Shown piece after piece: positions 1-51,598 of a DNA stretch of 51,598 nt. The notes below the pieces were generated by a model that did not search any database, was not told the origin of the DNA, and saw only the letters and a program-made list of their open reading frames with translations. The position numbers and the translations under genes were made by a program. The DNA comes from an uncultured Treponema sp. (lineage in GTDB: Bacteria; Spirochaetota; Spirochaetia; Treponematales; Treponemataceae): positions 1 through 51,598 of the forward strand of contig CAMOWQ010000003.1 of NCBI GenBank assembly GCA_946628495.1, read 5' to 3'. How positions within the stretch are numbered: position 1 is the stretch's first letter; every line of letters starts with the position of its first letter.

Positions 1-16
1 AAAAATGCGGGAGGGA

Positions 17-131
17 GAGGGGCGAATTTCAAAAACACTCCAGGTTGCTGCCGCATGAGCGGCAACGTATATAATTACAAGGCAAACTGGCGTGTAGCAG
101 GCGAGCCTGCGATTTTGAAATTCGAACCTCG
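17..131 (+). repeat. Family A palindromic repeat, copy 1
   Basis: An imperfect palindrome of about 115 bp. The outer arms GAATTTCAAAA (26-36 region) and TTTTGAAATTC (114-125 region) pair, and inside lies the hairpin TTGCTGCCGC-atga-GCGGCAA. It aligns with the copies at 4859-4980 (reverse orientation) and 47658-47783. Shared blocks, in order, are CAAAAACA, a GCCGC/GCGGC hairpin, an AT-rich spacer with AATAGTT or ATAATTA, GTGTAGC or ATGTATCGC, and TGCG-N-TTTTG. The stem sequence differs from copy to copy but stays paired. Size and shape recall ERIC-type intergenic repeats. No coding potential was seen at positions 1-200. Confidence 0.7.
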
Positions 132-200
132 ACCGGTAGTATTTTTCTTTTGGTGTATTCATGTTTATAATGCGTTTGCCCTGTAGAAAAGTATGGGGAT

Positions 201-272
201 TTATTCCTGTTTTAGTAATTCTGCGTATTTATACATATTTCCCATGATGATGAAATAACGGATATTATTCAT
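201..272 (-). CDS. Tiny ORF (23 aa) resembling the C-terminus of the upstream lipoprotein
   Basis: A 23-codon ORF starting ATG at 272 with an AGGAAG Shine-Dalgarno about 8 nt upstream and a TAA stop at 201. It follows the lipoprotein gene at 334-1005 on the same strand and is separated from it by a degenerate family R hairpin element. Its start, NNIRYFIIMG..KYAELLKQ, resembles the end of that lipoprotein, TNIRYYISVG..KYLQKWDQLKQ, with the same spacing of I-R-Y, G, K-Y and K-Q. It could be the remnant of a duplicated, mostly deleted paralogue, or a real short peptide. Its size makes the gene call uncertain; the similarity itself is visible. Confidence 0.35.
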   Translation of the reverse strand: MNNIRYFIIMGNMYKYAELLKQE

Positions 273-280
273 ACTCTAAA

Positions 281-324
281 CTTCCTTCTGTGTAAGGTCG
301 TACTGTAGGCTGGCGGTGAATAAA
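281..324 (-). repeat. Family R intercistronic hairpin-SD element, degenerate copy
   Basis: Read on the minus strand this is a weak GC hairpin (CCGCCAGCCTACAGTACGACC) followed by CTTACACAGAAGGAAG and then the ATG of the tiny ORF. It aligns with the better copies at 4241-4330, 20717-20760 and 24499-24590, especially in the block CCTTACACAG. The stem has several mismatches, so it is probably a decaying copy. As with the other copies, it sits between two genes on the same strand. Confidence 0.45.
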
Positions 325-333
325 CATTTTTTT

Positions 334-1005
334 TTATTGTTTTAATTGATCCCACTTTTGAAGATACTTTTTAGATTCACCGACGCTGATGTAATAGCGT
401 ATGTTTGTCATTATTCCGTCATATTTTTGTCCGTCAATCGCTCCTGGTTTTGTTTTAGCTTCTAACATAACAGAAAGCCAGTTTCCCGGACGTTCTGTAA
501 ATAAATATTTTCCCTCGGAAAAGTTCTTTTTCTGGTTATTGTCAATAATAGGTCCCATGGCTAGTACTTCATATTCTATTATGGGATTTACATTTGTTAA
601 ATCCAGGTTAGATGAATACATAGTATTTCCGTCCTTATCTTTTATACATATATGATTAAGCTGGCTTTCTATTATGTTTTGACAATAGAGGACTTTATCA
701 AAACCTGAATCATGTTTACTCCATTTGTCAATTGATAAGAACTCGTCTTCGTAAGTTGGCAGCGAATGAAAATGCAGGGTTTCTAAAATCTCATTAGAAT
801 CTGGAATGAATTCTGGTATTATTTTTGTTTCAGATTTTCCATCTGCATATTCTAATTCAGCGATTATTTCGTCTTCCATAAAATTTAAAATGAATAATTT
901 TGCATCTTCATTGTGCAGCAGAAAAGTTTTTCGCCATCCAGGTTCTTCACAGGATGATAGAATGAGAATTAAAAACGAAAGAAAAAGTATCTTTGTTTTT
1001 TTCAT
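334..1005 (-). CDS. Hypothetical lipoprotein
   Basis: A 223-aa protein with an N-terminal lipoprotein signal: MKKTKILFLSFLILILSSC has a short basic start, a hydrophobic core and a lipobox ending in cysteine 19. The start at 1005 is preferred over an upstream one because GGAGG lies 8 nt before it and the signal peptide begins exactly there. The mature part (EEPGWRKTF...) is polar with no transmembrane segment and no domain I recognise. It is presumably anchored in the inner or outer membrane facing the periplasm. A perfect 16-bp palindrome lies just upstream and may control it. Downstream are a degenerate family R element and a tiny ORF resembling its C-terminus. Function unknown. Confidence 0.75.
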   Translation of the reverse strand: MKKTKILFLSFLILILSSCEEPGWRKTFLLHNEDAKLFILNFMEDEIIAELEYADGKSETKIIPEFIPDSNEILETLHFHSLPTYEDEFLSIDKWSKHDSGFDKVLYCQNIIESQLNHICIKDKDGNTMYSSNLDLTNVNPIIEYEVLAMGPIIDNNQKKNFSEGKYLFTERPGNWLSVMLEAKTKPGAIDGQKYDGIMTNIRYYISVGESKKYLQKWDQLKQ

Positions 1006-1033
1006 ATTGTCTATCCTCCAATAAAAATATATT

Positions 1034-1049
1034 TGCGAAAATTTTCGCA
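1034..1049. promoter_or_regulatory. 16-bp perfect palindrome upstream of the lipoprotein gene
   Basis: TGCGAAAATTTTCGCA is a perfect inverted repeat ending 29 bp before the start codon at 1005. Its position between the likely promoter and the Shine-Dalgarno sequence suggests an operator for a dimeric repressor. The regulator is not identifiable here. Four short TGTAATA or GGTAATA-type repeats lie further upstream at about 1094-1155 in AT-rich DNA; their role is unclear. Confidence 0.4.
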
Positions 1050-1163
1050 TCTACATAATTTTGAGCACAGAAATTCTGAAAAAGCAAGTTTTTAAATGTA
1101 ATAAAATGTCATATTTTGTAATAAAAATGTAATATTTAACGTCATAAAAGGTAATATTGCTGT

Positions 1164-1883
1164 CTATACCCCGTTATTTTTCCTGCTTAAGCCTGCAACT
1201 TTTGTAAAAATCTTTTCCAGATATTGAGCCTCGGATTCGGAAAGGCTTGCGCGGGATAAAATGCTTCTCCAGAAAATTTCCATGTCTTCGCGGCCCGGCA
1301 TCTTGAAAAATCCAATCTGCTCTAAATTGTCTGTAATGCATTCTACAGTTTTGTCGATTCGTTCAAGCGAAAGAGGTTTATAACCAACGATGTTGCCGAG
1401 TTTCTGTCGGAAAAAGTGATAGCACATAATCTGAACTGCATGAGAAAGATTTAGTGAACCAAAGTCTGAACTGGATGGAATTGTTACGCCAACGGTACAC
1501 TGATCCAGCTGTTCGTCGGTAAGGCCTGTGCGTTCGTTGCCAAAAATAATTGCTGCTTTTCCGTCCGGCATTTCTGAAACAATTTTTGTGAATTCTTCTG
1601 GAAGAAGGAGTTTGCCCCGTTTTTTTCCGCGGCGTCGTGTGGTTCCTGCAGAAATAACGCAGTCAGCTGTTGCGTCTTTTATGCTTTCGTAAAAAACGGC
1701 GTTTTCAAAAATATAGGCTGCGTGTATTGCAAGAATGTTTATGCGTTCAATATCGTAATCTTCTTTTTTACCGACGATGCGAAGGCAATGGATATCGTTG
1801 TTTGCCATTGCCCTGCATGCAGCCCCGATGTTTCGGCTTTCGTCGGGATGGTCTAATACTATAATGATGTCATCTAAAGTCAT
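1164..1883 (-). CDS. tRNA/rRNA 2'-O-methyltransferase, SpoU/TrmH (SPOUT) family, TrmJ-like
   Basis: A 239-aa SPOUT-class enzyme that would transfer a methyl group from S-adenosylmethionine to a ribose 2'-OH in the cytoplasm, most likely position 32 of tRNA if it is a true TrmJ. The three family motifs are visible: motif 1 with N and R near residues 17-25 (SRNIGAACRAM), motif 2 IIFGNERTGLT at about 112-122, and motif 3 IPSSSDFGSLNLSHAVQI at about 136-153, which forms the trefoil-knot cofactor pocket. Length and N-terminal layout match TrmJ rather than TrmH. It follows the P-type ATPase gene by 19 bp but has its own TATAAT 6 nt before the ATG, so it is probably transcribed separately without a leader. 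Target position cannot be read from sequence. Confidence 0.85.
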   Translation of the reverse strand: MTLDDIIIVLDHPDESRNIGAACRAMANNDIHCLRIVGKKEDYDIERINILAIHAAYIFENAVFYESIKDATADCVISAGTTRRRGKKRGKLLLPEEFTKIVSEMPDGKAAIIFGNERTGLTDEQLDQCTVGVTIPSSSDFGSLNLSHAVQIMCYHFFRQKLGNIVGYKPLSLERIDKTVECITDNLEQIGFFKMPGREDMEIFWRSILSRASLSESEAQYLEKIFTKVAGLSRKNNGV

Positions 1884-1889
1884 GACATC

Positions 1890-1895
1890 ATTATA
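1890..1895 (-). promoter_or_regulatory. Extended -10 promoter, probable leaderless start of the TrmJ-like gene
   Basis: On the minus strand TGC-TATAAT lies with only 6 nt (GATGTC) between the -10 box and the ATG, and there is no Shine-Dalgarno sequence. Transcription would begin at or within 1-2 nt of the start codon. Confidence 0.6.
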
Positions 1896-1902
1896 GCAGA
1901 TT

Positions 1903-4233
1903 TTAATTTTTTCTTAAAAGTCTTAATGAGTTTAGTACTGCAAGAATTGTAACTCCAACATCACCGAAAACGGCAACCCACATATTGGAAATTCCTGCTG
2001 CACTTAAAATAAGGATTGCGCCTTTTATGCTGAGTGAACCGATAAGGTTTTCGTAAACAATCCTGAGGGTTTTGCGGGAGATTTTAATTCCTTCTGCAAT
2101 TTTAGAAGGCTTATCTTCCATAATGATGATATCGGCTGCTTCTACCGCTGCGTCAGAACCCATTGCTCCCATTGCAATTCCAGCATCTGCACGGGCGAGA
2201 ACTGGTGCATCATTTATACCGTCGCCTGTGAAAATGAGGGTTCCTCGTTTTTTGCCGTCGCGTTTTAATTCTGCAAGCATTTCTTCTACTTTAGAAAGTT
2301 TGTCGCCGCTAAGAAGCTGGCCGAAAGCTTTTGTTATGCCGATTTTTTTTGCAACAGCCTGTGCCATTCTATCGTTGTCGCCTGTAAGCATTACGATGTT
2401 TTCTACGCCTACAGCCTTAAGATTTTTTACGGCAAGTTCGGAATCTTCTTTGATTTCGTCGGCAATTACAATATGCCCTGCGTATTTTCCGTTACATGCA
2501 ACATGTACTATTGTACCATCCTGATGTTCCGGGCATTCATCATACTGAATGTTGAATGCGTCCATGAGTTTTGTGTTTCCTGCAAGAACGTTTTTGCCAT
2601 CAACATCGGCTTTTATACCTTTACCTGCAATTTCTTCAACATTTTTAATGGAAATATTATCGCAGCAGGTTCCATGATGTGCTTTTTTAAGCGATGCAGA
2701 AATTGGATGTGTCGAAAGCATTTCTGTGTGAGTTGCAAGGGCAAGCAGTTCCTGTTCTGTGATGGAAGCATCTGTTGCGTGAATATGTGTTACAACAAAG
2801 TTTCCTTTTGTTAAAGTTCCTGTTTTATCGAAAACGGCAGTCTTTGTTTTTGCAAGGGCTTCCAGATATGTTGAACCTTTTATAAGAATACCGTGTGATG
2901 CATTTGCCGTAATTCCGCCGCAGAAGGAAAGTGGAATTGAAATTACGATTGCGCAAGGACATGAAACTACAAGGAACATGAGGGCTCTGTATACCCAGCC
3001 GCTCCAGTTTGCAGCCCAGCTCCAGTTGCCGTTTATAAAGCCTGAAATTACAGGTGGAATTACTGCGAGAATGCAGGCAGCTGTAACGACGATTGGTGTG
3101 TAAACTTTTGCAAAGCGTGTTACGAATTTTTCGGATTTTGTTTTGTTTTCGGTTGCATTTTCTACAAGTTCGAGAATGCGTGAAAGTGCTGAATCCTGAA
3201 CCTGACGGGTCGTGCGGATTTCCAGAACACCCTGCTTGTTTATTGAACCTGCAAGTACTTCAGAACCTTTTATAACTTTTACAGGAGTTGATTCACCGGT
3301 TAATGCTGATGTATCTATAAAACTTTCGCCGTTTTCTATAATACCATCGATTGGAATACGGTCGCCAGGTTTTACAACGATTATAGAGCCGATTTTTACT
3401 TCTTCTGGTGAGATACTGATTAATTTTGCAGAAGAACCTTCTATGCTTTCTGCCATGCTGGTTGTGCCTGTAAGAGTTCCGTTTGTTCCTGCAATTTTAA
3501 GCAGTGCATGGTCTGGTCTCAATTTTGAAATTTCTTCTATAGAGTCGCGTGATTTATCAACAGCGTAGTCTTCGAATTTTTCTCCAACCTGATACAAAAT
3601 CATGATGGCTGTTGCTTCTTCAAATTTGCCGAGAATCATTGCACCGATGGATGAAACTGCCATAAGAAACTGTTCGTCCATAAGGTTTCCGTGTGTTACG
3701 TTGTAAAGTGCACCTATTACAAGGTCTTTTCCGCAGATGAGGTAAGCTATAAGGAAGAATACAAGGGAAAGTGCCTTTGAAAGTCCAAAAGGAAGTGCTG
3801 AGGTAAGCCCTGCAAGCCAGGTGTCGAGCGGCAGATGTTCGGTAAGGATTCCAAGTGCAAAAAGGATTGCAGAAAGGATGATTGCTTTTACTGAAACTTC
3901 TTTTTCTTCGTCATCTTCGTCTCCATCGTGGTGATGATGATGACCGTGAGAATGTCCGCAGCCGCATTCGTCGTGATGATGGTGGTGTTCGTGTTCCTCA
4001 TGATCTTGTTCTTCGTGATGTTCATGTCCGCATCCGCAGTGTTCGTGCTCGTGTTCTTCATGTTCATCGAGATGATGATGTTTATGTTCTTTGTGAGAGT
4101 GTTTGTGTTTATCATGAGAGTGTTCATGATGTTCTTCGTGATTATGTTCATGCTTATGCATGTGTTCTTCGTGGTTGTGAACATGCTGATGTTCTTCATG
4201 TTCGCAGTATTCTTCTTCGTGTTCTGTACTCAT
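1903..4233 (-). CDS. P1B-type heavy-metal ATPase (Zn/Cd/Pb exporter) with His-rich N-terminus
   Basis: A 776-aa inner-membrane ATPase that exports soft divalent cations, most likely zinc or cadmium. The start at 4233 gives MSTEHEEEYC and has AGAGG in front; an upstream ATG would translate a repeat element. The first ~110 residues are a His/Glu/Asp/Cys tail with two CGCGH motifs, replacing the usual GMxCxxC domain. Then come membrane segments, the actuator SALTGES, the transport motif SCPCAIVIS, the phosphorylation site DKTGTLTKG, the HP motif (THPISASLKK), TGDGINDAP, and a final helix GDVGVTILAVLNSLRLL whose aspartate matches the ZntA metal ligand. It is co-transcribed with the CadC-type repressor upstream. 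The His tail may buffer or sense zinc. Confidence 0.93.
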   Translation of the reverse strand: MSTEHEEEYCEHEEHQHVHNHEEHMHKHEHNHEEHHEHSHDKHKHSHKEHKHHHLDEHEEHEHEHCGCGHEHHEEQDHEEHEHHHHHDECGCGHSHGHHHHHDGDEDDEEKEVSVKAIILSAILFALGILTEHLPLDTWLAGLTSALPFGLSKALSLVFFLIAYLICGKDLVIGALYNVTHGNLMDEQFLMAVSSIGAMILGKFEEATAIMILYQVGEKFEDYAVDKSRDSIEEISKLRPDHALLKIAGTNGTLTGTTSMAESIEGSSAKLISISPEEVKIGSIIVVKPGDRIPIDGIIENGESFIDTSALTGESTPVKVIKGSEVLAGSINKQGVLEIRTTRQVQDSALSRILELVENATENKTKSEKFVTRFAKVYTPIVVTAACILAVIPPVISGFINGNWSWAANWSGWVYRALMFLVVSCPCAIVISIPLSFCGGITANASHGILIKGSTYLEALAKTKTAVFDKTGTLTKGNFVVTHIHATDASITEQELLALATHTEMLSTHPISASLKKAHHGTCCDNISIKNVEEIAGKGIKADVDGKNVLAGNTKLMDAFNIQYDECPEHQDGTIVHVACNGKYAGHIVIADEIKEDSELAVKNLKAVGVENIVMLTGDNDRMAQAVAKKIGITKAFGQLLSGDKLSKVEEMLAELKRDGKKRGTLIFTGDGINDAPVLARADAGIAMGAMGSDAAVEAADIIIMEDKPSKIAEGIKISRKTLRIVYENLIGSLSIKGAILILSAAGISNMWVAVFGDVGVTILAVLNSLRLLRKN

Positions 4234-4240
4234 ATATTTT

Positions 4241-4330
4241 CCTCTTGTGTAAGGCCGCGCGGCAGGCGGCCGGTGTTCTATTGGAAAGCGTAAAGAAAAT
4301 TGCGCATGCAATTTTTAGCCTTACTTCCTG
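4241..4330 (-). repeat. Family R intercistronic hairpin-SD element, copy between arsR and the ATPase
   Basis: Read on the minus strand it has two hairpins: an AT-rich one, AAAATTGC-atgc-GCAATTTT, then ACGCTTTCCAATAGAACAC, then a GC-rich one, GGCCGC-ctgccgc-GCGGCC, followed by CTTACACAAGAGG, which carries the ribosome-binding site of the ATPase gene. The copy at 24499-24590 shares both flanks, while its GC stem is AGCCCGC/GCGGGCT, so both sides of the stem have changed together. It fills the space between two genes of one operon. Confidence 0.7.
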
Positions 4331-4333
4331 TGT

Positions 4334-4696
4334 TTAATTTAATTCTGCAATATGTTCTATTCCGCATTCGATAATCTGCTGAACATGTTCATCTGCAAGG
4401 GAATAGTAAACAACTTTTCCGTCGCGCCTTGTTTTTACAAGATTCGATTCCCGCAATACCGCAAGCTGATGCGAAACTGCCGAAATTGACATGTTCAATA
4501 ATGATGATAAGTCGCATACGCAAAGTTCTTTTTTATCCAAAGCAAAAAGGATTTTGAATCGCGTATTATCACCAAAAATTTTATAAAAATTTGCAAGACG
4601 ATTGGTAGTTTCTTCAGACAGCATACAATTGCGTACTTCGGAAACAGCGTCTTCGTGAATGATTTCGCATTCGCAATTTATTTCGTTTTTCTTCAT
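4334..4696 (-). CDS. ArsR/SmtB-family metal sensor repressor (CadC/CzrA type)
   Basis: A 120-aa winged-helix repressor that releases DNA when it binds metal. Both known site types are present. The alpha3N/thiolate site has Cys8 and Cys10 in the N-terminal arm plus Cys59 and Cys61 in ELCVCD on the recognition-helix approach, as in CadC. The alpha5 zinc site has D102, H104, H115 and E118, with the spacing seen in SmtB. GGAGGA precedes the start. It is the first gene of an operon with the P-type ATPase, and three TGAA/TTCA inverted repeats lie upstream, so autorepression and induction by Zn(II), Cd(II) or Pb(II) are likely. Having both sites complete leaves the preferred metal uncertain. Confidence 0.93.
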   Translation of the reverse strand: MKKNEINCECEIIHEDAVSEVRNCMLSEETTNRLANFYKIFGDNTRFKILFALDKKELCVCDLSSLLNMSISAVSHQLAVLRESNLVKTRRDGKVVYYSLADEHVQQIIECGIEHIAELN

Positions 4697-4738
4697 TGTT
4701 CCTCCGTTTTACAAAATATCGTATGTATATTTATTACT

Positions 4739-4809
4739 TGAATGTTTATTCATTTGAATATTTATTCAATTGACAGTGATATAATATAAACATTTGAAAG
4801 TTTGTTCAA
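4739..4809 (-). promoter_or_regulatory. Promoter and three metal-sensor operators of the repressor/ATPase operon
   Basis: Three inverted repeats occur: TGAATGTTTATTCA at 4739-4752, TGAATATTTATTCA at 4755-4768 and TTGAAAGTTTGTTCAA at 4794-4809. They resemble SmtB/CzrA half-sites (TGAA..TTCA). On the minus strand TTGAAC at about 4804-4809 and TATTAT at about 4781-4786 are 17 bp apart and could be -35 and -10, so one operator overlaps the -35 and two lie downstream of the -10. Confidence 0.6.
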
Positions 4810-4858
4810 GTGAATTTGTACAAGTATAAAAAATATGTTTTATATATATAAGACTCAC

Positions 4859-4980
4859 GGTCACGATTAATGATGCAAAACCGCGCAATAATACGCTACA
4901 CGTTTTTTGTTGTAGAGAAACTATTTAATGCCGCTTTGCGGCGCAACAAAAAAAGTGTTTTTGCATCATGAATCGTGACC
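4859..4980 (-). repeat. Family A palindromic repeat, copy 2
   Basis: The outer arms at 4859-4880 and 4959-4980 pair over 22 bp with one mismatch (GGTCACGATT.ATGATGCAAAA). Inside are the hairpins CTACA..TGTAG (4897-4916) and GCCGC-tt-TGCGGC (4930-4942). In reverse orientation it aligns with the copies at 17-131 and 47658-47783. It lies between the metal-operon control region and the RND pump, in a divergent intergenic region. Confidence 0.75.
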
Positions 4981-5031
4981 TCGCGTCAGACATATAAAAA
5001 AAATGTTTTATACATATGCCTGTACAAAAAA

Positions 5032-5157
5032 ATGCGTAGCAGGGTTCGATTTTTGCGTAGCATTGAACCCGATAGAGCTAATGAACGCCGAAAACGCCGG
5101 CGGAGCGAAGCGGCGAGGGTTCTCGGCGGAGCAAAAAATCGGTTCCTGCGAGAGCAT
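5032..5157. repeat. Second type of ~126-bp palindromic element
   Basis: The left arm ATGCGTAGCAGG..CGATTTTTGC (5032-5056) is complementary to the right arm GCAAAAAATCGG..CCTGCGAGAGCAT (5131-5157) with small internal loops. The interior is GC-rich with CGCCGGCGGAGCGAAGCGGCG. It is about as long as family A but not alignable with it. It is flanked on both sides by near-identical AT-rich blocks ATGTTTTATA(T/C)ATATG at 5003-5018 and 5183-5196, and the same block also precedes the family A copy at 4834-4847. The short reading frames here are not convincing genes. Confidence 0.5.
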
Positions 5158-5377
5158 TTTTTTTAGTATGCCTATATATTTAATGTTTTATATATGCTTG
5201 CCGCCCGAGCGTTGAGCAGTGCGTAAGCAGTCCGAAGGACCGGCCGTAGGTAAGCTGCGAAAGGCGAGTTGGTGTTTGGACTTGCGCCGGTTTTCCTTAT
5301 TAAAAATTTTTAAAATTGTGAAGATTTATAGGAAATTCATTTGAATTATTATTTAAGCACGGTTAAAGTTTTAATTG
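5158..5377. other. Gene-free spacer before the RND pump
   Basis: There is an AT-rich block, then about 100 bp of higher GC (5198-5297) containing the small hairpin GTCCGAAGGAC, then AT-rich DNA up to the pump start. I could not identify an RNA gene: the conserved motifs of RNase P, tmRNA and the SRP RNA loop are not present. No clear promoter or Shine-Dalgarno sequence for the next gene was found. Confidence 0.4.
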
Positions 5378-6493
5378 ATGGTAAAGAAGGCTTCGAAAAT
5401 TATACGGTTTTTTGTTTTTATTGCTGTTGCTGCGGTTTTTGTCGTGCTGCTTTTTCTTATTACGAATAAAAAAGATGTTTCTGAGAAGTCTGAAATTCTT
5501 CCTGCTGTTGTTGTACAAAAGCCTGTGCGTTCCAATATTGTTGAATCTGTAACTATTAGCGGTTATGTAGAAGCAAAGGCGATGATTCCTGTTGTTCCTT
5601 TTGTTTCGGGGACTATTACTGAATATTATGCGGTTGCGGGAAATCTTGTTCATAAGGATTCGCTGCTTGCAAAAATAGATGATGCTCCGTTCAGGCAGCA
5701 GATGCTTCAGGCTCAGGCGGCGTATTTTGCGGCAAAAAGCACGTTTGACCGTGTTGAAAATCTCTACAAATCTGGGGCAACGACTCAGCAGAATTATGAT
5801 ACGGCAAAAGCTCAGTATGATGCCTCTACTGCTCAATATGATCTGGCGAAACTTCAGATGGATTATACGGAAGTAAAATCGCCTGTTGAAGGTACTATTC
5901 TGATTGCATCTCAGGCGGTTGGAAGCATTGGTACTTCGGAAACTCCTGTTGCGGTTATTGCAGATTTGAATTATCAGGTTGTAAGGCTTAAGGTTCCTGA
6001 AAAATATTTTGATTTATTTAATCTTGAAAAAGATTCTCTTGTTGTAACTGTTACTCGTCCTGCCGAAAAAGGCATGTTTGAAGATGCAGTTACTGCTGCT
6101 TCTATAGAAAATATTGCTCCTTACATTTCGCCGCAGAGTAAGAATTTTGAAGTTGTATGCCGTCTTGAAAATCCTGGGGAACGTTTTAGACCTGGAATGT
6201 TTGTAAAGGTTCAGGTTGCGTATAAAACCTATAATGATGTGCTTGTTCTTCCAATGCAGACTAAAAAACTTGACGGTAGTTTTTATATTTACGATGAAAA
6301 ATCTCAGACTGTGCATTTTGTAATGCCGCCGTTTTCTGCTGATGACGGAAACAATTTTATTGTTGATGAAAAATATGCTGATACCTGGTTTGTTATTGAC
6401 GGTCAGAATTTTTTATTTGATGGTCAGAAAGTAAGGTTGTATGAAGAAGCTCTTGATGAGGTGTTGAGCGAGGTGAAGAGTGAAAATCTCTGA
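5378..6493 (+). CDS. RND efflux periplasmic adaptor (membrane fusion protein, HlyD/MdtA family)
   Basis: A 371-aa adaptor bridging an inner-membrane RND pump to an outer-membrane channel. An N-terminal anchor helix (about residues 9-30) has no lipobox. It is followed by a lipoyl half-motif (GTITEYYAVAGNLVHKDSLL), a coiled-coil hairpin rich in Q and A (about 105-170), the second lipoyl half (SPVEGTILIASQAVGSIGTS), a beta-barrel domain and a membrane-proximal domain with LENPGERFRPGMFVKV. The start is uncertain: the ATG at 5378 directly follows a TTG, and no good Shine-Dalgarno is visible. It overlaps the RND gene by 14 bp, so the two are co-translated. There is no outer-membrane component in this operon; the TolC-like gene at 18409 is a possible partner. 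Confidence 0.9.
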   Translation: MVKKASKIIRFFVFIAVAAVFVVLLFLITNKKDVSEKSEILPAVVVQKPVRSNIVESVTISGYVEAKAMIPVVPFVSGTITEYYAVAGNLVHKDSLLAKIDDAPFRQQMLQAQAAYFAAKSTFDRVENLYKSGATTQQNYDTAKAQYDASTAQYDLAKLQMDYTEVKSPVEGTILIASQAVGSIGTSETPVAVIADLNYQVVRLKVPEKYFDLFNLEKDSLVVTVTRPAEKGMFEDAVTAASIENIAPYISPQSKNFEVVCRLENPGERFRPGMFVKVQVAYKTYNDVLVLPMQTKKLDGSFYIYDEKSQTVHFVMPPFSADDGNNFIVDEKYADTWFVIDGQNFLFDGQKVRLYEEALDEVLSEVKSENL

Positions 6494-9400
6494 GTTTTCG
6501 GTTAAACATCCTGTCATAATTTCTATTATTCTTCTTGTTCTTGCTGTTTTTGGCGTATATTCCGTTGCGGGGCAGCCTGCTGAATTCATGGTTGATATTT
6601 CTATGCCGCAGGCAATTGTTATTACAACATATCCTGGGGCTAGTGCCGAAGATGTTGAGCAGGATGTAACGAAAATTCTTGAAGAAAATTTTGTAACGCT
6701 GCCTCATTTTAAGAGTGTTGAAAGTTCTTCGTATAATTCTTTAAGCTGGGTTACTGTTACTTATGCCGACGGTTACGATCCTTATGACCAGCTTGTTGAA
6801 CTTAGAAATAGAATTTCGCAGGTTCGCAAGGATTTGCCTGACGGTCTTCTTGGAGATCCTCTTGCAATTGTTGGTGGCAGTTCAATGCTTCCTGTAATTG
6901 CGTTTTCGGTAGAAGCAGGACATGATGCAGGTCGTGTAACGGAATATATTAAAAATGAACTTACGCCGCTTTTAACTCAAATTGACGGTGTTTCTGAAAT
7001 TCAAATTGACGGCGGGCAGGAGCTTGAAGTTGATATTAAACTTAATGTTGATGAGCTTACTTCTAAAGGTATTGCCGTTGCGTCTGTTTATCAGGTACTG
7101 ACGTACGGTAATGTAAGCCTGCCATTGGGAAATGCCGCATATCAGAACAGGCAGATTCAGGTAAGGTATTCGGGCGGTTTTTCTTCAATAGATGATATAA
7201 AGAATCTTCCTGTCGGAATGGCTGATGAAAATATAATCAGGCTTGGAGATGTTGCTTCGGTTTCTCTTCAATATCCTGAACCTGATTATTATGTAACGGA
7301 TGGAGAAAATCCTCTTATAATTGTAAGTGTTACAAAACGCAATGACGGTGATACTGTAAAAATCTGTAAGGCAATTAAAAAGGCATTGTCGCAGGCTCAG
7401 GAGAATTCTGGCGGCGGTATACGGTTTAATATTATTTCTGATGACAGCAGAATGGTTTTGTCTTCCCTTAAAACGGTTATTACTTCCGGTTTGATGGGAA
7501 TTTTATTTGCGGTTCTTGTAATTCTTCTTTTTCTTGCAGACTGGCGTGCAACTCTTGCGATTTCTCTATCTATTCCGCTTTGTATTCTTTTTAGCCTGAT
7601 TGGACTTCGTATTTTTAAAATATCAATTAATCTTATGAGTCTTTCGGGGCTTGTAATTTCGCTTGGTATGGTAGTTGACGGTTCTTCTGTTATGCTTGAT
7701 CAGATTTACCGTTATTACAAGGAGCGTGATCCTGAAACCGAGCTTTTGCGATATACGGTCAATCAGTCTATTTATAAGGGCTGGGATGAAGTTTCTGCTT
7801 CTATTCTGGCAAGTGCTGCAACAACGATTGTATGTTTTGTTCCTATTGCGCTTCTTTCGGGATTGATTGGTAATATTCTGCATGCAGTGGCAATTACAAT
7901 TATAATGTCAATTTTTGCTTCGTTTCTTGTTGCCGTTGTAATAGTTCCTTATCTGTTAAAAATGCTCTTAAAAGAAGAAGGTTCTAAATCGCGCGAAAAA
8001 GTAAGGACCTTTGACCGTGTTATGGAAAAAATAGAAGCTGGTTATAGAAAACTTCTTAACCTTGCTCTTGCTAACCGCGGTTTTGTAATCTTTACAGCTG
8101 TTTTTCTGCTGATTCTTTCTGGGTTTATTGTTCTTAGACTTGGAGTTGCTTTTATACCGTCCACCGATTCCGGAGATTTTTACATTTCTGCTGATTTTCC
8201 TGTTGGTACAACTATTGAACAGACTCGTGCAAAAATGAAAGTTGCAGAAAAGCTTTTGTATAAATATGTTCCCGAAATTGACAGCGTTATTTTTTATGAA
8301 GGCCAGAGTTCTACAAAAGGTATAACCGCACAGGCAATTCCAGAAAGCGGATATGCACATGTTGTTCTTGTTCCTGTTGCAAAAAGAAAGCGTAGTGTTC
8401 GCGAAATAATGCTTCAGATGCAGGATATTTGGGCGGCTGTACTGCCGGACAGTAAAATAACTGTAGCAAACGGCGGTTTTGATAAACTTGTCGGTTATGT
8501 TTCGGGTGGTGGCGGATACGGTCTTGTGCTTATTTCGGAAGATATGGACACTTTGTATAAAACTGCAACTTCAATTAAAGAATTTCTGGAAACGGATCCT
8601 GATGTAGTTTCTGCAAAACTTGATACTGATTTTGATACAAGCACGATGGTTATTGATATGAGCCAGGAATATTTAAGTTCGCTGGGCATTTCGAGTTACG
8701 AAGCGGGCGTTACGGCTGGAATTCTTTTTCAGGGAATGGATGCAGGGCGTTTTAAGGATGTTCAGAGCGGTGCAAGATACAATATTCATATTTCGTCTGA
8801 TGTTGCGGACGGTAATATAAGCACTGATACAATTTCAAACGTGCATATTGTAACAAGCACAGGACTTGATGTTTCGTTTGCAAATCTTTCTGATATAAAG
8901 GTTGAAAAATCCATTTCGCAGATAAATCATTCGGACAGGGCAAAAACAATAACTGTTTCTGCAACGCTTGTAAGCGAAAATACTTCAGGAGTTTCTTCAA
9001 GAGTAAATCAATATCTTGCAAAAAATCCTCTTCCAAACGGTGTAAAAAGCAAATCTGGTGGTATAATGGCTCTTATAGGTGGAATGGTTATTCCTATGGC
9101 AACCGCAATTGCTATTGCAATATTCCTTGTTTATATAGTAATGGCCATTCAGTTTGAAAAATTCAAGCAGCCGCTTCTTATTATGGTAACAATCCCGTTC
9201 TGTTTTATTGGTGTTGTTTTGGGACTCATGATTTTTGGTTCAACTTTGAATTTGCTTTCGCTTCTTGGTTTGGTTTCGCTTTCGGGTATTGTTGTTAATA
9301 ACGGTATTATTCTTGTTGATTATATAAATCAGCTTAGGGAAAAACGTTATACACAGCTTGCAATGCAGCGTGGAACTCAGGATAGGGATGGAGAATGGCA

Positions 9401-9665
9401 TGTTGAACTTTCTTGTGAAGAAGAAAATGCCCTTTTGCATGATTGTGTTGCGGATGGTGCTGCAAGCCGTATAAAACCTATCCTTATTACAACGCTTACA
9501 ACCCTTCTTGGTGATATTCCGATGGCGGTCGGACACGGAGAAGGTTCTGAAATATATGCTCCGATGGGACAGGCAATTGTAGGAGGTCTTTTAACTTCAA
9601 CGTTAATAACCCTGATTATAATTCCTGTTATATATTATATGACGGAACAAAGAAAAAAATGTTGA
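6480..9665 (+). CDS. RND-family efflux transporter (AcrB/MexB superfamily)
   Basis: A 1061-aa inner-membrane proton-driven exporter of full family length with the expected duplicated architecture: TM1 at residues 10-30, a large periplasmic pore/docking loop, TM2-6 (about 335-490), TM7 (about 535), a second periplasmic loop and TM8-12 (about 865-1055). It starts at GTG behind GAGGTGAAGAG within the end of the adaptor gene. In TM4 the proton-relay motif reads VVDGSS, so the first of AcrB's two aspartates (D407) is kept and the second (D408) is glycine. In TM10 the AcrB lysine region reads VVNNGIILVD, with no lysine. The coupling residues therefore differ from AcrB, as in other HAE-type branches. 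Substrate cannot be predicted. Confidence 0.93.
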   Translation: MKISEFSVKHPVIISIILLVLAVFGVYSVAGQPAEFMVDISMPQAIVITTYPGASAEDVEQDVTKILEENFVTLPHFKSVESSSYNSLSWVTVTYADGYDPYDQLVELRNRISQVRKDLPDGLLGDPLAIVGGSSMLPVIAFSVEAGHDAGRVTEYIKNELTPLLTQIDGVSEIQIDGGQELEVDIKLNVDELTSKGIAVASVYQVLTYGNVSLPLGNAAYQNRQIQVRYSGGFSSIDDIKNLPVGMADENIIRLGDVASVSLQYPEPDYYVTDGENPLIIVSVTKRNDGDTVKICKAIKKALSQAQENSGGGIRFNIISDDSRMVLSSLKTVITSGLMGILFAVLVILLFLADWRATLAISLSIPLCILFSLIGLRIFKISINLMSLSGLVISLGMVVDGSSVMLDQIYRYYKERDPETELLRYTVNQSIYKGWDEVSASILASAATTIVCFVPIALLSGLIGNILHAVAITIIMSIFASFLVAVVIVPYLLKMLLKEEGSKSREKVRTFDRVMEKIEAGYRKLLNLALANRGFVIFTAVFLLILSGFIVLRLGVAFIPSTDSGDFYISADFPVGTTIEQTRAKMKVAEKLLYKYVPEIDSVIFYEGQSSTKGITAQAIPESGYAHVVLVPVAKRKRSVREIMLQMQDIWAAVLPDSKITVANGGFDKLVGYVSGGGGYGLVLISEDMDTLYKTATSIKEFLETDPDVVSAKLDTDFDTSTMVIDMSQEYLSSLGISSYEAGVTAGILFQGMDAGRFKDVQSGARYNIHISSDVADGNISTDTISNVHIVTSTGLDVSFANLSDIKVEKSISQINHSDRAKTITVSATLVSENTSGVSSRVNQYLAKNPLPNGVKSKSGGIMALIGGMVIPMATAIAIAIFLVYIVMAIQFEKFKQPLLIMVTIPFCFIGVVLGLMIFGSTLNLLSLLGLVSLSGIVVNNGIILVDYINQLREKRYTQLAMQRGTQDRDGEWHVELSCEEENALLHDCVADGAASRIKPILITTLTTLLGDIPMAVGHGEGSEIYAPMGQAIVGGLLTSTLITLIIIPVIYYMTEQRKKC

Positions 9666-9750
9666 AAATGACTACTTAAAAAGGTAGTATCTTTTTCGCT
9701 TTTCGGTGTTAAAATTTGTTTTGCATTTTATGTATTAAAAAGGGTGCTCT

Positions 9751-10782
9751 ATGCTTGGAATCATTCTGAACCTCATCCTTATTTCATTAGGCGTTCTTGC
9801 GTTTGCCAGCGGGATTTCTTTTTATTTTAATGAACGCGAAATGAAATACATCAGTTATTACACAATGTTTTTTGGTATAACTACGTTTCTTATTTGTGAC
9901 GGTTATGCAGTAATGGGATTTATGACAAATCTAAAGGCTGCGGCTATTGTTCGGCAGATAGGTTTGTACGGTATAGATTTATATCTTTTGCTTCAAATTG
10001 CATTTCTTACAAAAGAAATCAAACTTAAGGCTCGAACGCGTTACCTGATAATAGGTTTTTATGCACTATTTGTAATGCATGACTTAATCATTTTTGGAGA
10101 CATTTCTTCTGTAAAAATGGTGCGTTATGATTATCATACGGCTTATGAGCATGTAGGCGTGTATCCTCTGGTTTTTCATTATACTTATATTATCTCTATG
10201 ATTGTCGGGCTTATGATAACCGGTATAAAATGGTTTAACAGTTTGACCGCCAGACGGGATAAAAAATTTGTAGTGGAACTTATTCTTGCAGACTGGAGTA
10301 TTCTGCTGTTTGCCCTTCCTGAATATTTTGCAAAACAGTTTACTCAGAAATATCCTGCTTTTCCGTATTGTATTGCGTTTGTTTTTGTTTATTTCTTTTT
10401 CTGGAGTATTGTAAAGCGGCATGTCATTTTTACGCCGACGGCAAAGAATGTAAGCGAACAGGTTTTTTATTCAATTGATATTCCGATTCTTATTTTTGAT
10501 ATGGACGGTATTGCAAAACTGTTTAATCCTTTTGCAAAAAAAATGTTTAATGTTGAAGATGGTCATGAAGCAAAACTTCGTGATCTTTTTGAATTGAGTG
10601 ATGTTGAAACTTTGAGGCTTCTGGCACGTTCAAAAAACGGATGGAGTGGAAATATAAAAACTAAAATCAAATCAGACGGTTCGGACTGTACGTTAAACTG
10701 TAAAATTCAGCTTGATAATGTTGAAGAACCGTTCTGCATAATCGTAACAGTAATGACACAACTCCTGGAGGAGAATAATTGA
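9751..10782 (+). CDS. Seven-TM membrane sensor with C-terminal PAS-like domain, no output domain
   Basis: A 343-aa protein with about seven hydrophobic helices in residues 1-225, in the style of the 7TM N-terminal domain of some sensor kinases. It is followed by a PAS-like region (about 240-335, from IDIPILIFDMDGIAKLFNPFAKKMF), which ends the protein. There is no kinase, GGDEF or other output domain. AAGGG lies about 6 nt before the ATG. Its stop overlaps the TTG start of the HD-GYP gene (TTGA), so the two are translationally coupled, and I infer that this protein passes its signal to the next one by contact. It is first in a four-gene sensory unit ending at 17095. Confidence 0.75.
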   Translation: MLGIILNLILISLGVLAFASGISFYFNEREMKYISYYTMFFGITTFLICDGYAVMGFMTNLKAAAIVRQIGLYGIDLYLLLQIAFLTKEIKLKARTRYLIIGFYALFVMHDLIIFGDISSVKMVRYDYHTAYEHVGVYPLVFHYTYIISMIVGLMITGIKWFNSLTARRDKKFVVELILADWSILLFALPEYFAKQFTQKYPAFPYCIAFVFVYFFFWSIVKRHVIFTPTAKNVSEQVFYSIDIPILIFDMDGIAKLFNPFAKKMFNVEDGHEAKLRDLFELSDVETLRLLARSKNGWSGNIKTKIKSDGSDCTLNCKIQLDNVEEPFCIIVTVMTQLLEENN

Positions 10783-13700
10783 AAAAACAGGAACTTTATA
10801 AACCGTATCAGATAGTCCTTATTGTTTTGTTCAGTATGGTAGCAAATGTTACCGGTGCACTTATTACAGATAAACTTCAGCTTCCTGTGTGGCTGGATTC
10901 GTACGGTACGTTTTTAACTGCATATACGCTTGGTCCTGTATGTGGAGCAATTGTAGGCATTTGCGGAAATATTATGCACGGTTTTTTTAACAAGATTGCA
11001 TTTCTTTATTCGTTTACGTCTGTTTTAATTGCCTTTTTGGTTGGCATAATGGCACAGAAGCATTGGCTTGATACTGTCTTAAAAACGATGAGCCTTTCTT
11101 TTTTTGTAACATTGTTCTGTGTTTTTCTTTCTATGCTCATCAATATTACGTTTTATAACGGGCATGTCGGTAACGTTTGGGGCGACAGTATAATGGAACT
11201 TTTTTTTAGTCTTGGTTTACCGCGTTTAGTATGTATGTTCTTAGGGCAGTTTTATGTTGATTTTCTTGATAAGGTTATAATGCTGCTTGCACTTTATTTT
11301 ACGATTCAGGCATACCGCGCTGCAAAACCAATTCTTCCAAAGTTTCTAATTGCTTCAAAAACTTATATTCCTGTTGCTGCATTGTTGTTTGTTGTGATTG
11401 GTACGGCATTAAATCCTCAAAAAGCGCAGGCGCAGGTAAAAAGATATAATTCTTTTTCGCATACAATCTACAATAAAGAAAACGGACTTTCGGGCGGTAA
11501 GGCAAACGATATTATTGCTACTGACGACGGTATACTTTGGATTGGAACTTACGAAGGCTTATACAGGCATAACGGTACGGATTTTTTTCGTATGAATGAT
11601 TTTGATTCAATCAAAACAGTCCGCTGCCTTTATGTTGATGATGCCGGAAGGCTTTTTGTTGGTACAAACGATAACGGACTTTCGGTAATTATTGATGAAA
11701 GAGTTGTTGATATTCTTGAAGAAAAAGACGGACTTCCTGCAGATGCAGTGCGCAGTATTATACGTGGTTCAGACGGATATTATTATGTTGGCACTGCAGA
11801 AGATCTTGCAGTTCTTTCTTTAGGAGGAGCAGGTCTTTCTGTAGAAAATGTGTTTTCTGAAATTCAAACTGCTACAAAACTTAGTGCAGATGAAAAATCG
11901 CATATTGCAGCTGTTACTTCGGGCGGAAGTCTTTATGTGCTTTATAACCAGAAAATAATATGGATGTCGGGGGGCGGAGAAGAACGTTATACAACAGCGG
12001 CGTTTCTGGATGACGGCAATCTGTATGCAGTTACCGAAAACGGCAGAATTCAAGTCTATTCTTTTGCAAAAAATGCATCTGGTAAAACTGAAGTGATTCA
12101 GGTTGATGAATTAAAATGTGATTTTCTTCGTCATATTAATTCAGTTTCAAAACATGATGATGTAATTTTTCTTTGTGCAGATAATGGCGTTGGCTATATT
12201 CAAAATGGAAAAACTTTCTTGCTTGATACGGGCACTTTTAATAATTCTATTGATAATATGACAGAAGATTATCAGGGGAATTTGTGGTTTACGTCTTCGC
12301 GTCTGGGCCTTTTAAAATTATGCGAAACTTCTTTTTTTGAATTATATATCGAACCCGGGGTAACATCGTCGGTTGTAAATTCGACTGGATTTTTTAATGG
12401 CCTGCTTTATCTTGGTACAGATGACGGGCTTATGGCAATAAACCTTCAGAATAATCTTATTGAACAAAATGACCTTACAGAACTTCTTGTTGGTGTCCGC
12501 GTTCGTAGCCTTTTAACGGCAAAAGATGGTTCTTTCTGGATATGTACAAAATCATGCGGACTTATTCATGTAAATGTGGACGGAAGTGTTGTTTCGATTG
12601 GCGAAAAACATCAGTTTCGTGTAGCAATTGAACTTTCTGATGGAACGGTTGCGGTTGGCGCAAATGATGGCGTTGGTTTTGTAAAGAATGATAAAATAGT
12701 ACAGTGGCTTTCGGTTGAAGATGGTTTTGAAACACCAGTTGTCCTTAGCCTTAGTGAAACTCGCGGTGGACTTGTTCTTGCAGGAACAGACGGTGGCGGT
12801 CTTGCTGTAATTCAACGGAATTCATATAAAAAAGACGTAGAGGATTCAAAGGCTCGCATAAGGCGTATTGTAAAACGCTCGGACGGTCTTTCATCAAACG
12901 TAATTCTTAGAACTGTAAATGATTTTGATGGCGAAAACTTTACCGGCGCTGTATTTGCAGTAACGAGCAACGGATTGTGTTATCTTAATTTTTTAGAATA
13001 TGGTGCTTCTTCAGACAATGAATATGCAGCAGAAGCAGATGAACAGTTTTTGCCTTCAATAAAAGTGCTTTCGAATTTTCCGTTTCCGAACAATTACGAT
13101 TTAGTTGTTCACGAAGACAACAATATTTTTGTAATGGGTGGAGCCGGTATTTTTGTTGTAAATCGTACTGAATTATTAAGCGGTAATAAAATTGATTATG
13201 AGCTTTTGAATGTACAAAAAGGTTTACGTGGTTCTCTTACAGCAAATTCCTGGAACTGTATTGATGAAGAAGGGAACATTTATCTTTCGTGCGATACAGG
13301 TGCAAGCAGATTGAATCTTAATTCTTATAATAAAGCTGAACATTCTTACAGAATGCTTTTACGTTCTGTTTTTGTAAATGATAAAAGGCTTTCGGTTCAA
13401 AAAGATGTTGCGTTCAATTTGCCGCTCGATGCAAAGACAATTGAAATCTATCCTGAAGTTATAAATTATTCGGTAAATGATCCTTATATAAGTGTTTTTA
13501 TGGAAGGTTTTGATGAAAAGCCGTCTGTAATACAGCAGAGTGAATTTTCAAAGCTTGTCTATACAAACTTAAAGCCTGGTACATATAAACTTCATATTGC
13601 AGTTCTTGATGATAAGGGACGCGATAAAATTGAAGAATCAGTATATACATTTTCAAAATCGTTCAGACTGTATGATAACTGGTGGTTTTCGTTTTATGCA

Positions 13701-14468
13701 GTAGCGGTTGCAATGCTTGCTATTTCCTGGTTTACCTGGTTTGTTACTTCGACAATTCAGCAGCGGAATATCAGAATGCAGGAAAATGAAATGGCTGCCA
13801 TAAAAAATCAGCTTAGAATGGGAAATGAAACAATCTTTTCCATTGCAAATGCAGTAGAAGTCAGAGATAAACTTACGGGGCGACATTCTTATAGGGTTGC
13901 TGAATATGCGGTTCTTATTGCGCGGGAATTGGGGTTTTCGGAAGACGAACAGACGCAGATTAGACGCACGGGACTTCTTCATGATATTGGAAAAATTGGT
14001 GTACCCGACAGCATTCTTAATAAAACAACGGCACTTACAGAATTTGAATACGATGTTATGAAGACACATACAATAATCGGCGGTAGAATTCTTAAAGATT
14101 TTACGATTATTCCTCATGTTGATGAAGGTGCAAAATTTCATCATGAACATTACGACGGAAGCGGTTATCCAAACGGTTTGAAAGGTGAAGAAATTCCTCT
14201 AAATGCTAGAATAATTGGAATTGCAGATGCTTTTGATGCTATGACTGCAAGCCGTGTTTATCGAAAAGGTCTTGATATGAGTTATGTTAAAGAAGAACTA
14301 AAAAGCGGTTCTGGTAAACAGTTTGATCCGGGTCTTGTAGAAATTATGCTGGAACTTATAGAAAGCGGTAAACTCAACGTAGAAAAGATGATAGAAGAAA
14401 GCAACAGGTCAGAAGAAGATGAAACAGAATATTCTGACAATATGACAGGAGAGTGCAGAGATGAATAA
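10779..14468 (+). CDS. Membrane beta-propeller HD-GYP protein (probable c-di-GMP phosphodiesterase)
   Basis: A 1229-aa multidomain sensor starting at TTG behind GGAGGAG. Residues ~10-210 are six or so helices with GPVCGAIVGICGNIMHGF, resembling ECF-transporter S-components. Residues ~225-890 are repeated propeller blades of the two-component-regulator type (for example ILWIGTYEGLYR and NLWFTSSRLGLLKL). Residues ~890-965 are a Y_Y_Y-type beta domain, then one TM helix (~968-990). The C-terminus (~1025-1200) is an HD-GYP domain with HDIGKIG, HHEHYDGSGYPNGLKGEEIP and DAFDAMTASR, all expected metal and substrate motifs intact. It would hydrolyse c-di-GMP in the cytoplasm in response to a periplasmic signal. 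The S-component-like front end on a propeller/HD-GYP protein is unusual. Confidence 0.87.
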   Translation: MKKQELYKPYQIVLIVLFSMVANVTGALITDKLQLPVWLDSYGTFLTAYTLGPVCGAIVGICGNIMHGFFNKIAFLYSFTSVLIAFLVGIMAQKHWLDTVLKTMSLSFFVTLFCVFLSMLINITFYNGHVGNVWGDSIMELFFSLGLPRLVCMFLGQFYVDFLDKVIMLLALYFTIQAYRAAKPILPKFLIASKTYIPVAALLFVVIGTALNPQKAQAQVKRYNSFSHTIYNKENGLSGGKANDIIATDDGILWIGTYEGLYRHNGTDFFRMNDFDSIKTVRCLYVDDAGRLFVGTNDNGLSVIIDERVVDILEEKDGLPADAVRSIIRGSDGYYYVGTAEDLAVLSLGGAGLSVENVFSEIQTATKLSADEKSHIAAVTSGGSLYVLYNQKIIWMSGGGEERYTTAAFLDDGNLYAVTENGRIQVYSFAKNASGKTEVIQVDELKCDFLRHINSVSKHDDVIFLCADNGVGYIQNGKTFLLDTGTFNNSIDNMTEDYQGNLWFTSSRLGLLKLCETSFFELYIEPGVTSSVVNSTGFFNGLLYLGTDDGLMAINLQNNLIEQNDLTELLVGVRVRSLLTAKDGSFWICTKSCGLIHVNVDGSVVSIGEKHQFRVAIELSDGTVAVGANDGVGFVKNDKIVQWLSVEDGFETPVVLSLSETRGGLVLAGTDGGGLAVIQRNSYKKDVEDSKARIRRIVKRSDGLSSNVILRTVNDFDGENFTGAVFAVTSNGLCYLNFLEYGASSDNEYAAEADEQFLPSIKVLSNFPFPNNYDLVVHEDNNIFVMGGAGIFVVNRTELLSGNKIDYELLNVQKGLRGSLTANSWNCIDEEGNIYLSCDTGASRLNLNSYNKAEHSYRMLLRSVFVNDKRLSVQKDVAFNLPLDAKTIEIYPEVINYSVNDPYISVFMEGFDEKPSVIQQSEFSKLVYTNLKPGTYKLHIAVLDDKGRDKIEESVYTFSKSFRLYDNWWFSFYAVAVAMLAISWFTWFVTSTIQQRNIRMQENEMAAIKNQLRMGNETIFSIANAVEVRDKLTGRHSYRVAEYAVLIARELGFSEDEQTQIRRTGLLHDIGKIGVPDSILNKTTALTEFEYDVMKTHTIIGGRILKDFTIIPHVDEGAKFHHEHYDGSGYPNGLKGEEIPLNARIIGIADAFDAMTASRVYRKGLDMSYVKEELKSGSGKQFDPGLVEIMLELIESGKLNVEKMIEESNRSEEDETEYSDNMTGECRDE

Positions 14469-15684
14469 TAAGTATGTTATTACGGTTTTTACGGCACTTT
14501 TGTATGTTGCTGTAATTCTTCTTTCTACAAAAATTTTTTCAGATGAGGATGCGTCTAAAACAATAAAGGTTGGTTTTGTTTATTCTGGAGATTTAAGTTC
14601 TGCTTACACCAAAAATTTTATAAGGACTCAGGAAGAACTTGAAGCGGCATTTGGAGAAAGAATTCAGACATTTGTAAAACACAATATATCAGAAAACGGT
14701 TCGGATTGTGTTCAGGCAATAGAGGAACTTGTTCAGGAAGGATGTAATCTTATATTTACAACGGTTTCTGGTTACGGTTTGTCTACAAAACAGATGGCGG
14801 CAAAGTATCCTTCTGTTCAATTCTGCAATGCCTCGGGAGATCTTGCGAATCAGGTTCCGGTACTGCCGAATTTTCACAACTTTATGGGAATGGTTTATCA
14901 GGCACGTTATATTTGCGGAGTTGTTGCCGGTTTAAAACTTAAAGAACTTCTAAATACTGGTAAAATAAATTATACAAATGCAAAAATCGGATATGTCGCA
15001 TCGTTTCCTGTTGCAGAAGTAATTTCTGGTTATACTGCGTTTTTTATGGGTGTAAGGAGTGTTGTTCCCGAAGCAGAAATGTCGGTTTTGTATACAAGAA
15101 CTAAGGGAAATCATAAAAAAGAAAGACAGGCTGCAGAACGTCTTATAAATGAAGGGTGTGTTATAATAAGTCAGCATTCGGGCTCGACAGCGGTTGCAAT
15201 GGCCTGTGAAAATGCAAGTTCAAAAAATGGAAAAATTGTATTTCATACAGGTTATATTCAAAGTATGACGGATGTTGCACCTACAACGTCCCTTGTTTCT
15301 TGTAGAATAAACTGGACTCCTTATGTAATTGGTGCAACTCAAGCGGTTTTAAAAGGTAAAAAAATAGAGTCTGCATTTAGAAGTCATATTGAAGGTAATG
15401 ATGTGGCTGAAGGTTTTTATAAAGATTGGATTGAAATAATAGGCTTGAATAAACTTATTGCTGCAAGGGGCAGTGAAGAAAAAATTGAATCTTTAAAAAA
15501 ACAGTTTAAAGCTGGTAATATAGATGTGTTTGCTGGAAATTATGTTGGTGTAAATCCTGAAAACGAGAATGATGTATGGAATCTTCAAATTCCTTATATT
15601 GAAAATGAAAAAAAGTCTGCACCAAGTTTCTGTTATGAGCTTTACGATGTAATAAAGTGTGACACAATGAGAATAGATGAATAA
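14461..15684 (+). CDS. BMP/PnrA-family binding protein, membrane anchored
   Basis: A 407-aa periplasmic-binding-type protein of the BMP family (Med, PnrA/TmpC), whose studied members bind purine nucleosides. An N-terminal helix (residues ~5-24) anchors it; no lipobox cysteine is present, unlike transport-associated BMP lipoproteins. Family features include KVGFVYSGDLSSAYTKNF at the start of the fold, IFTTVSGYG, NASGD and the MVYQARYICGVVAG region where the Y and G residues of the family cluster. It overlaps the HD-GYP gene by 8 bp, and no ABC ATPase or permease is nearby. I infer a sensory rather than transport role, with its ligand presented to the propeller protein. Ligand identity is not proven. 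Confidence 0.83.
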   Translation: MNNKYVITVFTALLYVAVILLSTKIFSDEDASKTIKVGFVYSGDLSSAYTKNFIRTQEELEAAFGERIQTFVKHNISENGSDCVQAIEELVQEGCNLIFTTVSGYGLSTKQMAAKYPSVQFCNASGDLANQVPVLPNFHNFMGMVYQARYICGVVAGLKLKELLNTGKINYTNAKIGYVASFPVAEVISGYTAFFMGVRSVVPEAEMSVLYTRTKGNHKKERQAAERLINEGCVIISQHSGSTAVAMACENASSKNGKIVFHTGYIQSMTDVAPTTSLVSCRINWTPYVIGATQAVLKGKKIESAFRSHIEGNDVAEGFYKDWIEIIGLNKLIAARGSEEKIESLKKQFKAGNIDVFAGNYVGVNPENENDVWNLQIPYIENEKKSAPSFCYELYDVIKCDTMRIDE

Positions 15685-15697
15685 TGAGGTTTATTGC

Positions 15698-17095
15698 ATG
15701 AAAGAACTATTATCCGCAGATGAACTTTGTTCCAGAATGATGCACATTTCTTATTCATATTTTATGGTTGATGTTTGGCATGACAGGGAATCGTATTATG
15801 CATTGCCAATGGAACTGGTAGAAAAGAATTTATTACTGACTAGCGGACTTTTTCTTTGTTTTGTTATGGAAGGAAAACTTAGCGAAGCTCAAGAGCTTAT
15901 TAAAAACTGGACAGATAATCCTATGGCATATTATGGTTTGTTTTTAGCTCATCCTTTGATTACGTGGAAGGACTTTATTGAGTGTATGGAAAAGATGAAA
16001 AACGAACACATCTTTATTCCACAGTTTATGCTTACTGCAGGACGCCCGTATCTTTTAAACGGCTTTAATGATTTTTCCAGAATTGGCCCTCTTTTGGAAT
16101 CTCATAAATCATATTTTATAAGCTACATGGAATGTATTTATGATAAAGCACTTGTTCCATATATATATGATTTGTGTCTTGCTGAATATTACTATCAGAA
16201 AGACAGGCTTTTTGATGCAGAAGTCATTGTAAGCAGGATAATAAAGGAATTTAATAACGATAAGGAACAGAGACTTTTGTTTGTTTCGCTTTCTCTTCAG
16301 GCAAAAATTATGATGGCACAAGGTAAAACTGTAAGTGTCCGTAGTTATATAAAAAATATCAGGGGGCTTGTAAGAAAGAACGGAGAAGCAGAATTTTCTT
16401 TTAATATAGATGCTGCTGAAGTAAAATTGGCTTTTTACGAAGGAAATCATACTGTTATAGCAAACTGGCTTAAAAATGATGCGCCAGACGAATTTGCAGA
16501 TTTTAATATGCTTGATTTATTCCGTTATATGGTAAAAATGCGCTGCTATATTCTTAATCAAAAGTATACGGCTGTAGTAGCACTTGCAGAAAAACTTCGT
16601 CCCTTAATAGAAGCTGGTAAACGCCACATGGATTTATGTGAACTGGATTTAATACTTGCCATAGCATTTTACAGGGCAAAAGAAAATCAGCTTGCTTTTG
16701 AAGCACTTTCGCGGTCGTTAAAGATTGCACGCCGCCGTCATTATTACAGGCTTATTGCAGACGAAGGAGAAGCAATTTTACGACTGTTAATTGATTATGT
16801 AAAACAATATGGCGAAACTCCTTTTCTTATGAAGCTTATAGAAAGTACGCGAAAAATGGCAATTAATCATCCTTTGTATTTAAAGGCCTGCTATAAAAAT
16901 GGCGTTACGTTTACACAAATGGAAATTGATGTTCTAAAATTAATTGAACAGGGAAAATCAAAAGAAGAAATCAGCGAATACTTTTTTATAAGTACAAATA
17001 CTGTTAAATATCACTTTAAAAATATATATGCAAAACTTGAAGCGAGTTCTGCTCATCAGGCAGTTTGGGAAGCCCGGGTTTTAGGCATAATATGA
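15698..17095 (+). CDS. LuxR-type transcriptional regulator with TPR-like N-terminal region
   Basis: A 465-aa protein with a helical, TPR-like body and a C-terminal LuxR/GerE helix-turn-helix: FTQMEIDVLKLIEQGKS, then EEISEYFFISTNTVKYHF, ending at the carboxyl terminus. This resembles the C-terminal half of MalT-type regulators without their P-loop ATPase. The start at 15698 has GAGG 8 nt before it; an alternative ATG at 15677 lacks such a site. It begins 13 bp after the BMP-family gene and closes the sensory unit, so it is probably the transcriptional output, possibly of the export operon that begins 110 bp downstream. No ligand site was seen. Confidence 0.83.
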   Translation: MKELLSADELCSRMMHISYSYFMVDVWHDRESYYALPMELVEKNLLLTSGLFLCFVMEGKLSEAQELIKNWTDNPMAYYGLFLAHPLITWKDFIECMEKMKNEHIFIPQFMLTAGRPYLLNGFNDFSRIGPLLESHKSYFISYMECIYDKALVPYIYDLCLAEYYYQKDRLFDAEVIVSRIIKEFNNDKEQRLLFVSLSLQAKIMMAQGKTVSVRSYIKNIRGLVRKNGEAEFSFNIDAAEVKLAFYEGNHTVIANWLKNDAPDEFADFNMLDLFRYMVKMRCYILNQKYTAVVALAEKLRPLIEAGKRHMDLCELDLILAIAFYRAKENQLAFEALSRSLKIARRRHYYRLIADEGEAILRLLIDYVKQYGETPFLMKLIESTRKMAINHPLYLKACYKNGVTFTQMEIDVLKLIEQGKSKEEISEYFFISTNTVKYHFKNIYAKLEASSAHQAVWEARVLGII

Positions 17096-17111
17096 TATTT
17101 TATGTAAAATA

Positions 17112-17168
17112 TTGACATAAATAGGGTTTCTATTATATAACGATGATATACCTTGTCAGGTGAGGTAT
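17112..17168 (+). promoter_or_regulatory. Promoter and inverted repeat before the export operon
   Basis: TTGACA (17112-17117) and TATATA (17134-17139) are 16 bp apart. Downstream, ATACCT-tgtcaggtg-AGGTAT (17148-17168) is an inverted repeat that could be an operator or a short 5' hairpin. It is the only clear promoter before the chain of genes ending at 26728. The neighbouring LuxR-type regulator is an obvious candidate to act here, by position only. Confidence 0.55.
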
Positions 17169-17204
17169 GTAGCAACTATTAAAATAAAAGCAAAGGGGCA
17201 GTAA

Positions 17205-18407
17205 ATGAAGTTCGGAAAAATAACTCCTGTTGGTTTTACAAAAAAAATATTTTTTGTGGTGTATGCGTCTTTGCTCATGTCTTTGTCGTCCTGCTATTCA
17301 GTTTTTTCTGGTGGAACTGGCGGCATTGTTGTAGATGCTGAATCAACTTCCTCTCCAAAAAGCGGAATTGCAAATGTTGATGTGTATGCCTATATGTCTT
17401 TGGCAGAACGCGATGCAGATTTTTCAAAATGGAAGGCTGGTTCTGTTTTTGCGCCAAGTGCAGAATATTATGGTCATACGGTTAGCGGTTCGGATGGCAG
17501 TTTTTCAATAAGCAGGCTTGTCTGGAAATCTGAGAAACCTGATTTTTGGAAAGATGCAGATTATACCGATGTATATCTTCTTTTTTATAACGAAAATTAT
17601 GGCCTTACAAAAGGACAGACAATCATCATTTCGGATGGAACAAGTAATACAGTTTATCAGGAATTAACGGCAATTAGAAAAACTACAGCATTGAATTTTA
17701 ATTTTATTGATGTTTCAACGGGAAATCAGTCTACAAGAAATATGTATATTCAGGTAAAAGTTCCGCAGACAACAGAAACGGTTACCGACGCAGCTGATAA
17801 AGTTTACGAAGCAACAATTTCTGGCAGCGGCACGATTTCTGTAAGTTATCCGAGATGGCAGTCAGAGCAGAATAAAACGGATGGTGTTGAAACAAAGCCT
17901 GTTATTTCAATTACATATACTCATAGCAGTTCGGAAATTGAATGGAAGGGCTGTTTTCATGCTGATAATGAAGATAAAAACTATGCGTTTTTTGAAGACG
18001 GATTTTTGCTCAAAAAAGCTATAATGAATCTTTCTTATGATATTAATCTTTATGGAAAACCAACAAGGCTTACTATGCCGTCCGTCGGTGGTCAGTATAT
18101 AAACACTGGAGACGCACAAGATGACGGTGTTCCAGTTCTTCTAAAGATGAAAGATTCGCAGGGAAATTACACAATAGATTGCGGACAGGTAACAACGGCT
18201 TCTCAGGTAAAAGGAACAACTTCGGAAGAAAAGCACGGAGTTTTTAGCGGACTTGGAACAGGCTTTACCTGGATTGATACAACTTATACCGGAAAATTTG
18301 CTTCTGCTCCGGTTAGAATTAGTGCAGGAGAAAAATCACTGGAAATGGATATTCGCAGTAATTCAGATTCTTATACAGTGCAGCTGGGAACAGGTACGGG
18401 ACAATAA
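17205..18407 (+). CDS. Hypothetical lipoprotein at the head of the export operon
   Basis: A 400-aa protein with a basic N-terminus, a hydrophobic core and a lipobox LSSC at about residue 30. AGGGG precedes the ATG. After the lipidated cysteine comes a Gly/Ser-rich stretch, then a region that looks like a carboxypeptidase-regulatory-like beta fold (SGIANVDVYAYMS..VSGSDGSFSISRL). The rest is beta-rich, polar and without recognisable catalytic motifs. It is 1 nt from the TolC-like gene and heads the operon, so it may be a cargo, a surface subunit or a stand-in for the missing adaptor protein. I do not recognise the family beyond the N-terminal fold. Confidence 0.75.
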   Translation: MKFGKITPVGFTKKIFFVVYASLLMSLSSCYSVFSGGTGGIVVDAESTSSPKSGIANVDVYAYMSLAERDADFSKWKAGSVFAPSAEYYGHTVSGSDGSFSISRLVWKSEKPDFWKDADYTDVYLLFYNENYGLTKGQTIIISDGTSNTVYQELTAIRKTTALNFNFIDVSTGNQSTRNMYIQVKVPQTTETVTDAADKVYEATISGSGTISVSYPRWQSEQNKTDGVETKPVISITYTHSSSEIEWKGCFHADNEDKNYAFFEDGFLLKKAIMNLSYDINLYGKPTRLTMPSVGGQYINTGDAQDDGVPVLLKMKDSQGNYTIDCGQVTTASQVKGTTSEEKHGVFSGLGTGFTWIDTTYTGKFASAPVRISAGEKSLEMDIRSNSDSYTVQLGTGTGQ

Positions 18408-18408
18408 T

Positions 18409-19827
18409 TTGAAATACAAATCTTTTTTGACGACATTTCTATTCTTTTCGTTCTGCTTTGCTGCTTTTTCGGAAGAACGGCTTTATACTTTTTCCGATTT
18501 ACGCAGTGAAATGCTGCAAAGTAATCCTGATCTTTTAAAATTGCAGCAGGAATATGAAAGAGCCTTGCTGGATCAAAAAGATGCAAAAGCCGGACGTGGA
18601 CCAACAGTTGATCTTCAGATAACCGGCACGTACATGGTAAAACCGCCTGTTGAAGCCCTTTATCTTAATGTTGACGAAATTTTGAATTCCATACAATGGC
18701 CTTCTGGGGTGCGGCCTGCATCTTCGGGACAGCATGTAAAAATTTATGATGGCATGGAAAATACTTTGTATAATTTTCAGTTGTCTGTAACGCAGCCAAT
18801 TTTTACCTGGGGCAAACTTTCAAATGCCGAAAAACTTTATACACAGATTGCAATAATAAAACAAATTCAGGTTGATTCAGAAATTCAAAAACTCGATACG
18901 GAACTTGAAACACGTCTTATCAGTCTGTTTTATTTAAATCAGATAATGAAAGTTCTGGAAGAAGAAAAGCAATATGTTGAACGGCTTGTGCGTACCAGCG
19001 AAGATGCAGAAAAAACAGGAATGCTTCTTCATCAGGATGTTGTGGAAGCAAAAATTCAGGCAAAGGAACTGGAAATTGCACAGGAAGATGTTTCGGAACA
19101 GATTAATAATCAACTTTTGGAATTGAGCCGCACAACTGGCATAGAAAATTTAACGTTTGAAAATTGCAGTTTTTCTGTAGACGAACAGGCCTTTGAACGG
19201 ATTCTTTTGTGGGACAGACAGCAGACCGAAGAGCTTGCCTTATCTGGAAATCAACTTTCTATAAAAATGCTTACAAATCTTCAGCAGGTAAATGAAATTG
19301 CAAAAAAAATTGCAGACGGTTATGTAAACTGGAAGCCAGATGTTGCATTGCAGATTACTGGTGGTTATGGAGGTTCAAGATTTCCTTTTGCAGAACCAAA
19401 CTGGCTTTTAAAAGATGATTATACGGCAAATATTACGATTGGAATAAAAACAACAGTCTGGGACGGCGGAAAAAGACTGAATGATGTTTCAAGAAAAATG
19501 AGCGAGCGTGTTACGGCAGATATCAATACTTTAGACGCGCGTTCTTCCATAAAAAAGAATTTGAGCGCTGAATGGAACACTGCTGACGTTTGCCGTATGA
19601 AAATTGAATATCAGAATTTAAAAATTGAAGCTGCGGCATCTCGTATAAAACAGAACGAAACCCTTTTTAATTCGGGTTATGGTTCAGAAACAGATCTGCT
19701 GTCGGCAAAAATGGATAAATGTAATCAGGAAATTGAAAAAATAAAACAGCAGCTAAGTTTTGCGGCTGCATGTATGACAATAAAATATCTGGCAGGTAAC
19801 AATTCAGCTGAACGCGGGTGTTATTAA
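18409..19827 (+). CDS. TolC-like outer-membrane efflux protein
   Basis: A 472-aa outer-membrane channel protein. The start is TTG at 18409, which gives a signal peptide (KYKSFLTTFLFFSFCFAAFS, then EERLYTF); a longer frame begins inside the preceding gene and lacks a signal. Two OEP repeats are visible, each with long coiled-coil helices: the first around residues 30-240 (NPDLLKLQQEYERALLDQKDAKAG, then PIFTWGKLSNAEKL), the second around 260-465 (KPDVALQITGGYGG, then TVWDGGKRLNDV, and a closing helix with GSETDLLSAKMD). It lies between a lipoprotein and an ABC transporter. It probably serves that ABC system and could also serve the adaptor-RND pair, which lacks a channel. Confidence 0.87.
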   Translation: MKYKSFLTTFLFFSFCFAAFSEERLYTFSDLRSEMLQSNPDLLKLQQEYERALLDQKDAKAGRGPTVDLQITGTYMVKPPVEALYLNVDEILNSIQWPSGVRPASSGQHVKIYDGMENTLYNFQLSVTQPIFTWGKLSNAEKLYTQIAIIKQIQVDSEIQKLDTELETRLISLFYLNQIMKVLEEEKQYVERLVRTSEDAEKTGMLLHQDVVEAKIQAKELEIAQEDVSEQINNQLLELSRTTGIENLTFENCSFSVDEQAFERILLWDRQQTEELALSGNQLSIKMLTNLQQVNEIAKKIADGYVNWKPDVALQITGGYGGSRFPFAEPNWLLKDDYTANITIGIKTTVWDGGKRLNDVSRKMSERVTADINTLDARSSIKKNLSAEWNTADVCRMKIEYQNLKIEAAASRIKQNETLFNSGYGSETDLLSAKMDKCNQEIEKIKQQLSFAAACMTIKYLAGNNSAERGCY

Positions 19828-19860
19828 TATAATGTCAGAATTAATATATGGAGGAGCAGT

Positions 19861-20712
19861 GTGTCTGTAGTTACTTTGAAGAATGTGCACAAATTTTACC
19901 CGATGGGTAAGGAAAGAGTTGAGGCCGTAAAAGGCGTTTCTTTTGATATTGAAAAAGGTGAATTTGCCGCAATTTCGGGGCCTTCTGGTTCAGGAAAATC
20001 AACAATTCTGAATATGATTGGTTTGATTGATTTGCCGAGTGATGGTTCTATTGTTATTGGCGGAACTGATGTTTATGAGGGAGTAAATCTTGCTGATGCG
20101 GAAGTTGTTAATACAAGATGGTCGAATGCGCTTCCTGATAAAAAAGACGGCAAACGAAAAAAGAGCCGTGTTTCTATTCCTGCAAAACTTGACCGCAGGA
20201 TTACTGCATTGCGCCGTTCTCATTTAGGATTTATTTTTCAGACTTTCAACCTTATTCCTGTTTTGAATGTTTATGAAAATGTTGAATTTCCTCTTCTTCT
20301 TGAATCTAAAGATCCAAATTCAAAAAGCCCTGTTGATGATTTTACAAAGGCACAGAAAGAAGAATGGATTAACTTTTTGATTGAAAAGGTTGGGCTTACA
20401 GACTGGAAAAATCACAAGGCAAATGAACTTTCCGGCGGTCAGAGGCAGCGTGTTGCAATTGCACGTGCGCTTGTTACAAAAGCACCTGTTATTCTTGCCG
20501 ATGAGCCTACAGCAAACCTCGATTCTAAAAATTCCGAGCAGATTTTGAGTTTGATGAAATCTCTTAATAAAGATCCTGATTTGCAGACGACATTTATCTT
20601 CTCTACTCACGATTCTCGTATTGTTGATATGTGTGATCATGTTGTTCATCTTCTGGATGGTCAGGTTACGAATGATGAGCATAAAACAGGTTCTGACGTT
20701 TACAAAATTTAA
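19861..20712 (+). CDS. ABC transporter ATPase, MacB/LolD type, with an internal insertion
   Basis: A 283-aa cytoplasmic ATPase that drives the two FtsX-type permeases downstream. It starts at GTG behind GGAGGAG. Motifs: Walker A GPSGSGKST (residues ~41-49), Q-loop FIFQTFNLIPVLNVYENV (~124-141), signature LSGGQRQRVAIARAL (~191-205), Walker B VILADEPTANLDS (~212-224) and the switch histidine in STHDSR. Between Walker A and the Q-loop there are about 35 extra residues (from about DAEVVNTRWSNALP through the KKDGKRKKSR stretch) compared with LolD or MacB. The insertion is basic and polar. The transport direction is presumably outward or extraction from the inner membrane. Confidence 0.93.
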   Translation: MSVVTLKNVHKFYPMGKERVEAVKGVSFDIEKGEFAAISGPSGSGKSTILNMIGLIDLPSDGSIVIGGTDVYEGVNLADAEVVNTRWSNALPDKKDGKRKKSRVSIPAKLDRRITALRRSHLGFIFQTFNLIPVLNVYENVEFPLLLESKDPNSKSPVDDFTKAQKEEWINFLIEKVGLTDWKNHKANELSGGQRQRVAIARALVTKAPVILADEPTANLDSKNSEQILSLMKSLNKDPDLQTTFIFSTHDSRIVDMCDHVVHLLDGQVTNDEHKTGSDVYKI

Positions 20713-20716
20713 GTTT

Positions 20717-20760
20717 TATAGAACATCGGCCGCCTACCGTGCGGCCTTACACAGGAGTTT
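20717..20760 (+). repeat. Family R intercistronic hairpin-SD element, copy between ABC ATPase and permease
   Basis: TATAGAACA, then hairpin GGCCGC-ctaccgt-GCGGCC, then CTTACACAGGAG, which is the ribosome-binding site of the permease gene 6-10 nt further on. The GC stem is identical to the copy at 4241-4330; the upstream AT hairpin is missing here. Confidence 0.7.
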
Positions 20761-20766
20761 ATTTAT

Positions 20767-22290
20767 ATGAAAGAGATAATAAAACTTGCCGTGCGGAATC
20801 TTAAGGAGCATAAATCCAAGACGATTATAATTTCCATGTTCATTCTTTTTGGAGTTGCAATCGTTGTTATGGGTAATTCGTTCCTTGAATCTGTAAACCG
20901 CGGGCTTGAAAAAGATTTCCGTGCCAACATTACGGGCGACCTTGCAATTTCGGTAATTCCGGAAAAAGGTACGGTTATAGATTTGTTTGGTGTAAATACA
21001 ACGAATATTTCGGGCGAAATTCCGCAGATTCCAGCCCTTGCAGATTTGGAACGCATCGAAGAAATTCTTGCCGAAACAGACGGTATTAAAAAGCAGTCTA
21101 AGATGATTTCGGCACAGGTAATTCTTTCTAAAGATGCAGAAATGGATTTTTCTGTTCTTCAGGATGATGATAAGGATCTTGGCGTAATGGATTTGCCTAT
21201 TTCCATGCTTTTTGCAGGCGAAACGGGTACTTTCTGGGAACTATTCCCTGATCTGAAAATGATAGAAGGTCATTATCCTACACCTGGTTCAAACGAAATT
21301 ATTGTAGATACCCGTGTCGTTGATAATTTTGTAAAAACCTGGAATGATACGCTTGAAATTGGTGATGACGTGCTTCTTGCCAGTATGGGCGGTGTTTTGC
21401 GTGAAGGTAAAGTTGTAGGCATTTTCAAACCTGCGAACGAGTATTCGGCAATGTTCCAGACAGTATATTGCGAGCCGGGATTTGCCCGTTCATTTGCTGA
21501 ACTTACCTATGCCTCTTCTTTTAGTCAGGAGTTGCCGGATACAGTAGACCTTTCTATTTCGGAAATGTCAGAAGACGACCTTTTTGGTGATGATGATTTG
21601 TTCGGCGACATCGGTTTTGATGATTCAATTCTTGGAACAACTTCTGATTTTGACAGTATTCTTGGTGATACGACTTTGCGCGACCAGCTTAATCAGACGG
21701 ATGATGGTTCCTGGCAGTTTGTGCTTGCAAAACTTGATAAGCCTCATGCAGATAAAAAAATTGTTGCCCAGTTGAACAAACGTTTTAAGGAAGAAGGCCT
21801 GAATGCTCTTGCAATGGACTGGAAAAAAGCTGCTTATTCTTATTCTGGAACGGTAGATGGCATTGGTTTTATCTTTAATCTGCTCATAATAATTCTTGCG
21901 ATTGTTGTGTTTATCATCATTATGAATACGATGGTCGTTTCTGTTATTGAACGCACTAGCGAAATTGGTACTATGCGTGCCATTGGTGCAGAAAAGAAGT
22001 TTGTAAAGAAATTGTTTTATTCAGAGGCAGTGATTCTTACATCTCTTTCTTCAGTAGCAGGAATTATATTTGCTTTTATCTGCATGGCGATTTTTAATGC
22101 ATTCAATATTGCGGTTACAAATTCAATAGCAAAGATGATTCTTGGCGGCGGTCTGCTTCATTTTAGTCCGACTCCAAAAATCATAATTCTTACTATCGTG
22201 GTGGCGCTTTTGGGAAGTATCATCAGTAACAGATATCCTGTAAAATCTGCGCTCAGAATTACACCAATTAAGGCTTTGAGCAAGGAATAG
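20767..22290 (+). CDS. ABC permease, FtsX/MacB family, with an acidic periplasmic insert
   Basis: A 507-aa inner-membrane permease with the MacB/LolC topology: one N-terminal helix (~18-40), a large periplasmic domain (~45-365) and three C-terminal helices (~368-395, ~420-450, ~465-490). Family markers include ERTSEIGTMRAIGA, the coupling-helix region. In the periplasmic domain there is an Asp-rich stretch at about residues 263-300 with EDDLFGDDDLFGDIGFDD, not typical of the family. The same D-D-x-L-F pattern occurs in the beta-barrel protein encoded at 24600-26075. A family R hairpin carries its ribosome-binding site. It works with the ATPase before it and the permease after it. Confidence 0.9.
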   Translation: MKEIIKLAVRNLKEHKSKTIIISMFILFGVAIVVMGNSFLESVNRGLEKDFRANITGDLAISVIPEKGTVIDLFGVNTTNISGEIPQIPALADLERIEEILAETDGIKKQSKMISAQVILSKDAEMDFSVLQDDDKDLGVMDLPISMLFAGETGTFWELFPDLKMIEGHYPTPGSNEIIVDTRVVDNFVKTWNDTLEIGDDVLLASMGGVLREGKVVGIFKPANEYSAMFQTVYCEPGFARSFAELTYASSFSQELPDTVDLSISEMSEDDLFGDDDLFGDIGFDDSILGTTSDFDSILGDTTLRDQLNQTDDGSWQFVLAKLDKPHADKKIVAQLNKRFKEEGLNALAMDWKKAAYSYSGTVDGIGFIFNLLIIILAIVVFIIIMNTMVVSVIERTSEIGTMRAIGAEKKFVKKLFYSEAVILTSLSSVAGIIFAFICMAIFNAFNIAVTNSIAKMILGGGLLHFSPTPKIIILTIVVALLGSIISNRYPVKSALRITPIKALSKE

Positions 22291-22300
22291 GAGGCGTAGA

Positions 22301-23656
22301 ATGAAAACTATATCATTGTCATTAAGAAACCTTACAAGAAATAAAAGACGTAACGCCATTCTTGCAGTTGCAATTGCATTCGGATTTTTTGTCGTAACTG
22401 CAATTGACGGGCTTACAACCGGTATGGTAGGCAATCTCGAAAATCAGATTACGCAGCTTGTTGGCGGAAACGTTATTGCAGAAGGTCTTGAATGGGAAAA
22501 TCCTACAACTCCTGGCGGCAAGGCAAAACTTGTTAATATCGTCCGCGACAGGGATTACATTAAAAATATTGTAGACGAACTGAATCTTAAATATGATTAT
22601 TATTCCTGTTTTACAACGGCCGGTGGAACTGCAATTTTTAATGGTAAAAAATCTTCTATTCAGCTTTACGGCCGCGATTTGAACGAAAAACTTTTGCGGG
22701 AATCGTTCCAGTTTACAAGCGGCGGTATAAATCAGGATGTAAAGAACGGGCTTATCATCAGCGACAAGGCTGCATCGTCGTTAAATATTCAGGTTGGTGA
22801 TGAGTTGATTTTTTCAACCTATACGGTGTACGGACAGAATACCTTTGCTGATATGAAAGTTACGGGAATCATAAAGTCTAATTCGTTTATGAATTCTATG
22901 CAGGCTTATGCAGATATTGAAGATGTAAATGAAATTATTGAAATGCCGGAAGGCGGATATTCAATGTTTTCAATCTATCTCCGCGACAAAAATCAGCAGA
23001 CAAAAGCTGCTATGATGATTGAAGAAAGAATCCGCAAGGACAGCGAAACAAATCCTGAAATCAATGTTACAAGCCGTATTGAAGCAATGAAAACGAATCC
23101 TTCAAATATTGGAAAAGGAATTGAGCGTCAAATTGACCCTAAAAAACCGGAAAACGAATGGAAGGGCGTAAAATACGGTGTCGAAACGTTGTATGATGAA
23201 ATTCCGCAGATTAAAACCGTATTGAATATCGTGCATATTGTAACAACGGTGATTCTTCTTGTAATCCTCTTGATTGTAATGGTTGGTGTTTCGAATACGT
23301 ACCGCATGGTTTTGTATGAACGTATCCGCGAAATTGGTACTATGCGTGCGCTTGGTATGACAGGAAAAGATACGCGGCGGGTATTTACAAACGAAGCTGT
23401 TATTCTTTGTATTATCGGTGCACTTGCAGGCTTATTGTTCGCTGCAATCGTCATGACAATCGTGCACTTTATTCCGATTAATAACGATGCACTTTCCTTC
23501 TTTTTACAGAAAGGACATTTTACATTCAAACTTTCGGCTGTATCGATTATAGTTCAATATTTGATGCTGATTGTCCTTACTACGATTGCTGTACGTGGAA
23601 GCGCAAAGACGGCTGCAAGAATGAGTCCTGCAGAAGCCTTGCGTACTGTAAAATAA
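22301..23656 (+). CDS. ABC permease, FtsX/LolE family
   Basis: A 451-aa partner permease with the same 1+3 helix layout: TM1 at ~20-40, a periplasmic domain, then helices at ~305-335, ~360-390 and ~410-435. The conserved cytoplasmic motif reads ERIREIGTMRALGMTGKD, and the C-terminus ARMSPAEALR is typical of the family. It begins 10 bp after the first permease with AGGAGG in front. Two different permeases with one ATPase is the LolCDE arrangement. The acidic insert of its partner is absent here. Confidence 0.92.
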   Translation: MKTISLSLRNLTRNKRRNAILAVAIAFGFFVVTAIDGLTTGMVGNLENQITQLVGGNVIAEGLEWENPTTPGGKAKLVNIVRDRDYIKNIVDELNLKYDYYSCFTTAGGTAIFNGKKSSIQLYGRDLNEKLLRESFQFTSGGINQDVKNGLIISDKAASSLNIQVGDELIFSTYTVYGQNTFADMKVTGIIKSNSFMNSMQAYADIEDVNEIIEMPEGGYSMFSIYLRDKNQQTKAAMMIEERIRKDSETNPEINVTSRIEAMKTNPSNIGKGIERQIDPKKPENEWKGVKYGVETLYDEIPQIKTVLNIVHIVTTVILLVILLIVMVGVSNTYRMVLYERIREIGTMRALGMTGKDTRRVFTNEAVILCIIGALAGLLFAAIVMTIVHFIPINNDALSFFLQKGHFTFKLSAVSIIVQYLMLIVLTTIAVRGSAKTAARMSPAEALRTVK

Positions 23657-23732
23657 AACTTCTTATAAAAATGATTTTTAGCGGCGGGCGTGTCTTGCCG
23701 CAATAATTGCAATTTGATTTGGAGATAAAACA

Positions 23733-24494
23733 ATGAAAAAAATTATCACTTTAATTGGCGCAGCTCTTTTTTCGACTTTTGCATTTGCACAGGTTTCTCC
23801 TGATGTTGCCGAAAAAGCTTATAAGATTATGGAATCAACAGATGATGCGCTTGCATATCACGGAGATTATTCGGCTACAGTTTCTCTTGTTGTAGAAAAG
23901 CCTGGAAAACCAAAAGAAAACCTTCAATATAAGATTTTTGAACGTACAGACAAAGATTTAATGACTATTGTTCAGTTGTTCCCGGAAGCTGATAAAGGAA
24001 ACGGCTATCTTCGAAACGGCGACAACATCTGGTCGTATGATCCAATCAGCCGCAAATTTTCGCATACATCTTTAAAAGAAGCCTTGGGCGATTCAGATAT
24101 GAAGCTTGATGATGTTGAACAGAACGATACCCGCTGGCGTGATAATTATAATGTTGCGGCTTTTGAAGAAGGAACTCTTGGAAAATATCCTGTTTATATC
24201 GTAACTCTTACTGCAAAAACAAGCGAACCTTCTTATGCAAAATCAAAATATTATATCCGTAAGGATGTTCCGCTTGTTCTAAAAGAAGAAGATTTTTCTG
24301 GTTCTGACCGTTTGATGCGTACTATTTTAATTCCAAAATATTCAAAAGTTCCTGCCGGTTATGTTTCTTCTCAGGTTATTATGCGTGATGAATTGAATAA
24401 GGGGGAACAGACTCAGCAGGTTATTTCTGACCTTACTTTTGATGCGCTTCCTGATAAGATTTTTACAAAGGCATATCTGGAAGGTTTGAATTAA
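23733..24494 (+). CDS. LolA-like outer-membrane lipoprotein-sorting protein
   Basis: A 253-aa periplasmic protein with a signal peptide (cleavage after AFAQ, about residue 20) and the half-barrel pattern of LolA-like carriers associated with FtsX-type transporters: the region GNGYLRNGDNIWSYDPISRKF and the later RWRDNYNVAAFE are characteristic. It would carry a hydrophobic molecule from the permeases across the periplasm. GGAG lies 8 nt before the ATG. The 76 bp before it contain a short GC hairpin (GCGGC..GCCGC) of unknown role. Its position between permeases and a beta-barrel supports a relay from inner to outer membrane. Confidence 0.85.
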   Translation: MKKIITLIGAALFSTFAFAQVSPDVAEKAYKIMESTDDALAYHGDYSATVSLVVEKPGKPKENLQYKIFERTDKDLMTIVQLFPEADKGNGYLRNGDNIWSYDPISRKFSHTSLKEALGDSDMKLDDVEQNDTRWRDNYNVAAFEEGTLGKYPVYIVTLTAKTSEPSYAKSKYYIRKDVPLVLKEEDFSGSDRLMRTILIPKYSKVPAGYVSSQVIMRDELNKGEQTQQVISDLTFDALPDKIFTKAYLEGLN

Positions 24495-24498
24495 CAGA

Positions 24499-24590
24499 AT
24501 ATTCAGGAGGACAAGCTAAAAATTGCTTTCGCAATTTTCTTAACGCTTTCCTATAGAACACAGCCCGCTAGCGGGCTCTCACAGGAGTTT
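24499..24590 (+). repeat. Family R intercistronic hairpin-SD element, copy before the beta-barrel gene
   Basis: An AT hairpin AAAATTGC-tttc-GCAATTTT is followed by ACGCTTTCCTATAGAACAC, a GC hairpin AGCCCGC-ta-GCGGGCT, and CTCACAGGAG, the ribosome-binding site of the next gene. It aligns across its whole length with the copy at 4241-4330; both sides of the GC stem and the loop of the AT hairpin differ. Confidence 0.7.
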
Positions 24591-24599
24591 GTAGTTAAT

Positions 24600-26075
24600 A
24601 TGAAAAAAATACTTTCACTGATATTGTTGTCGTGTTTTTTTGTGGCATTTCCTATTTTTGCTCAAAGCGACGACGAGCTTTTTGGTGGTGACGATGACAT
24701 GCTTTTTGGCGGCAAAGCTTTTTCGGAAAGCGGCAGTTCATCTGACGATGCACTTTTTGACGACGACGATTTGTTTTCTGATGATGATATGTTTACTGAT
24801 GACGGAATTGTAGAAAGTTCCACCCAAAGCAAAGATAAGGTTTCATCCGATTTATCTAAAGGCGTGCTTTTCCAGAATGGTTCTATAAAAATTGGCGGCA
24901 CATTTAATCTTGGAATGACAACTTATACTGTTTTTAAGGATGACTGGTCATTTGGAGAATCGTTAAAAAATACGTTCCTTATTCCAAAAGCAGACGGCCA
25001 GTTTACATTAGATGCGCGTCCTTCTGAAAATCTCAGGCTTTATGCAAAAACAGGCATTCATTATCCGTATCTTACGGAAGCAAATGCAAGCATGCTTTCT
25101 CTTGCACAGACAGCTGGAACTGTAATGATGGCTTCTTATACCGGCGGTATTAGTGATTTATCTGCAAACGGTGTTCTTCAAAATCTTTTTTATGTAAAAG
25201 AGTTGTTCAGTGATTTTAATTTTGGCGATAATGTTTCGTTCAGATTTGGAAAACAGACGGTAAGCTGGGGCGCAGGATATTTTTACAGTCCTGCTGATGT
25301 AATCAATGTTACGAAAATTGATCCAGAAAATCCTACGAACCAGCTGGAAGGTCCCCTTGCTTTACGTTCTCAGATTGTTTTTCCAGGAACCCAGAATGCC
25401 TTGTGGATTTATGCAATTCCTGATACAGAATACAGTGTTAGTGATGTAGGAGCCGGTACTTACTTAAGGGATACTGCTCTTGCTGCAAAAGGCGATATTC
25501 TTCTTGGAGACTGGGAACTTGGAATTGGCGGCTGGTATAAATATCATAAATCACCGCGTCTTATGCTTACTGCAACGGGCACGATTTTCAGAAATTACGG
25601 TATTTTTGCAGAAGGTGTCGTTGCGTTTGGAAAAGATAATGTAAAGGAAAATCAGTGGACAGATGATTATAGCGGCAACCGTGATTTAGTATGGCAGGGA
25701 ACAATCGGATTTATGCGTTATTGGAAAAATCAAAATATAACTTTTGCTGCACAGTATTATTATAATCAGCAGGAACTTTATGTTGAAAATACAAAAGGCA
25801 AGGAAGTGACGTATGCATTTGCTTCTGGTGATAATCACGGACATAATCTTGCGGCAAACCTTTCTTTTGGAAAAGTTCTGATTTCTTCTTTAAGTGCATC
25901 TATTTTTGGAATGTATAATTTTACAACACAAAATGGACTTGCATCAGCATCATTGACTTATTCTCCAAGAAATCAATTTAGTGTTGGCTTTGGTCCGTAT
26001 ATGATGTTCACAAAAGATAATTCACCGAAAGTTGCGGCAAGATTTGAATTCAACTTAGGAAGTGGAAAATTCTAG
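24600..26075 (+). CDS. Outer-membrane beta-barrel protein with Asp-rich N-terminal repeats
   Basis: A 491-aa protein with a signal peptide (cleavage after PIFAQ) followed by an acidic segment (residues ~22-72) built on repeated D-D-x-(L/M)-F units: DDELFGG, DDMLFGG, DDALFDD, DDLFSDD, DDMFTDD. The rest shows the alternating pattern of a beta-barrel, with RFGKQTVSWGAGYFYSPAD resembling the DUF1302/alginate-export type of porin, and a final strand ending in FEFNLGSGKF. It lies after the LolA-like gene and behind a family R hairpin. It may be the outer-membrane acceptor of the ABC-LolA relay. The acidic pattern also occurs in the first permease. Confidence 0.83.
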   Translation: MKKILSLILLSCFFVAFPIFAQSDDELFGGDDDMLFGGKAFSESGSSSDDALFDDDDLFSDDDMFTDDGIVESSTQSKDKVSSDLSKGVLFQNGSIKIGGTFNLGMTTYTVFKDDWSFGESLKNTFLIPKADGQFTLDARPSENLRLYAKTGIHYPYLTEANASMLSLAQTAGTVMMASYTGGISDLSANGVLQNLFYVKELFSDFNFGDNVSFRFGKQTVSWGAGYFYSPADVINVTKIDPENPTNQLEGPLALRSQIVFPGTQNALWIYAIPDTEYSVSDVGAGTYLRDTALAAKGDILLGDWELGIGGWYKYHKSPRLMLTATGTIFRNYGIFAEGVVAFGKDNVKENQWTDDYSGNRDLVWQGTIGFMRYWKNQNITFAAQYYYNQQELYVENTKGKEVTYAFASGDNHGHNLAANLSFGKVLISSLSASIFGMYNFTTQNGLASASLTYSPRNQFSVGFGPYMMFTKDNSPKVAARFEFNLGSGKF

Positions 26076-26728
26076 ATTATAAATACATTTTCTTTGATTT
26101 AGACGGTACTCTTACAGATCCTGCACAGGGCATTACAAATTCGTTTGTGTATGCCCTTAAAAAACTGGGGCATCCGATACCAGCTTACGAAACTTTGTGC
26201 AGTTTTATAGGACCTCCGTTGCCGTATACTTTTGAACAGACTCTCGGTTTTCCAAAAGAGCAGGTTGCAGAATGTGTAAGATTGTACCGCGAATATTTTG
26301 CCGAAAAAGGTCTTTTTGAAAATATTGTTTATAACGGTATTGAAGATTTGCTTGCCTCTTTGAATGATGAAGGGCGGTGTCTTTATGTTGCAACGTCAAA
26401 ACCCGAAGAATATTCCATTCGTATTCTGGAGAAATTCGGGCTTGCAAAATATTTTAGGAAAATTTGCGGAAGCTGTATGGACGAAAGTCGCAGCAAAAAG
26501 AGCGAAGTTATAAAATATGCGCTTGAATGTGCGGGAAATCCTTCTTTGAACCAGGTTCTTATGATAGGCGACCGCAGTTACGATATAGAAGGCGCAAAAC
26601 AAAATGGCATTCCATCTCTAGGCGTGCTTTTTGGTTACGGAAATCGTCCTGAATTAGAAAATGCTGGAGCAGATTACATTGCAGAAACTGTTGAAGAACT
26701 AAAAAGTATTCTTGTCGGTATAGTCTGA
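26069..26728 (+). CDS. HAD-superfamily phosphatase (phosphoglycolate phosphatase-like), probable ATT start
   Basis: About 219 aa. The HAD motif I (FFDLDGTLTDP) lies upstream of the only GTG in frame (26147), so the gene must start earlier, yet no ATG, GTG or TTG exists between the in-frame stop at 26045 and the motif. The best candidate is ATT at 26069, preceded by AGGAAG with 6 nt spacing and overlapping the stop of the beta-barrel gene, which gives (M)LDYKYIFFDLDGT. Motif II is VATSKP, motif III the lysine near SKKSEVIKYAL, motif IV GDRSYDIEGA. Substrates would be small phosphoesters. It ends the export operon, probably as an unrelated housekeeping gene. A sequencing error is an alternative explanation for the missing start. 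Confidence 0.85.
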   Translation: MLDYKYIFFDLDGTLTDPAQGITNSFVYALKKLGHPIPAYETLCSFIGPPLPYTFEQTLGFPKEQVAECVRLYREYFAEKGLFENIVYNGIEDLLASLNDEGRCLYVATSKPEEYSIRILEKFGLAKYFRKICGSCMDESRSKKSEVIKYALECAGNPSLNQVLMIGDRSYDIEGAKQNGIPSLGVLFGYGNRPELENAGADYIAETVEELKSILVGIV

Positions 26729-26803
26729 ATTAGCCGGCAAATCGCGGATTTCATTCTTAAATTTTTTTTTGTGATGCGGTAATATTCCTTAATGAATCTA
26801 ATT

Positions 26804-26884
26804 GTAGACATATAAGAGCCTCCTGAAATAGCTGTAACATGTTAAAGCGACTTTATTCAAAAGGCAAGTTTTTTTTATATGTCT
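26804..26884. repeat. Inverted repeat enclosing the metH end
   Basis: TAGACATATAA (26804-26814) pairs with TTATATGTCTA (26874-26884 region), enclosing about 60 bp. The right arm overlaps the metH stop codon. No U-run follows it on the minus strand, so a standard terminator is not obvious. A minus-strand frame beginning inside it is weak (see rejected items). Confidence 0.45.
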
Positions 26885-29642
26885 ACTTAAAAACTTCAAT
26901 CGCGTACCGCACAGTATCCATAGCGTCTTTTCCGTAGAAATCGGCACCAATCTGGTCTGCGTATTCCTGGGTCATTACTGCACCGCCAACACAAACTTTT
27001 GCCCAAGGGCATTCGGCCCTAAGCTGTTTGATTGTTTCTTCCATGGCGGCAACGGTTGTGGTCATTAAGGCAGAAAGTCCTACCAGCTGAACTTTGTCTT
27101 TTTTGCAAGCCTCAACTACAGTTTCTGGCGGAACGTCTTTTCCTAAATCGATGACTTCAAAATCGTAGTTTTCGAGCAGGACTTTTACAATATTTTTTCC
27201 AATATCGTGAATGTCGCCTTTTACGGTTGCAATTATGACTTTTCCTTTAGACTCGCCTTTTTTGCCCGATTTTTCCATGTATTCGCGGATTTCTCCAAAA
27301 GCAGATTTTGCCGCTTCGGCTGCCATGAGCAATTGCGGAAGATACATTGTTTTTTGTTCAAAGCGTTTTCCAACGTAGTCCAGACCCGGAATCAAGTGCT
27401 TGTTTATGATTTCGAGAGAGTCGGTGGTTGTAAGAAGTTCGCGTGTTATGTTTGCCGCATCGGTTTTGAGCCCGTGGATGATTGCGTTGCTCAGCGGCGA
27501 AGTGCTAGGTGTAGCGCAAGCTTCTGTGCCAGTTTTACCGGCAGCGTTATCTGCTTGCGCTTCCAGTTTTTGAGAGGCAAAAACTGGGGGTGCGGAATTA
27601 TTTAATTTATCACCTGCTTCTTCTGTCCAATTAATATATCCTGCGCAATTTTCATCCTTACCAAGCAACAGGGTTGTGGTGCGCCAGGCTTTTTGCATTT
27701 CGAGCTGAAGGGGATTCATAATTGCGGCGGAAAGTCCTGCGTGCATTGCCATCGTGAAGAAGCTTGCGGTAATAAATTCGCGCATCGGAAGCCCGAATGA
27801 AACATTCGAAATACCAAGGCTTGTAAGTCCGCCCATTTCTGCGATTGCTCGAACGGTTTCCAGCGTTGCAAGGCCTGCTTTACTGTCGGAACTAACTGCC
27901 ATTGCAAGAGGGTCAATTATAATATCTTTTTTGCCAATTCCATATTTTGCGGCTTCTTCGTAGATTTTTCGCGCAATTTTAATTCGGCCTTCGCTTGTTT
28001 CCGGGATTCCGCCTTCATCGAGTGTAAGGGCAACCACAAGTCCGCCGTATTTTTTTACAAGAGGGAACACTGCGTCCATAACTTCCTGTTTGCCGTTTAC
28101 AGAGTTAATCATTGCTTTTCCGTTGTAGCGTCGCAGGGCAGCTTCCATTACGTCCGGCTTTGTAGTGTCGATTTGCAGCGGCAAAGTTGTAACTGCCTGA
28201 AGTTCTTCCATAACACGAAGCATCATTTCTTTTTCATCAATTTCGGGCAGGCCAACGTTTACATCCAGAACCTGAGCGCCCGCTTCTTCCTGCTCCATTC
28301 CCTGGTGAATAATGTAAGGAATGTCCCCGTTTCGAAGCGCCTCTTTGAACTTCTTTTTTCCCGTCGGGTTGATTCGCTCTCCAATAAGCACGGTCGGGTA
28401 TTCAGCCCCAAAGTATACGATTTTTGAGTTTGAAGAGACTGAGCCGATGGTAGGTGTTAGGTTATAGGTGTTAGGTTTTAGGGTGGAGGGGGAAAGCCTT
28501 CCCCTCGCTTCAGCCGCTGACGCGTCTTCCGCTACCCCTTCGCCTAGGGGCGCTCCCCCTAAAACCCCTGGAACAGATTTTTCGGGGTGTTGCGGGGTGT
28601 CCCCGCTAGAAGGGGTAGGTGGCAACGAAGTGCCGCCGAGGGGAAGACTTTCCCCTCCTTTAGCTAACTGCTTACAGCTAACCGCTAACCGCTTAATATA
28701 CTCCGGGTTTGTTCCGCAGCAGCCGCCAAGAATCATCGGGCCAAGGGCAGAAAGTTCTTCCATGGCTTTTACAAACTGGTCGGCAGGAACATCAAAAACG
28801 GTGTTGCCATCTACAACTTTTGGAAGACCGGCGTTTGGTTTTACAAGAACTGGCACTGTAGCGGCGCGGCAAAGGCGTTCAACGGTAGGCTTCATTTCCA
28901 GAGGACCAAGGCTACAGTTTACACCAACGGCACTAACACCAAGGCCTTCCAGCATTGCAACCATAGTTTCGGGAGTCGAACCGCTCAAAGTACGGCATTC
29001 TTTGTCGTAAACGTTACTTACGATAATCGGAAGGTCAGCCGGGGCAATCCCAAGTTCTTCCATTGTTTCTTTTGCGGCAAGAACGGCAGCTTTTGATTCA
29101 TAACCGTCGTTCATGGTTTCTATCATTACACAGTCGATTTTTGGAAGGAGGTCATTTGTGGAAGCAGCGCGGTCAGCGTTTGTAGTGGCGCTGGCGTTTG
29201 TATTTTCCGATTTTTGTACAGTCTTAAATGCCGGGCGGAAGGTTTTCTTAAAAAGATTCACGCAGTCTTCAAAATCTAGGTCGCCCATTGGTTTGAGCAA
29301 TTTTCCGCAGGAGCCTATATCAAAGGCAATAAAATATTTTCCGTCGGGATTTTCTGCAAGAACTTTCTGTCGTGCCTGGTTTGCATTTTCGATTGCAGCC
29401 TCAATAAGCCTTTCCAGTTCCAGCGGAAATTTGGTGATAAAAGCGCCGAATGTGTTTGTATTTACAATATTTGAGCCAGCCGCAAAATAATTGTAATGCA
29501 GCTGAACAATACGGTCGGGATGTTTTGTATTCCAGGTTTCGGGAAGTTCACCGGGTTTTAAGCCCATTCCCTGCAAAACTGTACCTGTACCGCCGTCAAA
29601 AAATAAACGCTCTTTTCCTAATAAATTGCCAAGTTTTTCCAT
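26883..29642 (-). CDS. Cobalamin-dependent methionine synthase, without reactivation domain
   Basis: A 919-aa cytoplasmic enzyme moving a methyl group from 5-methyl-THF through cobalamin to homocysteine. Order: homocysteine/zinc domain (~1-325) with cysteines in GVNCSLGP and GGCCGTNP; pterin domain (~405-690) with GERINPTGKKKF and QIDTTKPDV; helical cap (~740-800) and B12 domain (~800-919) with the base-off motif DIHDIG. The C-terminal SAM-binding reactivation domain of E. coli MetH (1227 aa) is missing; the gene ends after the B12 domain, so reactivation must come from elsewhere. Three low-complexity insertions interrupt it: ~145-165, ~325-400 (GC-rich repeat) and ~690-725. A -10 box 6 nt before the ATG and no Shine-Dalgarno or B12 riboswitch suggest a leaderless mRNA. 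Confidence 0.93.
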   Translation of the reverse strand: MEKLGNLLGKERLFFDGGTGTVLQGMGLKPGELPETWNTKHPDRIVQLHYNYFAAGSNIVNTNTFGAFITKFPLELERLIEAAIENANQARQKVLAENPDGKYFIAFDIGSCGKLLKPMGDLDFEDCVNLFKKTFRPAFKTVQKSENTNASATTNADRAASTNDLLPKIDCVMIETMNDGYESKAAVLAAKETMEELGIAPADLPIIVSNVYDKECRTLSGSTPETMVAMLEGLGVSAVGVNCSLGPLEMKPTVERLCRAATVPVLVKPNAGLPKVVDGNTVFDVPADQFVKAMEELSALGPMILGGCCGTNPEYIKRLAVSCKQLAKGGESLPLGGTSLPPTPSSGDTPQHPEKSVPGVLGGAPLGEGVAEDASAAEARGRLSPSTLKPNTYNLTPTIGSVSSNSKIVYFGAEYPTVLIGERINPTGKKKFKEALRNGDIPYIIHQGMEQEEAGAQVLDVNVGLPEIDEKEMMLRVMEELQAVTTLPLQIDTTKPDVMEAALRRYNGKAMINSVNGKQEVMDAVFPLVKKYGGLVVALTLDEGGIPETSEGRIKIARKIYEEAAKYGIGKKDIIIDPLAMAVSSDSKAGLATLETVRAIAEMGGLTSLGISNVSFGLPMREFITASFFTMAMHAGLSAAIMNPLQLEMQKAWRTTTLLLGKDENCAGYINWTEEAGDKLNNSAPPVFASQKLEAQADNAAGKTGTEACATPSTSPLSNAIIHGLKTDAANITRELLTTTDSLEIINKHLIPGLDYVGKRFEQKTMYLPQLLMAAEAAKSAFGEIREYMEKSGKKGESKGKVIIATVKGDIHDIGKNIVKVLLENYDFEVIDLGKDVPPETVVEACKKDKVQLVGLSALMTTTVAAMEETIKQLRAECPWAKVCVGGAVMTQEYADQIGADFYGKDAMDTVRYAIEVFK
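28450..28690. repeat. GC-rich palindromic insertion inside metH
   Basis: About 240 bp with much higher GC than its surroundings. It contains two related palindromes, GAGGGGGAAAGCCTTCCCCTC (near 28486) and GAGGGGAAGACTTTCCCCTC (near 28638), further small palindromes (GGGGTGTCCCC), and tandem short repeats at each end (TAGGTGTTAGGTT twice; GCTAACCGCTAACCGCTTA). It stays in frame and encodes a Gly/Pro/Ser-rich linker between the homocysteine and pterin domains. It looks like a mobile palindromic element tolerated at a domain boundary, comparable in concept to Rickettsia palindromic elements. Confidence 0.7.
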
Positions 29643-29648
29643 AAATGC

Positions 29649-29654
29649 ATTGTA
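29649..29654 (-). promoter_or_regulatory. Extended -10 promoter of metH, probable leaderless start
   Basis: On the minus strand TGT-TACAAT is followed by GCATTT and then the ATG. No Shine-Dalgarno sequence fits in the space. No convincing -35 was seen. Confidence 0.5.
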
Positions 29655-29748
29655 ACATATTGCGGGGGTTTGTGCGAGATAATTGGATACTAATCAGATA
29701 GGTTGATTATGTAACAGACTGTGGGCATCATTATATTTGATTGCCGTA

Positions 29749-29785
29749 TAAAAAAACAGACGGGCATTTTTCAATGTCCGTCTGT
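29749..29785 (-). terminator. Rho-independent terminator after the DUF2147 gene
   Basis: On the minus strand ACAGACGGACAT-loop-ATGCCCGTCTGT forms a 12-bp stem with one G-U pair, followed by seven Ts (plus-strand A-run 29749-29755). Confidence 0.85.
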
Positions 29786-29805
29786 TTTATAAAATGCAAA
29801 GTGCT

Positions 29806-30306
29806 TTATCTTAATGCACTTGCTTCTTCTTTAGTTGCTTTTTTCCAGAACTGGCTGCGTCCGAAAGGTCCTACTTCACCGCGCATTTCAAGCGTATCAT
29901 GCTTATATTTTTTTCCGTCAGCTTTGTGGAAAGTAATGCGGCATTTGTAGCGTTTTCCGTCGCCCGGATCAATGATGTAGCCGTTAGCCCATTTTCCTGT
30001 ATCATGTTTCTGCAAATCCCAAATCCATGAAGTGCCGACAGAAGGTAGAGTTCCAATGTCTGCGTTATTCATAAAATTGTCATAATGTTTGCCGGCTCCA
30101 CCAGTTGCAAGTACATCCTGAGGTTGGTCTGCTACAGAAAGAATTTGTCCTGTTAATTTCCCCCCTTTCTCCTGAATCTCCCATCCGGCAGTTGCCTTGT
30201 TTGATTTTTCGTCTACACTAATCCAGAATCCTTCAGCAGGATCTGCGGCAAAACAAAAAGTGCCTGCTAAAACGAGTGCAGCGAAAATGGCAGTAAGTTT
30301 TTTCAT
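29806..30306 (-). CDS. Secreted DUF2147-family protein
   Basis: A 166-aa periplasmic protein. The start at 30306 is supported by GGAGG 7 nt upstream and by a signal peptide MKKLTAIFAALVLAGTFCFA with cleavage before ADPAEG. The mature part has the DUF2147 pattern: EGFWISVDEKSNKATAGWEI, then GGKLTGQIL, a W-rich middle and GRSQFWKK near the end. The family has a small lipocalin-like beta barrel and is often found in the periplasm; its ligand is generally unknown. It is a single gene with a strong terminator downstream. Confidence 0.85.
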   Translation of the reverse strand: MKKLTAIFAALVLAGTFCFAADPAEGFWISVDEKSNKATAGWEIQEKGGKLTGQILSVADQPQDVLATGGAGKHYDNFMNNADIGTLPSVGTSWIWDLQKHDTGKWANGYIIDPGDGKRYKCRITFHKADGKKYKHDTLEMRGEVGPFGRSQFWKKATKEEASALR

Positions 30307-30420
30307 AAATACCTCCAAAAACTCATAAATATTGAATAGTATAACATGTGAATTTTCAGTAGGCAAATAAAAAATAACAAAAAGTTATATAAAAGTGAGA
30401 AATTGAATTATTGTAGAGAT

Positions 30421-30915
30421 TTAAAGTTCCAAATCAACGACTGTCGCTTCTGTCGCGCGAATCAAATCATCCGGTTTAATTTTAATCTGTACCCCGCGTT
30501 GTCCGCCGCTTATGCATACTTTGTCGTGAAGGATGATTGTTTCATCAATAAATGTCCGGAATTTCTTTTTCATGCCGAGCGGAGTACATCCCCCGCGAAT
30601 ATATCCTGTAAGTCCCAGAAGTTCTTCCTGTTTTACCGGCACGATTTCCTTGCATCCTGCTGCCTGCCGTGCTTTTTTTAGATTGATTTCGCTTACGGCA
30701 CTTTGACAGAATACGCATATTTCTTTTGTATCGGTTCGCATTACGATTGTTTTGTAAACAGTTTCTGCCGGTACTCCGAGTTTTTCTGCCATGCGTCCTG
30801 CAGCTCCACGTGCGAGTTCGTGTTCTCCGTTATCTTCGTATTCGGCAGCCTCGTATTCAATTCCAAGCCCGTCTAAAATTCTCATTGCATTTGTTTTTTT
30901 AGTATTGTTTTTCAT
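30421..30915 (-). CDS. YbaK/EbsC-family Cys-tRNA(Pro) deacylase
   Basis: A 164-aa cytoplasmic editing enzyme of the YbaK type, which hydrolyses Cys-tRNA(Pro) and related mischarged tRNAs. Visible features: AETVYKTIVMRTD containing the lysine expected in the active site, LKKARQAAGCKEIVPV, and the conserved loop GYIRGGCTPLGMKKKF with GGCTP. Length matches the family. It follows the lipoprotein gene by 6 bp with AGGAAAAC in front, so it is probably the last gene of the NlpC/lipoprotein group. Confidence 0.9.
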   Translation of the reverse strand: MKNNTKKTNAMRILDGLGIEYEAAEYEDNGEHELARGAAGRMAEKLGVPAETVYKTIVMRTDTKEICVFCQSAVSEINLKKARQAAGCKEIVPVKQEELLGLTGYIRGGCTPLGMKKKFRTFIDETIILHDKVCISGGQRGVQIKIKPDDLIRATEATVVDLEL

Positions 30916-30921
30916 GTTTTC

Positions 30922-31560
30922 CTATTGAATGATTAAATCTTCCGAAAGAGTAAGTAGTTTTACTACCGGAATTGTCTGTTTTTTTATGCTTCCGTCTGGA
31001 TTTTTTATTGAAATATTAACGTTGCTTGCTGCAATTTCATTTGCGGCTGTCTGACCATAAAATGCACCGATTGTTTCAATGTATTCCTGTTCTGGAATAT
31101 CTTCCTCGTTAAAAACGGGTGCAAGCAAAAGATCCATAAGAAGTACAAGCTGCTCGTCAGATGATTTGTAGAAATTTACAAGATTTGCAGGAGACAGTTT
31201 TGCATACAGCAGTGCAGATTTTTTTTCTTTTTGTGCTTTTACAGAAAGAATGCCAGAAGTAAAAAGGTATGAGGTTTTTTTTGCATCTTTCATGCTTATT
31301 GAAATTTGAGTTTTTCCATCGGTATTTGCCTTTACATCAGTAAATCCCGATTTAGAAAGTTCATAAATGATTTCTTTTGTGTCAAAAAAGGCTTCTCCTT
31401 CGGTAGCAGCTCCAATCATGCTTTTTAAGCCCTGTCCAAAACTTCCGGAGAAAGCCAGTTTTACAGTGCCGTCATTCAAAAGTTCTGCATCTATATCAGC
31501 AGTACAGGATGAAAGTGCAAATATTGAAATCAGGCATAATGCAAAAAATATTTTTTTCAT
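30922..31560 (-). CDS. Hypothetical lipoprotein
   Basis: A 212-aa protein with a clear lipoprotein signal (MKKIFFALCLISIFALSSC, cysteine 19). The mature part begins TADIDAELLNDGTVKLAFSGSFG and is mixed alpha/beta with no catalytic motif recognised. Similar short spirochaete lipoproteins of unknown role are common. It lies 25 bp after the NlpC/P60 gene and 6 bp before ybaK. No good Shine-Dalgarno sequence is visible before its start; coupling to the upstream gene is possible. Confidence 0.75.
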   Translation of the reverse strand: MKKIFFALCLISIFALSSCTADIDAELLNDGTVKLAFSGSFGQGLKSMIGAATEGEAFFDTKEIIYELSKSGFTDVKANTDGKTQISISMKDAKKTSYLFTSGILSVKAQKEKKSALLYAKLSPANLVNFYKSSDEQLVLLMDLLLAPVFNEEDIPEQEYIETIGAFYGQTAANEIAASNVNISIKNPDGSIKKQTIPVVKLLTLSEDLIIQ

Positions 31561-31585
31561 ATTTTATCGTTTGTATAAATAGTCT

Positions 31586-32746
31586 TTATCTTTGAAAAGA
31601 ACTTAAAGGTAAAGATACTTTTATTCCAGTGTATAAAGAAATGCCGGCTGCAAGTGAATCAAGAACTGGCAGTGCCCTTCCATCGTATGGATTGTAAGAA
31701 CTGAAGCTTATGTCCTGAACAACCTGCAATGCTGTTGAACCAATATTAATTGTTGGTGTTGCAAATGTTATTCCTGCAATTCCCGGTAAACCAAAAGAAT
31801 TTTCGTTGCTTGATTTATTTGAAGGAAGCGGCTCTTCTATAAGAGTTAACATTGGACCTGCATAAATTTTTATATAATCGTTGAAATTTAATGATAAAAG
31901 AACAGGTATATGAATAACCCCAATGTCGCTTACTCTTCGTACACCCAATGAAAGTTCTGGTTCAAAAGGAATTTTTGCGTAACGTGCTCCAAGCTGAATG
32001 TCAAAGCCTTTGTAACCGAATGAATATGAGTTTAGTGAAATTAATGCCCAGTCAATAGTTGCTGAAGCATCAAAAATAAGGTTTTGAGAGAAATTTCCGT
32101 TTGGTACGTAGAAACTTGTGTGGAATAAAGGAGTTTCTGTATTGTTATTGGTAGCTGTTTCTTTTGCTGTATTTTTTGGAGCAGCAGGTTTTACAGTTTC
32201 TTTTGTAGTTGTTTTTTCAGCGGCTTTTCGAGTTTCTTTTGTTGCACTTTTTGCGCTGTCTGATTTTCCTGAAGCTTTTATGAATTTTCCAGCTCCGACA
32301 TAGCGTTTTCGCCAGTAATCTGCACTTAATGAGGTTACTGCAACGCCTCTGTTAGGACCTTCGCTTAATGCTGAAACAAATTGACCGTTTCCTATATAAA
32401 CTCCTACATGCGAAACTGAAGCAGAAAGTGTTGTCTTAAAGAAAACAAGGTCACCGGGTTCCTTTTCGCTGTCCGAAACTAAAGTTGTGTATCTATACAT
32501 TGCGCTTGCGGTTCTTGGAAGCTGGATTCCTGTAGATTTTTGTGCCGTGTAATAAACTAAACCTGAACAGTCAAAGCTGTTTGGTCCTATTGAACCGTAG
32601 GAATAAGGTTTTCCGACACATTTTTTAACTTCCTCAACAAATTTGTCGCGGTAAATTTTTGCTTGTGCGGGAGACATTTCTGCATGACATATTCCAGAAA
32701 ACAGGAATAAAAATAATAAAGCCGATAACTTTGTTTTATTTTTCAT
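31586..32746 (-). CDS. NlpC/P60 peptidoglycan hydrolase with C-terminal barrel-like region
   Basis: A 386-aa secreted protein. Signal peptide MKNKTKLSALLFLFLFSG with cleavage after CHA. The NlpC/P60 domain spans ~30-155: catalytic cysteine in FDCSGLVYY, histidine in SHVGVYIGNG, and a third polar residue shortly after. Such enzymes cut D-Glu-(meso-)diaminoacid type bonds in stem peptides. A low-complexity K/T/A-rich linker (~160-205) follows, and then a beta-rich C-terminal half (~210-386) that looks like a small outer-membrane or binding barrel; this fusion is not the usual SH3-NlpC layout. The start codon lies inside a perfect 12-bp hairpin. Confidence 0.87.
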   Translation of the reverse strand: MKNKTKLSALLFLFLFSGICHAEMSPAQAKIYRDKFVEEVKKCVGKPYSYGSIGPNSFDCSGLVYYTAQKSTGIQLPRTASAMYRYTTLVSDSEKEPGDLVFFKTTLSASVSHVGVYIGNGQFVSALSEGPNRGVAVTSLSADYWRKRYVGAGKFIKASGKSDSAKSATKETRKAAEKTTTKETVKPAAPKNTAKETATNNNTETPLFHTSFYVPNGNFSQNLIFDASATIDWALISLNSYSFGYKGFDIQLGARYAKIPFEPELSLGVRRVSDIGVIHIPVLLSLNFNDYIKIYAGPMLTLIEEPLPSNKSSNENSFGLPGIAGITFATPTINIGSTALQVVQDISFSSYNPYDGRALPVLDSLAAGISLYTGIKVSLPLSSFQR

Positions 32747-32765
32747 AACACTTAAGTTATCGGCT
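32720..32765 (-). promoter_or_regulatory. Perfect 12-bp hairpin enclosing the NlpC/P60 start codon
   Basis: AGCCGATAACTT (32720-32731) and AAGTTATCGGCT (32754-32765) are exact reverse complements, and the ATG (32744-32746) lies in the 22-nt loop. On the minus strand the second arm is codons 6-9 and is followed by a U-rich tract, so it could act as a translational lock, an attenuator, or the hsp20 terminator. Confidence 0.55.
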
Positions 32766-32822
32766 ATTTTTAGAAAAAAATCAACATCGAAAGGCTGCTG
32801 TCATTTTTAATGGGCAGGAGCC

Positions 32823-33260
32823 TTATGCTGCTGTAATCTGTATTTTCTTTGGTTCTGCATTTTCTTTTTTCATAACGGTAATTGTAAGAATACCGTTTTT
32901 GAATGTCGCATTTATTCCGTCATAGTCAGCATTGTCCGGTATGATGAATTTTCTTGTGAAATCTGCATTGCTTCTTTCGCGAAGCAGATATTTTTCTTCT
33001 TTTTTTGTTTCGTTTTCTTTGCTGTCTTTTGAAACATTTTTAATAGAAGAAATTACAAGATTGTCATTTTCAAGTTCAATGTTCACGTCGTTTTCTGTTC
33101 GTCCTGGAAGTTCCATTTCAAGAATATATCTGTCTTTCTGTTCCATAACGTCAACTTTTGGTGCAGCACAGTTTGTGTTCCATACAGGATATACAGGGCG
33201 TGCAGTTGTACCGCATAATAAATCATCAAAAAGTGAATTAAAAAGTGTCATATCGTTCAT
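32823..33260 (-). CDS. Small heat-shock protein, Hsp20/alpha-crystallin family
   Basis: A 145-aa ATP-independent chaperone that holds unfolding proteins. The alpha-crystallin domain begins at about residue 33 (APKVDVMEQKDRYILEMELPG), with DNADYDGINATFKNGILTITV near the end, where the conserved GxLxxxx motif reads NGILTIT. The C-terminal anchor I-x-I is present (KIQITAA). GGAGG precedes the start. Upstream, at the right distance, is a near-consensus sigma-54 promoter, which suggests stress or nutrient control through an enhancer-binding protein that is not in this window. Confidence 0.95.
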   Translation of the reverse strand: MNDMTLFNSLFDDLLCGTTARPVYPVWNTNCAAPKVDVMEQKDRYILEMELPGRTENDVNIELENDNLVISSIKNVSKDSKENETKKEEKYLLRERSNADFTRKFIIPDNADYDGINATFKNGILTITVMKKENAEPKKIQITAA

Positions 33261-33314
33261 AATTTTGTCCTCCAGACTGATTTGTTTGTTGTAATCTACG
33301 TTACATTAATATAA

Positions 33315-33332
33315 TAGCAATAATCGTGCCAA
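33315..33332 (-). promoter_or_regulatory. Sigma-54 (-24/-12) promoter of hsp20
   Basis: On the minus strand the sequence is TTGGCACGATTATTGCTA, matching the consensus YTGGCACG-N4-TTGCW, with GG and GC exactly 10 nt apart. The predicted start is about 33305, giving a leader of about 45 nt that contains the inverted repeat TGTAA-N6-TTACA. The rest of the gap up to 33588 is AT-rich with no convincing gene. Confidence 0.8.
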
Positions 33333-33571
33333 GTAAAATAATGCAAAATAAAATCAAAAAAAATATGAATTATTTATATTAGGAATGAAAAATCAGATGT
33401 TTGTGATTAGTATGCCTGTATATCAGGGAAAATCTTACCCGATATTTTTGGAAACAAGATTTAAGCGTTTCATTTTTACAATATTATTCAGTTCTTTAGT
33501 TGTAATTTGGGAAATTTTGACACAGGTTTGGTTTAGCATAAAAAAATCATATCGCATATTTTTCTAATATA

Positions 33572-33580
33572 TGTTATAAT
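33572..33580 (+). promoter_or_regulatory. Extended -10 promoter of the MBL-fold gene, probable leaderless start
   Basis: TGT-TATAAT is a perfect extended -10; 8 nt separate it from the ATG at 33589. No Shine-Dalgarno sequence is present. Confidence 0.6.
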
Positions 33581-33588
33581 CAAGATTA

Positions 33589-34428
33589 ATGAGAACAGAA
33601 GCATTTGGGTCAGCAGTAAAGTTGACGAACGAGGGAGAGCTTGCACTATTTTTTATAGGAACAGGCAGTGCTTTTTCTAAAATTAATTTTCAGACAAATC
33701 TTATAGCTATAAAAGGCGATCAGCATCTTCTTATTGATTGCGGCACTATGTGTCCCTTTGCATTGGAAACAACTTATAATACCAGACTTTCCGAAATACG
33801 CGACGTTCTTTTTACACATCCGCATGCAGATCATATTGGTGGAGCAGAAGAACTTATTCTAAAAGCACGTTATGTAAACAAAGAAAAAGTTAATATCATT
33901 ATAACAGAAGAATTTAAAAAAAAGTTGTGGAATGAATCGTTGAGAGGCGGATGTCAGTACAGTGAAACTGGAAAAATGACATTCGAAGATTATTTCCGTC
34001 CTTATTATCCTACAAGACTTATAAAAAAACCTTTTGAATTATTTGAATATAATCACGGTTCAATGAACCTTAAAATTTTCCGTACAAAGCATGTTGTAAC
34101 AAGACCGAATTCTTTTAAGGATTCTCAGGTTTCTTATGGAATTCTTTTTGATGAAAAAGTTTTGTTTACAGGTGATACACAATATAATCCTGCACAATTG
34201 GAATGGTTTTTGGAAACATTTCCTTCTATTGAAGTTATTATTCATGATTGTGATGTAATGGGCTATTCCGAAGGCGTTCATGCTTCTTATAAACAGCTAA
34301 AACAGCTTCCTTCCGAAATTCGGAAAAAAACAATGCTTGTTCATTATAATAGTGCGGCACAAAAAGTTTCGCCTGCTGAAGATGGATTTATAGGCTTTGT
34401 AAAACCTGGAATATATTATTATTTTTAG
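33589..34428 (+). CDS. Metallo-beta-lactamase-fold hydrolase, RNase Z/phosphodiesterase-like
   Basis: A 279-aa cytoplasmic metalloenzyme. The core begins LALFFIGTGSAFSK, as in the RNase Z branch. The metal motif THPHADHIGG lies at residues ~80-89, a further histidine at TKHVV (~165), an aspartate in LFTGDTQYN (~197) and a last histidine in LVHYNS (~249). Residues about 100-160 form an inserted segment. It is shorter than RNase Z and its exosite arm is not evident, so a cyclic-nucleotide or other phosphodiester substrate is equally possible. It is a single gene bounded by its own promoter and terminator. Confidence 0.85.
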   Translation: MRTEAFGSAVKLTNEGELALFFIGTGSAFSKINFQTNLIAIKGDQHLLIDCGTMCPFALETTYNTRLSEIRDVLFTHPHADHIGGAEELILKARYVNKEKVNIIITEEFKKKLWNESLRGGCQYSETGKMTFEDYFRPYYPTRLIKKPFELFEYNHGSMNLKIFRTKHVVTRPNSFKDSQVSYGILFDEKVLFTGDTQYNPAQLEWFLETFPSIEVIIHDCDVMGYSEGVHASYKQLKQLPSEIRKKTMLVHYNSAAQKVSPAEDGFIGFVKPGIYYYF

Positions 34429-34472
34429 CAATACGTCGAATCAAGGCACGTTTGCGCTTAAAGCTAAATAAA

Positions 34473-34511
34473 AAAGCCCTTTTTGAAATATTTTCAAGAA
34501 GGGCTTTTTAT
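34473..34511. terminator. Bidirectional terminator between the MBL gene and tRNA-Arg
   Basis: AAGCCCTTNTTGAAA and TTTCAAGAAGGGCTT pair almost perfectly around a 2-4 nt loop. A-rich and T-rich flanks on both sides suit termination of the plus-strand MBL gene and of the minus-strand tRNA. Confidence 0.85.
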
Positions 34512-34512
34512 A

Positions 34513-34586
34513 TGATCCGGATGCGATTCGAACGCACGACCTTCCGCTTAGGAGGCGGACGCTCTATCCAGCTGAGCTACTGGATC
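34513..34586 (-). tRNA. tRNA-Arg, anticodon CCU
   Basis: 74 nt, complete cloverleaf. Acceptor GATCCAG with CCGGATC (one A-C mismatch at pair 6-67), D-arm GCTC/GAGC, anticodon stem TCCGC/GCGGA with loop CTCCTAA giving anticodon CCU (reads AGG), variable loop AGGTC and T-arm GTGCG-TTCGAAT-CGCAT. Discriminator base A; CCA is not encoded. Confidence 0.95.
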
Positions 34587-34599
34587 ATAAGTAAAAAGA

Positions 34600-34605
34600 A
34601 TTATA
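34600..34605 (-). promoter_or_regulatory. -10 box of tRNA-Arg
   Basis: On the minus strand TATAAT lies 13 nt before the tRNA 5' end; upstream TTGCAG at 18 bp spacing is a weak -35. It is arranged back to back with the promoter of the next plus-strand gene. Confidence 0.5.
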
Positions 34606-34650
34606 CATTAAAAATCGGAAGTTCTGCAAGACACACGAAAATAACTACGG

Positions 34651-34656
34651 TATAAT
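34651..34656 (+). promoter_or_regulatory. -10 box of the membrane LuxR gene, near-leaderless
   Basis: TATAAT ends 9 nt before the ATG at 34666, with AAGACA 17 bp upstream as a weak -35. There is no Shine-Dalgarno sequence, so the leader would be 0-3 nt. Confidence 0.5.
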
Positions 34657-34665
34657 GTTAAAATA

Positions 34666-35463
34666 ATGGAACGGAAGACTTTTCATCGTTTATTCGAAAT
34701 CGTTTCTTTTATTATTCTTTCTCTTGCGTTTGTATTAAGCCTGATTCTTGAGGCGGATTCATTAACATGGATTCCGTTTGCAAAAGTTTCCGTTCCTGTT
34801 GCTAATGGATTATGTGCCCTTGCCTGTATTCCTCTTATGTTTAAGCCCGGAATTTACAGACTGGAATGTGGCATTCTTTTAGTTCAAAGTTTTTTTACCT
34901 GCTGGACGGGCTACGAAACTTTGGGGGTATTTTTGTATTCCGCAATGATAATCACACTTTTTAGTAACGGCTTTTTCCAGAAGTATATGCATAGAAGGCT
35001 TGTACTTCTTATTGTCGGTTGGATAGTTTGTCTTTTTGGTGTGATTCCTTATGGGCTTGCAAGATGCCTGCTTGTTTATGCAACATTTCTTTTTATGCTG
35101 GCGTTTAATTATGCCTTTTATCTGAAATTTAAGGAGATGTTTTCTCCGTTAGTTCAGATTCAGTCTGTTGATGCCCTGATAAAACTTCCGGAAGCTGGTG
35201 AAACAATAAATATTGCAGAATGCGGATTCACCGAACGGCAATTGCAGATTCTGGAAGCTTTTCTAAACGAAAATGCAACCTATAAAGAATTATCCGACAG
35301 ATTTTACATAAGTGTTTCGACCGTAAAAAAAGAGATGTCATATATTCTGCATCAATTTGGTATTTCAACCAGCGAAGAGTTACGAAAAGTTTTTGCTCTT
35401 TACAACGTTGTTTTTGATAAACCTGATAATAACAAAGATAATAAGTCCTCCAGTAAAAAATAA
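34666..35463 (+). CDS. Membrane-embedded LuxR-type transcriptional regulator
   Basis: A 265-aa one-component regulator. Residues ~10-155 hold about six hydrophobic helices with short loops. A short cytoplasmic linker is followed by a C-terminal LuxR/GerE helix-turn-helix (~185-245: FTERQLQILEAFL, then YKELSDRFYISVSTVKKEM, where the recognition helix begins at SVSTVKK). A Lys/Asn/Ser-rich tail ends the protein. It must read DNA while attached to the inner membrane, sensing something in or across the bilayer. It is monocistronic, with a strong terminator directly after it. Targets are unknown; the lipoproteins downstream are the nearest candidates. Confidence 0.8.
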   Translation: MERKTFHRLFEIVSFIILSLAFVLSLILEADSLTWIPFAKVSVPVANGLCALACIPLMFKPGIYRLECGILLVQSFFTCWTGYETLGVFLYSAMIITLFSNGFFQKYMHRRLVLLIVGWIVCLFGVIPYGLARCLLVYATFLFMLAFNYAFYLKFKEMFSPLVQIQSVDALIKLPEAGETINIAECGFTERQLQILEAFLNENATYKELSDRFYISVSTVKKEMSYILHQFGISTSEELRKVFALYNVVFDKPDNNKDNKSSSKK

Positions 35464-35497
35464 CCTGGTTATTTTTTTCAGTAACCAGGTTATTTCG
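35458..35497 (+). terminator. Rho-independent terminator after the membrane LuxR gene
   Basis: AATAACCTGGTTA pairs with TAACCAGGTTATT around a loop containing a T-run; further Ts follow. The stem is 13 bp and starts at the stop codon. Confidence 0.85.
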
Positions 35498-35584
35498 TTC
35501 AAAATGCAGGGTCTGCTCCTATTCAGTACTAGACTTTGAAAATATAATTTAAGCATAAACTTTATATTTTCGGAGTGTAGGTCT

Positions 35585-36826
35585 ATGAAAAAACTTATCA
35601 GATTTGTAGCACTTTGTGTTGCACTTATTTCAGTTGGATGTTCAAATTCTCATGAACAGGCATTAGAAGAAATTGATTCAGAATCATTAAGTAACAGACA
35701 GATTGCAACACAGTATGTTGATAACATGTTGAAAATGAATGATATTTGTTCGTCGCGTTCTGCGACAGATTCTGACTATCCATTATTCTTGTATGGAACA
35801 GATATAGTGGATAAGAATGGAAATAAAATTTTCTTTGAAGATTTTTCAGAAGAAGAAAAGCAGGTATTTTATGAAGTATGGAAAGAAAAATATATTGAAA
35901 ATCTTGAAGATAAAATGGGGGCAATAGACAGTCTTGCAGGAAGACTTGTTATGGAAAATAAAGCTTTCATTATGACAGAAAAAGGTGCAGCTCGCTCTGT
36001 AATAAGTAATCCCGAGAAATTTCTTGAAAAGTATCTTAAGAATCTGGAAAAATTGGGAAAGACTGCTTCTGCCAGAAATGCAGGAAAAGGTGAGAATCAA
36101 AATGTAATTACTGAAGGTTGCAATAATCATGTGTCGATAGAAAAAATGAAATCAGTATATAAAAAAGGTAGAGTTCTTGTTTGCACAGATTATAATTCTT
36201 CTGGTTCATCATCTGGAAGTGGAAGTTCTTCAAATTCTTCTGGTTCATCATCTGGAAGTGGAAGTTCTTCAAATTCTTCCGGTTCGTCATCTGGAAGTGG
36301 GAGTTCTTCAAATTCTTCTGGTGGTAATTTTGGACATGCTTCAATTATGAGTGAAAATGAATGGAATCCTTTTTGGGAAGATGATGCTCGTTCAAAAGCT
36401 ACCGTAACTTCCTATGCCTTATGGGCTGGTGCACAATGGGAAGGAAAAACTGATGGAGTTCAGTATGAACCTATTGGTGTTTGGACAGGAACTTCTGGAG
36501 GTTCTTCCCATAATGTAAGTATTTTTGATGTTGGTAGCAGTAAATGGGTGTGGGCTTGGTTTAAGAGTCATTATGAATTTACTAATGCTCCTGATTCTGC
36601 TTATAACGGAGCTGCTGAATATGCAAAAAATCAGATAGGTAAAGGATATTGGATACATCTTATTAATAAAAATGACACAAGTTCATTTTATTGTTCTCAG
36701 TTGTGCTATAAAGCATGGATTGAACAATCGTCTGCTTATGATTTATCTTTTGGAACTCTTGCTCTGCCATCAAATATTGCATCATCTTCAAATTCAAGGC
36801 TTGTAGTTTCATATTCAAACTGGTAA
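35585..36826 (+). CDS. Lipoprotein with permuted papain-fold amidase domain (YiiX/C92-like) and Ser/Gly repeat
   Basis: A 413-aa lipoprotein: MKKLIRFVALCVALISVGC, cysteine 19. Residues ~30-180 are a helical region of unknown fold. Residues ~204-242 are three exact or near-exact 13-residue units SSGSSSGSGSSSN, a flexible linker. The C-terminal domain resembles the circularly permuted NlpC/P60 family (YaeF/YiiX): histidine first (NFGHASIM, ~251), cysteine later (SFYCSQLCYKAW, ~369). Members act on lipids or peptidoglycan amides; the substrate here is unknown. GGAG lies upstream of the start. The next lipoprotein gene follows by 12 bp, so they form an operon. Confidence 0.78.
   Translation: MKKLIRFVALCVALISVGCSNSHEQALEEIDSESLSNRQIATQYVDNMLKMNDICSSRSATDSDYPLFLYGTDIVDKNGNKIFFEDFSEEEKQVFYEVWKEKYIENLEDKMGAIDSLAGRLVMENKAFIMTEKGAARSVISNPEKFLEKYLKNLEKLGKTASARNAGKGENQNVITEGCNNHVSIEKMKSVYKKGRVLVCTDYNSSGSSSGSGSSSNSSGSSSGSGSSSNSSGSSSGSGSSSNSSGGNFGHASIMSENEWNPFWEDDARSKATVTSYALWAGAQWEGKTDGVQYEPIGVWTGTSGGSSHNVSIFDVGSSKWVWAWFKSHYEFTNAPDSAYNGAAEYAKNQIGKGYWIHLINKNDTSSFYCSQLCYKAWIEQSSAYDLSFGTLALPSNIASSSNSRLVVSYSNW
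36196..36312 (+). repeat. 39-bp coding tandem repeat, three units
   Basis: Three units of 39 bp beginning at 36196, 36235 and 36274, plus a partial fourth at 36313. They differ at only a few third positions and encode SSGSSSGSGSSSN. High DNA-level identity points to recent slippage or recombination, so copy number may vary between strains. Confidence 0.9.
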
Positions 36827-36838
36827 AGAGGTGACTCT

Positions 36839-38041
36839 ATGAAAAATCGATTATCATTTCTTTTGCTAAGTTTTGTTATTCTGTTTCTTTTTTCCTGCAA
36901 TATGTATGTTCCGATAAAAGAAGAAAACTTCGAAGCAGTAACAGCAAAAACAACAATAAAAACTTTTGAACAGCTTAATGAGCCAATTGTAATTTCAATG
37001 GAAGTTTCTGAAAAAGAATACTTGTTTGGAATGAAAAGTGAAAATTATAAGACAAAAAGATTAGGTTCTGTAATCGCTGTTCTTGATGTTGAAACAGATA
37101 CTGTATATGACTGGATTTTTTATCCTGGTGCACATGGTTTTGCTTCATGGAGACTTACAGAGGCTGGAACAAATCCTGTCAGGTATCTTATGTCTAGTCC
37201 TGGAACTAAAGGAACTGCTGTTCTTTCCCCTGAAAAAACGACACTTACGATTGTTGCAACTGGAATAAATGAGAACTTTTGGTGCGATAAAACAACCGGA
37301 ACAAAAGTACCTCTTTCATATTATGAAATATGTAAAGAGTCTGAGGAAATTTTATTTAATTATTATACAAAAATGTTTGATTGCGAAACTTTTTCTTTAT
37401 CAGAAGCAAATTATAATATTCAAACAAATAATATAAGTACTATTTATTTAATGCGAGATGATCCTGATGGAAACTTATGGATATCGTATCAAAAATCAAA
37501 TGATTTGGTTATGGTTCAGAAATTTGATTTAATAAACGAAATCCCATCAGATTCATATGAATTTAGTTTGAAACAAGGTTTTTCGTATTATCATGTTGAT
37601 TATGTGTCTAATGATTATGTTTTTGTCAGTTATAATGGATATTTTGAGGGAAAGGGAACAGGCTTAGTCGCTATAGACAGGCATACTGGAGAAAAAATTA
37701 AGATTTCAAATCTGGAGTCTGATATAGATATGATGTATGTTAATATGGTTCAGAAAGTCGGAGACTCTTTTTATGCCATTGCACCTAATTCTCTCGGTTC
37801 AGGAAGACCAACTGGAGTAAATTTGTACAAACTTAATATGGAAACTAAGAGTGCAGAAAAAGAATTTTTCCTTCCGTTTGACATGACAGAAAATACTTAT
37901 GTCCGCGGTAACAGAATCTATTTTATGTGTTCCAGAAAAATTAACGACATAACCTACACTTATTACGACACCGAAACAAAATCTCAGGGAGATGTTGTTC
38001 GGGTAACGTTCGATGATGTAATTAATACGGTGAAGGAATAA
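36839..38041 (+). CDS. Hypothetical lipoprotein, possible beta-propeller
   Basis: A 400-aa lipoprotein (MKNRLSFLLLSFVILFLFSC, cysteine 20) with AGAGGTG 7 nt before the start. The mature part contains repeated beta-strand segments with DxDGNLW-type turns (DDPDGNLWISYQ) and GLVAIDRHTGEKIKI, the pattern of a WD/PQQ-like propeller, but too divergent to name a family. It follows the permuted amidase gene by 12 bp and probably shares its transcript and location. It ends 21 bp from the converging fhs gene; no strong terminator was seen between them. Confidence 0.7.
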   Translation: MKNRLSFLLLSFVILFLFSCNMYVPIKEENFEAVTAKTTIKTFEQLNEPIVISMEVSEKEYLFGMKSENYKTKRLGSVIAVLDVETDTVYDWIFYPGAHGFASWRLTEAGTNPVRYLMSSPGTKGTAVLSPEKTTLTIVATGINENFWCDKTTGTKVPLSYYEICKESEEILFNYYTKMFDCETFSLSEANYNIQTNNISTIYLMRDDPDGNLWISYQKSNDLVMVQKFDLINEIPSDSYEFSLKQGFSYYHVDYVSNDYVFVSYNGYFEGKGTGLVAIDRHTGEKIKISNLESDIDMMYVNMVQKVGDSFYAIAPNSLGSGRPTGVNLYKLNMETKSAEKEFFLPFDMTENTYVRGNRIYFMCSRKINDITYTYYDTETKSQGDVVRVTFDDVINTVKE

Positions 38042-38062
38042 TTATTGTAGAATAATTCTGTA

Positions 38063-39739
38063 CTAGAACAATCCTGTGATTATTCCGTCGTCGTTTACGT
38101 CTATATTCAGAGCAGCAGGCATTTTCGGCAGGCCAGGCATTGTCATAATGTCGCCTGCAAGGGCTACAATAAAGCCAGCTCCTGCATATAGCTGTACGTC
38201 GCGGACTGGGAAAACGTAATCTTTTGGTGCTCCAATAAGTTTCGGATCATGCGAAATTGAATTCTGCGTTTTTGCAATGCATACCGGAAGATTGCCATAG
38301 CCTTTTTCTTCGAATGCCTTCAGCTTTTTTAATGCGGCACTGTCAAAATCAACAGATGAAGCGCGGTAGATTTGTGTCGCAATTGTCTTTATTTTTTCGG
38401 TAAGAGGCATATCAAGCTCATACAGCGGGTGGTAGTTTGATTTTCCGCTGTCGGCAACTTCAGCAACAACTTTTGCAAGGTCTTTTGTGCCTTCGCCGCC
38501 TTTTTCCCAGCCTTCAGAAAGAACTGCCTTTGAACCGTTCTGTTCGCAAAGTTTTTCCAGCAGTTTTATTTCTTCATCCGTATCGGTAATAAATTTATTT
38601 ACAGCTACAACAGGTTCTACGCCAAACTTACGGATATTTTCTATATGCACTTTAAGATTTTCAAAGCCTTTTTCCAACGCCTTACAGTCTTGAGTTGCCA
38701 GGTCTGCTTTTGCAACACCGCCATGCATCTTCAACGCGCGGATTGTTGCTACAATTACAACAGCATCTGGTTTTAATCCTGCGGCTCGGCATTTAATATC
38801 AAGGAATTTTTCAGCGCCAAGGTCTGCTGCAAAACCCGCTTCTGTAATTACATAATCTCCACATGCAAGCGCACAAAGGGTTGCATTAACGCTGTTGCAT
38901 CCGTGCGCAATATTTGCAAAAGGACCACCGTGAACAAATGCCGGATTTTTTTCCAGAGTCTGTACAAGGTTTGGTTTGATTACATCTTTTAAAAGTGATG
39001 CAATTGCACCTGTGCATTTAAGCTGTCCAAATTTAACGTCGTTTTTAGAATAATCCTGACCAATTACAATGCGGTCAATGCGTTCTTTCAGTTCCGAGAT
39101 TGTGCGGCTAAGACATACAATTGCCATGATTTCTGATGCAACTGCAATTGTAAAATGGTCTTCGCGCGGAACTCCCTGCATTCTTCCGCCAAGTCCGATT
39201 GTGATGTTTCGCAATGCACGGTCGTTTAAATCTACGCAGCGTTTCCACGAAATTGTACGCGGATCAATATTAAGTTCGTTGCCCTGCTGAAGGTGATTAT
39301 CAATAAGGGCAGCAATAAGGTTATTTGCAATTGAAATGGCATGAATGTCGCCTGTAAAATGCAGGTTGATTTCTTCCATAGGAACAATCTGCGCATATCC
39401 GCCGCCACATGCACCGCCTTTTACGCCAAAACAAGGTCCAAGACTTGGTTCTCTTAAAGCTACAACGGTTTTTTTGCCGATTTTATTAAGACCGTCAGCC
39501 AGTCCTATAGAAACTGTAGATTTTCCTTCGCCGGCAGGGGTAGGTGTTACTGCTGTTACTAAAATTAATTTGCCGCTTTTTTCCGAAGCTTTTTTCTGTA
39601 AAAGTTTAAGCTCTTCGAAGGTGATTTTTGCCTTATATTTTCCATAAAGTTCAAGGCTGTCTTCAGAAATCCCGATTTTCTCTGCAATTTTTGTAATCGG
39701 TTCCATAACGTTTTTCTGTGCGATTTCGATATCAGTCAT
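38063..39739 (-). CDS. Formate-tetrahydrofolate ligase
   Basis: A 558-aa cytoplasmic enzyme making 10-formyl-THF from formate, THF and ATP. The start at 39739 ([10 protein letters not shown]) has AGAGGTG in front; an upstream ATG lacks one. Signature sequences: the nucleotide loop [11 protein letters not shown] (~56-66), [19 protein letters not shown] (~90-108), [11 protein letters not shown], and the C-terminal [25 protein letters not shown]. Length matches the family. It lies 35 bp after the pseudouridine synthase gene on the same strand. Its product is the co-substrate of purine formyltransferases, which is interesting beside the PurH homologue. Confidence 0.97.
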
Positions 39740-39774
39740 ATAACACCTCTTTAAAAAGTTGTGCAAAGTTTATT

Positions 39775-40644
39775 CTAGATTTCGTTTATTTTCAACAGGT
39801 CTATTTCTTCTTCACTCAATTCCCTGTATTTTCCAGGTTCAAGCGAGTTATCTAAGAGCAGTTTTCCCATGGAAATTCGTTTTAAATAAACAATCTTGTT
39901 TCCTGCGGCTTCAAACATCCTTTTTACCTGATGATATTTTCCTTCGTAAATTGTTAGAAGTGCACACCGGTTTTGTAAAGAATATTCATCAGCAGTTCTT
40001 TGCTGTGAGGTTTCTGTTTCAGCTTTGTTGTAAAGTGCTTGTTCTGAAATTACAAAACTTGATTTTTTTAGATGATTTTGAATTATTTCTTCTGTACACC
40101 ATTCAATGCTTGCCGGAGCACATTTAAATCCATCTTCGTTTCCGTCAGGGCCTACTTCTATGCCTTCTTCAAAAAGCCGTGTAATCTCTTTTTTATGTTC
40201 CCCGCTTTCGGCATCACGCAGAATGCAGAAATATGTTTTTGAAACATGCGTCTTTGGCGAAATAAGGCGATGTGTAAGTTCTCCGTCGGTCGTAAAAAGT
40301 AAAAGGCCTTCTGTGTCTAAATCAAGGCGTCCTACAATATGAAGTTTGTCGGCAAGATATGGAGTACGGAATTTATCTTCAAGTAAATCAAAAACAGTCT
40401 GATGTTGTCCGTCTTTTGCAGAAGAAATCGTATTTGTAATCTTATTCATCATAAGATAAATTTCGCCGTGAAGATTCAGCTGTTCGCCGTCAACGCAAAT
40501 TATATCTTTTTCTGTATCAACCTGTTCTGCAGGATTATAAATCTGTTTTCCATTAACAAGTACTTCCGACGAACGCAAAAGTTTTTTTATATCCTTGCGG
40601 GAACCAAATCCTTCGTGAGCAAGTATTTTGTCAATTCTATCCAT
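39775..40644 (-). CDS. RsuA/RluB/E/F-family pseudouridine synthase
   Basis: A 289-aa enzyme converting uridine to pseudouridine in rRNA. An N-terminal S4 RNA-binding domain (residues 1-60: RIDKILAHEGFGSRKDIKKLL) is followed by the catalytic domain with the aspartate motif GRLDLDTEGLLLFT (~102-115). RsuA is about 230 aa; here an additional segment lies at ~168-212 (from EEIIQNHLKKSSF to about the EYSLQNR region) before the conserved YEGKYHQVKRMFEAAGN. Whether 16S or 23S rRNA is the target cannot be decided. It has AGGAA upstream and probably shares a transcript with fhs. Confidence 0.92.
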   Translation of the reverse strand: MDRIDKILAHEGFGSRKDIKKLLRSSEVLVNGKQIYNPAEQVDTEKDIICVDGEQLNLHGEIYLMMNKITNTISSAKDGQHQTVFDLLEDKFRTPYLADKLHIVGRLDLDTEGLLLFTTDGELTHRLISPKTHVSKTYFCILRDAESGEHKKEITRLFEEGIEVGPDGNEDGFKCAPASIEWCTEEIIQNHLKKSSFVISEQALYNKAETETSQQRTADEYSLQNRCALLTIYEGKYHQVKRMFEAAGNKIVYLKRISMGKLLLDNSLEPGKYRELSEEEIDLLKINEI

Positions 40645-40692
40645 AATATGTTCCTAAAAAATGAATTTATATAAAATTTTAAATGAAAAATA

Positions 40693-41892
40693 TCAAAGGA
40701 TTCCAGGTTTTTTGTGCAGAAGAAACAGATATTCTTTTACATGAATGTCTCTTCCGCTTAAATTTCTGGAGCCGCGGAAAGTATTATATTTTGATTCAAG
40801 AACCGAAACGCTGCCGTATTTAGAAAGCATGGCAATCATATCCTCTTTTGAAATAAAACCTTCAGAATTAAACGAAATGAGTATGAATTTTGCTCTTAGT
40901 GAGGCAATCAAATCTTCGAAAACGCCCGAAATTTGTTTTTTCTTGTTGTATGCAGAACGGTTCCAGTCTGCCGGAATGCCTGAAATTCTGCTTATGTGTT
41001 CGCGGTCGGGCTTCTTGTAATCGGCAATAAGATTCAGCATAAAATAGTTAGAACCATACGGATGCTGATTATACGGCGGATCAAGATAGGCAAGGTCGTA
41101 TTCAGGACAAAAATCGTAAAGTTCTGTTGATTTTGCAAGCGTGTTTGCATCTTTGTTGAATACTTTAAAATCGCACGTAAAATTTGAAAAAACAGGAAAA
41201 GGCAGGCATATTTTACCGGTAATGCGCGACAAAGCATTCTGCCCGCTGCCTCCAAACTGCCCGATTCCTGTTTTTGAATTTTTATAAAACCCTTTAAAAA
41301 TTCCAGCCGTATTTGCATGAATTGAAGCTTCGGAAAGTAAAGGCGCGGTAAAAAACTTCTGATACTGTTCTGGAATGTCCGACGCAATATTCTGACGGAT
41401 TACATCTATATAATTTGCATTGTAATTTGTGTAAAAGCAGCGGTCTTCTTTATGAATATTCTGAATATCAGCGGGAGAATAAAGCTCTGAAATAAAGCCC
41501 GGGTTTTTATATGTGCCATTTTTGCGTTGAATTTCTAGGTCTTTTACCTGCGCTGCAGTTTTTTCTGTAAGATTTTGATGCAGTTCTTTTAGTTTTTCTG
41601 TAAGTTCCGGCTCGGGATTTGAAAGGTAGCAGTTGTTTATAAGACATGAATATTTTTCCAAATCATTTACTGCAAGTTGTTGCGAAAACTGTTTAAGATA
41701 TCTGGCCACAATTCCGCTTCCCGAAAAAACGTCAAGACAGTTCAACTTTTTTTTACCAGATTCGTTGCAGACTGTCTGAATGCCTTTGTCTATAAGAGGA
41801 AGCAGTGCCCGTTTGTTTCCAATATATGTAATGAGCTGAGTTTGCAGGTATTCGGGATTTTCTTTGTAAAATGCAGGAACTTGTGTATTCAT
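40693..41892 (-). CDS. D12-class DNA N6-adenine methyltransferase, orphan
   Basis: A 399-aa methyltransferase. The SAM motif reads LDVFSGSGIVARYLK (residues ~53-67), and the catalytic motif IV is YLDPPYNQHPYGSNY (~285-300). A start similar to Dam-type enzymes (TQLITYIGNKRALLPLI) and a target-recognition segment between the motifs support the D12 class. No restriction endonuclease or specificity subunit is nearby, so it is a solitary modification enzyme or a remnant of a system. It starts 72 bp from the divergent PurH homologue. The recognition site cannot be read from sequence. Confidence 0.88.
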   Translation of the reverse strand: MNTQVPAFYKENPEYLQTQLITYIGNKRALLPLIDKGIQTVCNESGKKKLNCLDVFSGSGIVARYLKQFSQQLAVNDLEKYSCLINNCYLSNPEPELTEKLKELHQNLTEKTAAQVKDLEIQRKNGTYKNPGFISELYSPADIQNIHKEDRCFYTNYNANYIDVIRQNIASDIPEQYQKFFTAPLLSEASIHANTAGIFKGFYKNSKTGIGQFGGSGQNALSRITGKICLPFPVFSNFTCDFKVFNKDANTLAKSTELYDFCPEYDLAYLDPPYNQHPYGSNYFMLNLIADYKKPDREHISRISGIPADWNRSAYNKKKQISGVFEDLIASLRAKFILISFNSEGFISKEDMIAMLSKYGSVSVLESKYNTFRGSRNLSGRDIHVKEYLFLLHKKPGIL

Positions 41893-41928
41893 AAATTATG
41901 TTTATTATTTTATCAAAATATTTTTACA

Positions 41929-41957
41929 TTGTGAATTATATAAATTTTTGTTAAAAT
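41929..41957 (+). promoter_or_regulatory. Promoter of the PurH-like gene, probable leaderless start
   Basis: TTGTGA (41929-41934), a 17-bp spacer and extended -10 TGT-TAAAAT (41949-41957) place the transcription start at about 41963-41964, which is the A of the start codon. No Shine-Dalgarno sequence is present. Confidence 0.6.
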
Positions 41958-41963
41958 GATTTT

Positions 41964-43649
41964 ATGTCTAGAAAAGCAATAATCCAAGTTGAAAATTTTG
42001 ACAAGGTTAGTGAATTTGCACGTTATCTGGTTTCTTCAGGATGGGAAATTCTTTCTGCCGGTAAAACAGCGTCCTTTTTTAGAAAAGAACGTATTCCATT
42101 TACCGAAGAACAGTCGCTTTCTGATGCAAAAATTGATTTAAGGGCTTCTTCTAATTTAATGAGGAGTATTATTTCCGCGGATATCAGTAAGCCTAATTCT
42201 GATTTTAGAAATGTATCTTTAAATCACTCTGATGAATATCCTGCTTCGCTCGAAGCTCTTGTTGGTAATACGCAGGATACTGAATCTTTAACGGGCGATG
42301 TTTTTATTGTCTGTATGAATTTGTATCTTCCTTCTGAACCTGTTACTAATACTTCGCTTTTTTATTCAACTGAATTCTTCTATTCAACTGTTATAAGAAA
42401 TGCCTGCAGCAATTACGAAAATGTTATGGTAATTACCGATCCGGAAGATTATAAGGAATCGATGGTCCTTTTGCGAACCGATAATGTTTCTAAAGAATTC
42501 CGTTTTTATCTTGCGGGCAAGGCTTTGAATTTCCTTTCTGCTTATGAAGGCACTCTTTCTTCTTTTATAATGGATACTTCTCCGTATGCCCCTGAATTCA
42601 TTCCGTATCTTTCATTCCCGTTAAAAAAATATATGGAACTTCATGGCGGTTCAAATCCTCAGCAGGTTTCATGTTTATATAATTTTACTTCTGACCGTGG
42701 TGCTTTGAGCGGTTTTAAGAAACTTCAGGGAAAAGAGCTTACTTACAATATAATTTCTGATTTATCTGTTGTATGGGATTTGATAAGTACGCTTTTTATT
42801 AATTTAAAGAATCAGTTTACGGTAAAAAGTATTAACAGCGAAGGATATGAATTTACCTCGCAGTTTACACCTCTTTCGGGAACGGTATTTACTGTTGCCG
42901 TTAAAAACAGGGCAATAATAGGGGCTGCGCTTTCCACAAATGTTCTGGATTCTTTTAAGAAAACTTATACTTATGATTATGAAATTATAAATGAAGTTGT
43001 TCTTGGATGCAGTGCTGTTATTGATGAGGAAGCTGCAATGGAAATTGCAAAGGAAGATTTTGCTGCAATAATTGCTCCTGGATTTACTGACGAAGCGCGC
43101 GAAATCTTTTTGCAGAATAAAAATATCAGGCTTATTCCAACCGCCCGTGTTTCTATTCTTCCGTATGAAATTCAATTGATAAATGGCGGACTTCTTTTTC
43201 AGTCAAGAGATAAAGTTCTTTTTGATCACTGGAATGTTAAGACTAAAATGCGTCCTTCGCAGAAACAGACTGACGAAATGTCACTTGGTATGCTGATTGC
43301 ATTGCAGTCGCGTTCGTATACAGCTGTTCTTTTGCGTTCAAATGCAATTGTTGGAATTTCGCAGGGATGTACGTCGGTAAACAAAGCTGTACGTAATGTA
43401 TTAAACGAAGCAAAAGATTATGAACAGCGAAACCGTGATTCAAATCAGTTTGGCGCAGATACTCTTGCCGATATTCTTGTAAGTGATTATGCAATTCCTT
43501 TTACAGACGAAGTTCGTGAACTTATTGAAAAAGGTGTAACATCTATTATTCAGACTGGCGGAACTTCTACCGATGATGAATTTATAAAATTCTGTGATGA
43601 ACGTGGCGTTGTAATGGTGTTTACAGATATGACGCATATTTCATTCTGA
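41964..43649 (+). CDS. Divergent PurH homologue, probably not catalytically conventional
   Basis: A 561-aa protein with the two-domain layout of PurH (IMP cyclohydrolase, then AICAR formyltransferase). Matches include KVSEFARYLVSSGWEILSAG at the start, LHGGSNPQQVSCLY, LQGKELTYNIISDL, FAAIIAPGF, the Q-x-S-x-x-A area and the C-terminal DYAIPFTDEVRELIEKGVTS..GVVMVFTDMTHISF. However, the cyclohydrolase motif GRVKTLHP is replaced by DLRASSNLMRSII. The formyltransferase KH pair (chicken K266-H267, in K-H-x-x-P) is replaced by VKNRAIIGAAL, so the catalytic histidine is asparagine. I infer a repurposed or inactive paralogue. It is monocistronic with a terminator-like hairpin downstream. Confidence 0.8.
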   Translation: MSRKAIIQVENFDKVSEFARYLVSSGWEILSAGKTASFFRKERIPFTEEQSLSDAKIDLRASSNLMRSIISADISKPNSDFRNVSLNHSDEYPASLEALVGNTQDTESLTGDVFIVCMNLYLPSEPVTNTSLFYSTEFFYSTVIRNACSNYENVMVITDPEDYKESMVLLRTDNVSKEFRFYLAGKALNFLSAYEGTLSSFIMDTSPYAPEFIPYLSFPLKKYMELHGGSNPQQVSCLYNFTSDRGALSGFKKLQGKELTYNIISDLSVVWDLISTLFINLKNQFTVKSINSEGYEFTSQFTPLSGTVFTVAVKNRAIIGAALSTNVLDSFKKTYTYDYEIINEVVLGCSAVIDEEAAMEIAKEDFAAIIAPGFTDEAREIFLQNKNIRLIPTARVSILPYEIQLINGGLLFQSRDKVLFDHWNVKTKMRPSQKQTDEMSLGMLIALQSRSYTAVLLRSNAIVGISQGCTSVNKAVRNVLNEAKDYEQRNRDSNQFGADTLADILVSDYAIPFTDEVRELIEKGVTSIIQTGGTSTDDEFIKFCDERGVVMVFTDMTHISF

Positions 43650-43671
43650 TTTTTTTTTTGGAGAGTAATAT

Positions 43672-43711
43672 TCAACGGCATTCACCCAAAAGAATGCCGT
43701 GTTTTTTATTT
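43672..43711 (+). terminator. Terminator-like hairpin between the PurH homologue and mraY
   Basis: ACGGCATTC-acccaaaa-GAATGCCGT is followed by GTTTTTTATTTTT. The Shine-Dalgarno of mraY (GGGAGGA) follows immediately, and no promoter fits between. Either mraY depends on read-through, or a promoter at TAATAT (about 43666) makes the hairpin a 5' attenuator. Confidence 0.75.
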
Positions 43712-43725
43712 TTGGGAGGATTAAG

Positions 43726-44802
43726 ATGATTTTTTCTTTAGGTGAATTTTTGCAGCAGTTTTGGGGACCGGGAAGACTTCTTCAGTCGTATGCGGTTCTT
43801 ATTGCCCTTGCCTTGTATTCAGGATTTTTTCTTTCTGTAAAATTAATTCCAAAATTTTATGACTTTTTACCGCATGACCGTGGCCGCGATTTTGCATTAA
43901 AAGAAAATTCTGAAGCTGCAAAAGGTAAACCGACGGGAGCTGGTTCTGTATTCATAACTCTGTTCTGTGTGTTGTGCATAATCATTGTTCCAATGAATTT
44001 TTACCGTGGAGCGGTTGTTGCACTTACATGGCTTACTATGCTTACAGGTTTTCTTGATGACCGAAGTGTAACAAGCTGGGGTGAATATTTGAAAGGTTTT
44101 CTTGATCTTGTAATAAGTGTTGCGACTGCCTTTGTTCTTTGCTACGGATTAAAAAAAGCTTCTTCTGACGGCGTTATTTATTTCTGGATGCCGTTTATTT
44201 CAAATCATATTGCAGTTCATCCTGCTGTGTTCATTGTTATCTGTACGATTATGCTCTGGGCTTCAATCAATACAACAAACTGTACCGACGGTGTTGACGG
44301 ACTTTCTGCATCGCTTGTGCTTATTGGTGTACTGACGCTCGGTAGTGTTTTTTATCTTATTCTTGGACATAAACAGATTTCTGCATATCTTCTTGTACCG
44401 CACATTCGTTATGGAGCAAACTGGGCTGTTATGATATTCGCGTTGGGCGGTGTATTGATGGGTTATCTATGGCACAACGCTTTTCCAAGTAAATGTCTTA
44501 TGGGTGATGCAGGAAGCCGTGCACTCGGATATTTTATAGGCGTTTGCGTAATGGTTTCGGGCAATCCGTTCCTTATTCTTGCAACTTCAACTGTTATCTT
44601 TATAAACGGTGGAATGGGACTTTTAAAAGTATTCCTGCTTCGTTTCTTTAAGATAAAGATTTTTGAAAATATTCGTTTTCCATTGCATGACCATATGAGA
44701 AAGAATCACGGCTGGTCACCTACACAGGTTCTTATTAAATTTATGATTATGCAGATTCTGATAACATCTGTTGTTCTTGGAATCTTCTTTAAGATTAGAT
44801 AA
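43726..44802 (+). CDS. Phospho-N-acetylmuramoyl-pentapeptide transferase
   Basis: A 358-aa polytopic inner-membrane enzyme making lipid I from UDP-MurNAc-pentapeptide and undecaprenyl phosphate. The start at 43726 has GGGAGGA 6 nt upstream; an ATG 27 nt earlier lies in the hairpin tail. Family motifs: GKPTGAGSVF, LTGFLDDRS with the DD pair, NTTNCTDGVDGLSAS, the catalytic aspartate in CLMGDAGSRALGYF, and the C-terminal FPLHDHMRKNHGWSPTQV, which corresponds to the HHH-containing loop with one histidine changed to aspartate. About ten TM helices. It is isolated from a mur/fts cluster, unlike in many bacteria. Confidence 0.93.
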   Translation: MIFSLGEFLQQFWGPGRLLQSYAVLIALALYSGFFLSVKLIPKFYDFLPHDRGRDFALKENSEAAKGKPTGAGSVFITLFCVLCIIIVPMNFYRGAVVALTWLTMLTGFLDDRSVTSWGEYLKGFLDLVISVATAFVLCYGLKKASSDGVIYFWMPFISNHIAVHPAVFIVICTIMLWASINTTNCTDGVDGLSASLVLIGVLTLGSVFYLILGHKQISAYLLVPHIRYGANWAVMIFALGGVLMGYLWHNAFPSKCLMGDAGSRALGYFIGVCVMVSGNPFLILATSTVIFINGGMGLLKVFLLRFFKIKIFENIRFPLHDHMRKNHGWSPTQVLIKFMIMQILITSVVLGIFFKIR

Positions 44803-44807
44803 AAAAA

Positions 44808-44849
44808 ATGAGGTGGTTTCGACAAGTTCAACCACCTCATTTTTTTTTA
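44808..44849. terminator. Bidirectional terminator between mraY and the M20 peptidase
   Basis: AAAATGAGGTGGTT and AACCACCTCATTTT form a 14-bp perfect stem around an 11-nt loop, with A-runs and T-runs on both sides. It serves the converging genes on both strands. Confidence 0.9.
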
Positions 44850-46061
44850 GTTCTTAAATACTTCAACGAGTGTTTCTGCGTCACGGATAATGTTATCTAT
44901 GATACAGTATTCATTTTGCTGATGTGCCTGATCGTCGAGGGAACTCCATACTACGGCTTCAATGCCTTCGCGCCTTAATTCTGCGCCAACCGTTCCACCG
45001 CCAATGCCTATAAATTCCGGTTCAATGCCATGTGTTTTTTTGATTGCATTTGCAAGAATTTTTGCAGCTTTTGAATCAGCTGATGTTGCAGGCGATTCAG
45101 ATTTTTGCGGTGTTGAATAGTCAATTTTTACACCGTATTCTTTTTCTACATCGCGGCAATGTTTTTCGACTTCTGCAAGTACGTCCGAAAGTTTATAGCA
45201 TGGAAGAATTCTGCAATCCATATAGAATGTATCTTCTCCCGGAATGATGTTTATGCTTTGAACGTTTGCCTCGCGTTTTGTCGGCTGGAACGTGGAGTAG
45301 TTTGGTTCAAAAAGACTGTCTTTCTTGTCAAAAACTTTTTCCAGATTGTGCAGGCGTACAGAAAGGTCGCAGGCCGCAAGGCATGCATTAGCACCGCTGT
45401 CTGGGCGTGAACCGTGCGTCTGTTTGCCTTTTACATGAACTTTAAGCCACAGAAGATTTTTTTCGGCAATTTCGATTGTACGTCCTTCTTTGTCGCCGCC
45501 GTCAGGAATAATAACAATGTCGCTTTTGTTGAACAGATTTGTGTTATTCAAAAGCCATATCATTCCGTATTCGCTGCCGTTTTCTTCATCAGCAGCAAAA
45601 AGAAGTTTTATTGTATGTTCAGGTGTTATGTCATTCTCTAAATAATAAAGGGCTGCAAAAACTGCTGAACACAATCCCTGCTGGTCATCTTCTACACCGC
45701 GACCGTAAAGTTTGCCGTCTTTTTCGACAACTTTCCATGGATCTGTATTCCAGAGCGACAAATCTCCGACTGGTACTACATCAATATGTGCTATAACCCA
45801 GATTGCATAATCATTTTGTTTGCCAGGAATTTCTGCAACGATGGACGGACGTGAACCTGAAGATACACGGCTGTCTGGTGCTTCGTATCGGCTTATTTTT
45901 GTAAAGCCTTTTTCCTTGAGCCATTTTTCAAGAGCGTCCGCTTTTTTTGTTTCTCCGTCGCCGCCACCTTCCGGGGCAATTGCAGGAATTGAAGTAAGCA
46001 GAGTTTCGAGTGCAACCATGTCGTTTTTGCGGCCGGTTAAAAATGCATGTGAATCAGTCAT
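44847..46061 (-). CDS. M20-family metallopeptidase (dipeptidase/Sapep-like)
   Basis: A 404-aa cytoplasmic zinc peptidase. Metal and catalytic residues are visible: histidine in IAHIDVVPVG (~93), aspartate in GRGVEDDQQG (~124), the glutamate pair in AADEENGSEYG (~157-158), aspartate in IPDGGD (~181) and a glycine-rich GIGGGTVGAELRREG near the end. The dimerisation domain (~195-320) contains VHVKGKQTHGSRPDSGANA. GGAGG precedes the start. Likely substrates are dipeptides or acylated amino acids. It is 35 bp from galE on the same strand. Confidence 0.92.
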   Translation of the reverse strand: MTDSHAFLTGRKNDMVALETLLTSIPAIAPEGGGDGETKKADALEKWLKEKGFTKISRYEAPDSRVSSGSRPSIVAEIPGKQNDYAIWVIAHIDVVPVGDLSLWNTDPWKVVEKDGKLYGRGVEDDQQGLCSAVFAALYYLENDITPEHTIKLLFAADEENGSEYGMIWLLNNTNLFNKSDIVIIPDGGDKEGRTIEIAEKNLLWLKVHVKGKQTHGSRPDSGANACLAACDLSVRLHNLEKVFDKKDSLFEPNYSTFQPTKREANVQSINIIPGEDTFYMDCRILPCYKLSDVLAEVEKHCRDVEKEYGVKIDYSTPQKSESPATSADSKAAKILANAIKKTHGIEPEFIGIGGGTVGAELRREGIEAVVWSSLDDQAHQQNEYCIIDNIIRDAETLVEVFKN

Positions 46062-46095
46062 TGTTTATTATGCCTCCACGCTGTAAAAAAATTCC

Positions 46096-47058
46096 TTAGT
46101 TTTTGTAAACTTCCCAGGTTGTTTTTACAAGAGTGTCTACATCAGAATATTTTGGTTCCCAACCAAGCAGTTTTTTTGCAAGTGCTGATGTTGCATAAAG
46201 GCTTGCAGGGTCTCCTGGTCTTCTTGCAACATCTTCTGCAGGAATCGGTTTGCCTGTAATCTTTCTTGCAGCGTCTATCAGCTCTTTTACAGTTGTACCT
46301 TTTTCTGTTCCAAGATTGAGCTTTAAGCTTTCGTTGTTCTTTGCAATATATTCAAGAGCCATTACGTGAGCACGAGCAAGGTCTGTAACATGAACGTAGT
46401 CGCGGATACATGTACCGTCGCGTGTATCATAATCGTTTCCGAAAATTTTAAGTTCGCGCTGACCAAGTGCTGCTTCCATTATACGTGGAAGAAGGTTTTC
46501 TGGTTTCTGTTCAAGTCCGCGGATTTTTCCTTCCGGGTCATAACCTGCTGCATTAAAATAACGGAGAGCTGCAAATTTTAGGCCTTTAATCTGGTCGTAC
46601 CAGTCCATGAATTCTTCAATCTTAAGTTTTGTAAATCCATAATAATTGATTGGTTTTTGTGGATGATTTTCGTCAATTGGAAGATACTGAGGTTCTCCGA
46701 AAGTTGCGGCAGAAGAACTGAAAATCATTTTAAGGCAGTTGTGTTTTACTGCTGCATTCATAATGTTAAGTGTACCTGTGATGTTATTTACAGAATATTT
46801 TTCAGGTTTTACCATTGATTCGCCAGCTGCTTTAAATGCTGCAAGATGAACGAAGGCATCAAATCCCTGTGCAAATGCTGCGTCCAAATCTTCCTGAATA
46901 AGAATATTGCCATAGATAAAATCATTTTCCGGGAAAAGGTTGCATCTTAAACCGCTGCTCAAATTATCAAAAACAGTAACTTTATGTCCTGCTTTCATCA
47001 TTTCTTTTACAACATGACTTCCGATATAACCGGCACCGCCAATAACTAATACTTTCAT
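46096..47058 (-). CDS. UDP-glucose 4-epimerase
   Basis: A 320-aa NAD-dependent short-chain dehydrogenase-type enzyme interconverting UDP-glucose and UDP-galactose. Rossmann motif GGAGYIGSHVVKEM (residues 7-20); catalytic serine/threonine in FSSSAATFGEP (~113-123); the YxxxK pair in YYGFTKLKIEEF (~138-149); RYFNAAGYDPEG (~166-177); RRPGDPASLYA (~281-291). Length matches bacterial GalE. GAGGAG lies 9 nt before the start. It would supply galactosyl units for glycolipids or surface polysaccharide. Confidence 0.96.
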   Translation of the reverse strand: MKVLVIGGAGYIGSHVVKEMMKAGHKVTVFDNLSSGLRCNLFPENDFIYGNILIQEDLDAAFAQGFDAFVHLAAFKAAGESMVKPEKYSVNNITGTLNIMNAAVKHNCLKMIFSSSAATFGEPQYLPIDENHPQKPINYYGFTKLKIEEFMDWYDQIKGLKFAALRYFNAAGYDPEGKIRGLEQKPENLLPRIMEAALGQRELKIFGNDYDTRDGTCIRDYVHVTDLARAHVMALEYIAKNNESLKLNLGTEKGTTVKELIDAARKITGKPIPAEDVARRPGDPASLYATSALAKKLLGWEPKYSDVDTLVKTTWEVYKN

Positions 47059-47082
47059 AGAAAAATCTCCTCTTAATTAAGA

Positions 47083-47571
47083 TTATATTTTGTTTTTATA
47101 TATCCTTATGATAATGTACGGTTCGTTTTTTATGATTTCGCCAAAATCTTCCGAAAAACTGCTGTATTCTGAATTTGCCTTTACCCAAATTGAATCAATT
47201 ATTTCGTTCTGCGATAAATCATTCTGTTTTTCAAAAAACTGTACTTTTTTTAAGCACATATCACTGTTTTCGCCCCATGCAACGGAAATATTTCCTGCTT
47301 CCGGGAAAAATTTTGCTGCACGTTCAAGCTGATTGTCTTTCTGTCCGTCGATTATATAATCTACCCATTCAGGAAGTTCTGCTCCAAAGCCTTTGTATTG
47401 CCAGTCAATGTATTTTGGAATTTTTGGCAGAACTTCTTCAGAAACCTGCTCCAATCCTTCGGCATGAGCTGCAATATCTTTGCCTGTATTATCTGAATTG
47501 CCCTGCGTAGTTTTAGATGCACAGGAAATCATCAGCATACATAAAAGCACAAAAAATAAGAAACGTTTCAT
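47083..47571 (-). CDS. Hypothetical lipoprotein
   Basis: A 162-aa protein. The start at 47571 gives the lipoprotein signal MKRFLFFVLLCMLMISC (cysteine 17); the longer open frame upstream runs through a repeat element and is not credible. The mature part includes KYIDWQYKGFGAELPEWVDYI, a W/P-rich motif seen in some spirochaete lipoproteins of unknown role. There is no Shine-Dalgarno sequence; TAGAAT lies 8 nt before the ATG, so the mRNA may be leaderless. It ends 25 bp from galE on the same strand. Confidence 0.7.
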   Translation of the reverse strand: MKRFLFFVLLCMLMISCASKTTQGNSDNTGKDIAAHAEGLEQVSEEVLPKIPKYIDWQYKGFGAELPEWVDYIIDGQKDNQLERAAKFFPEAGNISVAWGENSDMCLKKVQFFEKQNDLSQNEIIDSIWVKANSEYSSFSEDFGEIIKNEPYIIIRIYKNKI

Positions 47572-47579
47572 TGATATAC

Positions 47580-47585
47580 ATTCTA
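47580..47585 (-). promoter_or_regulatory. Extended -10 promoter of the lipoprotein gene
   Basis: On the minus strand TGA-TAGAAT is 8 nt before the ATG; no Shine-Dalgarno sequence fits. The -35 region is weak. Confidence 0.45.
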
Positions 47586-47657
47586 TCACAAATTGGATTT
47601 GGATTAAAGTATGGCAGGACAAAGGCATTATAAAACTGTTTAGTAAAGTTGGCGCGA

Positions 47658-47783
47658 GGAAACAGTTAATGTTACAAAAACATTCTTTTTGCGGTTGCCG
47701 CATTTGCGGCAAGTAAAATAGTTGCTTTATCACAAAAAGCATGTATCGCATTATTGCGCGATTTTGTAACAGGAATTGTGACC
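47658..47783 (+). repeat. Family A palindromic repeat, copy 3
   Basis: The outer stem GTTACAAAA/TTTTGTAAC (47671-47679 and 47762-47770) is extended by weaker pairing to 47658 and 47783. The inner hairpin TTGCCGC-attt-GCGGCAA lies at about 47694-47712. It aligns with the copies at 17-131 and 4859-4980 and has a different but still paired outer stem. It lies between two divergent genes and fills most of a 311-bp gap. Confidence 0.75.
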
Positions 47784-47846
47784 GGGAGCCATATTTTTGA
47801 TGAGATTGTTTTATAATGCCTTTGACCTGTAACTTTTGACCTCATC

Positions 47847-47873
47847 TTGTTTTTTTTACATTAGGAATATAAA
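47847..47873 (+). promoter_or_regulatory. Possible promoter of the TPR lipoprotein gene
   Basis: TTGTTT and TATAAA (47868-47873) are 15 bp apart; the ATG follows the -10 by 9 nt. AGGA is 16 nt from the ATG, too far for a standard ribosome-binding site. A weak assignment. Confidence 0.35.
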
Positions 47874-47882
47874 CTTACGACT

Positions 47883-48311
47883 ATGAAAAAGATTATTTAC
47901 ACATTGATTGCACTTGCAGCTTCTGTTTTATTGTTTTCCTGCCGCAGTACGCCGGAAATTTCTAATGACCTTACATCTGCCCAGTTAATTCAGCTTGGAC
48001 AGAATGCATATTCTGCCAGTGATTATAAGAATGCAGAACTTTATTATAAGACTGTAATTCAGCGTTTTGGAATGGATACAGCTGTTTATATTGAAGCAAA
48101 ATATGAACTCGGACATCTTTATGTTACACGTAAAAATTACGAAAAAGCATATGAAGCATTCTCTGAAATTCTGGAACTATATGAATATGCTGCTGCTGGC
48201 GATTTGCCTTCTGCTTATAAAAAGCTTGCCGCAATCGGTATGAAGAAAATTCCTGAACAAAAACTTGCTGAATTTATGAATAATTCTGAAAAGGAATCCA
48301 AAGAAGAGTAA
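47883..48311 (+). CDS. Small TPR-type lipoprotein
   Basis: A 142-aa lipoprotein (MKKIIYTLIALAASVLLFSC, cysteine 20). Residues ~30-120 contain two or three tetratricopeptide-like helix pairs: AYSASDYKNAELYYKTVIQ and KNYEKAYEAFSEILELYE. Its shape is like a truncated BamD/YbgF-type scaffold, and a protein-contact role in the periplasm is likely. It ends with a charged KESKEE tail. It converges with the VWA gene, 5 bp apart, with a shared hairpin. Confidence 0.75.
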   Translation: MKKIIYTLIALAASVLLFSCRSTPEISNDLTSAQLIQLGQNAYSASDYKNAELYYKTVIQRFGMDTAVYIEAKYELGHLYVTRKNYEKAYEAFSEILELYEYAAAGDLPSAYKKLAAIGMKKIPEQKLAEFMNNSEKESKEE

Positions 48312-48316
48312 ATTCT

Positions 48317-49885
48317 TTATTTTTCATCCGGCAGCAATATTGTATTAAGCCGGATGCCTTTTAGATTAACCAGCGACATTACGTAATCGCGTGAATATTT
48401 TCCGCTTCCGCGTGGTGTCGGATGAGGTTCTGCATCTCCAATAAGAATTATTTGTTTTACGGCATCAGGCCGCCATTTATAGTATGCCGCAGATGCATAA
48501 ATTGCTTCGTAAACAGCTTCAGGAATATCTCCGCCTTCTGTTCCGTATATTCTTATAGAATTAAGATTGTTATTAAAAACTTCAAGGTTTCTTGTAAATG
48601 CAAAAAATCTTACAGGAAGTCCGTTGTATTTAAAGCTGTCTCCGTAATCTCTGTAAAAAAGCAATCCTACTTGAATTGTATTGAATTCACCTAAGATTTT
48701 TTCAATCTGGACTTTTAAATCCTTTTTAAGACGTTCAAGGTCATCTTTCATACTTCCTGTTGCATCAATTGCAAGTACTAAATCAAGATCGTCTTTTGGA
48801 CTGATTTTTGAAATAATATCCATGATATCTTCGACAATTGTTTCTGGTCCGCGTGAATAATTTAATTCAGATGAAATTTCCTTAAGTTTATCATGCGCTA
48901 TAGGATTATATCTGTCTGTAAGAATTGGTTCTTCTTCATATTCTTCGGGGTCTTCCTCTTTTTTTTCTTCTTCTGGCAGAGGAATTTCTTCCGGTTCCGG
49001 TTCAGGAGTTTGTTCGGGCTCTTCTTTTTCTGGTTCTTGGACAGGTTCCGCAGGAGGAATTATTTCTTCATGTTCTTCAAAAACTTCAGGTTCATCAAGA
49101 TTGTCTGGAATTTGAATAGGTGGCTTTTTTTCTTGAGGAACTGGTTTAGGTTCTTCCTTCTTTTTTTGAGGTTTAGGAGTTTCTTTCTGTTTTTTTGAAG
49201 CAGGCGTTTTCTGTTTAGGTTTAACACGTCGTTCCAAATCAAACATAAAAGGACTGTCCATAAATGCACCCGTATAATCTGCATAAGGTTTTTCGAAACT
49301 GCGGATGTTAATAAAAGTTCCTTTGCCTATTTCAATTTCTCCATGACGCGACCATTCATAACCATAAACAAGCGTTTGTGGAATATAAATATGAAAGGCT
49401 TCTCCGAATTTTTCATCTGGTTCTGCAGTAGAATCTAAAAGACTGTATTTTGCACCTTCCGAAACAAGCGGCTGACCATTTAAATAGCGTATTTCATCAC
49501 CATTAATAGGATTGTATTCTTTTGCTCGATATGCATAGTTGTCTGATTTTCCTGCAGGGTCTTTTGTTGTTTCTGTAAGAAGAATTGATTCAATTCCGGG
49601 ACGTTTTTTTATAAAAAGATGATAGCCTCCGCCATTTTCTGCTTTTTCTGGTACAAGACGCACGTCCAAAGCTTTTATGCGGAGCTTCTGCTGTTCTGGT
49701 GTATATAATACGGTTTGCCCGTTCTGCTGCTGATTTAGTTTTGCACTTTGATTTGACTGGTTTTGTGCCGTTTGTGCCTGTAACTGCTGGCCGTCAGAAT
49801 TATTTTCCTTTTCCTGTGCTGTAAGTGGAAAAAAACAGAGAATCAGGAAAACAAAAAAAACGGCATTTATTATAAATCTTCTCAT
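48317..49885 (-). CDS. Secreted VWA-domain protein with a Pro/Glu/Lys-rich linker
   Basis: A 522-aa periplasmic protein with a signal peptide (cleavage after PLTAQ). A Q/N-rich stretch (~25-55) precedes a beta-rich domain (~60-215, with GGGYHLFIKKRPG). Then comes a long linker (~220-320) of alternating K/P and E/P blocks. The C-terminal VWA domain (~345-520) carries the metal site: DATGSM (~374-379), a threonine later (FTRNLEVF) and GDAEPHPTP. The DxTxS form differs slightly from the usual DxSxS. It probably binds a partner or cell-wall component. No Shine-Dalgarno sequence is present; GATAAT is 6 nt before the ATG. Confidence 0.8.
   Translation of the reverse strand: MRRFIINAVFFVFLILCFFPLTAQEKENNSDGQQLQAQTAQNQSNQSAKLNQQQNGQTVLYTPEQQKLRIKALDVRLVPEKAENGGGYHLFIKKRPGIESILLTETTKDPAGKSDNYAYRAKEYNPINGDEIRYLNGQPLVSEGAKYSLLDSTAEPDEKFGEAFHIYIPQTLVYGYEWSRHGEIEIGKGTFINIRSFEKPYADYTGAFMDSPFMFDLERRVKPKQKTPASKKQKETPKPQKKKEEPKPVPQEKKPPIQIPDNLDEPEVFEEHEEIIPPAEPVQEPEKEEPEQTPEPEPEEIPLPEEEKKEEDPEEYEEEPILTDRYNPIAHDKLKEISSELNYSRGPETIVEDIMDIISKISPKDDLDLVLAIDATGSMKDDLERLKKDLKVQIEKILGEFNTIQVGLLFYRDYGDSFKYNGLPVRFFAFTRNLEVFNNNLNSIRIYGTEGGDIPEAVYEAIYASAAYYKWRPDAVKQIILIGDAEPHPTPRGSGKYSRDYVMSLVNLKGIRLNTILLPDEK
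48325..48364 (+). terminator. Terminator-like hairpin inside the 3' end of the VWA gene
   Basis: CATCCGGC (48325-48332) and GCCGGATG (48349-48356) form an 8-bp GC-rich stem followed by CCTTTTAG. It probably ends the plus-strand TPR lipoprotein transcript while overlapping coding sequence on the other strand. Confidence 0.55.
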
Positions 49886-49891
49886 GTCGAA

Positions 49892-49897
49892 ATTATC
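49892..49897 (-). promoter_or_regulatory. Possible -10 box of the VWA gene
   Basis: On the minus strand GATAAT is followed by TTCGAC and the ATG. No Shine-Dalgarno sequence fits and no -35 is evident. Consistent with a leaderless transcript but weak on its own. Confidence 0.35.
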
Positions 49898-49942
49898 GGA
49901 AAGAAGGACTTATTTATTTAATTATATTTATATTGAGGAAAA

Positions 49943-51124
49943 TCAGGCCTGTGCATTAAGCATTGTTGCAATTGAACCGCCGCTTACAAAGGTTGCAACG
50001 GAACTTCCCATTGATGACAGAATGAATACTAAAAGAACGCGGAGAATTCTGTTTTTGTAAAATCCTTTAAAAGAAATATCATCTAATAAGGTTTCCATAT
50101 CCTGTACGCGTGGTTTGCACAAAATTGCCTGAAGTATTGCTGTTACGAATCCGCAGCCGATGAACGGGCATAGCGAAGTAATAGGGGCACTTATGAATGC
50201 CGCAAGAATTACTAAAGGATGTCCCGCTGCAAGTAAAGTAAGAAGGGCAGCGCTTGTTCCGTTCCATAAAATCCAGTTAAGAATCATTTTAGAACCGAGC
50301 TGGCTTCCTCCGTAAATAAAACCTGCTGCTATAAGGACAACGATGATTGCCGGAATAAGCCAGGCAAAAATTTTTCCTGCAACTGATTTTTTAGGAACTT
50401 CACTAATCTGTTCAAGGTTTCCGTCTGTAGTTCCTGCTGCAAGTTTTTCGAGATTTTCTGCAACGCCCGGAAGATGGCCTGCTCCAAGTACTGCAACGAT
50501 GTTGTTTCCGTTTGAATCCCAGATTTTTTTTGCAAGATATAAGTTTCTTTCATCAATAAGAACTTCTTTAACAACAGGCATGTAATCTGCAATTTCGTTC
50601 ATCATTGAATCCATTTCGTTGGAAGTTTTTAGTTTTTCAATATCTTCTTCGGAAACAGTTTCGTTGCTGAATGCGCTGGAAAGCATTGTTGCAAGCAGTT
50701 TGCATTTTCCCCATAAAGAATTCTTTGCCCAGGCACGTCTTAATGTAACCTGAATTGCTCTGTCTGCCATAACAGCAGGAATATTTAATTCTGCTGCCGT
50801 GTTCATTGCGGCAAGCATTTCGTCACCAGGTTGAACACCGATATTTGCACCCATTCTTCTCTGGAACGATGCAAGAATAAGGTTTGCAAGAAGCAGAAAT
50901 CCTTCGTTTCTCTTAAGAATCTGAATTATATCAAGCTGTTTGTATTTATCTTTGTTTTTGATTGAATCTGCACGTTTTTCATCAAGTTCGATTGCTACAC
51001 AATCAGGTTTAAGTTCCTTTATAGTGTTCGTTACTTCATCAATGCTTTCTCGCGAAACATGAGCTGTTCCGATTAAAGTTATTTTTCTACCGTTTAGTTC
51101 TAATATTTTTTGTGTCTGGCTCAT
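49943..51124 (-). CDS. TraB/PrgY-family membrane protein
   Basis: A 393-aa protein. The N-terminal TraB domain (~1-235) shows the family's metal-associated motifs: LIGTAHVSRESIDEV with the GTAH signature (~17-31), VAIELDEKRADS with the conserved E-x-D, RDERNLYLAKKI-like VLIDERNLYLAKKI (~190) and VAVLGAGHLPGV (~212-224), where the G-H is conserved. Four or so TM helices follow (~250-390). Members of this family are thought to be metal-dependent proteases or to inhibit peptide pheromones; the bacterial role is unclear. It overlaps the TPR gene by 4 nt (ATGA), with GGGGAC upstream, so the two are coupled. Confidence 0.88.
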   Translation of the reverse strand: MSQTQKILELNGRKITLIGTAHVSRESIDEVTNTIKELKPDCVAIELDEKRADSIKNKDKYKQLDIIQILKRNEGFLLLANLILASFQRRMGANIGVQPGDEMLAAMNTAAELNIPAVMADRAIQVTLRRAWAKNSLWGKCKLLATMLSSAFSNETVSEEDIEKLKTSNEMDSMMNEIADYMPVVKEVLIDERNLYLAKKIWDSNGNNIVAVLGAGHLPGVAENLEKLAAGTTDGNLEQISEVPKKSVAGKIFAWLIPAIIVVLIAAGFIYGGSQLGSKMILNWILWNGTSAALLTLLAAGHPLVILAAFISAPITSLCPFIGCGFVTAILQAILCKPRVQDMETLLDDISFKGFYKNRILRVLLVFILSSMGSSVATFVSGGSIATMLNAQA

Positions 51125-51598
51125 AGTTTAAGTCCCCATTCTGCAATTCTATATTCAAAGAACAACGGAGCACGCATTGCAGTTACTTTTGCATAAAAAT
51201 CATTTGCAAGTTCCATGCTTCCGTTTAATTCATAGTATAATCCCATGTAGAATAACAGTTTGCCACGTATTGTGCTATTGGTCTCTTTTGAAATTTTATT
51301 CTTGATGTTTGTTTCTGAAGTTCTTGTATAATTGTCGTGATAAAAACGAACCATTTCGTATTCAAGTGTCGTTTTATCCATTGTTTTCATTGCTTTTTCA
51401 AGGAATTTTTTTGCATTAAAGGCATCTTTCTGTTTTAAATAGGTTGCCGCAATCATAAGTGCGTACGAACTGCTTTGATTGTATGAATATGCCTTTTCGA
51501 AAAATTTACGTGCATTTTCCCAGTGTTCCATGTGCCATTCAAGAATTGCAGTTGATTCGTAAGCGTAAAAATACTGTGGATTTGTTTTTATAACCATG
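51121..51598 (-). CDS. TPR-repeat protein, 5' end outside the window
   Basis: At least 158 residues of tetratricopeptide-type helix pairs: WENARKFFEKAYSYN, DAFNAKKFLEKAMKTM and GSMELANDFYAKVTAM. An ATG is present at 51597, but its sequence (MVIKTNPQYFYAYESTAILEW) already looks like the middle of a repeat, so the gene most likely continues beyond the window. It is followed with a 4-nt overlap by the TraB-family gene, suggesting a shared function. Confidence 0.8.
   Translation of the reverse strand, partial: MVIKTNPQYFYAYESTAILEWHMEHWENARKFFEKAYSYNQSSSYALMIAATYLKQKDAFNAKKFLEKAMKTMDKTTLEYEMVRFYHDNYTRTSETNIKNKISKETNSTIRGKLLFYMGLYYELNGSMELANDFYAKVTAMRAPLFFEYRIAEWGLKL

Follow-up and report, generated by a model that had tools for sequence, protein, structure and literature searches.

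The 51,598-nucleotide stretch of DNA from an uncultured Treponema sp. analysed here (the window) carries three copies of a repeat with paired but changing stems, which raises the question of whether this is a mobile palindrome, an undescribed structured RNA, or both. The first-pass annotation had reported three copies of ~120 bp with shared boxes and paired stems, and all of these are present in the sequence: GAATTTCAAAA/TTTTGAAATTC in copy 1 (24-34/113-123, + strand), ATGATGCAAAA/TTTTGCATCAT in copy 2 (4969-4959/4880-4870, - strand) and GTTACAAAA/TTTTGTAAC in copy 3 (47671-47679/47762-47770, + strand). A covariance model of the family, searched against the window at E <= 1e-4, matched exactly three places, and these are the same copies.

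The limits first assigned to the copies proved too narrow. Copy 3 (+ strand) spans 215 bp at 47615-47829, bounded by matching 20-bp inverted ends (47615-47634 and 47810-47829, with 1 and 2 mismatches), and encloses a conserved folded core at 47650-47795 (model R1, 158 bits); no clear target duplication flanks it, with 6/10 positions matching. Copy 1 occupies 1..183 (+ strand), its left end being lost at the contig edge, and its right terminal inverted repeat at 164-183 is an exact TTTATAATGCGTTTGCCCTG; copies 1 and 3 share 20-bp inverted repeats of the CAGGGCAAACGCATTATAAA type at their ends. The covariance model matches the core of copy 1 at 5-146, within which sequence and fold together pair 24-34 with 113-123 as the inner part of stem 3 and show two hairpins, TGCCGC/GCGGCA (49-54 with 59-64) and GCAGG/CCTGC (97-101 with 106-110). 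The outer arms and ends of copy 2 (- strand) have diverged from the canonical repeat; its approximate limits (~4815-5028) were drawn by eye from outer pairing in the fold of L009, and its conserved folded core lies at 4847-4988 (model R1, 134 bits).

Abundance in the genome and in the genus

Many further copies had been predicted, and they were found: the core model gave 36 matches in the window's genome, a count of matches and not of separate copies, since a hybrid copy is hit on each strand, and it matched in 43 of the 79 genomes sampled from the genus. The terminal 20-mer, allowing <=3 mismatches, occurred 74 times in the genome compared with once for a reversed control, and elements with recognisable ends were mostly 210-217 bp long. 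Of these 74 termini, at least 24 lay no more than 60 bases from the start of a contig; the element would account for many assembly breaks at contig ends. Some near-complete genomes, G065 and G072 among them, are without copies.

Ends and target duplications shared with ISAs1

The proposal of a mobile palindrome was borne out by the inverted ends together with 10-bp target duplications at full copies. Among 18 miniature copies read in genome G168, 10 had perfect 10-bp duplications and three matched at 9/10 positions; four of the others had duplications of 8-9 bp in a shifted register, and one had none. The element's ends, with 1-3 mismatches, also bound ISAs1 insertion sequences of the genus, among them L255 (1266 bp) and L256/L300 (1278 bp), the latter with a 10-bp duplication, GCTTGACAAT, so that the duplication is of the same length in L300 as in the 10 of 18 miniature copies; three further ISAs1 loci (L257-L259) are without these ends. 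In G168 the autonomous ISAs1 partner resides in the same genome. The assembly to which the window belongs, 82% complete, yielded no match to an ISAs1 transposase, and when plasmids were searched for an ISAs1-like end taken from L161 the matches were only short and weak. Because its ends are common to ISAs1 members of the genus, the element is a miniature transposon, most likely moved by an ISAs1 transposase, a link that the earlier annotation had overlooked together with the true ends. Derivatives of 149 bp and 101 bp that lack part or all of the core retain target duplications (L285, L286, L296 and L297).

The element thus has the 20-bp ends and 10-bp target duplication of the ISAs1 family and its miniature derivatives in this genus. 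It differs from them in having no transposase gene, in its conserved branched fold as interior, and in the retention of end-less copies at the ends of genes. ERIC sequences, imperfect palindromes dispersed between genes, are considered to be non-autonomous mobile elements, and the element resembles them in that description; unlike ERIC, the family was seen here in a single Treponema-like genus only. MITEAba12 of Acinetobacter is likewise a miniature element that makes target duplications (9 bp) and has the same ends as an insertion sequence resident in the same genome, but it is 111-114 bp long, and the secondary structure predicted for it is reported to be only weak, with no terminator predicted (PMC6382973). 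REP sequences, palindromes that lie between genes, have been suggested to act in termination and in mRNA stability; in the account cited they measure 20-40 bp, compared with ~215 bp for the element, which also has 20-bp ends and target duplications and so falls outside the REP size range (PMC3733652). No earlier description of the element was found in open-licence papers.

A covarying three-way junction

The core pairing forms a three-way junction in which two-sided change was seen at 42 of 49 pairs, counts that lean towards the structure because the models behind the alignments used (A4-A7) had a structure that we had derived or supplied. The covariation score (0.521) was above all 500 of 500 shuffles (0.172) and above slid controls (0.050-0.083). 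The claim that double-sided changes signify conserved structure is upheld in so far as covariation exceeds these controls; some of the double changes, however, come from whole-arm exchange or from subfamilies and not from compensation one position at a time, a point that the earlier annotation had missed.

Non-canonical and wobble pairs were counted after 19 of 89 rows (hybrid, truncated or degenerate) had been dropped, leaving 70 copies, or 49 after dereplication at 90% identity. In these 49, three non-canonical positions were nearly fixed (G·A in 48, A·G in 47 and T·C in 42), and tandem G·A and A·G occurred in 43 each. Across the four inner stems G·T outnumbered A·C by 56 to 12; in 40 copies from G086/G024/G004 the corresponding counts were 51 and 5, with 52 purine-purine and only three pyrimidine-pyrimidine mismatches. 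The outer stem 2 and loop region showed the opposite trend (A·C 17, G·T 9), and G168-type copies had no G·T excess (G·T 13, A·C 16). The pair L068/L070 differs by one compensated change, two one-sided Watson-Crick/G·T changes and one loop change.

Within the window, Rfam 15 returned only a tRNA at the gathering threshold, and a permissive search of seven loci (E <= 0.5) matched no family. With no Rfam match and with tolerated mismatches that favour one strand, the earlier suggestion of a structured RNA not yet described is plausible; its third suggestion, a protein-binding site, gained no support, nor did any result speak against it. Integron attC sites likewise conserve their pairing more than their sequence; this candidate was dropped, as the copies occur one at a time, dispersed among contigs, and have target duplications.

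End-less copies at gene ends

Copies were classed by outer-stem score, those with >=14 of 16 being taken as having ends (21 copies) and those with <=12 as end-less (63 copies), with score 13 (n = 7) left out. Copies with ends lay between divergent genes in 10 of 21 cases and between convergent genes in one, and a preference for gene ends was not seen for them. Of 36 end-less copies from G086/G024/G004, in turn, 31 had a stop codon on the 5' side and 22 on the 3' side, and one was divergent, to be read against a gene-arrangement background of only 31 gaps from the same regions; the median distance to the facing stop was 24 bp (5') and 14.5 bp (3'). Between tandem genes in these genomes 14 copies were in sense and four in antisense orientation, a set that took in four copies with outer-stem scores of 13-14 that are not among the 36. 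A pooled set of 57 copies showed no bias in orientation (<E> 20, >E> 15, <E< 13, >E< 8 and ?E< 1); a bias emerges only with the end-less copies taken separately.

Among 43 copies from the same three genomes, the stem is followed by a T-rich stretch (>=5 T in 8) in 31 and preceded by an A-rich one (>=4 A in 7) in 36. End-less copies thus resemble intrinsic terminators in having an A-tract, a stem and a T-tract close behind stop codons, and differ from them in having a branched core of ~146 positions with conserved internal loops and no short hairpin. A basic scan for terminators, run on one copy and permitting loops of 3-8 only, was negative; at one site (L406) a relative shows an apparent ordinary hairpin-plus-T terminator. 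Between L391 and L377 the element is identical at 146 of 147 positions with flanks at 80% and 91%; between L120 and L121 it is not clearly more conserved (93%, compared with flanks at 92% and 81%). For each of the three copies in the window, the neighbours on the 5' or the 3' side are at odds with a terminator, copies 2 and 3 sitting between divergent genes. No common promoter was seen by eye.

What maintains the fold

Palindromes can be kept, and their arms swapped, by template switching and gene conversion, and the double changes could then be a by-product of mutation in a functionless fold. We think this unlikely, although hybrid elements (L079-L082) do join two half-elements at the GCCGC hairpin, inner arms have been exchanged as blocks at two orthologous sites, and stem 4 is nearly without wobble pairs (2 G·T and 1 A·C in 713 cells). 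Such correction would erase the fixed G·A, A·G and T·C mismatches, and the bias of mismatches to one strand also speaks against it. Nor are recently spread copies mostly compensated: two-sided changes numbered 0 of 37 in G010 and 9 of 59 in G168-type copies, compared with 136 of 215 in G086, sets that differ in divergence depth. So few wobble pairs are unusual for an RNA helix, and the scarcity in stem 4, like the lack of a visible shared promoter, would suit a fold that works at the DNA level, as a single-strand hairpin or a cruciform to which a protein binds. That reading is very unlikely in our view, given that sense-strand placement after genes (14 versus 4 in tandem pairs) and the T-rich stretch behind the stem both suit a transcript.

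The patchy spread (43 of 79 genomes), the target duplications and near-complete genomes free of copies, such as G065 and G072, are what a purely selfish element would give, its fold serving, for example, to regulate its own movement and its end-less copies being remnants that survive best at gene ends. This is improbable, as the 149-bp and 101-bp derivatives with a reduced or missing core still have target duplications, and as end-less copies keep the fold although, lacking the terminal repeats, they cannot benefit from it through transposition at those repeats.

We favour, with a probability of roughly 0.6, a miniature transposon, likely mobilised by ISAs1, whose covarying interior, in the end-less copies of three genomes that lie mostly just behind stop codons, is likely to be a structured terminator. 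ISAs1 transposase would act in trans on the 20-bp ends; mobile copies would land between genes and then decay, and end-less copies would be retained at gene ends. There the interior would be made as RNA, and the folded RNA would stop transcription and perhaps protect the 3' end of the upstream message. The end-less form may derive from the mobile element, or a host terminator may have been captured between ISAs1 ends. More tentatively, the sequences could represent an undescribed RNA specific to the genus, which travelled with ISAs1 ends and then became an end-less, branched 3' module with block-shuffled arms, combining a terminator with loops that bind a protein or ligand.

Miniature transposons are often taken as inert, and this one has a strongly covarying fold with no Rfam match. 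Recently spread copies that are decaying, and end-less copies at gene ends that keep the fold, form a natural series in which the passage from mobile element to regulatory 3' end becomes directly testable.

Copies of the element in the window and its genome

The three copies that the first-pass annotation had proposed are all present, at positions 1–183 (plus strand, with the first base of the window falling inside the copy), ~4815–5028 (minus strand) and 47615–47829 (plus strand), and a covariance model matched the window at these three places only. The repeat, described at ~120 bp, is real, although the element is larger than this: full copies are bounded by CAGGGCAAACGCATTATAAA and its inverse. 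Use of copies 3 and 1 as queries against the source assembly (2.57 Mb in 203 contigs, the window being contig C3) recovered further copies. As had been predicted, there are many genome-wide, with CAGGGCAAACGCATTATAAA found at 74 places allowing ≤ 3 mismatches compared with one for a reversed control. For at least 24 of the 74, a contig starts no more than 60 bases away, indicating that the element breaks the assembly. The right ends at 164–183 and 47810–47829 read TTTATAATGC and each element end therefore contains an outward-facing TATAAT, which by its sequence might supply part of a promoter to neighbouring genes. Two copies in this genome, L012 and L014, have an altered interior with CTCCCTAGGTTTTG common to both, and L012 contains an additional structured insert. 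At Rfam's gathering threshold the window contains a single match, a tRNA gene (34513–34586, minus strand).

Mobility and a candidate transposase

The earlier suggestion of a mobile palindrome was borne out by the inverted 20-bp ends and by 10-base flanking repeats, which in the window's own genome are exact around full copies L080 (GGGTGATAAT) and L081 (TGTCGAGCGG) and have one mismatch at L079. Among 18 miniature copies in genome G168, 10 have perfect 10-bp repeats, three match at 9/10 positions, four have 8–9 bp repeats in a shifted register and one (L292) has none; for the three insertion-sequence copies there, the repeat is perfect at L300, shifted at L302 and absent at L301. Movement does not require the fold. 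Two identical 149-bp copies in G168 (L285 and L286) are without stem 4 and have perfect duplications, and 101-bp copies without the core have a perfect (L296) or 9/10 (L297) duplication. G168 copies of 335–336 bp (L287, L288, L289, L294 and L295) contain a ~120-bp nested insert with inverted ends GGATGTCCAATAAGT, and this composite has its own target duplications at several sites. In each of four hybrids in the window's genome (L079, L080, L081 and L082), two half-elements belonging to different subtypes meet head to head at the GCCGC hairpin, an arrangement that template switching would produce.

ISAs1-family transposase matches were found in 22 of 146 genomes of the genus (15 above the curated cut-off), and several of these loci have the same ends as the element: with two and one mismatches at L255 (1266 bp), with three and three at L256/L300 (CAGGGCAAACGCATGTAAAA, 1278 bp), with one end exact at L279, where the transposase is broken, and at L275, a fragment with ~440 bp between its ends. 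The element's ends were absent from some ISAs1 loci examined, e.g. L257–L259, and a search of the window's own assembly for the transposase gave zero matches. By their shared ends, ISAs1-family insertion sequences are the likely mover of the element. Loci L263 and L280 have a variant end, CAGGGCCTCCGCATTATAAA, similar to the end type CAGGGCTTCCGCATTATAAA seen on some of the miniature copies; variation in the outermost stem therefore partly represents subfamilies of ends.

Distribution

A DNA search found the element in 16 of 35 other genomes of the genus compared with 0 of 23 outside it. The search of relatives proposed in the first-pass annotation, made with a first covariance model, gave matches in at least 43 of the 79 genus genomes sampled, a number that includes the window's own genome, and no more than 39 candidates were scored in any one genome; the element was not found with this model in near-complete genus genomes such as G065 and G072. 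A second model, applied to a class sample of 297 genomes with ≤ 10 candidates scored in each, matched at least 10: nine belong to the genus, out of 20 such genomes listed, and one lies outside it, where the match is weak and partial (46 positions, E 6.5e-4). Most named records with the same ends are assigned to Treponema or Spirochaetia, several of them being of rumen origin, in keeping with a probably Treponema-like genus. Assemblies of Bacteroidales, Dysgonamonadaceae, Lewinella and Parachlamydiaceae also contain the 20-bp end, and the elements that were folded from these have different interiors. Examples of the same ends around different interiors are L180, L190, L192, L225, L248 (Bacteroidales Kf353_bin105) and L166 (Bacteroidetes); one type of these Bacteroidales/Bacteroidetes elements is 145 bp and another is 216 bp with a different long fold, which suggests either ends common to several phyla or mis-binned contigs. 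Two contigs of a Parachlamydiaceae MAG (L161 and L205) open with the same ISAs1-like end, and by eye a reading frame has its stop within the inverted repeat.

The core fold

Outermost in the core is stem 2 (GGC/GCC), followed by an internal loop comprising, from the outside in, G·A, a pair that is mostly C-G, then G·G and A·G, a pair that covaries between A-T and G-C, another that is mostly G-C, and tandem G·A/A·G. Stem 3 then leads to a three-way junction with stem 4 and hairpin 6; stem 4 contains the ATARTTNC motif, which is unpaired, as well as the GCCGC/GCGGC hairpin. Across 68 copies, 93.8% of cells are pairing, 42 of 49 pairs show change of both bases and the covariation score is 0.521 compared with 0.172 when shuffled and 0.050–0.083 when slid, in agreement with the earlier claim that structure is conserved. 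Non-canonical positions are also retained: of 49 dereplicated copies, 48 have the G·A, 47 the A·G, 43 each of the tandem G·A and A·G, and 42 the T·C of stem 4.

In the same 49 copies, stems 3 and 4 and the two hairpins have 56 G·T versus 12 A·C, with the opposite bias in stem 2 and its loop (A·C 17 versus G·T 9, mostly one pair). Forty copies from genomes G086, G024 and G004 have G·T 51 versus A·C 5 and purine-purine 52 versus pyrimidine-pyrimidine 3. These biases indicate that the strand starting GGCGCGA is the favoured folding strand. By genome, G·T versus A·C is 33 versus 10 in G086 and 87 versus 4 in G010, the latter one ancestral state counted many times; no strand bias was seen in the recently spread G168-type copies (13 versus 16).

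Copies with and without ends

Of the departures from the consensus of each group at paired positions, two-sided ones made up 0/37 in G010 (23 copies), 9/59 in G168-type copies (12) and 136/215 in G086 (20), a contrast that partly reflects depth and block exchange, as the G086 copies are more diverged. The flanks of the 20 end-less copies in G086 are unrelated to each other. With genes taken as the longest ORFs called by script, 39 copies in G086, G024 and G004 lie stop–stop 19, stop–start 14, start–stop 4 and start–start 2, compared with 5 stop–stop, 17 of both tandem kinds and 9 start–start for 31 other gaps of ≥ 30 bp; these tests involve few cases, and some copies are orthologous between the three genomes. 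A count that excluded the four copies with outer stems gave 18, 13, 4 and 1 (n = 36). Over all sampled copies with duplicates removed, those bearing outer ends lie between convergent genes in 1/21 and divergent genes in 10/21 cases, and those lacking them in 23/63 and 10/63.

Orthologous sites and exchange

Five orthologous site pairs were found. The element is 146/147 identical in L391/L377 (flanks 80% and 91%), 137/142 in L068/L070 (77% and 82%) and 136/146 in L120/L121 (92% and 81%). Changes in L068/L070 comprise one compensated pair, two one-sided Watson-Crick/G·T exchanges and one in a loop, and those in L120/L121 include one two-sided, one pair-breaking and one pair-making. At L384/L367 (119/146) and L396/L372 (114/147) the site and outer boxes are kept and whole arms are different.

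The element was present at one of 30 loci with the gene neighbouring L384, namely G004 itself; G086 was outside that sample, yet has the element at this site. G024, with a neighbouring protein 99% identical, has a different GC-rich structured block there, and G002 an apparent ordinary hairpin-plus-T terminator. GC-rich blocks of this different kind, of the GGGGGAAGTCTCCCCC...GCGGGGGAAGCCCCCGC type, lie directly 3' of the stop of the same LUD-like gene at L405 (G024) and L422 (G018), the position that the element occupies in G004 and G086, and may form another family of exchangeable 3'-end repeats. This variation fits a putative exchangeable 3'-end module.
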